This document shows positions 1 through 34,527 of a stretch of DNA of 34,527 bases, piece by piece. Source of the DNA: Flavobacteriales bacterium (GTDB lineage Bacteria > Bacteroidota > Bacteroidia > Flavobacteriales_F > PHOS-HE28); assembly GCA_020847755.1 (NCBI GenBank), contig JADLBK010000012.1:1-34527 (forward strand). The letters are read 5' to 3'. The notes under the pieces were generated by a model. The model was not told where the DNA came from. It searched no databases and worked only from the letters and a program-made list of their open reading frames with translations. Each line of letters starts with the position of its first letter. Positions within the stretch are counted from its first letter, which is position 1. The position numbers were made by a program, and so were the translations under genes.

Positions 1-323
1 ACATGAGCAAGGCCGTGCAGAAGAAGCGCTTCCTGGAGCGCATCGACGACCCGGAGAAGCACTGGAAGTTCAACCCCGGCGACGTGGCGGAGCGGGCCCG
101 TTGGGAGGACTACATGCACGCCTACGAACAGGCCATCGGGGCCACGGCCGCTCCGCACGCCCCCTGGTACATCATTCCGGCCGATGAGCAGTGGGAGAGC
201 CGCGCCCTGGTGGGCCGCCTGATCCGCGAACGCCTGGAGGCCCTGGACCTGCGGCCGCCCGTGGCGGACCCCAAGGCCTCCGAGGCCCTCCGCACCTGCC
301 GGGCCGCCTTGCTGGCCGAGTGA
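1..323 (+). CDS. Polyphosphate kinase 2 (PPK2) family protein, C-terminal part
   Basis: This is the last ~106 residues of a PPK2-family enzyme, which moves phosphate between polyphosphate and nucleotides in the cytoplasm. The gene starts left of the window, and the Met codon at position 3 is internal. Visible family features are the segment around KKRFLERIDDPEKHWKF, the R-W-x-x-Y-x-x-A-Y-E stretch (RARWEDYMHAYEQAI) and the APWYIIPADEQWESR segment, all typical of the C-terminal end of the PPK2 domain. The protein ends shortly after the domain, as is normal for single-domain PPK2. The class (AMP-, ADP- or GDP-phosphorylating) cannot be decided because the Walker A and B regions lie outside the window. 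It converges with the next gene, with a 9-base gap and no clear terminator. Confidence 0.88.
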   Translation, partial: MSKAVQKKRFLERIDDPEKHWKFNPGDVAERARWEDYMHAYEQAIGATAAPHAPWYIIPADEQWESRALVGRLIRERLEALDLRPPVADPKASEALRTCRAALLAE

Positions 324-332
324 GCGCCGCGC

Positions 333-1094
333 TCACTCCCGCATCAGCCTTCGCACCAAGCGCCGGTCGGTGGTCCGCAGCTCCACCACCATCATGGTGG
401 TCGGTCCCGGTGGCAGCGGCCAGCTGCGTTCTCCCGGCCGGACCACGACGCTGACGAGCGCGCGACCGGCCAGGTCCCAGACCCGCAGTTCCGCTCCGGC
501 CATGTCGGGGCCGCCCCGCAGGTGCAGGCGACCGTTGAGGATCGACAGCTCGCCATCCTCCTGCGGAGCAGGCCCGGGCACCGACGTCGCCAGACAACCA
601 TCCACGAACATGTCGAACTCGGCCAGCGTCATGCTCTCCGTGGCGCCCTCCGTGAGCAACGGACCCGAGACCACCCCGTTCGCATAGCTCAGCCAGTACA
701 CCCCGCAGATCGAAAGTTGATGGTCCGTGGGCGACTCCAGGCTGGTGCCGCAACCCCCGTTGCCGGACAGATCGCAATCCTGGATCGCCCACAGCACGGT
801 ATCCCCATCGGGCACCCCATCCACATAGTGACGACAGAGCAGGCCACAGTCGCCCCACACGCGCACCACGGCCCCCGGCACGAGGGTTCCGCTGAAGGTC
901 TGTACCACCCGCACATCGGCGCCGTAGGCCACGCTGTTCTCCTTCACCGCCAGGATGATGTTGTCCGGCACCCACCATTGCGGCTCGGGATAGGGCGGTG
1001 CCAGCGTCTCGCAAAAGGTCTGCGGACCGAAGCAGGAACAGGCCAGGGACAGGGCCGGGGCCAGAAGGACGGTGAGGAGGATCGGGTGTCGCAT
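333..1094 (-). CDS. Secreted protein with TIMP/netrin-like Cys pattern and T9SS type A sorting domain
   Basis: Predicted secreted protein of 253 residues. The start at 1094 is chosen because it gives a clean signal peptide ([18 protein letters not shown]). The mature part begins C-S-C followed by F-C about nine residues later, which resembles the start of TIMP/netrin-like (NTR) domains. Further cysteines ([20 protein letters not shown]) fit the order of that fold. The last ~75 residues (from about [12 protein letters not shown] to RRLMRE) look like a T9SS type A C-terminal domain: a short beta sandwich with V-W-D-L-A-G-R and an ending in basic residues. It would leave the cell through T9SS and be held at the surface or released. 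It is divergent from aspS. The NTR assignment is by eye; the T9SS tail is more secure. Ligand and function are unknown. Confidence 0.72.
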
Positions 1095-1110
1095 GGTGTT
1101 CGGATCGGAC

Positions 1111-1118
1111 CTGAAGAT
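1111..1118 (-). promoter_or_regulatory. Weak candidate -7 promoter element for the T9SS type A protein gene
   Basis: The minus strand reads CATCTTCA here, matching the local TAnnTTCG pattern at 6 of 8 positions. It starts 24 bases before the chosen ATG at 1094, close to the 26-28 base spacing of the better elements. No -33 element is evident. Confidence 0.25.
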
Positions 1119-1189
1119 GGGGCACAGGGGCGTCCGCGCTGCCCGCGCCGGGCCGACCGGTTGGGGCCGCCACGAGCGGCGTGGCCCGG

Positions 1190-1197
1190 TATCTTCG
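1190..1197 (+). promoter_or_regulatory. Candidate -7 promoter element of aspS
   Basis: The sequence TATCTTCG resembles the Bacteroidota -7 element TAnnTTTG with C at the seventh position. It begins 26 bases before the aspS ATG. The same form recurs before several other genes here, which supports a real signal. No convincing -33 TTG is seen at the expected distance. Confidence 0.5.
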
Positions 1198-1215
1198 CGG
1201 CCCGCCTCCATTCCC

Positions 1216-2967
1216 ATGTACCGCACCCACACCTGTGGCGAACTCCGCCTCGCTGATGCCGGAAAGACCGTGACCCTTGCCGGATGGGTCCAACGCACCC
1301 GTGCCATGGGCGGCATGACCTTCGTGGACCTGCGCGACCGCTTCGGCATCACACAACTCAGCTTCAACACCGAGCGTGATGACGCGCTCTGCGAACAGGC
1401 CAATAAGCTGGGCCGTGAATTCGTGGTGCAGGCCACCGGCACCGTGCGTGAACGCGAGAGCAAGAACAGGAACATCCCCACCGGCGAGATAGAGCTCATC
1501 GTCACGGAATTCACTGTACTGAATGCGGCCAAGACCCCGCCCTTCACCATTGAGGAGGAGACCGACGGCGGCGACGAGCTGCGCATGAAGTACCGCTACC
1601 TCGACCTGCGCCGTGCCAACATCCGCCGCAACTTCGAGCTGCGCCATCGCATGGCCATCGAGGTGCGCAACTACCTCAGCGCACAGCACTTCCTGGAGGT
1701 GGAGACACCCGTGCTGATCAAGAGCACACCGGAAGGTGCGCGCGACTTCGTGGTGCCCAGCCGCATGAACAGCGGCGAATTCTACGCGCTGCCCCAAAGC
1801 CCGCAGACCTTCAAGCAGCTGCTGATGGTGGCCGGCTTCGACCGCTACTTCCAGATCGTGAAGTGCTTCCGCGATGAGGACCTGCGCCAGGACCGCCAGC
1901 CGGAGTTCACGCAGATCGACTGCGAGATGGCCTTCGTGGAACAGGAGGACATCCTGAACACCTTCGAGGGCATGGCCAAGCATCTGTTCAAGTCCATCCA
2001 CGGCGTGGAGTTCAGCGAGGCCTTTCCCCGCATGTCCTTCGATGAAGCGATGAAGAGCTACGGCTGCGACAAGCCCGACCTGCGCTTCGGGATGCGCTTC
2101 CACGAGTTGAACGACCTGGTGCAGGGTGTTGGCTTCAAGGTCTTCGATGAGGCCGAGCTGGTGGTGGGCATCAACGCCGAAGGCTGCGCGGGCTGGAGCC
2201 GCAAGCAGACCGATGCGCTCATCGACTTCGTGAAGCGCCCGCAGATCGGCGCCACCGGCATCGTGTTCGTGAAGTGGAACGAGGAAGGCCTGAAGAGCAC
2301 CGTGGACAAGTTCTTCACGCCGGAGCAGCTGCAGACCTGGGCCGCCCGCTTCGGCATGAAGCCCGGCGACCTGCTCTGCCTGATGGCCGGCAAGGCCGAC
2401 AAGACCCGCAAGCAGCTGAACGAACTGCGTCTGCACCTCGGCGACCAGCTCGGCCTGCGCGACCCGAAGGTGTTCAAGCCGCTGTGGGTGGTGGACTTCC
2501 CGCTGCTGGAGCAGGACGAGGAGACCGGCCGCTGGCACGCCATGCACCACCCCTTCACGGCACCAAAGCCGGTGGATGCCCAGAAGCTTTTCGACCAGGT
2601 GGACCTCGGCAGCGTGCGCGCCAACGCCTACGACCTGGTGATCAACGGCACCGAGATCGGCGGCGGCAGCATCCGCATCCACGACCGCGCGATGCAGGAG
2701 GCCATGTTCCGCGTGCTCGGCTTCAGCGACGAGGATGCGCGCTACAAGTTCGGCTTCCTGATGGACGCCTTCGAGTTCGGTGCCCCTCCGCACGGTGGCG
2801 CGGCCTTCGGCTTCGACCGCTGGGTGAGCCTCTTCGGCCACCGCACGGACATCCGCGAGTTCATCGCCTTCCCCAAGAACAACGCGGGCCGCGATGTGAT
2901 GATCGACGCGCCGAGCCGCATCGACGACGAGCAGCTCAAGGAGCTGGGGATCGTGGTGAAGGGCTGA
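1216..2967 (+). CDS. aspS: Aspartate--tRNA ligase
   Basis: Cytoplasmic class II aminoacyl-tRNA synthetase of 583 residues, close to the ~590 usual for bacterial AspRS. It attaches aspartate to tRNA-Asp. The N-terminal OB-fold anticodon-binding domain begins at [11 protein letters not shown] with [20 protein letters not shown]. Motif 1 lies near residue 160 ([20 protein letters not shown]), motif 2 near 216-235 ([20 protein letters not shown]) and motif 3 near 522-537 ([15 protein letters not shown]). A bacterial-type insertion (GAD domain) lies between motifs 2 and 3. The ATG at 1216 is chosen because the conserved N-terminus starts there and a -7-like element lies 26 bases upstream; the open frame further upstream has no homology. 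Motif 3 ends GFDRW where GLDRL is common, a conservative change. The gene converges with the M48 protease gene, with one base between the stops. Confidence 0.98.
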
Positions 2968-2968
2968 G

Positions 2969-4081
2969 CTATTCGGCGGCGGTCCCCACCGGGATCTCCT
3001 TGACCTCGGGCGTCGTCAACGCCGCGAACAAGCCGTCCAGGGGCGGGCGGGCGACGACCGGATCGCCGAGCTGCGCCGCCAGCCGCTCGGCCTCGGCCAC
3101 ACGCTCGGCGGTGAGCGGGTGGCTGCTGAGGAACTCCATGGCCGCCGGCAGGTCCACCGCCTCCTCCTGCAGCAGGTTCAGCAGGCCCACCATGCCGTCG
3201 GGGTCCACTCCGCGGGAGTGCATGCGCTCCATGCCATGCCGGTCGGCGTCCGTTTCCAGCCCGCGCGAGTACGACAGGTTGCGCACGTTGTCCGCGTGCT
3301 CGGCCACCACGGCCGCGATGGCGCTCGCATCACCGATGATGAGGCTGAGGAAGACGTAGCTGGCCAGCTGCCGCATCAGCATGCGCGTGCTGTGGCGCTC
3401 CTGCACGTGCGTGCCCTCGTGCGCCAGCAAGGCCGCCAGCTCCTCCGGCCGGTCCATGCGCTCCAGGATGCCGGTGAACACCACGATGTGGCCGCCGGGC
3501 AGCGCGAAGGCGTTCACCTGGTCGTCGCGCACCACGTGGAAGGTGAGCGGATGGTCGGGGCTGAGCTGCAGCGCATCGCCGAAGCGTTGCAGGGTGCGGC
3601 TGCGTGCGGTGTCCTCGTCGAGCGTGGGGGCCATGGTGCCCCAGGCGGCCGCGCCCAGCTGCTGGTCCACGGAACGCGGCATCAGTACGGCCACGCCTTC
3701 CGCCGCCCAGGGCAGCAGCCACACGTAGCTGGCCACCAGCAGCACGGCCACGCCCAGGAAGAAGAGCAGCGGACCGCTGCGCGCCACGCCCAGCAGGCGG
3801 TCGTACACGCCCTGGCGACCCGTGTAGCGCATGCGCAGCACGAAGCTGCGGATGAAGAGCGGGTCGCGCACGATGAGCACCCGCCGGGGGAACTCCCCGA
3901 AGCTGATGCGCAGCGTGTCGCGCGTGCGCTCCCACTGCAGGCCCGAGTGCTCCAACGGCCAGGTGAAGCGCTCGTTCCCGTGCTCCACCGCCAGGGCGTT
4001 GGGCTCGCGCACGCTCACCCGTGCCTCGATCGGCCTGCTGCTCACGCCGTCGTACAGGACGGCCTCCACCCCTTCGCTCAC
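2969..4081 (-). CDS. M48-family membrane metalloprotease
   Basis: Predicted membrane-anchored zinc endopeptidase of 370 residues. An N-terminal ~95-residue soluble domain precedes a hydrophobic segment at about 100-131 (LLFFLGVAVLLVASYVWLLP), followed by the M48 catalytic domain. The zinc motif HEGTH lies near residue 221-225 (LAALLAHEGTHVQERH), and the third ligand is the Glu in GLETDADRHG near 276. Upstream FALPGGHIVVFTG is a typical M48 substrate-groove segment. The C-terminus has the usual SSHPLTAERVAEAERL helix. The start is GTG at 4081 and overlaps the TGA stop of the DUF898 gene by four bases (GTGA), which suggests translational coupling. M48 proteins of this type are linked to envelope protein quality control. 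The substrate is unknown; a joint role with the DUF898 protein is inferred from coupling only. Confidence 0.9.
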   Translation of the reverse strand: MSEGVEAVLYDGVSSRPIEARVSVREPNALAVEHGNERFTWPLEHSGLQWERTRDTLRISFGEFPRRVLIVRDPLFIRSFVLRMRYTGRQGVYDRLLGVARSGPLLFFLGVAVLLVASYVWLLPWAAEGVAVLMPRSVDQQLGAAAWGTMAPTLDEDTARSRTLQRFGDALQLSPDHPLTFHVVRDDQVNAFALPGGHIVVFTGILERMDRPEELAALLAHEGTHVQERHSTRMLMRQLASYVFLSLIIGDASAIAAVVAEHADNVRNLSYSRGLETDADRHGMERMHSRGVDPDGMVGLLNLLQEEAVDLPAAMEFLSSHPLTAERVAEAERLAAQLGDPVVARPPLDGLFAALTTPEVKEIPVGTAAE

Positions 4082-5040
4082 AGGAAGATGCCGATGTCCA
4101 TCAGATCGCCCAGCTCCTCGGCCAGCGCGCCCTTGTGCTCCTGTTCGGTCTGCGCCACGTTGTTCAGGTCGGCATCACCCACCAGGGCGATGTTCGCCAG
4201 GATGAAGCGCATGGTGCGCACCTCGGCCCAGGCATAGCCGATGCCGAAGGTGAAGATCACCAGCAGGACATTGGTGACGATGAGGCCGAAGAAGCCCCCG
4301 CCCGTGGCCGTGCCCTTGAACTGCAGGCGCCTGCCATCGCTGAAGGTCCAGCTGAGGTGGTCCACATAGTAGTGGAACAGGTCCTTCTGCCACCAGAACC
4401 CATAGATGCCCAAGGTGAACAAGGTGAGGAAGTAGCCCTTCAGGTTCATCAGGAAGAAGTCGAGCCCGTCGCCCTTGTAGGCGAACTGCGAGCTGCCCCA
4501 GCGCACATGGCTCATCACGTAGTTGCGCAGGTTGATGGTGAACCAGCTGCCGTAGATGCCCAGGGTGACCAGGGTAAGCAGGCCGTCGCGCAGGCAGATG
4601 CGGTACAGCTCATCGCGGTCGCCGCGGTACCCGAAGTGGATGCCCCGCCAGCTGCTCCGGCTCATGCGGTAGCGGTAGGTGCCGTGGATGATCAGCGGCA
4701 GCAGCAGCAGCAGGCCGCCGAAGAGCACCAGGAAGCCGAGGACGCTGGCCCAGGCCTCCTGCAGCATGGCTAGGCCGAAGAAGGCCCCGTACAGCAGCAC
4801 CAGCAGGCCCACGGCCTTGATGAAGCCGATGAACATCTCGCGCCCCGTACCGTGGAAGTGGAAGGGATGCCCGTCCAGCTCGGTGTGCTCGTAGTAGTAC
4901 TTCAGCCGGCGCACCTTGGCCCACGGGTAGTACAAGCCCAGGGTGACCAGGGTGAGCAGCCAGTTGACGATGAGCACGGCGAAGAGGTCGCCGCCCTTGC
5001 CCTTGAAGGCCAGGCGGTGCTGGGGGGTGAGAAGCTCCAT
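4078..5040 (-). CDS. DUF898 (YjgN-like) multi-pass membrane protein
   Basis: Inner-membrane protein of 320 residues in the DUF898/YjgN family, whose biochemical function is not established. The family pattern is an F-x-G-x-G/R-x-x-x-F stretch followed by a hydrophobic L-L-T-L-V-T-L-G-I/L-Y-x-x-W segment, and it appears several times: near residue 10 (LAFKGKGGDLF, then LTLVTLGLYYPWA), in the middle (LLTLVTLGIYGSWF), again (FAYKGDGLDFF, then FLTLFTLGIYGFWW) and in a degenerate last copy (LVIFTFGIGYAWA). This is internal duplication. A short acidic cytosol-like tail ends the protein. ATG at 5040 starts the first motif correctly, and a TACCTTCG element lies 28 bases upstream. It is the first gene of a two-gene operon with the M48 protease. 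Confidence 0.9.
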   Translation of the reverse strand: MELLTPQHRLAFKGKGGDLFAVLIVNWLLTLVTLGLYYPWAKVRRLKYYYEHTELDGHPFHFHGTGREMFIGFIKAVGLLVLLYGAFFGLAMLQEAWASVLGFLVLFGGLLLLLPLIIHGTYRYRMSRSSWRGIHFGYRGDRDELYRICLRDGLLTLVTLGIYGSWFTINLRNYVMSHVRWGSSQFAYKGDGLDFFLMNLKGYFLTLFTLGIYGFWWQKDLFHYYVDHLSWTFSDGRRLQFKGTATGGGFFGLIVTNVLLVIFTFGIGYAWAEVRTMRFILANIALVGDADLNNVAQTEQEHKGALAEELGDLMDIGIFL

Positions 5041-5060
5041 GCGCGAGCGTGGTTGGCGAC

Positions 5061-5068
5061 CGAAGGTA
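5061..5068 (-). promoter_or_regulatory. Candidate -7 promoter element of the DUF898-M48 operon
   Basis: The minus strand reads TACCTTCG starting 28 bases before the DUF898 ATG, nearly the spacing seen at aspS. A TTG at a canonical -33 distance is not clear. Confidence 0.5.
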
Positions 5069-5395
5069 CTCTAGGCTTGCAAGCTGACCTTAGCGAACAA
5101 GCCAACTGAAGGAAGCCGAACGGTACGGGAGGTGAACCGGGCGAAGGTTCGGGAACAAGTCCTGTGCTGCTATTGGGACCTCTCGTACCCCGGTGTCCAC
5201 GGCTCGGATAGAAATTGAGGCTCGCGGCCTGTTCGAGTTCTGAAGCAACGGACACCTGCTCAGCCCCTTCAGTGGTAGAACAACCCAAAAGTACCATGAG
5301 AACGATCGGTATCGATGTGAGCAAGGGTGGCCGGGGCAGGAACACGAAGCCCCGCTCAGCGCCCACCGGCGCTGCCCTATGCTGCGCACATGACC
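5069..5395. other. Intergenic stretch with no convincing intact gene
   Basis: These ~330 bases separate the DUF898 promoter from the tRNA-Gln trailer. By eye they are less GC-rich than the flanking genes. The minus strand has an open frame from a GTG at 5366 whose early residues (SIPIVLMVLLGCSTTEG) look like a lipoprotein signal with lipobox LLGC. The downstream part is low-complexity and runs into the DUF898 gene, so it looks like a remnant or a chance frame. An exact TACTTTTG element lies on the minus strand at 5286-5293. The plus strand has a short frame beginning MRTIGIDVSK at 5296, reminiscent of IS110-type transposase starts, but the likeness stops after ten residues. None of these is called as a gene. 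Confidence 0.4.
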
Positions 5396-5445
5396 GTCGG
5401 CCAACGAAAAGCCCCGCTCTTCGCGGGGCTTTCCTGTTGGCCGAC
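5396..5445. repeat. Perfect 10-bp inverted repeat enclosing the tRNA-Gln terminator
   Basis: The arms GTCGGCCAAC (5396-5405) and GTTGGCCGAC (5436-5445) are exact reverse complements. The right arm covers the tRNA-Gln 3' acceptor strand and discriminator base. The terminator hairpin sits between the arms, so in the tRNA precursor the trailer can pair with the acceptor end and form one long interrupted stem. Confidence 0.8.
5408..5432 (-). terminator. Rho-independent terminator after tRNA-Gln
   Basis: A GC-rich hairpin with stem AAAGCCCCGC / GCGGGGCTTT and a five-base loop is followed on the minus strand by TTTTCG. It begins about five bases after the tRNA end. The near-symmetrical A and T flanks mean it could also stop transcription on the plus strand. 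Confidence 0.85.
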
Positions 5446-5509
5446 TAGGGCTCGAACCTAGACTCTTCTGAACCAAAATCAGACGTGTTGCCAGTTACAC
5501 CATCGGCCA
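5437..5509 (-). tRNA. tRNA-Gln (anticodon UUG)
   Basis: Cloverleaf of 73 bases. The acceptor strands are TGGCCGA (5503-5509 in complement) and TCGGCCA (5438-5444). The D-arm region reads GTGTAACTGGCAACAC. The anticodon stem is TCTGA/TCAGA with loop TTTTGGT, so the anticodon is TTG, read as UUG for Gln. The T-arm contains GGTTCGAGCCC. CCA is not encoded; after the discriminator A the sequence continues ACAGG, as is usual for Bacteroidota. The likely promoter lies about 50 bases upstream, and a terminator follows directly. Confidence 0.97.
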
Positions 5510-5524
5510 TCGCTGCACCTGGGC

Positions 5525-5545
5525 TTGGCGGGGTCGACCCGCCAA
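5525..5545 (-). other. Hairpin in the tRNA-Gln leader
   Basis: An 8-bp stem (TTGGCGGG with CCCGCCAA) and a five-base loop lie between the candidate promoter and the tRNA 5' end. It may be a processing signal or simply structure in the precursor. There is no T-run, so it is not an intrinsic terminator. Confidence 0.4.
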
Positions 5546-5552
5546 AGCGCGG

Positions 5553-5585
5553 CAAAAGTAGGCATTGACACCGGATCTGCCGCAA
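5553..5585 (-). promoter_or_regulatory. Candidate tRNA-Gln promoter (-33 TTG and -7 TACTTTTG)
   Basis: The minus strand carries TTG at 5585-5583 and TACTTTTG at 5560-5553, 22 bases apart. This is close to the Bacteroidota arrangement of a TTG-type -33 and TAnnTTTG -7 element, and the -7 matches exactly. Transcription would start roughly 40 bases before the mature tRNA. Confidence 0.65.
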
Positions 5586-5674
5586 GGGGCGGTCCACGGC
5601 CACAGCAGCGGTGCCCGGTGCGCACCCTCCCCAGCACTGCCGCCCCGCACGCACAGCCTCCCGCCGCCTTTCGG

Positions 5675-5682
5675 TACTTTCG
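5675..5682 (+). promoter_or_regulatory. Candidate -7 promoter element of the DUF2723 gene
   Basis: TACTTTCG fits the local TAnnTTCG pattern. It lies 78 bases before the ATG at 5753, so the leader would be longer than for aspS. No -33 element is apparent. Confidence 0.4.
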
Positions 5683-5752
5683 CCCTCGCCTTGCCGGAAC
5701 CCCCTGATCCCGTGGCGGGTAGGCAGGCCTCATCCCCCGGACCTTTCCCCGC

Positions 5753-8700
5753 ATGGACTTCAAGCGCCTCAACATCATCACCGGCTGGCTCGTGTTCCTG
5801 GTGGCCGCCATCACCTACATCGCCACCATCGAGCCCACCAGCAGCTTCTGGGATTGCGGGGAGTTCATCGCCACGGCCTACAAGCTGGAGGTGGGCCACC
5901 CGCCCGGCGCCCCCCTGTTCATGATCCTGGCCCGCGCCTTCAGCGCCTTCGTGAGCCCGGAGCAGGTGCCGGTGGCCATCAACACCCTCAGCGCCCTGGC
6001 CAGCGCCTTCACCATCCTGTTCCTGTTCTGGAGCATCACCCACATGGCCCACAAGCTTGCCACGCGCGATGGCGAGGCCCTCACCGCCGGCCGCACCATC
6101 GCCGTACTGGGCAGCGGCCTGGTGGGCAGCCTGGCCTACACCTGGAGCGACAGCTTCTGGTTCAGCGCTGTGGAAGGCGAGGTGTACGCCCTCTCCAGCT
6201 TCTTCACCGCCATCGTGTTCTGGGCCATCCTGAAGTGGGAGAGCGAGGCCGACCAGCCCCACAACAAGCGCTGGCTCATCCTCATCGCCTACCTGATGGG
6301 CCTGAGCATCGGCGTGCACCTGCTGAACCTGCTGTGCATCCCGGCCATCGCCTTCGTGTACTACTTCAAGAAGCACAAGGTGACCCCGATGGGCGTGCTG
6401 TGGACCCTGGTGATCAGCGCGCTGATCCTGGGCGCCATCCAGGCGGTGATCATCCCCGGCCTGGTGAGCACGGCCGGCTGGTTCGAGCTGCGCTTCGTGA
6501 ACGACATGGGCCTTCCCTTCAACACCGGCAACCTGGTCTACGGCCTGCTGCTGGTGGGCCTCATCGTGTGGGGCCTGCTGTGGAGCCAGCGCCAGGGCCG
6601 CGACATCGTCAACACCATCATCCTCGGGGTGTCCGTCATCATCGTGGGCTACAGCACCTACGCCCTGATCGTGATCCGCAGCACCGCCAACCCGCCCATC
6701 GACGAGAACAACCCGGAGAACGTCTTCAACCTGCTGAGCTACCTGAACCGCGAACAGTACGGCGACCGCCCCCTGCTGCTCGGCCAGTTCTGGGACAGCG
6801 AGCTGAGCAACGAGCGCGAGGACGGCAGCCCGGTGTACACCGCCACCTGGCAGGCCACCAAGGGCGGCCGCCCCGTGAAGCAGTTCTACGACCGCTGGAC
6901 CGCCCAGCACTGGCTGGAGGCCAACCCCGGCCACGAGATCGACCATGCCTATGTGATCACCGACCCCCGCAAGGGCACCGAACCGGTGTACGACCCGCGC
7001 TTCACGATGCTCTTCCCCCGGATGTACAGCAACCAGCGCGGCCACGTGGAGGAGTACAAGACCTGGAGCCGCTTCAAGGGCACGCCGATCCGCACCACCG
7101 ACCGCGAGGGCAAGCCGACGATCATCAACAAGCCCACCTTCGGGGAGAACATGCGCTTCTTCGTGGACTACCAGCTCAACTGGATGTACTGGCGCTACTT
7201 CATGTGGAACTTCGCCGGCCGCCAGAACGACGTGCAGGGCCACGGCAACATCGTGGACGGCAACTGGCTCACCGGCATCGACCTGATCGACGAGCAGCGC
7301 CTGGGCACCCAGAAGGACCTGCCCGGCAGCCTCACCTGGAACAAGGCCTACAACAAGCTGTACCTGCTGCCGCTGCTGCTGGGCGTCATCGGCCTGGTGT
7401 ACCAGCTCTTCCGCCACCTGCGCGACTGGTCGGTGGTGATGCTGCTGTTCTTCTTCACGGGCATCGCCATCGTGATCTACCTGAACCAGACGCCGCTGCA
7501 GCCGCGTGAGCGCGACTATGCCTACGTGGGCAGCTTCTACGCCTTCGCCATCTGGATCGGCCTGGGCGTGTACGCGCTCTTCGATGCGGCGCGCTCGCTC
7601 AGCCAGCGCGACCTGCTCTACGCCGTGGGCGGCGGCCTGGGCCTGGGCCTGCTGAAGTTCCTGGTGGAGACCCTCAGCGGCGACGACCACGCCGTGAGCT
7701 TCTCCATCTTCTACCTGTCGGTGGCCGGTGGAGCCGCGCTCGCGCTCTTCCACGTGCTGGGCAGGGCCACACGCGGCGAACGGGTGCCCGCCCTGCTGGC
7801 CTCCGCCCTGGGCCTGCTGGTGCCCCTGCACATGCTGGGCGAGGAGTGGAACGACCACGACCGCTCGATCCGCACCCCGGCGCGCGACCTGGCCAGCGAC
7901 TACCTGAACAGCTGCGCCCCCAACGCCATCCTCTTCACCAACGGCGACAACGACACCTTCCCCCTCTGGTACGCCCAGGAGGTGGAGGGCATCCGCACCG
8001 ACATCCGCATCGTGAACCTGAGCCTGCTGAACACCGACTGGTACATCGACCAGATGCGGCGCCAGGCCTACGAGAGCGCGCCGGTGCCCTTCGGCCTGGC
8101 CCCCGAGAAGTACCGTCAGGGCACCCGCGACATCGTGGCCGTGATCCCCAGCCAGAACCAGAAGGGCGTGTTCGTGGACGTGAAGGCCGCCATGGACTTC
8201 GTGGCCAACGACCGCAACATGCAGACCCTCTTCCAGCGCGGCACCAAGGACGCCTACTTCCCCACCAACAAATTCCGCATCCCGGTGGACAGCGCCAAGG
8301 TGGTGGACAACGGCACCGTGGCCCTGAAGGACACCGCGCTGATCGTGGACAACGTGGACTGGCAGATCAACAAGCAGGTGCTGCTGAAGAACCAGCTGAT
8401 GGTGCTGGACCTGCTGGCCAACTTCAACTGGGACCGCCCCATCTACTTCGCGGTCACCACCGGTCCGGACAGCTACCTCAGCCTGCAGAACCACTTCCAG
8501 CTCGAAGGCCTCACCTACCGCCTGGTGCCCATCCTCACCAAGAACGACAACCCCAACCTCAGCGGCCGCGTGGGCACCGATGTGATGTTCGACAACGTGA
8601 TGAACAAGTTCGTGTGGGGCAACATGGACAGCCAGGAGGACATCTACCTGGACGAGAACATCCTGCGCATGACCACGAACCTGCGCCTGCAGCTCAGCAG

Positions 8701-9130
8701 CCTGGCCGATGCGCTCACCGAGGAGGGCCGCAAGGAGGACGCGCTCAAGGTGCTGGACCTCACCATGGAGAAGATGCCCGAGCGGAACGTGCCGTTCGAC
8801 CGCATCATGCTGCCGGTGATCGAATCCTTCTACAAGGCCGGAGGCACGGAGAAGGCCAACGCGCTCGCCGAGCGCCTCTTCACCATCATGGAGGAGAACC
8901 TGGCCTGGTACACCCGCTTGGAGCCGCGCTTCGCCGAGAAGGTGAGCAGCGAGATGGCCATCACCCACGCGGTGATGGACCGCATCGTCACCACCGCCAA
9001 GGTGATCCACAAACAGCAGGAGCTGGCCGACCGCCTGCAGCAGCGGATGGACGCCGCCGAGGAGGCCTACGAACAGAAACTGATGGAGATGGAGAGCGCC
9101 GGGCGCAAGACCAACAAGATGCGCTTCTGA
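5753..9130 (+). CDS. DUF2723 / GT117 family membrane protein (TMEM260-like)
   Basis: Large membrane protein of 1125 residues. Near residue 33 it has the family hallmark WDCGEFIATAYKLEVGHPPG. Roughly ten hydrophobic segments lie within residues 10-310 and 515-690. A second strongly conserved block near 727-760 (LFTNGDNDTFPLWY, then NLSLLNTDWYI) starts the soluble part, and a helical, TPR-like tail runs from about 960. The family (Pfam PF11028, CAZy GT117) includes human TMEM260, a protein O-mannosyltransferase acting on Ig-like IPT domains. Bacterial members are therefore thought to be sugar transferases using lipid-linked donors, but substrate and donor here are unknown. The length is usual for Bacteroidota members. 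The deacetylase gene follows four bases later, suggesting co-transcription. Function beyond 'probable glycosyltransferase' is inference. Confidence 0.9.
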   Translation: MDFKRLNIITGWLVFLVAAITYIATIEPTSSFWDCGEFIATAYKLEVGHPPGAPLFMILARAFSAFVSPEQVPVAINTLSALASAFTILFLFWSITHMAHKLATRDGEALTAGRTIAVLGSGLVGSLAYTWSDSFWFSAVEGEVYALSSFFTAIVFWAILKWESEADQPHNKRWLILIAYLMGLSIGVHLLNLLCIPAIAFVYYFKKHKVTPMGVLWTLVISALILGAIQAVIIPGLVSTAGWFELRFVNDMGLPFNTGNLVYGLLLVGLIVWGLLWSQRQGRDIVNTIILGVSVIIVGYSTYALIVIRSTANPPIDENNPENVFNLLSYLNREQYGDRPLLLGQFWDSELSNEREDGSPVYTATWQATKGGRPVKQFYDRWTAQHWLEANPGHEIDHAYVITDPRKGTEPVYDPRFTMLFPRMYSNQRGHVEEYKTWSRFKGTPIRTTDREGKPTIINKPTFGENMRFFVDYQLNWMYWRYFMWNFAGRQNDVQGHGNIVDGNWLTGIDLIDEQRLGTQKDLPGSLTWNKAYNKLYLLPLLLGVIGLVYQLFRHLRDWSVVMLLFFFTGIAIVIYLNQTPLQPRERDYAYVGSFYAFAIWIGLGVYALFDAARSLSQRDLLYAVGGGLGLGLLKFLVETLSGDDHAVSFSIFYLSVAGGAALALFHVLGRATRGERVPALLASALGLLVPLHMLGEEWNDHDRSIRTPARDLASDYLNSCAPNAILFTNGDNDTFPLWYAQEVEGIRTDIRIVNLSLLNTDWYIDQMRRQAYESAPVPFGLAPEKYRQGTRDIVAVIPSQNQKGVFVDVKAAMDFVANDRNMQTLFQRGTKDAYFPTNKFRIPVDSAKVVDNGTVALKDTALIVDNVDWQINKQVLLKNQLMVLDLLANFNWDRPIYFAVTTGPDSYLSLQNHFQLEGLTYRLVPILTKNDNPNLSGRVGTDVMFDNVMNKFVWGNMDSQEDIYLDENILRMTTNLRLQLSSLADALTEEGRKEDALKVLDLTMEKMPERNVPFDRIMLPVIESFYKAGGTEKANALAERLFTIMEENLAWYTRLEPRFAEKVSSEMAITHAVMDRIVTTAKVIHKQQELADRLQQRMDAAEEAYEQKLMEMESAGRKTNKMRF

Positions 9131-9134
9131 CACC

Positions 9135-9746
9135 GTGGTGCCCGCCCGCCCGCCCTGGCCGCTGCGCGCGCTGATGCCGGGGGTGCTCTGGCGCATGCCC
9201 CCGCATGAGCGGGTGCTCTACCTCACCTTCGACGACGGGCCCGACCCGCAGCTGACCCCGTGGGTGCTGGACCAATTGGCCACAGCGGGCGCGAACGCCA
9301 CCTTTTTCTGCCGCGGCGATCGTGCCAGGGCCCGGCCCGACCTGGTGGAGCGCCTCAGCGCCGAGGGGCACGCTGTGGGCGGCCACACCTGGGACCACCC
9401 CGACGGCTGGCGGACCCCGCTGAGGCCCTACCTGCGCAACGTGCTGCGCGGCCAACGCGAGGTGGGCGGCACGCTCTTCCGACCGCCCTACGGCCACCTC
9501 ACCGCGGCGCAGCTCGCCGCCCTGAAGGGTCGCTTTCGCGTGGTGATGTGGGACGTGCTCTCCCGCGACTATGACCCCCGATGCAGCGCGCAGCAGTGCC
9601 TGGACCGCACCTTGAAGCACGCGCGACCAGGGTCCATCATCGTGTTCCACGACGTGCCGAAAGCCGCCGATCGGCTCACCGGCCTCCTCCCGCAGGCGTT
9701 GGCCCGCTGGTCGTCCGATGGCTATCGCTTCGCATCCCTTGCATAG
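9135..9746 (+). CDS. Polysaccharide deacetylase family protein (NodB-type)
   Basis: Carbohydrate esterase 4 (NodB homology) domain protein of up to 203 residues; it would remove acetyl groups from an N-acetylated glycan. The motifs are in order: TFDDGP near residue 31 (catalytic base and metal Asp), GGHTWDHP near 83 (metal His pair), RPPYG near 116, DVLSRDYDP near 140 and IIVFHD near 168. All expected residues are present. The GTG at 9135 has only weak support; GTG 9138 or ATG 9174 are alternatives and would still keep the whole domain. There is no signal peptide, so it may be cytoplasmic or reach the membrane another way. It lies four bases after the DUF2723 gene. Its 3' end overlaps the convergent rhodanese gene by 25 bases. 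Confidence 0.88.
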   Translation: MVPARPPWPLRALMPGVLWRMPPHERVLYLTFDDGPDPQLTPWVLDQLATAGANATFFCRGDRARARPDLVERLSAEGHAVGGHTWDHPDGWRTPLRPYLRNVLRGQREVGGTLFRPPYGHLTAAQLAALKGRFRVVMWDVLSRDYDPRCSAQQCLDRTLKHARPGSIIVFHDVPKAADRLTGLLPQALARWSSDGYRFASLA

Positions 9747-10135
9747 GGAACGGTGGGCATGCCCGCCTCCTTCCACGCGCCCATGCCGCCCACCAGGTCG
9801 TAGACCTCGGTGAATCCGAGCTCCCTGAGCTGCTTGCTGGCGCGGTAGCTGCGGCCACCCGCCGCGCAGTAAACGTACACGGGCTTCGTCTTGTCCAGCT
9901 GAGCGGCAGCGGCCTCCTTGAAGCCGCCGGCGTTGAAGTCGATGAAGCGCGCTCCGGTGATCACGCCGGTGGCCCACTCCTCGGGGGTCCGTACGTCCAC
10001 CACCTGGCCGGGCTTCTCGGCCATGACCTTCGCGAACCGGGCCGGGTCGCACTCCACGCCGGCCTCCTGCGCATGCAGGGTCACTGAGGCGAACAGGAAG
10101 AGCGGCGCGAAGAGGGGACGAAAGGATGTGTTCAT
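9722..10135 (-). CDS. Periplasmic rhodanese-like domain protein
   Basis: Single-domain rhodanese of 137 residues with a signal peptide (MNTSFRPLFAPLFLFASVTLHAQ), so probably periplasmic. VVDVRTPEEWATGVI is the CH2A-like region. The active-site Cys is residue 90 in the loop VYVYCAAGGRS, followed by YRASKQLRELGF and DLVGGMGAWKEAGMP, which end the fold. Rhodaneses carry sulfur as a Cys persulfide; single-domain exported forms are poorly understood. ATG at 10135 is chosen because it begins the signal peptide and lies two bases after the stop of the PorE-like gene. It is the last gene of an operon encoding a giant T9SS protein with about 60 Cys. A role in sulfur or thiol chemistry of that protein is only a guess. 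Confidence 0.87.
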   Translation of the reverse strand: MNTSFRPLFAPLFLFASVTLHAQEAGVECDPARFAKVMAEKPGQVVDVRTPEEWATGVITGARFIDFNAGGFKEAAAAQLDKTKPVYVYCAAGGRSYRASKQLRELGFTEVYDLVGGMGAWKEAGMPTVPYARDAKR

Positions 10136-10137
10136 GA

Positions 10138-12336
10138 TCAGGGTCGGATCTCGGTGACGGTGTACTCCACGCGGCGGTTCTCCGCATGCTCGGCCTCGGA
10201 GCACTGCACCCCGGGCACGCAGTGGTTCACCAGGCGCATGCCGCCGTAGCCCTTGGCGGTGACGCGGTCCTTCGGCACCCCCTTGGCCACGAACTGGTCC
10301 ACGATGGCCTGCGCACGCTTCTGGGTGAGCTTCACCTGCGCCTCACCATCGCCGCGCGCATCGCCGTGCACGGCCAGCTCCACACGCAGGGTCGGGTTCA
10401 CCTTCAGTCGCTCGGCCAGCTGGTCCACCTCGGTGCGCGCCACGGGGTCGAGCGCCAGGCTCTTGTCATCGGCCCACTTCACGTATTTGAGGCGCACCGG
10501 CCGGCCCACCTCCACGGGCTCGAAGCTGAGGTCGAAGGCCGCGTTGAGGTCGATGACGCTGTTGCGGATGCCGATCGAGGAGACCGACACGCTGAGGCTG
10601 TAATAGCCCGGCTTCTCGAAGAGCACCTCGAACTCCTCGTTGGCCTGCAGCCTGAAACTGAAGTCGCCCCCCTCGCCGGTCACCTGGCTCTCGGAATAGA
10701 AGCTGCTGAGGTTCACGACGCTCACGGTCATGCCCTCGATGAAGCCCAGCCGGTCCTTGTAGCGCACCGCGCCCCGCAGCCATACCCCGGCATCGGGCAC
10801 CAGGTGGATGTCCCGCGCCACGATCTGCTGGTTCTCGATCTGCTCGGTGCTGAGGTGCTGGCTGCCGTCGTATCGGCCCTTCATGCGGGCCACCACGCGG
10901 TACTCCTTGTCCTTCTGCACCCCGAACGAGTACTCACCGCGGGCATCGGTGCTGGTGCTGGCCAGCACCGCGCCGCTCATGTCCTGCAGCTCCACGACCA
11001 CATCGATCACCGGTGAGCCGCTCTCGTCGTCGATGACCACACCGGTGCACAGGAACCGCTGCTCCAAGGGGCTGTGCATCACGAAGGCGTAGATGTCATC
11101 GTCCCCCATGCCTCCGGGCCGGTTGCTGCTGAAGTACCCGTGCTTCCCCGTGGCATCGATGATGAAGGCCAGATCGTCCTTCGTGCCGTTCAACGGTGCG
11201 CCCACGTTGATGGCCGTGGTGAAGCGGTCGCCGTCGGCCGGAGGTGCGGCGAACACGTCGAGGCCGCCCAGGCCCGGATGCCCATCGCTGCTGAAGTACA
11301 GGGTGCCATCGGCCGCGATGAAGGGCGTCACCTCGTTGTACGGGGTGTTGATCACCGGTCCGAGGTTCTCCGGTTCGCCCCACTGCCCGCCCAGGTCGCG
11401 GCACACATAGATGTCGCTTCCCCCCAAACCACCGGGCATGTCGCTCACGAAGTACAGGCGCCTGCCATCGGGGCTCAGTGCGGGGTGGCCCACCGAGCAC
11501 TCGCTGTTGTTGTACAGGAAGGGATCCACCCCGCCCCACTCATTGCCCGTGCGCCGCGCCCGGTAGATCCCCAGGCGGGTGATGCCGTTGCGGCTCCGAA
11601 CGCTGCTGTTGCGGGTGAAGTACATGGTGCTGCCATCGGCACTGCACACGGCGGGTCCGTCGTGCAGAGCGCTGTTCACCTTGCCCTCCAGCAGTGCGGG
11701 GGCGCCCAGGGTCCCATCGGCCTGGCGCGTGGCGCGGTAAAGGTCCAGGAAGGGCTGGTCGTTCCAGGCCGCCCGCCGTTGGATGCCGACCTTCTCGTTG
11801 CGGCTGCTGGAGAAGATCACCTGGTCGGGACCGCACCAGGTGGCCGCCATGTCCGAGTACGGCGTGTTGATCTTCAGCGGCGTGATGGTGAAGCGCTCCT
11901 GCTGGTCGGTGAACTTGCGGGCGAAGCTGGTGATGTTGCTGCGCTGGGCCCCTCCTTCCGGTGGGCGCGTGGCCAGGTAGCGGTCCATCCATTCCTCGGC
12001 CTGATCGTATTTGCCATTGCTCTTCAGGGCCTGGGCGTAGGCGTACAGGTCACGAGGCTCACGGTTCAGGAACTTCACCACGATGGCATACCAGCGCTCG
12101 GCCTCCTCGGAGTTGCCCAGCTTCATGTTGCACTCGGCCAGGCGCTTGGCCACATGCTCGTTCACGGCGCCCAGATCGGCGGCGGCACGATACTCCTTCT
12201 CAGCGAGCGCGTAAGCCAGCTGCGCGAAGTGCAGATCGCCCGAGCGGATGCGCGCATCGGCGCCTCCTTGAGCCATCGCTGCCCTTGCCGGCAGCAGGGG
12301 CAGCACAAGCAGGAGGAACAGGCGGAGCGCGCGCAT
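10138..12336 (-). CDS. PorE-like protein: TPR, PD40 beta-propeller, CRD and OmpA C-terminal domain
   Basis: Exported protein of 732 residues with signal peptide (LFLLLVLPLLPARAAMAQ). The domain order is TPR-like helices (about 25-135), PD40/WD40-like propeller blades (about 155-400; ALSPDGRRLYFVSD, TLYFSSDGHPGLGGLDV and HGYFSSNRPGGMGDDDIY), a carboxypeptidase-regulatory-like beta domain (about 430-510), a second beta domain and an OmpA-like peptidoglycan-binding domain (about 620-732). The last has HGDARGDGEAQ...QKRAQAI and ends with ENRRVEYTV, keeping the Asp and Arg that hold diaminopimelate. This order matches PorE of Porphyromonas gingivalis, a T9SS component thought to link the machine to peptidoglycan. 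It lies three bases after a PorP/SprF gene and directly before the rhodanese gene. It may be a dedicated anchor for this operon's giant cargo rather than the core PorE; the sequence alone cannot decide. Confidence 0.9.
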   Translation of the reverse strand: MRALRLFLLLVLPLLPARAAMAQGGADARIRSGDLHFAQLAYALAEKEYRAAADLGAVNEHVAKRLAECNMKLGNSEEAERWYAIVVKFLNREPRDLYAYAQALKSNGKYDQAEEWMDRYLATRPPEGGAQRSNITSFARKFTDQQERFTITPLKINTPYSDMAATWCGPDQVIFSSSRNEKVGIQRRAAWNDQPFLDLYRATRQADGTLGAPALLEGKVNSALHDGPAVCSADGSTMYFTRNSSVRSRNGITRLGIYRARRTGNEWGGVDPFLYNNSECSVGHPALSPDGRRLYFVSDMPGGLGGSDIYVCRDLGGQWGEPENLGPVINTPYNEVTPFIAADGTLYFSSDGHPGLGGLDVFAAPPADGDRFTTAINVGAPLNGTKDDLAFIIDATGKHGYFSSNRPGGMGDDDIYAFVMHSPLEQRFLCTGVVIDDESGSPVIDVVVELQDMSGAVLASTSTDARGEYSFGVQKDKEYRVVARMKGRYDGSQHLSTEQIENQQIVARDIHLVPDAGVWLRGAVRYKDRLGFIEGMTVSVVNLSSFYSESQVTGEGGDFSFRLQANEEFEVLFEKPGYYSLSVSVSSIGIRNSVIDLNAAFDLSFEPVEVGRPVRLKYVKWADDKSLALDPVARTEVDQLAERLKVNPTLRVELAVHGDARGDGEAQVKLTQKRAQAIVDQFVAKGVPKDRVTAKGYGGMRLVNHCVPGVQCSEAEHAENRRVEYTVTEIRP

Positions 12337-12339
12337 GGG

Positions 12340-13272
12340 TCAGAAGTAGCGTGGTGAGATCGTCCGCCCCTTGGTGAACTTCAGGTCGTAGCTCAGCATC
12401 ACCTCGTGCGTGCCGGCGTTGTAGGCGCCCACTCGCGTGGTGGTGAGGTCGAAGGCGTAGCCCGCCCTGAACTGCTCGCTGAACTGATACTGCGCCATCA
12501 CGCCGAAGGCATTGCCCACGCGGTACATGCCGCCCAGCCAGATGCGCTCCCGCAGCAGGAGGTTCAGGTTCACATCCAGTGAAAGCGGCGCACCCGCCAC
12601 CGCGCGCAGCATCACCGAGGGCTTCAGCTTCAGGTCGCGGCCCACGTCGAACACCGCACCACCGAGCAGGAAGTAGTGGCGATCCTCCTGCGCGGTGGCC
12701 ACCACGGCGCTCTGTGCCTCGGTGAGGGTGTTCTGCAACAACTTGGGCGCCGAAAGGCCCACGTACCAGCGAGGCGCGTGCCAGAAGAGGCCGAACCCGA
12801 AGTTCGGCAGCGCCTTGCTGCTGATGCTCGCGGCGGACGGATCCACTTCCACGGTGCTCAATCCTGCGAGGTCGGCCTGGAAGAGGTTCACCCCGCCTTT
12901 CAGACCGAAGGCCAGGCGAGAGCGCTCGCCGGTGCGGATGCGGTACGCCACGTCCAGAAAAGCGCCGGTCTGCCGCGTCGGACCCACGCGATCATGCAGC
13001 ACGGTCCCACCCAGGGCCAGTCCGTTCAGCGGCAACGGGGAATGCAGCGTCAGGGTCTGCGTGCTGGGCGCCCCCTCGAAGCCCACCCACTGGTGCCGCG
13101 TGAGGGCCATGATCGTGAACACATCCGCACTGCCCGCGTACCCCGGATTGAAGGCCAGCGTGTTGAACATGTACTGGCTGTACAGGGGATCCTGCTGCGC
13201 ACGCACGCGACCGGCCACCACGCCCAGCAGGAGCAGCACGAAAAGGGCGTGGACGACGGAGCGGCGTTTCAT
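12340..13272 (-). CDS. PorP/SprF family T9SS outer-membrane protein (partner of the 2755-residue protein)
   Basis: Outer-membrane beta-barrel protein of 310 residues with a signal peptide ending at VRAQ. The family signature follows directly: QQDPLYSQYMFN, then NPGYAGS and HQWVGFEGAP. Alternating amphipathic strands run to the end, with the late THEVMLSYDL strand typical of the family. SprF of Flavobacterium johnsoniae is needed to export the adhesin SprB and, more generally, cargo with type B C-terminal domains depends on a SprF-like protein. Here the ATG overlaps the stop of the giant type B gene by four bases (ATGA). The two are thus very probably translated together and act as a cargo-partner pair. 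Which step it serves, translocation or retention, is not visible. Confidence 0.93.
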   Translation of the reverse strand: MKRRSVVHALFVLLLLGVVAGRVRAQQDPLYSQYMFNTLAFNPGYAGSADVFTIMALTRHQWVGFEGAPSTQTLTLHSPLPLNGLALGGTVLHDRVGPTRQTGAFLDVAYRIRTGERSRLAFGLKGGVNLFQADLAGLSTVEVDPSAASISSKALPNFGFGLFWHAPRWYVGLSAPKLLQNTLTEAQSAVVATAQEDRHYFLLGGAVFDVGRDLKLKPSVMLRAVAGAPLSLDVNLNLLLRERIWLGGMYRVGNAFGVMAQYQFSEQFRAGYAFDLTTTRVGAYNAGTHEVMLSYDLKFTKGRTISPRYF

Positions 13273-16200
13273 CGGTTCAGGTAGACGTATCCCTTGAGCG
13301 GTTCGCGACCGCCGCCCAGTTCGATGATGTAGTAGTACGTGCCGCTCGGCAGCTGACCCGAGAGGCTCGCGCGTTGCGAGGTGCCGTCCCAGACCACCGT
13401 GCTGTTGTCATAGCCCGCAGCGCTGTAGACCTCATCGCCCCACCGGTTGAAGATCACGACCGTGTTCCCCGGCCAGCCTTCGATGCCCGGCAGCTGGAAG
13501 GTCTCGTTCACCCCATCCCCGTTCGGCGAGAAGAGCCCCGGCACGAACACGTCGTCCTCGAAGGCGCAGGGGCTCACCCCCTCCACCAGTTGTGGCGAAC
13601 ATCCGTTGGCGTCCGTCACCGTGAACGCAAAGTCCTGGCTGGTGAGGATGGACGTGCTGGTGAATACGAAGGGCGCCGTGGCGGAAACCGCACCGTCGAG
13701 TCCGGTGACACTGTATGTGGACGAATCGCCGCCGCTGATGGTGAACTGCACGACGTAGGTGCGGTCCACTTCGTTGCAGATGCGCGTCAAGCCGCTTACG
13801 GTCACCCCTTCGAAGAGGGTCACCGATACGGTGGCCGAAACGGGCGCACAGCCCGGGATCTGCACCGTGTAGCGGAAACCGTAGGTGCCCGGTCCCAGCA
13901 GGGTGGTGTTCAGCGCCGCGCCCGTCAGCGTGCCGCTCGAGTTGAGCTCCGTCCACGTGCCGCCCACCAACGGCTGGCCGGCAAGGGCCGCGAAGAGGTC
14001 ATAGGCCGTTGCCGTGTTGCAGAGGGTGACGCTGCTGTCCGCCCCCGCACTGGCAGGCTGGTTCACGGTGATGGTCACCGTCGCCGTGGCGTTGGTGCAT
14101 GGCGCGCTCCCCTGGACCGTGTAGGTGTAGGTGCCCGGCACATCGGTCGCCGTTTCGAAGGATCCGTCGTGACCGGATCCCAAGGGGTTGGTCCAACTGC
14201 CTCCCGTCTCCGGGGTCCCGGTCAGGGCGTCGAAGAGGTCCACCGTACCGGCGTTCGCGCAGGTCTGCACCGTGGCGTTCCCACCGGCATCGGGCGCCGC
14301 CGCCACGTGGATGATGACGCCGACCGACACCAGTCCGCAGGCCACGGTCTGCACCTCGTAGGTGAACGGATAGCTGACCCCGCTCGGCAACTGGGCGGCG
14401 TTGAGGACGGAGCCGTTCAACTGCCCCGTACCCGAATTGTCGATCCAGGTGCCAGTCTGCACCGTGCCGACCGGCAGGGAGTTGAACAAGTCGTATGCTG
14501 CGTTGCCGCAGATGGTGTCGATGGCGCCCGTGCCGATGTCGATCCCGGCGGACACCTCCACGGTGACGGTGGTCTGGTCGTTCGGGCACGGGCTGATGCC
14601 TGCCACGGTGTACACAAAGGTGTAGGTGCCCAGACCCACCACCGTGGCATCGAACAGGCTGTCCGTGAGCGCGCCGGTCCCTCCTGGATCGGACCACCCC
14701 CCACCTGCATCATACGGGGCCTGCAAACCCTCGAAGAGGTCCTGCGCTGTCTCCGTCACACACACCGGCAGGGTGAGCCCGGTGCCCGCCTGCGGTTCGG
14801 GCACCTCGTTCACGATCAGGGTGGCGGTATCGTTCGCGCACGCTCCATCGCCTTCCATCACATACTGATAGGCTCCAGGATCATCCACGGCGGGGTCGTA
14901 GAGATCATCCGGTAGAAGCCCACCGTTCGGGTCCAGCCAGTCCCCCTGCGAGTCCGGGGAGCCACCCAACTGTCCGTTCATGACGAACGAGGCCTGGGAC
15001 GAACACACGGTGACGGCATTGTCCAACCCGGCGTTCACCGCTTGGTTCTCGGTGATGGTCACCGTGGCCTGGTCGGGGAAGCAGAACAAGGAGCCCTGCA
15101 CATTGTACACGTAAAGCCCGTCGTTGTGGATGTTGGGGTTGTATATGCCGCTGTAGGGCACATTGCCCGGTGCCAGCCAGGCACCATCCGTATCCGCCCC
15201 GGGAAGAAGGGTGATCAAGGCCACCAATCCGCCATCGCTGCACACGCTCAGGCTCGTGTCGGGTCCTGCGTACGGCGCGGCCTCCACGGTCATGGTCACC
15301 GTGGCCTGGGCCTGCGGGCAGTTGCCGATGGCCGGCACCGTGTAGGTGTAAGCCCCGGAGGTATCCACCGCCGGATCGAACTGTCCGCTGTGCGGCAGGC
15401 CGTCGGGGTCCGTCCATGTGCCGTTGGCATCCGGGCTGCAGCCGTTGGTGCTCAGGAACTGGATCAGCAGGAAGGGGTTGGCGTTGCTGCACACGGTCTG
15501 GCCGCTCGTGCAGCCCGCATTGGGACCCTCGAGTACATTGACCACCAGTCTGGCCGTGTCCCCTTCGCATGCTGCGGAAGGGGCCAGGATGTAGTCGAAC
15601 GGCCAGGCACCCACACCGGCCAGTGAGGCGTTGAACACTCCATTGACCATCGCGCCCGAACCACCCACATCCACCCAGGTACCGCCGGCTTGCGGTGTGC
15701 CCTGCAGCAGATCGAAGAGCGACACCAGGCTCTCGCTCTCACATACATCGGCCGCGCTGTCATCACCAGCATCGAGACCTTGCACCACCTGCACCGTGAC
15801 CGTGGCCGAAGCTGAGGTGCACGGGCTCGTACCGGTGACGGTGTACGTGAGATCGTAGCTGCCCGTAGGCACACCGGTCGCGTTCCAGATGCCGCCGGTG
15901 AGGACGCCCAAGCCGCTGGTGTTGGCCCACACGCCCCCAAGGTCCTCTCCGTTCAGGCCGGTGGAGAGATCCACCGCGCTGGCATCCACACAGGCGGCCA
16001 AGGAGCCCGGCTGTCCGGCGTTCGGGGCCGGCACCGTGGTGATCTGCACGGTCGCGCTCACCGTGGCGCAGGGCGCTGCGGCCGGGATCGTGTATACGTA
16101 GGCCCCCGGCGGATCGGTGGCCGGGTCGAAGTTGCCCGTGGGCACCGGTCCGTTCGGTCCGCTCCACGTGCCGCCCGGATCGGGCGAACCGTTCAGCAGG

Positions 16201-19200
16201 GTGGACAAGGCCACCAATGGACCGTTGCTGCACAGGGTGCGCGCCGCATCCACCCCGGGGAAGGGCTGCTCGCTCTCGAAGATGGTGACCTTGGCCGTGT
16301 CGTTCACGCAGGGCGCATCGCCGAACAGGATGTAGCTGTAGGTGCCCTCGATGGAGATCCCGGGCACATAGGTCCCGGAGAACGGTCCGTTGTTCGGATC
16401 GCGCCAGGTGCCCCCTGGCTCGGGCCCGCCTTGCAGAAGCGGGAACAGGGGGAAGGACGGCTCGGTGCTGCAGACCTCCTCCACGCCATCGGTCCCCGCC
16501 CACGGCTGGTGGTTCTCGATCACCGTCACCGTGCTGGAATCGTTGGGGCAGGCCTGCACGCCGCCCACCCGGTAGGTGTACACGCCCGGCGGGCTCGACC
16601 CGGGGAAGTAGATGCCGACCACGGTGACCCCGTTGGGGTCGCGCCAGGTGCCATTGAAGTCCGGCCCACCGGTCAGCAGCCCCAACAGACCGAAGGGGTT
16701 CTCATCATCGCAAACGATGGTGACACCATTGCCGCCCGCGTTGGGGGCATTGTTCACCACCACCGTGACGCGCGCGGTGTCGTTCGGGCAGGGCGACTGG
16801 GCGGTGCGGATGTACTTGTAGACCCCCGCGATATCCAGGCTCGGCTGGAAGAGCCCGTTGTGCGGCTGGTCGAGCGGGTTCAGCCAGTTGCCGCCCGGTT
16901 GCGGGTTGCCGGTGATCTGGTTGAACAGGTTGATGGTGGGTCCGGGGCGGCAGACCACCGTGGTCACATCATTGCCGGCGTTCACGCTGTTGCTCACCCC
17001 GATGGTGACCGTGGCGGAGATGGCCGGGCACGGCGGCGGTCCGCTCACCGTGTACACGTATACCCCGGGCGGGTCCTGACCTGGACAGAACACGCCATCG
17101 TCCACCCCGTTGGGCCCTGTCCATGTTCCGTTGGCCGCCGGCGACCCGCCCAACTGCGTGAAGAGCGAGAAGCAGGGTTGGGACGAACAGACCGACCGCG
17201 TGACACTGGTGCCCGGACTCAACGGCGCGCTCACGGAAACAATGACCACCGCCGAGTCCGCCGGGCAGGGGAACACACCGTTCACCTTGTACTTGTACGC
17301 TCCTGGTGGATCGTTCTGCGGGTTGAACACACCCCCGTGCAACTGCCCCAGCGGGTTGGTCCAGAAGCCGGTATTGTCCGCACCGCCCAGCAGAAGGAAC
17401 AGGTTCAGCGACCCGCCGGTGGAACACGCCGTCGTGGAGGTGCTGTTGCCCGCGTTCGGCCGGGGGTTCACGAACACACTGGCCACCGCGCTGTCCGCTT
17501 CGCAGGCCCCGCTGGCCGGCACCACGTAGGTGTAGTCGCCTTCGGGGTCCACCAGCGGATCGAACAGCACATCGGTGATCGCCCCGTTCGGGTCACGCCA
17601 GAACCCGCCCGCATCCGGCGTGCCGCTCAACACCGTGCTGAGCAGGAAGGCGCCCGCATCATCGCACACCGTCACCTGACCGTCCCCTCCCGCATCCGGC
17701 TCCAAGGTCTTGTTCACGGTGAGCACCGCGAAGGCGTTGCTGCACGGGAAGTTCCCTGGTACCGTGTACACATAGGCCCCGGAGGGGTCCACACCGGGCA
17801 CGAACAGGTTCGCATGCACCTGGTTGTTCGGGTCCGTCCACGTGCCCGTCAACTGCGGTGTCCCACCCAGGCTGTCCGTCATCACGAACGGCGCATCGTT
17901 CTCGCACACGCTTACCGGGCGCCCCTGGCCCGCGTTCGGCGGGGCCACCTCGGTGACGGTCACCGTGGCGATGGCATCCTGGCAGGGAGGGTCGCCATCA
18001 ACCCGGTACTCATACACACCGGGCAGGTCATTCACCGGGTTGTAGCTCGGTCCGTGCGGCTGGCCGTTGAACTTCCAGGTCCCACCCGCGTCCGGGGTGC
18101 CACCCAGCACCGTGAACAACTGGAACACACCGCCGTTGCCGCAGACCACCGTGTCCGCACTGAGCCCCGCATCCGGCGCCCCTTCCACGTTCACGGTCAT
18201 CACCGCTTGGTCGTCCGGGCAGAACCCGCCACCGTCCAGGAAATACGTGAAGTCGTAATTGCCCGGGGCCACGAGCGTGGCATTGAACACCCCGTTGGTG
18301 AGCGCGTTCGTGTTGTCGTTGTCGATCCAGACACCGCCCGGATCGGGCCCGCCGTTGAGGTGCACGAAGAGGTCATAGGCCGTTTCATTGCCGCAGACCT
18401 GCCGGAACGTGTTGCTTCCAGCGTCCAGTTGCGGCACGATGGTGATGGACACCTCGGCCGTGTCATTCGGGCACTGACCTGAGCCAAGCACCACGTAACG
18501 GAACAGATAGACGTTGTTCGGCAGCCCGTTGGTCTGGAGCACACTGCCGGACAACTGGCCCGTGGTGTTCACATCCAGCCAGGTGCCGCCCGCCGTATAT
18601 GGCGGCAGCAGCAGCGTGAAGAGGTCGATGGCGCCCGAGTTCGTGCACACCGTCGCAGCCCCATCGCCTCCGGCCGTGGGCGCGTTGTTCACCACGACGG
18701 TGACGATGGCCGAAGCTGATGCGCAAGACGCATTGCCCGCTACGGTGTAGGTGTATTGCCCTGCGGGACTGGTGCCCGGGGTGAAGGTGCCGTTCATCGC
18801 ACCGCCCGGCCCGCTCCATGTACCGCCCGCTGCCGGCGTCCCGCCCAGCGAACCGAACAGGCCGAAGGGCGCCGCGTTGCTGCACACCGTGATCGTGTTG
18901 TTGGTGCCGGCGTTCGGCGGGGCCACCTCCTGCACGATCACCGAGGCGGTGGCGTTGGCGCACGGCGGGTCCCCGGCCACGGTGTACGTGTACACGTCAG
19001 GCACGTCCGTCAGCGGGTCGTAGATGGGGCCGTGCGGCGACGTGCCCGGTCCGGTCCAGGACCCGTTGGCATCGAAGGGCGCCACCAGCACCAGGTTCAG
19101 CGCGAACGAGGACCCATTGCCGCACACCAGGGTGTCCCCGTTGATGCCGGCGTTGGGCGCCTGCTGCACGTTCACCGTGGCGAAGGCCGTGTCGTTCACA

Positions 19201-21536
19201 CAGGGCGCCGTACCGCTTACCACGTAGCGGTATGGTCCGGGCAGGCTCTGGCCCGGGACGAAGTTGCCCGAGGGCACGGTCACCCCGTTCGGGTCCGTCC
19301 ACACCCCGGTGGTCATCGGCGACCCACCGAGCACGGAGATCAACGGAAAGCTGCCGGTGTTGCTGCACACGGTGGTGCTTCCGTCCGTCCCGGCCCTCGG
19401 CGCGATGCGGCGGGTGATCTGCACGATGGCCACCGCATCCGCGCAGGGCGGGGCGCCCACCACCGCGTAGGTATAGGTGCCGCCGACATCGGTGGCCGGG
19501 TCGTATTGACCCGAGTGCGGCTGGCTCGCGGGATCGGTCCACGTGCCACCGGGATCCGCTCCGCCCAGCAGCGCGAGGAGGTCCACCACGGGATCATCGC
19601 TGCACACCGTGATGGCGGCGCTTGTTCCGGCGTTCGGCGCCGTGGTCTCGTCCACGTCCACCGTGGTGATGGCATTGGCACACGGTGCAAGGCCCGTCAC
19701 CGTATAGGAGTAGAGGCCGGGCGTGGACGTGCCGGGCACGTAGGTCCCGGAAGGCACGGCCACGGCATTGGGATCGGTCCAGGTCCCGTTCACCGCCGGC
19801 GATCCGCCCAGGCTGTCCACCAGGTCGAAGGCCCCCTCGGTGCTGCACACCAAGGCGGTGCCCGAACTGCCCGCGTTCGGCGCCGGGGTCACGGTGATGG
19901 TCACCGTGGAACTGGCATCGGCGCACGGCGCCTGGCCCTGCACGGTGTACGTATAGATACCGGGATCATCGCTGCCGGGATCGAAGGTTCCGGAGAAGGG
20001 GTCCCCGTCCGGGTCCGTCCAGCTGCCTCCCGGGTCCGGAGCGCCCCCCAGCTCACCGAACAGCTGCACATCGGCATCCGTGGAGCACAGCAGCAGGGTG
20101 GCGTTGGTGCCCGCATCCGGGGCGATCACCAGTTGCACGGTGACCGTGGCCACGGCCGGGTCGCAGGGCGATTGGCCGGTGACCGTGTAGGTGTAGGTGC
20201 CCTGCGCGCTGGTGCCCGGAATGAAGGTGCCGTTGAACGCCGCGTTGTTCGGATCGGTCCAGGCACCGGTGAGGTCCGGGGTGCCGCCCAGGGAATCCAC
20301 CAACGCGAAGGAGCCCCGCGTGCTGCAGACCACGACCGTGCGGTCGCTGCCCGCATCAGGCGCTGGGCGAACGGTGATGGTGAGCTGGGCCGAGGCGTTC
20401 GAGCACGGGGCGATCCCCGTCACGGTATAGGTCCACACCCCGGCCGGACCCACGGCGGGGTCGAACAGATCGCCAGGGATCGGCCCACCAGGGCCCACCC
20501 ACTGCCCGCCCGCATCGGGGGTGCCGTTGAGCTGCGCGGTCAGCGAGAAGGGGGCGTCATCGCTGCACACAGTGATGCTGCGATCCCCGCCGGCGTCAGG
20601 GGCGGACTGCTCGCTCACCGTGACCGTGGCCGTTGCGTCGATGCAGGGCGCCACTCCGGGTATCAGGTAGGTGTAGATCCCGGCCGGGGACACGCCCGGG
20701 GTGTAGGTCGGGGGATGTGGACCTCCGGGACCGGTCCAGCTGCCCCCGGGATCGGCGGTGGGTCCCAACAGAGCGAAGAGGCTGAAGGGGGCATCGTCGC
20801 TGCACACCCCGATACTGGTGCTGACCCCGGCCACGGGTTGCGCGTTCACCACCACGGTCACCGTGGCCGTGGCCACCGGGCAGCCACCGCCCGCATTGAC
20901 CGTATAGGTGTAGATGCCCGGGGGATCCGCGCCGGGATCGAAGGTGGACCCATGGGGGGCGGTGGCCGGGTCCGTCCAGGTCCCACCGACATCCGGCGTA
21001 CCGCCCAACGCGGCGAACAGGTCCAGCGGCGCATCCGTGTCGCACACGGTGAGCCCCGTGGAAACGCCCGCATCGGGGGCCGGGCCGATGGTCGCAGACC
21101 ATCCCGCGAAGGTGTTGGCCGCGTCGCTCACCCAGTGGAACGTGAGGCACCCGCTGGGGCCTGTGGCGGTGAACGTCTGGCCGTTCAGCGAGTTGGCGCC
21201 GTTGCCCGTGCCAAGCAGAGGGTCCGCCGTGCTGGTGCCGTCGTGGATGAAGAGCTGGTCCGTGGCCCCGGGCTGCACCGCCCACGCCGTGAAGGTCACC
21301 GACACGGTGGAGCCCGATCCAGCACCATTGGTCGGGCACAGGGTGGCCGTGAGGTCCTCGTTGTCCCCGTATGGTCCACCGGAACCTCCGCTGTCCAGGA
21401 ACTCCCCACTGCAGGCCTGCCAGCTGGCGTTGCCCATCACGAAGGTCTGGGCCTCCACGGAGGCGGTGGATAACAGTACCACCGCCAAGGCCGCACCCCA
21501 CGGGCGGATCGGTCCAAGGATCGGGTCGAAGCTCAC
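13269..21536 (-). CDS. Giant secreted repeat protein with T9SS type B sorting domain
   Basis: Predicted surface protein of 2755 residues. It has a signal peptide ending at VEAQ and a CUB-like domain at about 32-150 (QACSGEFLDSGG, DQLFIHDGTS, CLTFHWVSD). Thirty tandem repeats of ~80 residues follow at 152-2575, then a degenerate terminal module and a gliding-motility-associated type B C-terminal domain (VPGLFSPNGDGVNETFQ, VVIFNRWGDEVY, SGTYYYIIEL, ending YVYLNR). The repeats have the pattern D/N-A-G, V-C-S, L-x-x-L-x-G-x-P, G-x-W, Y-T-Y-x-V, P-C, each with two Cys, and look like extracellular beta sandwiches. The likely role is adhesion or gliding, by analogy with SprB. GTG at 21536 is preferred over GTG at 21572 because TACCTTGC begins 26 bases before it, the same spacing as at aspS. 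It is first in an operon with PorP/SprF, PorE-like and rhodanese genes. The ligand is unknown. Confidence 0.92.
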   Translation of the reverse strand: MSFDPILGPIRPWGAALAVVLLSTASVEAQTFVMGNASWQACSGEFLDSGGSGGPYGDNEDLTATLCPTNGAGSGSTVSVTFTAWAVQPGATDQLFIHDGTSTADPLLGTGNGANSLNGQTFTATGPSGCLTFHWVSDAANTFAGWSATIGPAPDAGVSTGLTVCDTDAPLDLFAALGGTPDVGGTWTDPATAPHGSTFDPGADPPGIYTYTVNAGGGCPVATATVTVVVNAQPVAGVSTSIGVCSDDAPFSLFALLGPTADPGGSWTGPGGPHPPTYTPGVSPAGIYTYLIPGVAPCIDATATVTVSEQSAPDAGGDRSITVCSDDAPFSLTAQLNGTPDAGGQWVGPGGPIPGDLFDPAVGPAGVWTYTVTGIAPCSNASAQLTITVRPAPDAGSDRTVVVCSTRGSFALVDSLGGTPDLTGAWTDPNNAAFNGTFIPGTSAQGTYTYTVTGQSPCDPAVATVTVQLVIAPDAGTNATLLLCSTDADVQLFGELGGAPDPGGSWTDPDGDPFSGTFDPGSDDPGIYTYTVQGQAPCADASSTVTITVTPAPNAGSSGTALVCSTEGAFDLVDSLGGSPAVNGTWTDPNAVAVPSGTYVPGTSTPGLYSYTVTGLAPCANAITTVDVDETTAPNAGTSAAITVCSDDPVVDLLALLGGADPGGTWTDPASQPHSGQYDPATDVGGTYTYAVVGAPPCADAVAIVQITRRIAPRAGTDGSTTVCSNTGSFPLISVLGGSPMTTGVWTDPNGVTVPSGNFVPGQSLPGPYRYVVSGTAPCVNDTAFATVNVQQAPNAGINGDTLVCGNGSSFALNLVLVAPFDANGSWTGPGTSPHGPIYDPLTDVPDVYTYTVAGDPPCANATASVIVQEVAPPNAGTNNTITVCSNAAPFGLFGSLGGTPAAGGTWSGPGGAMNGTFTPGTSPAGQYTYTVAGNASCASASAIVTVVVNNAPTAGGDGAATVCTNSGAIDLFTLLLPPYTAGGTWLDVNTTGQLSGSVLQTNGLPNNVYLFRYVVLGSGQCPNDTAEVSITIVPQLDAGSNTFRQVCGNETAYDLFVHLNGGPDPGGVWIDNDNTNALTNGVFNATLVAPGNYDFTYFLDGGGFCPDDQAVMTVNVEGAPDAGLSADTVVCGNGGVFQLFTVLGGTPDAGGTWKFNGQPHGPSYNPVNDLPGVYEYRVDGDPPCQDAIATVTVTEVAPPNAGQGRPVSVCENDAPFVMTDSLGGTPQLTGTWTDPNNQVHANLFVPGVDPSGAYVYTVPGNFPCSNAFAVLTVNKTLEPDAGGDGQVTVCDDAGAFLLSTVLSGTPDAGGFWRDPNGAITDVLFDPLVDPEGDYTYVVPASGACEADSAVASVFVNPRPNAGNSTSTTACSTGGSLNLFLLLGGADNTGFWTNPLGQLHGGVFNPQNDPPGAYKYKVNGVFPCPADSAVVIVSVSAPLSPGTSVTRSVCSSQPCFSLFTQLGGSPAANGTWTGPNGVDDGVFCPGQDPPGVYVYTVSGPPPCPAISATVTIGVSNSVNAGNDVTTVVCRPGPTINLFNQITGNPQPGGNWLNPLDQPHNGLFQPSLDIAGVYKYIRTAQSPCPNDTARVTVVVNNAPNAGGNGVTIVCDDENPFGLLGLLTGGPDFNGTWRDPNGVTVVGIYFPGSSPPGVYTYRVGGVQACPNDSSTVTVIENHQPWAGTDGVEEVCSTEPSFPLFPLLQGGPEPGGTWRDPNNGPFSGTYVPGISIEGTYSYILFGDAPCVNDTAKVTIFESEQPFPGVDAARTLCSNGPLVALSTLLNGSPDPGGTWSGPNGPVPTGNFDPATDPPGAYVYTIPAAAPCATVSATVQITTVPAPNAGQPGSLAACVDASAVDLSTGLNGEDLGGVWANTSGLGVLTGGIWNATGVPTGSYDLTYTVTGTSPCTSASATVTVQVVQGLDAGDDSAADVCESESLVSLFDLLQGTPQAGGTWVDVGGSGAMVNGVFNASLAGVGAWPFDYILAPSAACEGDTARLVVNVLEGPNAGCTSGQTVCSNANPFLLIQFLSTNGCSPDANGTWTDPDGLPHSGQFDPAVDTSGAYTYTVPAIGNCPQAQATVTMTVEAAPYAGPDTSLSVCSDGGLVALITLLPGADTDGAWLAPGNVPYSGIYNPNIHNDGLYVYNVQGSLFCFPDQATVTITENQAVNAGLDNAVTVCSSQASFVMNGQLGGSPDSQGDWLDPNGGLLPDDLYDPAVDDPGAYQYVMEGDGACANDTATLIVNEVPEPQAGTGLTLPVCVTETAQDLFEGLQAPYDAGGGWSDPGGTGALTDSLFDATVVGLGTYTFVYTVAGISPCPNDQTTVTVEVSAGIDIGTGAIDTICGNAAYDLFNSLPVGTVQTGTWIDNSGTGQLNGSVLNAAQLPSGVSYPFTYEVQTVACGLVSVGVIIHVAAAPDAGGNATVQTCANAGTVDLFDALTGTPETGGSWTNPLGSGHDGSFETATDVPGTYTYTVQGSAPCTNATATVTITVNQPASAGADSSVTLCNTATAYDLFAALAGQPLVGGTWTELNSSGTLTGAALNTTLLGPGTYGFRYTVQIPGCAPVSATVSVTLFEGVTVSGLTRICNEVDRTYVVQFTISGGDSSTYSVTGLDGAVSATAPFVFTSTSILTSQDFAFTVTDANGCSPQLVEGVSPCAFEDDVFVPGLFSPNGDGVNETFQLPGIEGWPGNTVVIFNRWGDEVYSAAGYDNSTVVWDGTSQRASLSGQLPSGTYYYIIELGGGREPLKGYVYLNR
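13812..21083 (-). repeat. Thirty tandem ~80-residue two-cysteine repeats (coding)
   Basis: I count 30 units over 2424 codons, a mean of 81 residues. Most units are of a short form with the core sGxFdPgxdxpGxYtYtVxG. Seven (about units 11, 12, 22, 23, 27, 28 and 30) are a longer form with the core GxLtxxxxNAxxxxxGxYxFxY. Nearly every unit keeps one Cys after the first strand and one near its end. Units are diverged in sequence, so this is an old array rather than a recent expansion. Confidence 0.88.
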
Positions 21537-21554
21537 GGTCGGGCGCAAGGGGGT

Positions 21555-21562
21555 GCAAGGTA
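21555..21562 (-). promoter_or_regulatory. Candidate -7 element of the giant-protein/PorE-like operon
   Basis: The minus strand reads TACCTTGC starting 26 bases before GTG 21536, the same spacing as at aspS. It lies inside the frame that would be coding if GTG 21572 were used, so it favours the shorter start. The match to TAnnTTTG is imperfect and no -33 element is clear. Confidence 0.4.
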
Positions 21563-21671
21563 GCCAAAACACCCCTCGGAACGCCAGTCCAGCGCGGGTT
21601 TTCGCCCGGTCACGGGCTCGCTGCGACGAGCGGCTCGGGCGTGTGGACCTGTCGCCATCCTACGACGCTGG

Positions 21672-22616
21672 TCACGGTGCCACGGGCGCTGCCGGGGGCG
21701 TGATGCCCGCCTTGGTGCGCGGGGCCGGACGGTCTTTGCCGAAGGTGAGGGCCAGCATGACCTCATGGGTGCCCTGGCTGTAGCGGCTCATCCCCGTGGT
21801 GGTGAGGTCGAACGAATACCCGAACTGGAACATCTTCTTCAGCCAGCAACCCACCATGAGCGGAATGGCGTCGTTGGACCGCCAGCCCCCTCCGATCCAG
21901 AGGATGTCCTTGTAGTTCAGCGTGAGATTGATGTCCACCTTCGGGGGCACCGGGCTCACGTACTTCACCAGGAAGCTCGGCTCCAGGCGCAGGTCATCGG
22001 AGAACCGGATCCGGTATCCGCCGGTGGCGAAATAGTGCCGCTCCAACCGGCTGAGCGTCTCCTCCTGTTCATCGAAGAAGTAGATGCGGTTGTTGAACAG
22101 CTGCGGAGCGGTGGCGCCGAACCAATAGTTGGGGTGGTGCAACAGGAACGCGAAGGTGGCATCGGGCATCACGTCACCGCGCAATTGATCGTCCATCACC
22201 GGATCGCTGCCATCGTGGAAGGTGATCTTGGACCCATCGATGAGGAACTGGACCAACCCGCCGCTCAGCGACAGGCCCAGACGCAGCTTTTCGGTGAGCT
22301 GGAGGTGGTAGGCGTAGGTGAGCTGGAACCCGGTGCGGCGCGTGGGGCCCACGTTGTCGGTGAACAGGAAGCCGCCCAACCCCATCTTGCGGCCCACCGG
22401 TGTGGTGGCACTGAGCATGAAGGTGCGCGGAGCATCCTGCACCCCCACCCACTGATAGCGGTGCGCGCTGCGCAGTTCGAACCAGGGCCGCGAACCCGCC
22501 ACGGACGGGTTGTAGAGGTAGTCCTGGCTCACGTACTGGCTGAGCTGCGGCAGTTGCTGCGCGGCCGCCGTGCCGGCGACCATCAACAGCGGAAGGACTT
22601 GGTGGCGCAGGTTCAT
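21672..22616 (-). CDS. PorP/SprF family T9SS outer-membrane protein (partner of the 3125-residue protein)
   Basis: Beta-barrel protein of 314 residues with signal peptide (LLMVAGTAAAQ). The family signature is QLSQYVSQDYLYNPSVAGS, then HRYQWVGVQDAP. Late strands include FQFGYSFDLTTTG and GTHEVMLAL. It starts four bases after the stop of the SprB-repeat giant and is the last gene of that operon, so it is the probable cognate partner of the giant. Unlike the other two PorP/SprF proteins here it ends in a Pro/Ala-rich tail (APRTKAGITPPAAPVAP) after the last strand, which would lie outside the barrel. About 135 bases separate its stop from the next operon's start; I see only weak short hairpins there and no clear terminator. 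Confidence 0.93.
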   Translation of the reverse strand: MNLRHQVLPLLMVAGTAAAQQLPQLSQYVSQDYLYNPSVAGSRPWFELRSAHRYQWVGVQDAPRTFMLSATTPVGRKMGLGGFLFTDNVGPTRRTGFQLTYAYHLQLTEKLRLGLSLSGGLVQFLIDGSKITFHDGSDPVMDDQLRGDVMPDATFAFLLHHPNYWFGATAPQLFNNRIYFFDEQEETLSRLERHYFATGGYRIRFSDDLRLEPSFLVKYVSPVPPKVDINLTLNYKDILWIGGGWRSNDAIPLMVGCWLKKMFQFGYSFDLTTTGMSRYSQGTHEVMLALTFGKDRPAPRTKAGITPPAAPVAP

Positions 22617-22620
22617 GGCT

Positions 22621-25600
22621 TCAGCGGATGACGGTCAGCGGACCGGTGTAGGGTTCGGGGAAATCCGGGTGGTTGAGGCGGATGGCATAGTAGTAGGTGC
22701 CCACAGGCACCAACCCACCGTTGTAGCGGCCATCCCAAGGCTCCTTGTAGCCCACGCTCTGGAACAGCAGCTCGCCCCAGCGGCTGTACACCTCCACCTC
22801 GCACTCGGGGAACAGGTCGATCAGGTCGATCTGCCATGCATCGTTCCATCCGTCGCCGTTCGGGGTGAACCCGGAGGGGATCACCACCTCGGGCACCACG
22901 GTCACCAGCACTGAATCCACGGCCGAACAGCCGTCCGGCGTGGTCACCGTGAGCACGAACCAGGTGGTGCCCGGAGGCGTGGCCAATGGGTTGGCCGAGG
23001 TCGGATCGTTCAACAACGAGTCCGGTTGCCAGCTGAAGGTGGAGCCCGGCGGACCGCTGGGATCGTCGCCCAGTTCGGTCTGTGCGTTGAGGAAGATCGT
23101 CCGGTCGGGCCCGGCTTCGGCGAAAGCCGAGGGCCACACCTCCACGGTCACCTGATCCTGCGCCGAGCACGGCCCATCCGTCACCGTCAGCGTGTAGGTG
23201 TAGGTCCCCGGGGCCAGGCCCGCGAGGGAAAGCACGGGCTGGGTACCCACCACGGTGCCCTGACCATCCGTCCATTGCCAGCTCGTGGCGCCGGTGCTCG
23301 CGCTGCCGTCCAGCGTCACCAACGCCCCTGAACAGACCTGTTGGTCCGCTCCCGCATCGGCGATCACGGTCACCAACGGATCCACTTGGGCATTGGCGCT
23401 GACCGAGCAGCCGTTGGCGTCGGTCACCACCACGGTGTATGGCCCGGGGAACAGCTGCACGATGTCCTCCGCGCTGCTGGAGAACCCGCCCGGACCGGCC
23501 CACAGCACGGTGTAGCCGCCCACCCCGCCACCGATCGTGATGGCGATGGAGCCGTCGGCCGCGGTGTTGCAGCTCGCCGGCACGATGTTGTCCACCGTCA
23601 CCTGCACCGGTGCCGGCTCCTGGATGGTGAAGGTGACCGTGGTGTCGCAGCCGATCGCATCGGTGATCGTCAGCGACCAAACGCCCGGGCAGAGCCCGGT
23701 GGCCGAGGCGGTGCCCTGACCGTTCGGCGGCACGGGCGACCAGGAGAAGCCGTAGTTCCCGAAGCCACCGGTCGGCGCCACCGTGATGGTGCCATCGCAC
23801 GCGCCATTGCACAGCACGTCCGTCACCACCGCGTTGGGCACGATGGGTGCGAAGGGCAGGATGGTGAAGGCCACCGTGGTGTCGCACCCCAGGCTGTCGG
23901 CGATCGTCACCGTCCAGTTCCCAGGGCAGAGGCCCGTGGCGTTCGGGGTGCCCTGACCGCCCCCCGGTTCCGGCTGCCACAGGTAGGTGAAGCCTCCGGC
24001 ACCGCCCGACGGGCTCACGCTCGCCGTGCCATCACAGGGTCCGAAGCAGGTCTCGTTGGTGAACAACAGGCCGGCATCGATGGCCGCACCCTGTCCGATG
24101 GTGAAGGGCAGCGTGACCGTGCATCCGTTCGCATCAAGTGCGACCAAGGTGTAGTCACCGGCACAGAGCCCCTCGATGAAGGTGCTGTCCTGAGCCAGGA
24201 TCACACCACCGGCATCGGACCAGGTGAGGGTATAGCCCGGGACACCCCCGCTGAGAACGACCGTGGCCGTGCCCGCACAATCACCGAAGCAGAGGTTGTC
24301 CGTCGTGGACAATTGCGCCTCGAGGAGCGGGGGATCCACCACGGTGAAGGTGAGCGTGGTGTCGCAGCCGTTCAGGTCGGTGATGAGCACGGCATGGCTG
24401 CCTGCGCACAGCGAGAACGCCGCATTGGTGCCGTCGCCGTTCGGCGGGTCGGGCGTCCAGTCGAAGCTGTAGCCGGGTGTGCCGCCCGCCACGGTGAGCA
24501 CGATGCTGGCATCGCAGGCGCCGTTGCAGCTCACCGGCTCCTCCGCCGCGGTGATCGTGAGCGGTTGCGGCTCCAGGATGAGCACCGCCACCGTGATGCT
24601 GCAGCCACTGGCATCGGTGATGGTCAGGTCGTAGGTGCCCGCGCAGAGGTCCGTCACCTGGGGTGTGCCGTCGCCGTTGATCGGATCGGGCGACCAATCG
24701 ATCGTGTACGGACCGACACCCCCGCTGATACCCACCGTGGCGGTGCCGTCACACAGCCCCGCACAGGTCACCGGCGTGGTGCTCAGCTGCGCCACGATGG
24801 GATCGGGCTCCACCACGGTGGCCGTGTCGATGGTGATGCAGCCCGAAGCGTTGGTGACCGCGATGAAGTACGGTCCGGTGCATAGGCTGTCCAGGCTCGT
24901 CCCCGGTTCGTTCAGGTCGTTGCCGAGGGCGTCCGTCCACACCACCGTGCAGGGTGGATCGCTGCAGATGAAGGAGGCCGACACCTCGCCGTCGCATTCA
25001 CCCGGGCAGCTGGTGATCCCGTCGGTCGTGCTCACCACTTCGCCGTTGCTGTCGGTGATGGGCACCAACAACGCGGCGAGGCAGCCGTTGGCATCCTGCA
25101 CCGTGGCCGTGTACAGGCCCGCACAGAGGTTCGTCACCACGCTGTCCGCGCCCACCGGGGTCCCGTTGAGGGTCCAGGCGAACGTGTACGGCGGTGTTCC
25201 ACCGGCGACCTCCACCTCGGCCGTGCCGATGCACTGGCCGCATTCGCTCGGTGTCGCGCTCGCTGTCAGCACCAGCGGTGGCGGCTCGGCGATGGTGTAC
25301 GTGATCAGCGTATCGCAGCCATTGGCATCGGTGATCAGCAGGTCGTAGCTGCCGGCGCAGAGGCCGAAGGCCGCGTTGGTGCCATCGCCGTTCGCCGGCA
25401 CCGGCGCCCAGGCGTACGTGTACGCCCCCGTACCTCCCTGCACCGTCACCACGATGCTTCCGTTGCACTGCGCATCGCAGGAGGCATCCTCCACCACGGC
25501 CGAGGCGCTCAGCGGCTGTGGCTCCAGGATCAGCACGTTCACCAGGGTGTCGCACCCCGTGCCCTGATCGACGATGTGCACCGTGTACACCCCGGCGCAC

Positions 25601-28600
25601 AGCCCGCTCACCTGCGGACCGCCATCCCCTGTGATCGGATCGGGCGACCAGTCGAAGGTGTAAGGTCCGATGCCGCCGGTGGGACCCACGGTGGCCGTGC
25701 CATCACATGCACCGGCGCAGCTCACGGGCGTGGACGAGAGGCCCGGCAGCAGCGAGGTGCCCGGTGCCACCACGGCCGTGTCGATCGTGATGCAGCCTGC
25801 AGCGTTCTCCACGGCCATGAAATAGCTGCCCGCACACAGGCCCGTCAGCACATTGTTGTTCTGGAGCAGCGTATCGCCCTGCGCATCGGTCCACGTCACC
25901 GTGCATGGCGGCAGCGAACAGACGTACTGCACGCTCACTTCACCGTCGCACGTGTTGCTGCAGGAGGTGCTGCCGTCGGTGACGGTGAGCACTTCGCCGT
26001 TCGCATCGGTCACGGGCACCACGAGGCTCGCGCTGCAACCGCCCGCATCGGTCACCGTCACCGTGTAGAGACCTGCGCACAGCCCTGCCAGCGATGGTGC
26101 GCTGCCTGCGGGAAGGCCGTTGCCATCGGTCCACTGGATGGTGTAGCCCGGTGTACCACCGGCGATCACGACCTCCGCCGTGCCGTTGCACACCTGGCAC
26201 TGGCTGGGCGTGCTGCTTCCCGAAAGCACCAGCGCGGTCGGCTCGGCGATGGTGAACACCACGGTGGTGTCGCATCCGTTCAGGTCGGCGATGGTGACCG
26301 TCCAATCCCCTGGGCAGAGATCGATCGCAGAGGAGCTGCCCTGCCCGTTGGGCGGCACGGGCTGCCAGAAGTAGGTGTAGCCCGGCGTGCCACCGACCGG
26401 GTTCAGCACGATGCTCGCGTCGCAGCTGCCCGGGCATCCTTCCGGCGAGATCACGGCCACGGGGTCGATGGGCGTGGGCGCCAGGATCAGCGCGCTCAGC
26501 TGCAGGGTGCATCCGCCCTGGTCCGTGATCAACAGATCATAGGCACCGGCGCAGAGCCCGGTGGCCTGTGGCCCCCCGTCACCGCCCGGCGGGTCGGGGG
26601 TCCAATCGAAGGTGTAGGGCGGCTGCCCCCCCACCGGGCCCACCGTGGCGGTGCCATCGCAACTGCCCGCGCAGGTCTCGGGCGTGCTGCTCAGGTTGGC
26701 CACGATCGGCGGCGGCGAGGCCACGACGGCCGTGTCGATGCTGATGCAGCCCGATCCGTTGGTCACCTGCACCAGGTAGCTGCCCGCGCACAGGTTGGTG
26801 GCCGTGTCCGTGGGCTGGCCAAGATCCACGCCGAGCGCATCCGTCCACAGCACCGTGCAGGGGGGGTCGCTGCACACGTATTGCACGCTCACTGAACCGT
26901 CACAACCGCCCGGGCAGCTGGTGAGACCGTTGGTCGTGGCCAGCATTTCCCCATCGCTGTCGGTGAGCACCACCGGCAACGAGAACAGGCATCCGTTGGC
27001 ATCGCTCACCAGCACGGTGTAGAGCCCGGCGCAGAGGTTGACCACGGCACTGTCCGTGCCGATGATCACACCGCCCTGCCCCGTCCACTGGAAGCTGTAC
27101 GGCGGTGTGCCCCCGGCGGGCTCCACCTCGGCCGCACCAATGCACTGCTGACACTGGCTCGGCGTGGTGGTGAGGGTGGCCGTCAGCGGCAGCGGCTCGG
27201 CCAGGATGAAGGTGGCCGTGGTGTCGCACCCGTTCGCATCCGTCACAAGCACCACATAGGTGCCCGGGCACAGACCGAAGGCGCTGTTGCTGCCATCGCC
27301 GTTCGGCGGGTCCGGCGTCCAGTTGAAGGAATAGCCTGGCGTTCCACCGTTCACGTTCAGCACCACGCTCCCATCGCATTGGCCATTGCAGGTGATGGGC
27401 GATACCGACGCGCCCAGGTCCAGGGGCGGCGGTCCGGTGATCAACACCTGCACGGTGGTGTCGCAGTTGAAGAAGTCGGCGATGGTCACCGTGTACACGC
27501 CTGCGCACAGGCCCGTGGCCTGAGGCGTGCCCTGGCCTCCGCCCGGAGCTGGTGACCACGTGTAGGTGTACGGCGCTTCACCGCCCGTGGGGCCCACCGT
27601 GGCCGTGCCATCGCAGGTGCCCGCACAGCTCACCGGTGTGGTGCCCAGGTTCGGCTCGATCGGCTGGAATGGCAGGATGGTGTAGCTCTCGGTGGTGTCA
27701 CAGCCCAGTGCATCGGTGATGGTGAGGCTGTAGGTGATGCCTGCGCAAAGCCCCGTGGCGATGTTGGTGCCCTGACCACCACCTGGTGCCGGCGTCCACA
27801 GGAAGGTGTATGGCGCACCGTTCCCACCCGTGGGGAAGGCCGCCGCACTGCCCGTGCACGGTCCATCGCAGGTCTCGTCGCCCCACTGCAGGCTCGACAC
27901 GATCGGGGGCGGCTTCACCACATTGAACGTCACCGTGGTGTCGCATCCGTTCACATCCGTCACCGTCAGGGCATACAGGCCGTCGCAGAGGCCCGTCACG
28001 CTACCCGTGCCTTGGCCGGTGCCAGGAGCCGGTGACCAGAAGAAGGTGTAGGGGCCGGTGCCACCTGTGGGCGTCGAGGTCGCCGACCCGCTGCAGGTCA
28101 GCGCGCAGATGCCATCCACCACCACGAGGCCCACGTCGATCGGCTGCTGGGGCAGCACACCGAAGGTGAGGGTGGTATCGCAACCGCCCGCGTCGCTCAC
28201 CGTGAGCACATAAGTGCCCGCGCAGAGGCCCGTGACGTTCGGCGTACCCTGCCCGCCACCCGGCGCTGGAGCCCAGGTGTAGAGGTAGCCAGGTTGTCCG
28301 CCGCTCACGGCCACGCTCGCCGTGCCGTCGCACGGTCCGTTGCAGGTCTCGTCCGTCACGGTCAGCACCGCGTTCAAGGCCGGCGGTGCCGGTACGTTGA
28401 TCACCAATACCGTATCGCACTGTGCCTGATCACTGATCACCACGGTCCAATCCCCGGGGCAGAGCCCGCCCACGTTCGCCGTGCCCGCGCCAACCGGGGG
28501 CACGGGCGTCCAATCGAACGTATACGGTCCCACGCCGCCCGTCACCCCGAGATCGATGGCTCCATCGCACACATCGGCGCAACTGGCCGGTGTCACCTGC

Positions 28601-31600
28601 GGCGTGGCCTGGATCCCGCTCGGCGTGCTGATCGTGAAGGCGATCGTGGTGTCGCACCCGTTCGCATCGGCCACCACCAGCGTGTAGGCACCGGGGCAGA
28701 GACCTGTTGCGTTCGGGGTGCCCTGACCACCGCCGGGGGCGGGGGTCCATACGTAGGTGTAGCCCGGGGTGCCCCCGCCCGCCGGGGCCGTGGCCGTGCC
28801 ATCGCATGCACCACCGCAGCTCGCCGGAATGGTCGCCAGCTGCACATCAAGCGGGTCCGGCGCATCGATCGTGATCGTCAGCGTGGTGTCGCAACCCACC
28901 GCATCCGTCACCAGCAGCGTGTAGTTGCCCGCGCAGAGCCCCGTGGCGTTCGGAGTGCCTTGCCCTCCGCCCGGCGCAGGGGTCCATGCATAGGTGTACC
29001 CGGGCGTGCCTCCGCTCACTGCGGCCGTGGCCGAACCATCGCACACATCGGCGCAGCTGGCATCCGTCGACGTCAGTTGCACATCCAGGGCCGGGGGTGC
29101 CTGCAGGTCGATCGTGAGCGTGGTGTCGCAACCTCCGGAAGCGATCGTCACGCTCCAGAGGCCCGCGCACAACCCCGTGGCCTGCGGTTGGCCCTGGCCG
29201 TTGGGCGGCTGCGGGACCCAGGTGTAGGTGTACGCACCGGTGCCGCCGGTGGGCGCCAGGGTGATGCTGCCGTCGCAGGAGGCCGAGCACACCGGCTCCA
29301 CCACGACCTCGTTGGGCAGGATGGCCGTGGGGGCGTTCACTGTGAAGGCGATGGTGCTGTCGCAACCGAGCGCATCGGTCACGGTCACCTGGTAGGGCCC
29401 GGCGCACAGGCCGGTGACGTTCGGCGTACCCTGTCCCGCACCCGGCGCGGGCGACCACAGGTAGGTGTAGCTCGGTGTGCCGCCCGTGATGATCACCCCT
29501 GCTTCACCGTCGCACACCCCGGGACACGAGGCGTCCTGCACGGTGAGCGAGAACTGCAGGGGCACCGCGTCGAGGATGGTGAAGGGCACGGTGACCGTGC
29601 ATCCGTTCGCATCCGTGATGAGCACGCTGGTCGGTCCGGCGCACAGGCCCGTCGCGTCCGCCGTACCCTGACCGCCGCCGGGTGCGGGCGTCCACACGTA
29701 GGTGTATCCGGGTGTGCCGCCGGTCACGGCCACGGACGCCGTGCCATCACACTGCCCGCCGCAGGTCACATTCGTCTGCGTGGGCACGGCATCGAGCGGC
29801 GGCGGGTCGGCGAGCACGAAGGCCAGGGTGGTGTCGCATCCGTTCGCGTCCGATACCGTGATGGAATACGGCCCGGCGCACAGCGCCGTGATCGCCGGCC
29901 CGGTCTGCCCGTTCGACCAGAGGTAGCTGTAGTTCGGGGTTCCGCCGGTGACCTGTACGGATGCGGCCCCATCGCACACACCGGCGCAGCTCAACGAGGT
30001 GGTGTCCAGCACAATGGTGAACGGCGGCGGCGCGGTGATCGCGAACGCGATCAGGGTGTCGCAGCCCACCGCGTCGGCCACCAGCAGCGTGTAGTTGCCG
30101 GCACAGAGGCCCGTGGCGTTCGGCGTGCCCTGGCCTGCGCCCGGCACCGGCGACCAGGTGTACGTGTACCCGGGCGTGCCCCCGCTCACCACCACGCCAG
30201 CACTGCCATCACAGGTGTTCGCACAAGTGGCGTTCGCCGGCGTCAAGGTGGCCAGGAGCGGTGGTGGCGAGGCGATGGTGAAGCTCACCAGCGTGTCGCA
30301 GCCCGTGGCCTGGTCGGTGATCAGTACAGTGCCGCTCCCGGCGCACAACCCGGTGGCCGTGCCGGTACCCTGTCCGCTTCCTGGCGTCGGGGTCCACTGG
30401 AACGTGAACGGGCCCACCGCCCCCGTCGGGGTGGCTGTGGCCGTAGCGTCGCAGGCATCGGCACAACTGGCCGGAGCGGTCACCAGGTTCGGCACGATCG
30501 GTGGCGGCGCCACCAGGTTGAACGCGATCAGCGTATCACACCCGTTGGCATCGGCCACCAACACCGTGTAGTTGCCCGCGCAAAGGCCGGTCACCTGCGA
30601 AGTGCCGTCCCCGGGCGGGGTGCCCGGCTCCCAGTTGTAGGTGTAGCCCGGTGTGCCACCCGTCACCGTCACCTCCGCCGTGCCGTCGCAATCGCCCGCG
30701 CAGCTCGGCGGCGCGCTCTGCAGCGTGGCTTCCAGCGCCAGCAACGTGATGCTGAAGGTGGTGTCGAACACACAGCCGTTGGCATCGATGATCTCCAACG
30801 TATTCACCCCCGCGCACAGCTGGGAGGGGTTCGGCACGGTCTCCGTCCCGTTGTTCCAGTTGTACTGATAGCCGAAACCCGTGCCGCCACCCGGGAAGGT
30901 GATCGCCGTGCCGTTGCAAACGTTGGCACAGGCCGGCGGATTGAGCCCGAAAAAGACCACACCCAGCGGCGGCGGCGGCGTCACCAGGATGGATGCGAAG
31001 CAGCCCACGTTCTGGCCCAGATCGGTGACGATCACCAGCTTGTTCCCCGCGCAGGTGTTCAACCACGGGAGGGACGTACCGGTGCCATTGGGTCCGCCCT
31101 GCCATTGGATCGCGAACGGCCCGATGCCGCCTTGGATGGAGACGGTCACCGCCGCATCGCACACCCCGTTGCAGCTCACCCCGAAGCCGCTGTAGTCGCT
31201 GGTCACCGTCGCATTCACCTGGAAGGGCGTCTGGCCGGCTCCTGTGCCACAGCTCACGGCCATGCGCATCAGCTCTTCCTGGCCCACCGTCGTGCCGTCC
31301 CAGCGCCGGGCCGTTCCGTTCACCAGAAGCGTCGTTGACGGTTCCCAGGCCACACGCTCGGCACCTTCCAGCCGGTCCAGCAGCACCGTGGCTCCCTCGG
31401 CCTTCAGACCGCCCGCTGCCCGCGGTCCGACGACGAGCGCTCCGGCCTTCAGGACACCGCCGTTCAACCGTAGTTCACCCCGCTCCAACCGCAGGGCGTG
31501 CGGCGCATCGATCGCCAGCGCGCTCAGCAGGTCCCAGCCGCCCGGGCCATCCAACACCACGTCGCTCGCCACCACCGCGCCGTGCAGGTCAATGACGGCA

Positions 31601-31998
31601 TCGCCGGCGCGGCCCGTGAGCTGCACACCACCCCGCACCTCCATCCCCGCATCACCCGCCATCACCCAGCCACCGGCGATCGCCACGCGGGCTTCCGGGC
31701 CTCCGCTCACGCGCACACGCGCCCCGCGCGCATCCACATGCAGCGAGCGGCAGACCACCGATCCTTCCACACGCACCGCGGCCGACCGCACGCCACCGAT
31801 GCGCACCTCGGTGCGTTCGTCCGGCACGCCGGCACCGCCCGCTCCATCCGGCGTGGCGGACCACATGCGGGCATCGCTCCAGCGGCCGTCACCGCCGGTC
31901 CAGTACAGGACGTCCTGCGCACTGGCCACCGCCCCCATCAGCAGGAGGGCGAGCAACAGTACCGGGCGGAAGAGCGTTCGGGGTCCGTGGTCCTTCAT
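22621..31998 (-). CDS. Giant SprB-repeat surface protein with T9SS type B sorting domain
   Basis: Predicted surface adhesin of 3125 residues, related in layout to SprB, the mobile gliding adhesin of Flavobacterium johnsoniae. It has a signal peptide (LLLALLLMGAVASAQ) and an N-terminal domain at about 29-260 that starts DVLYWTGGDGRWSDARMWS and is rich in short beta repeats, probably a beta-helix. Then come 33 SprB-type modules (261-2876; C-x-G-x-C-D-G, G-G-T-P-G-Y-T-Y-x-W, G-L-C-A-G-x-Y, D-A-N-G-C-D-T-T), two PKD/Ig-like domains (ADAGADQQVC and EAGPDRTIFL) and a type B C-terminal domain (IPSGFTPNGDGWNDAW, VEVYSRWGELLFQ, VGTYYYAIRL, ending LTVIR). It lies six bases after one PorP/SprF gene and four before another. 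Modules 17-28 form a higher-order repeat. An adhesin or gliding role is inferred; no ligand-binding site is visible. Confidence 0.95.
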   Translation of the reverse strand: MKDHGPRTLFRPVLLLALLLMGAVASAQDVLYWTGGDGRWSDARMWSATPDGAGGAGVPDERTEVRIGGVRSAAVRVEGSVVCRSLHVDARGARVRVSGGPEARVAIAGGWVMAGDAGMEVRGGVQLTGRAGDAVIDLHGAVVASDVVLDGPGGWDLLSALAIDAPHALRLERGELRLNGGVLKAGALVVGPRAAGGLKAEGATVLLDRLEGAERVAWEPSTTLLVNGTARRWDGTTVGQEELMRMAVSCGTGAGQTPFQVNATVTSDYSGFGVSCNGVCDAAVTVSIQGGIGPFAIQWQGGPNGTGTSLPWLNTCAGNKLVIVTDLGQNVGCFASILVTPPPPLGVVFFGLNPPACANVCNGTAITFPGGGTGFGYQYNWNNGTETVPNPSQLCAGVNTLEIIDANGCVFDTTFSITLLALEATLQSAPPSCAGDCDGTAEVTVTGGTPGYTYNWEPGTPPGDGTSQVTGLCAGNYTVLVADANGCDTLIAFNLVAPPPIVPNLVTAPASCADACDATATATPTGAVGPFTFQWTPTPGSGQGTGTATGLCAGSGTVLITDQATGCDTLVSFTIASPPPLLATLTPANATCANTCDGSAGVVVSGGTPGYTYTWSPVPGAGQGTPNATGLCAGNYTLLVADAVGCDTLIAFAITAPPPFTIVLDTTSLSCAGVCDGAASVQVTGGTPNYSYLWSNGQTGPAITALCAGPYSITVSDANGCDTTLAFVLADPPPLDAVPTQTNVTCGGQCDGTASVAVTGGTPGYTYVWTPAPGGGQGTADATGLCAGPTSVLITDANGCTVTVPFTILDAVPLQFSLTVQDASCPGVCDGEAGVIITGGTPSYTYLWSPAPGAGQGTPNVTGLCAGPYQVTVTDALGCDSTIAFTVNAPTAILPNEVVVEPVCSASCDGSITLAPTGGTGAYTYTWVPQPPNGQGQPQATGLCAGLWSVTIASGGCDTTLTIDLQAPPALDVQLTSTDASCADVCDGSATAAVSGGTPGYTYAWTPAPGGGQGTPNATGLCAGNYTLLVTDAVGCDTTLTITIDAPDPLDVQLATIPASCGGACDGTATAPAGGGTPGYTYVWTPAPGGGQGTPNATGLCPGAYTLVVADANGCDTTIAFTISTPSGIQATPQVTPASCADVCDGAIDLGVTGGVGPYTFDWTPVPPVGAGTANVGGLCPGDWTVVISDQAQCDTVLVINVPAPPALNAVLTVTDETCNGPCDGTASVAVSGGQPGYLYTWAPAPGGGQGTPNVTGLCAGTYVLTVSDAGGCDTTLTFGVLPQQPIDVGLVVVDGICALTCSGSATSTPTGGTGPYTFFWSPAPGTGQGTGSVTGLCDGLYALTVTDVNGCDTTVTFNVVKPPPIVSSLQWGDETCDGPCTGSAAAFPTGGNGAPYTFLWTPAPGGGQGTNIATGLCAGITYSLTITDALGCDTTESYTILPFQPIEPNLGTTPVSCAGTCDGTATVGPTGGEAPYTYTWSPAPGGGQGTPQATGLCAGVYTVTIADFFNCDTTVQVLITGPPPLDLGASVSPITCNGQCDGSVVLNVNGGTPGYSFNWTPDPPNGDGSNSAFGLCPGTYVVLVTDANGCDTTATFILAEPLPLTATLTTTPSQCQQCIGAAEVEPAGGTPPYSFQWTGQGGVIIGTDSAVVNLCAGLYTVLVSDANGCLFSLPVVLTDSDGEMLATTNGLTSCPGGCDGSVSVQYVCSDPPCTVLWTDALGVDLGQPTDTATNLCAGSYLVQVTNGSGCISIDTAVVASPPPIVANLSSTPETCAGSCDGTATVGPVGGQPPYTFDWTPDPPGGDGGPQATGLCAGAYDLLITDQGGCTLQLSALILAPTPIDPVAVISPEGCPGSCDASIVLNPVGGTPGYTYFWQPVPPNGQGSSSAIDLCPGDWTVTIADLNGCDTTVVFTIAEPTALVLSGSSTPSQCQVCNGTAEVVIAGGTPGYTIQWTDGNGLPAGSAPSLAGLCAGLYTVTVTDAGGCSASLVVPVTDANGEVLTVTDGSTSCSNTCDGEVSVQYVCSLPPCTVTWTDAQGDTLLQNNNVLTGLCAGSYFMAVENAAGCITIDTAVVAPGTSLLPGLSSTPVSCAGACDGTATVGPTGGIGPYTFDWSPDPITGDGGPQVSGLCAGVYTVHIVDQGTGCDTLVNVLILEPQPLSASAVVEDASCDAQCNGSIVVTVQGGTGAYTYAWAPVPANGDGTNAAFGLCAGSYDLLITDANGCDTLITYTIAEPPPLVLTASATPSECGQCIGTAEVEVAGGTPPYTFAWTLNGTPVGADSVVTNLCAGLYTATVQDANGCLAALLVPITDSNGEVVSTTDGITSCPGECDGEVSASFICSDPPCTVVWTDALGNDLNEPGTSLDSLCTGPYFIAVTNASGCITIDTATVVEPDPIVAQLSTTPVTCAGLCDGTATVGISGGVGPYTIDWSPDPINGDGTPQVTDLCAGTYDLTITDASGCSITVAVLILEPQPLTITAAEEPVSCNGACDASIVLTVAGGTPGYSFDWTPDPPNGDGTNAAFSLCAGSHAVLITDLNGCDTTLTFTVVDPPLLEAQLSTTDNLCFGDCAGTATVVLSGGVPGYTLTWSDAGGVILAQDSTFIEGLCAGDYTLVALDANGCTVTLPFTIGQGAAIDAGLLFTNETCFGPCDGTASVSPSGGAGGFTYLWQPEPGGGQGTPNATGLCPGNWTVTIADSLGCDTTVAFTILPFAPIVPNAVVTDVLCNGACDGTITVAPTGGFGNYGFSWSPVPPNGQGTASATGLCPGVWSLTITDAIGCDTTVTFTIQEPAPVQVTVDNIVPASCNTAADGSIAITIGGGVGGYTVLWAGPGGFSSSAEDIVQLFPGPYTVVVTDANGCSVSANAQVDPLVTVIADAGADQQVCSGALVTLDGSASTGATSWQWTDGQGTVVGTQPVLSLAGLAPGTYTYTLTVTDGPCSAQDQVTVEVWPSAFAEAGPDRTIFLNAQTELGDDPSGPPGSTFSWQPDSLLNDPTSANPLATPPGTTWFVLTVTTPDGCSAVDSVLVTVVPEVVIPSGFTPNGDGWNDAWQIDLIDLFPECEVEVYSRWGELLFQSVGYKEPWDGRYNGGLVPVGTYYYAIRLNHPDFPEPYTGPLTVIR
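23371..31218 (-). repeat. Thirty-three tandem SprB-type modules (coding)
   Basis: The array has 33 units over 2616 codons, a mean of 79 residues. Most carry three or four Cys at fixed places: a C-x-x-x-C pair at the start, one in LCAG and one in NGC. Short proline-rich joints (PPPL, EPQPL, APPAL) separate units. About 27 units contain a D-[S/T]-[A/I/L/V/M/T] tripeptide, usually directly after the last Cys (CDTT, CDTL). Confidence 0.9.
24559..27420 (-). repeat. Three tandem four-module superunits (~954 bp each)
   Basis: Modules 17-20, 21-24 and 25-28 of the SprB array are three copies of the same ordered set of four different module types, at 26467-27420, 25510-26466 and 24559-25509 (318, 319 and 317 codons). 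Type 2 has C-x-x-C in place of C-x-x-x-C and ends TDSDGE, TDANGE or TDSNGE. Type 3 has an extra Cys pair (VCSDPPC, VCSLPPC, ICSDPPC) and ends IDTAVV or IDTATV. Module 29 looks like the start of a fourth copy. Confidence 0.85.
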
Positions 31999-32004
31999 GG
32001 GGTC

Positions 32005-32943
32005 CTATTCGAAGATGGGGCAGCTGACGATGCGCTTGCTGGGGTCGACCGGTATGCAGGGGGTGATGCCCAGGATCACCTCGTGCGTGTTGCTGCTCGC
32101 GGCCTTCAGCCGTGAGGTGGTGATGTCGTACGCGTAGCCCACGGTGAAGAACTTCAGGAAGCCGACCTTCACCATGGCCACCACCGCATCCTGGTTGCGG
32201 TAGCTCACTCCGATGCCCAGCACCCGGTTCCACTCCAGCATGGCGTTGATGTCCATGGCCATGGGCGACCCGCGTGAGAGCTTGATCAGCGCGTTGGGGG
32301 TCACCGAGGTCTTGCGGCCGAGGCGCCAGCGGTAGCCTGCGCTCAGCATATAGTGCGGGCTCAGCCGCGAGTCGACCCCGATGCCGGGCACGCGGTTGTT
32401 CAGCAGCTGATGAACACTAAGACCGGCCCAGTACGTCCTGCTGTACAGCCAGATGCCGGGCGAGACGATCGGGAACACGAAGGTGGAGCTCCTGCTCGCC
32501 AGCACCGGGTCGTTGAAGTCGGCCACCAACGTCTGCCCCACATCGAACTTCTGTTGCTTCACCCCCAGGAAGGTGCCCATCGCCAGGTAGTGGTCCTTGT
32601 TCATGCGCACATGGTAGGCGTACGCCAGGTTGATCAGCGTATAGCCCAGCGGGCCCGTGTCGTCCGCCTCCACATAGCCGCCGATCCCGTGCTTGCCCTT
32701 CAGGTACGGCTTCTTCTTGTTGCGGAGGGTGGCGTGCACGCTGGCCCAGCCCGTGGTGGGCGCGTTCTCGAAACCGACCCACTGCTTGCGGAAGCCCAAC
32801 CGCACATCGATGCAGTCCTTGCTGCCCGCCACCGCCGGATTGATGTTGAAGTAGTTGAGCACGTTCTGCGAGTACTGCGGCACCTGCTGCGCCCGAACCC
32901 CCAGGGCGCACAGCACGACCGTCAACAGCAGCGTGGCCCTCAT
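32005..32943 (-). CDS. PorP/SprF family T9SS outer-membrane protein (partner of the 335-residue protein)
   Basis: Outer-membrane beta-barrel protein of 312 residues with signal peptide (MRATLLLTVVLCALGVRAQ). The family signature is QQVPQYSQNVLNYFNINP, then AVAGS and RKQWVGFENAP. Late strands include FFTVGYAYDITTS and THEVILGITPC. The protein ends PSKRIVSCPIFE; together with the Cys in GITPCIP this could close a short C-terminal loop by a disulfide. ATG at 32943 overlaps the stop of the upstream small type B gene by four bases (ATGA), so it pairs with that cargo by position. It also lies six bases before the 3125-residue giant and could serve both. The open frame further upstream is not part of this protein, because the signal peptide starts at 32943. 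Confidence 0.93.
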   Translation of the reverse strand: MRATLLLTVVLCALGVRAQQVPQYSQNVLNYFNINPAVAGSKDCIDVRLGFRKQWVGFENAPTTGWASVHATLRNKKKPYLKGKHGIGGYVEADDTGPLGYTLINLAYAYHVRMNKDHYLAMGTFLGVKQQKFDVGQTLVADFNDPVLASRSSTFVFPIVSPGIWLYSRTYWAGLSVHQLLNNRVPGIGVDSRLSPHYMLSAGYRWRLGRKTSVTPNALIKLSRGSPMAMDINAMLEWNRVLGIGVSYRNQDAVVAMVKVGFLKFFTVGYAYDITTSRLKAASSNTHEVILGITPCIPVDPSKRIVSCPIFE

Positions 32944-33947
32944 CGCACGATGGTGATGGACCCGGTGTAGGCGGCGGCGGATCCGCCCTCCCGGGTGTTG
33001 AGCACGATGTGGTAGTAGTAGGTCGCCATCGGCAGCCGCGCTCCGCCGTTGGTGCCGTCCCAAGGCTCGGCATAGCCCACATCGCGGAACACGCGCTGGC
33101 CCCAGCGGTCGTAGATCGTCACCTCGCAGGCCGGGTAGTCCCTGATGCCGTAAATGGTCCACGTGTCGTTGTACCCGTCGCCGTTCGGAGTGAAGGTGTT
33201 GGTGGGCTGTATCCGGCGGATCACCTCCACCAGCACCTCGTCGCTGTAGGTGCAGCCGTTCAACTGCGTGGTCACCGTGTAGGTCGTGGTCTCCGTCGGG
33301 TTGGCCAGTGGATCGGGGATCGCGTCGTCGCTCAGTCCGGCGTTCGGCGTCCAGGTCCAGGTGGTGCCGCCGGTGGCCTCCAGCTCCGCGAACTCGCCCT
33401 CGCCGATCTCCACATCCTCGCCTGCGCTGAAGTCCACCCCAACGATGTCCGCTCCTGGACCGCTGAGCGTGACCCCGAAGTCGCACTGCGCGCTGATCGT
33501 GGCCCCGTTGTCCGCCACCCCGCTCACCAGCACCCAGTACTGCGTGTTGGGCGACAGGCTGTCCGTGGTCATGGTGAAGTCCACCGAATCCTGCGTGCAG
33601 TTGCCCACCGCCGTGAAGCTGCCCGGCTGGCAGCTGCCGTCCCCGCTCAGCACGATCACGCTGAGCTCATTGTCCATGCCGGCCACCACCGGGCAGTCCA
33701 GACCGTTGATGACCACGTTCACCGCACCGCCCTGCGTGTTGGTCGTGAAGGTGTACCACAGCACGCTGTTGGTGCCCGGGCAGAACCCCGGGATGCCCAC
33801 CGCACCCGTATTGTTGCCTGTGAGCGGCTGCTGGGCGCAGAGCGTGAGGGCCGAGGCGCAATCGTCGTTCACCGGCTGGGCCCATGCCGCAGGCCCACAA
33901 GCCAGCAGAGGCAGCATCAACAAAGCGATCCGCAGCAGGGTGGACAT
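32940..33947 (-). CDS. Small secreted protein with T9SS type B sorting domain
   Basis: Predicted secreted protein of 335 residues, first gene of the upstream operon. It has a signal peptide (LLRIALLMLPLLACGPAAWAQ). An N-terminal domain starts PVNDDCASALTLC, with VLWYTFTTNTQGG and YWVLVSGV; this beta-sandwich type is frequent in Bacteroidota secreted proteins. A PKD/Ig-like domain follows (TTWTWTPNAGLSDD, TTTYTVTTQLNGC), then a type B C-terminal domain (TFTPNGDGYNDTWTIYG, VTIYDRWGQRVF, MATYYYHIVL, ending ITIVR). It is effectively a minimal version of the two giants, with no repeat array. ATG at 33947 gives the signal peptide, and a TACTTTCG element lies 38 bases upstream. It could be a tip, cap or accessory subunit for the giant in the same operon, but that is inference. 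Confidence 0.9.
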   Translation of the reverse strand: MSTLLRIALLMLPLLACGPAAWAQPVNDDCASALTLCAQQPLTGNNTGAVGIPGFCPGTNSVLWYTFTTNTQGGAVNVVINGLDCPVVAGMDNELSVIVLSGDGSCQPGSFTAVGNCTQDSVDFTMTTDSLSPNTQYWVLVSGVADNGATISAQCDFGVTLSGPGADIVGVDFSAGEDVEIGEGEFAELEATGGTTWTWTPNAGLSDDAIPDPLANPTETTTYTVTTQLNGCTYSDEVLVEVIRRIQPTNTFTPNGDGYNDTWTIYGIRDYPACEVTIYDRWGQRVFRDVGYAEPWDGTNGGARLPMATYYYHIVLNTREGGSAAAYTGSITIVR

Positions 33948-33977
33948 GATGGCGACAGGACGCACGAGCGGCCGCGC

Positions 33978-33985
33978 CGAAAGTA
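33978..33985 (-). promoter_or_regulatory. Candidate -7 element of the SprB-like operon
   Basis: The minus strand reads TACTTTCG, 38 bases before the ATG at 33947. It fits the local TAnnTTCG form. No TTG is seen at a canonical -33 distance. It would drive four genes spanning about 12 kb. Confidence 0.5.
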
Positions 33986-34205
33986 CCCGGGGGGCCGGCG
34001 GAGGCAGGCCGCAGCTCCCTCCAAGTTGCGCACACGGGCGTGTTGACGGGACAGGGTGCGGAGCGGTTCCTTTCGAGCTGGGTTCCATGGCCGTTCCAAC
34101 GCTGGGATCATGCGTGAACGTGCGTCGCCCGGACCACACCATGCCCGTCGCGGTGCGGCCCGGGACGCCGGCGTTGGCCAAGCCGCGGATCACGGCGCGG
34201 CTCCC

Positions 34206-34213
34206 CATCTTTG
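34206..34213 (+). promoter_or_regulatory. Weak candidate -7 element of the glycyl-tRNA synthetase gene
   Basis: CATCTTTG matches TAnnTTTG except for the first base and lies 53 bases before the ATG at 34259. Support is limited to this one element. Confidence 0.3.
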
Positions 34214-34258
34214 CCGCCGCGTTGCCGAAGGTTTCCAGGGCATACGCCACCACCCACC

Positions 34259-34527
34259 ATGAGCAACCAGGAAGACCGCCTCAAGACCCTCATCGGCCAT
34301 GCCAAGGAGTATGGCTTCGTGTTCCCCAGCAGCGAGATCTACGACGGCCTCAGCGCCACCTACGACTACGGTCCCTATGGCGCGGAGCTGAAGAACAACA
34401 TCCGCCGCTACTGGTGGGAGGCCATGACCAAGCTCAACGAGAACATCGTGGGCATCGACGCGGCCATCTTCATGCACCCCACCACCTGGAAGGCCAGCGG
34501 CCACGTGGACGCCTTCAACGATCCGCT
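34259..34527 (+). CDS. glyQS: Glycine--tRNA ligase, N-terminal part
   Basis: The first ~89 residues of a class II glycyl-tRNA synthetase; the gene continues beyond the right edge. The protein starts [20 protein letters not shown] and has [33 protein letters not shown] and the class II motif-1 region [20 protein letters not shown]. These identify the single-chain dimeric GlyRS shared by many Bacteroidota, archaea and eukaryotes, rather than the two-subunit GlyQ/GlyS enzyme. It attaches glycine to tRNA-Gly in the cytoplasm. ATG at 34259 matches the usual N-terminus of the family. It is transcribed away from the T9SS operon. Confidence 0.97.

Follow-up and report, generated by a model that had tools for sequence, protein, structure and literature searches.

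A standing question about surface proteins is how a single secretion system sets some of them on a moving track and fixes others in place, and recent work places that routing in the cargo domain together with the carrier. The window, the whole stretch of 34,527 nucleotides analysed here from an uncultured Flavobacteriales bacterium, raises this question within a single locus. The reading favoured here, with a probability of roughly 0.58, is that one conserved T9SS locus supplies a mobile (C1), an unanchored (G1) and a wall-anchored (G2) surface protein, and that the tails of their carriers set the fate of each. The parts of the locus are as follows.

32940..33947, minus strand: C1, a minimal Type B cargo of 335 aa with a signal peptide, a beta-rich part of about 220 aa and a Type B C-terminal domain (CTD)
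32005..32943, minus strand: SprF1, the PorP/SprF carrier of C1 (PF11751, 221 bits; own clade)
32020..32058, minus strand: C-terminal tail of SprF1, holding a cysteine at residue 296 (17 from the end) and another at residue 308 (5 from the end)
22621..31998, minus strand: G1, a SprB-repeat giant of 3125 aa with a Type B CTD
21672..22616, minus strand: SprF2, the carrier of G1 (PF11751, 252 bits), with a short, variable tail without cysteine
21573..21671, minus strand: gap of 99 nt between SprF2 and G2, where, from the spacing, a putative second transcription unit probably starts
13269..21572, minus strand: G2, built of about 30 Ig-like repeats, each about 80 aa long and most of them with a pair of cysteines, and with a Type B CTD
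12340..13272, minus strand: SprF3, the carrier of G2 (PF11751, 271 bits; PorE-linked clade)
12343..12354, minus strand: C-terminal PRYF of SprF3, kept in 24/24 loci
10138..12336, minus strand: PorE-like gene, with TPR, PD40 propeller, CarboxypepD_reg and an OmpA peptidoglycan-binding domain
9722..10135, minus strand: exported rhodanese (PF00581, 70.5 bits), accessory and not core

The three unlike carrier tails, which the earlier note on this DNA did not mention, are the main point of the locus. Gene identities, order, conservation, tails and the co-divergence of cargos with carriers are direct observations. The Type B domain PF13585 scores 84 bits in C1, 73.6 in G1 and 89 in G2 (cut-off 27), and TIGR04131, with which C1 and G2 were scanned, gives 70.3 and 44.9 bits, both above its cut-off of 35. 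The carriers reach 221-271 bits on PF11751 (cut-off 22.3) and 235-265 bits on TIGR03519 (cut-off 90.55). Together with the coordinates, the PF13585 and PF11751 scores bear out the earlier proposal of three Type B cargos, each followed by its own PorP/SprF gene, and every gene was found on the minus strand at the position given. The cargo lengths and spacings that it gave are likewise confirmed: -4 nt from C1 to SprF1, +4 nt from G1 to SprF2 and -4 nt from G2 to SprF3, with G2 measuring 2767 aa from the first GTG or about 2755 from a later one. The 99 nt between SprF2 and G2 are the sole sizeable gap among the seven genes from C1 to the PorE-like gene. Because these scores go with a gene order conserved in the genus, chance is ruled out for the locus.

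According to the favoured mechanism, the Type B signal domain would send each cargo out via the T9SS, each exported cargo would stay on its own PorP/SprF barrel, and the periplasmic C-terminal tail of that barrel would decide the fate of the cargo. Published work on relatives supports such a role for the carriers and both modes of anchoring, which may by analogy apply here; we infer that the tails of SprF1, SprF2 and SprF3 act as the addresses.

The cargos themselves differ strongly. An AF2 model of C1 has a pLDDT of 82, and a fold search with it matched Ig/MAM and other proteins with low TM-scores only. In G1, the SprB repeats PF13573 score 609.7 bits over 28 stretches; SprB repeats combined with a Type B CTD give it the domain make-up of a SprB-type adhesin. 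Beyond the Type B CTD, no Pfam or NCBIfam family was matched by G2 under the E-values applied, and its roughly 30 units agree with the earlier statement that its repeat is unlike that of G1. A three-repeat AF2 model of G2 (pLDDT 94.9) matches Ig-like folds, and a new fold for the repeat was rejected on these matches. Sequence searches gave no credible PDB relatives for SprF1, SprF3, C1 or G2. Both giants keep a nearly constant length across the genus loci although their sequence has changed by about half; in our informal judgement this is unusual for repeat adhesins. Length kept over thousands of residues suggests that reach matters.

The order of the genes is a stable feature of the genus. 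All seven genes stand in this order in 11/11 same-genus loci that extend far enough, and C1 heads the locus in each of the 11 loci reaching that far. The set of G2, SprF3 and PorE-like gene occurs in 24/24 loci from 23 genomes. The earlier note had held that its idea of one system would fail if the two operons were never neighbours in relatives; SprF2 in fact adjoins G2 in 14/14 same-genus loci spanning the junction; the locus of G022 is rearranged. A search for spread on plasmids, with SprF2 as the query, found only distant SprF relatives, below 60% identity, in 9 plasmid records.

Shared ancestry alone could keep the operons adjacent without any joint function. In G022 the first operon is inverted and lies a few genes away beyond neighbouring genes, and relatives in other families have G1-SprF2 alone within the DNA stretches examined, both of which fit that explanation. 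However, the order holds across the genus at 43-95% protein identity and in G019 the whole seven-gene set occurs twice, which makes ancestry alone unlikely.

A second explanation finds nothing new in kind: C1-SprF1-G1-SprF2 would be the counterpart of F. johnsoniae sprC-sprD-sprB-sprF, and the second operon a common cargo-SprF-PorE triad beside it. The sprCDBF genes form an operon in which SprB is followed by SprF (PMC5879114), the order in F. psychrophilum is remF-remG-sprC-sprD-sprB-sprF (PMC9723704), and SprC moves on the gliding track (PMC12635249). G1-SprF2-like pairs without C1-SprF1 in the DNA stretches examined of G025, G028, G029 and G036 also favour it. Nevertheless, the passages of this literature that were examined do not describe SprC as a Type B cargo or SprD as a PorP/SprF barrel, the operons are joined in every spanning locus, and no track cysteines are present in SprF2, which carries the SprB-like giant; the explanation is judged somewhat unlikely, though deserving weight.

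The favoured reading, in which each cargo has a carrier of its own, gains from the divergence of the pairs. On the carrier tree, each of SprF1, SprF2 and SprF3 has a clade of its own with full support. Within genomes, cargo CTD distances correlate with carrier distances (Mantel r = 0.77, reached by 0/5000 permutations) over 58 pairs in 9 genomes, the input being 58 of 93 carriers after 34 without an upstream cargo CTD and one below 150 bits were left out. Judged from sequence distances, carriers diverge together with the cargo encoded just upstream, and the SprF clades track their cargos as the earlier note had expected.

The tail of SprF1 carries cysteines at -17 and -5 in 12/12 loci, and the pair recurs in all 120 homologs listed out of 414. 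In F. johnsoniae, the twin-cysteine tail of SprF is disulfide-bonded to GldK of the moving track (PMC12635249). The SprF1 cysteines may form the same kind of bond, a predicted disulfide with GldK by which C1 would be towed along the gliding track. Their spacing, C-X11-C, differs from the published Cys-Xaa-Cys. GldK of G004, G010 and G017 scores 572-587 bits (cut-off 350), and in 3/3 of these proteins a cysteine, matched by spacing, stands in place of F. johnsoniae Cys343. GldJ reaches at least 365 bits in 37/45 genus genomes and exceeds the curated cut-off in 23; SprA and GldH occur in 4/4 genomes and GldM in 3/4. In the window's own genome, which is 83% complete, the search for GldK gave nothing over the cut-off, its sole trace being a fragment cut off by a contig end, and that for GldM gave no match; both results count against the mechanism.

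Alternatively, the cysteines could form an internal disulfide that only stabilises the barrel tail and has nothing to do with the track. The departure from the published spacing and the invariance of both residues among those homologs are compatible with this. Yet the donor proposed for the GldK bond in F. johnsoniae is itself an internal disulfide of the tail (PMC12635249), and the partner cysteine is kept in the genus GldK, so that a purely stabilising role seems rather improbable.

Tail cysteines are absent from SprF2 in 14/14 loci and from SprF3 in 24/24. With neither feature of its neighbours, SprF2 would hold G1 in the outer membrane but link it to no fixed partner inside, or G1 may act together with C1-SprF1. 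It counts against the mechanism that the cysteines are missing from the carrier of the SprB-like giant, the obvious choice for a gliding adhesin.

For SprF3, the predicted docking of PRYF onto the PorE-like protein would hold G2 static on peptidoglycan. A Pfam scan finds the PorE domain set (TPR, PD40 propeller, CRD, OmpA) complete in the PorE-like protein, its OmpA domain matches PDB 6top, and an ortholog is present in 23/23 genus genomes searched; a second, contig-cut copy in G001 (C194) was left out. On the NCBI PorE model NF052230 the protein scores 337 bits, under the 600-bit cut-off, and a better, unlinked match exists in G010, G004 and G017 (473-529 bits, itself below that cut-off). The protein was therefore rejected as the PorE of the genome; it is a paralogue. 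The earlier note had called it private. It does have the domain set of PorE, OmpA included, but it falls below the model cut-off and is not private in kind, because the window's own genome has further cargo-SprF-PorE-like sets at C62, C49 and C221. Nor is a PorE-like gene beside cargo and SprF undescribed: PMC12618676 reports five operons of this kind from F. johnsoniae. The rhodanese, present in 7/24 loci (the locus in G021 ends too near to tell), was rejected as a part of the system, and its claimed membership in the arrangement is not supported.

A third explanation makes all three cargos mobile gliding adhesins, the PorE-like protein assisting assembly with no anchoring. The genus has GldJ, GldK, GldH and SprA, and all three cargos share one locus, as this explanation would expect. 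Against it stand the cysteine-free tails of SprF2 and SprF3, the OmpA peptidoglycan-binding domain, and the report that PorE-linked Fjoh_3952 is static while SprB and Fjoh_4750 are mobile (PMC12618676); it is considered very improbable.

Wall anchoring of G2, as the favoured reading has it, is consistent with a census of carriers from several genomes. Among 206 carriers, a PR-aromatic (or PRLF) end goes with an adjacent PorE-like gene in 97/99 cases versus 2/107 without one, and an OmpA domain is present in 85 of those 97 neighbours. Six of 212 carriers were set aside as too near a contig end. Of the PF11751 places listed per genome, the carriers taken were 12/12 in G000, 12/12 in G010, 13/13 in G004, 15/15 in G017, 7/7 in G028, 8/8 in G025, 6/7 in G024, 11/14 in G036, 3/5 in G031, 11/27 regions in G029 and 0/6 in G034. 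Ten PR-ended carriers, all from Marinilabiliaceae-type loci, adjoin PorE-like proteins without an OmpA domain, so a PR ending alone does not mean a wall anchor. Four genus loci have an OmpA-less PorE-like gene upstream of a carrier with a cysteine tail; a general link between OmpA-less PorE-like proteins and cysteine tails fails in those ten Marinilabiliaceae-type loci, where the gene lies downstream of a PR-ended carrier.

The PR end with its PorE-like neighbour is found mostly in one clade; the tree shows 5 changes for each of the two traits, and an independent-pairs test had too few pairs to obtain independence. In a held-out set (the first 60 of 81 rows, with an ending pattern broader than in the first set), a PR-type end without cysteine occurs in only 3/8 carriers having a PorE-like neighbour, and two carriers combine a tail cysteine with an OmpA-bearing PorE-like neighbour. 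The ending also appears in 6/52 held-out carriers without such a neighbour, four of which end in [NT]VRFL like the carrier beside gldK. A universal tail rule was rejected, since these distant carriers break it. The C-X11-C spacing, the concentration of the PRYF-PorE link largely in one clade, the ten PR-ended carriers with OmpA-less neighbours and the held-out exceptions all count against the mechanism.

A wider reading is distinctly doubtful and offered tentatively. The carrier C-terminus may be an address code used across Bacteroidota, in which cysteines would lead to the moving track, an arginine-aromatic end to a PorE-like protein and a SPOR or OmpA domain, fused to the carrier in some relatives, to the wall. 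The locus would then be a kit for mobile, unanchored and wall-fixed proteins, and C1-SprF1 would serve the SprB-like giant of fixed length as a sled bound to the track. The titles, abstracts and some passages of the literature contain no statement of a tail or SPOR signature in SprF. Carrier tails are a short, readable candidate signal for the routing, which could be tested in F. johnsoniae by altering a few residues.

Several known systems share elements with the locus. As in F. johnsoniae sprCDBF, a giant SprB-repeat Type B adhesin is followed by its own PorP/SprF carrier, a twin-cysteine-tailed carrier lies in the locus, and the genus has GldJ and the partner cysteine of GldK. Unlike in SprB-SprF, the twin-cysteine carrier here pairs with the small cargo and not with the giant, its cysteine spacing is 11 and not 1, and, unlike in sprCDBF, a second giant with a PorE-linked carrier comes after the first operon. 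The order G2-SprF3-PorE-like is identical to that of F. johnsoniae Fjoh_3952-3951-3950 (cargo, SprF-like, PorE-like), whereas G2 is an Ig-like-repeat giant and the triad here is joined to a SprB-type operon. In the Porphyromonas gingivalis PorP-PorE-PG1035 complex, the connection runs from cargo to barrel to peptidoglycan-binding protein (PMC9143113). The PorE-like protein of the present locus resembles PorE in its kinds of domain but, in contrast, is a paralogue with a better PorE match elsewhere in G010, G004 and G017.

GhpA of Aureispira, a grappling-hook protein, is a T9SS-secreted giant (PMC11205867), and among the Foldseek matches of the G2 repeats its fragments take the first seven places (E from 3.7e-10). 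GhpA is absent from the profile search of PDB sequences, and Ig domains of titin and NCAM align equally well, so the match shows a common Ig-like fold for G2 and GhpA and no more than that. Like the present locus, Marinilabiliaceae loci L073, L079, L080 and L081 (Carboxylicivirga, Saccharicrinis) hold three Type B cargos and three carriers per stretch, one carrier PR-ended beside a PorE-like gene and one with two tail cysteines. Unlike here, their two sets are in facing orientation with about 4 kb between them, a larger cargo precedes the cysteine-tailed carrier, and the PorE-like protein lacks OmpA. The kinds of parts are already known, and the combination of three unlike carrier tails in one locus is new.

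Seven consecutive genes form an ordered three-cargo set of the type IX secretion system (T9SS), which is maintained across the examinable part of the genus and is composed of parts of known kinds. The set comprises three Type B cargos (C1, 335 residues; G1, 3125; G2, about 2767), each with its own PorP/SprF carrier (SprF1 to SprF3), and a PorE-like protein. The coordinates, spacings and family scores obtained for the locus agree with the earlier note. The window (67% GC) comes from an uncultured Flavobacteriales lineage whose nearest named relatives are metagenome-assembled genomes, mostly labelled Flavobacteriales, and contains the following features:

333-1094, minus strand: protein of about 253 residues, secreted; by eye its end resembles a Type A T9SS signal, with no NCBIfam match
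2972-5040, minus strand: M48 peptidase gene overlapping a gene for a DUF898 membrane protein
5436-5509, minus strand: tRNA-Gln (TTG)
Upstream neighbour of the locus: start of glycine--tRNA ligase
Locus, minus strand: C1, SprF1, G1, SprF2, G2, SprF3, PorE-like
After the PorE-like gene in the window genome: rhodanese
Downstream neighbour of the locus: polysaccharide deacetylase
Also downstream: large membrane protein, which from its look we take to be a DUF2723 protein

The M48 peptidase and DUF898 genes probably form one unit, and their pairing recurs at two other fetched loci (L057, L064).

The PorE-like ortholog was sought in 23 of the 45 genus genomes of the comparison set and occurs in all 23 (own included) at no less than 57% identity, while the top-scoring match outside the genus reaches only 33%. 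Locus DNA was compared at 24 places in 23 genomes (two from G019; a second, cut copy in G001 left out), with genes assigned by best BLAST match. G2 and SprF3 lie upstream of the PorE-like gene at all 24. SprF2 directly precedes G2 in each of the 14 loci whose DNA extends that far, and C1, SprF1 and G1 are in position in all 11 that extend to C1; the remaining ten of the 24 are cut by a contig end within G2. Seven of the 24 loci have the rhodanese. In genome G002 the G2 gene is split over two overlapping frames, through a frameshift or an assembly error. In G022, whose locus is cut in G2, the four-gene first operon (C1 to SprF2) is intact and inverted, past the deacetylase and the DUF2723-like neighbour (L208:3623-16017); either the two operons are separable or the contig is misassembled. 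G019 carries the seven-gene set twice, both copies complete and diverged (contigs 12 and 24; L004, L025, L026, L005); in G001 one further PorE-like copy is cut off at a contig end.

The giants are also nearly fixed in length. Over the aligned 2851-3125 residues (52-88% identity), the net length difference of G1 is -8 to +2 at 10 of 11 loci; at the eleventh, in G004, it is +61 at 46% identity. For G2 the difference is -24 to +28 in 12 of 15 loci, and +87, +89 and -68 in the other three, near one 80-residue repeat. Another family of giants in the genus, adjoining the paralogous cargo-SprF-PorE-like triad of the C62 type, reads as open frames of 3246-3279 residues at the 14 loci whose start does not truncate the frame.

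The three carriers differ in their periplasmic C-terminal tails. SprF1 carries cysteines at -17 and -5, counted from the C-terminus, in 12/12 loci and in 120/120 homologs among the matches listed (120 of 414). SprF2 lacks a tail cysteine in 14/14 loci and its end varies; SprF3 lacks one in 24/24 and ends in PRYF. According to PMC12635249, the twin-cysteine tail of F. johnsoniae SprF bonds to Cys343 of GldK; the tail is required for sustained SprB movement and dispensable for SprB export. GldK of G004, G010 and G017 scores above the model cut-off, and a cysteine occupies the Cys343-equivalent place, assigned from spacing in outgroup proteins, in all three genus and all four outgroup sequences read. 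The window's own genome (83% complete) yields GldK as a fragment at a contig end only. GldJ reaches at least 365 bits in 37 of the 45 genus genomes and exceeds the cut-off in 23. G010 and G017 have two GldM genes each, about 5.5-5.7 kb apart.

Another PorP/SprF protein has two tail cysteines (C...CPxF; L119:3761-4906 on G000 contig 255, L129, L138, L148; outgroup L155, L162, L170, L180). It adjoins gldJ in four genus genomes; in other families its neighbour is a gene carrying the same motif with cysteines. No cargo was found beside it; it is a candidate second track-bound carrier.

The SprF3 ending was followed in a census of 212 non-redundant carriers from the DNA fetched, 206 of them judgeable. 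With a PorE-like gene directly downstream, 97/99 end in PR-aromatic or PRLF (exceptions APRF and HPRYYY), versus 2/107 of the others; a cysteine within the last six residues occurs in 1/99 versus 35/107. By a model built for this analysis, the OmpA domain is present in 85 of 97 PorE-like neighbours, cut in 2 and absent in 10, all of the latter at Marinilabiliaceae-type loci, with Pfam concurring for the six scanned. Judged by these counts, the PR ending tracks the part of PorE-like proteins made up of TPR and propeller; a wall anchor would follow only where the protein has an OmpA domain, as the window's does. Four genus carriers downstream of an OmpA-less PorE-like gene have a cysteine tail. 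Carriers beside gldK, probably core PorP, have no adjacent PorE gene and end in R-F-L or nearly so in most of the eight read; a stronger PorE match lies elsewhere in G010, G004 and G017. In PMC12618676, the PorE-linked F. johnsoniae protein Fjoh_3952 is static, and its authors propose anchoring via PorE; for P. gingivalis, PMC9143113 describes PorP binding both PorE and cargo, the site on PorE being only suggested.

Most likely, one cargo would be directed to the moving track, one to the wall, and one would have no recognised inner anchor. The surprise is that the carrier of the SprB-like giant is without cysteines and that of the small cargo has them.

A broader reading, in which carrier tails set fate across Bacteroidota (cysteine to track, R-aromatic to PorE-like protein, fused SPOR or OmpA to wall), is unlikely. 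The census association of PR ending and PorE-like neighbour itself lies mostly in one clade, with five changes, and offered too few pairs for an independent-pairs test. A further set of 60 carriers from nine more families includes eight with a PorE-like neighbour. Of these, three conform (SPRYF, SPRL, SFRFL) and five, all with SprF scores below 200 bits, do not, two of the five combining a tail cysteine with an OmpA-bearing neighbour. R-aromatic ends occur in 6 of the 52 others, four being [NT]VRFL. Given these misfits, the tail rule is, as judged from sequence, valid for close SprF3 relatives and not for the whole PorP/SprF family. The C-terminus as the place where carriers would be fixed to something fits with some distant carriers bearing a fused C-terminal SPOR (L168, L242, L252, L253 above cut-off; L228, L254 slightly below) or OmpA domain (L256, L262). 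The carrier at L192 has TPR repeats in place of a fused peptidoglycan-binding domain. The OmpA-less neighbours make the broader reading slightly less probable; the three-destination reading keeps its strength because the window's PorE-like protein has an OmpA domain and the genus GldK was confirmed against its model.

In a quick-method tree of 115 carriers (four genomes sampled), SprF1, SprF2 and SprF3 are separate clades, each with full support, and SprF1 and SprF2 share a larger one. Within genomes, distances between cargo C-terminal signal domains (CTDs) correlate with carrier distances (r = 0.77; 58 pairs, 9 genomes), the largest r in 5000 within-genome permutations being 0.49. The C1 and G1 CTDs are mutually nearest within the genome; SprF2 is the nearest carrier to SprF1 and is equidistant from SprF3 and SprF1. 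The shared clade and this closeness suggest that the first two pairs arose through duplication. A G1-like giant (2283-3215 residues) with a SprF2-like carrier occurs in four other families (G025, G028, G029, G036), and neither C1-SprF1 nor the second operon was found beside it in the DNA fetched.

Among known systems, sprCDBF may correspond to the first operon, and this possibility is the chief threat to novelty. SprC is reported to move on the track in F. johnsoniae (PMC12635249), and this would suit C1 as its counterpart. Marinilabiliaceae (L073, L079, L080, L081) have a comparable three-cargo cluster, but theirs is arranged tail-to-tail and, unlike the window's, includes a PorE-like protein without an OmpA domain.
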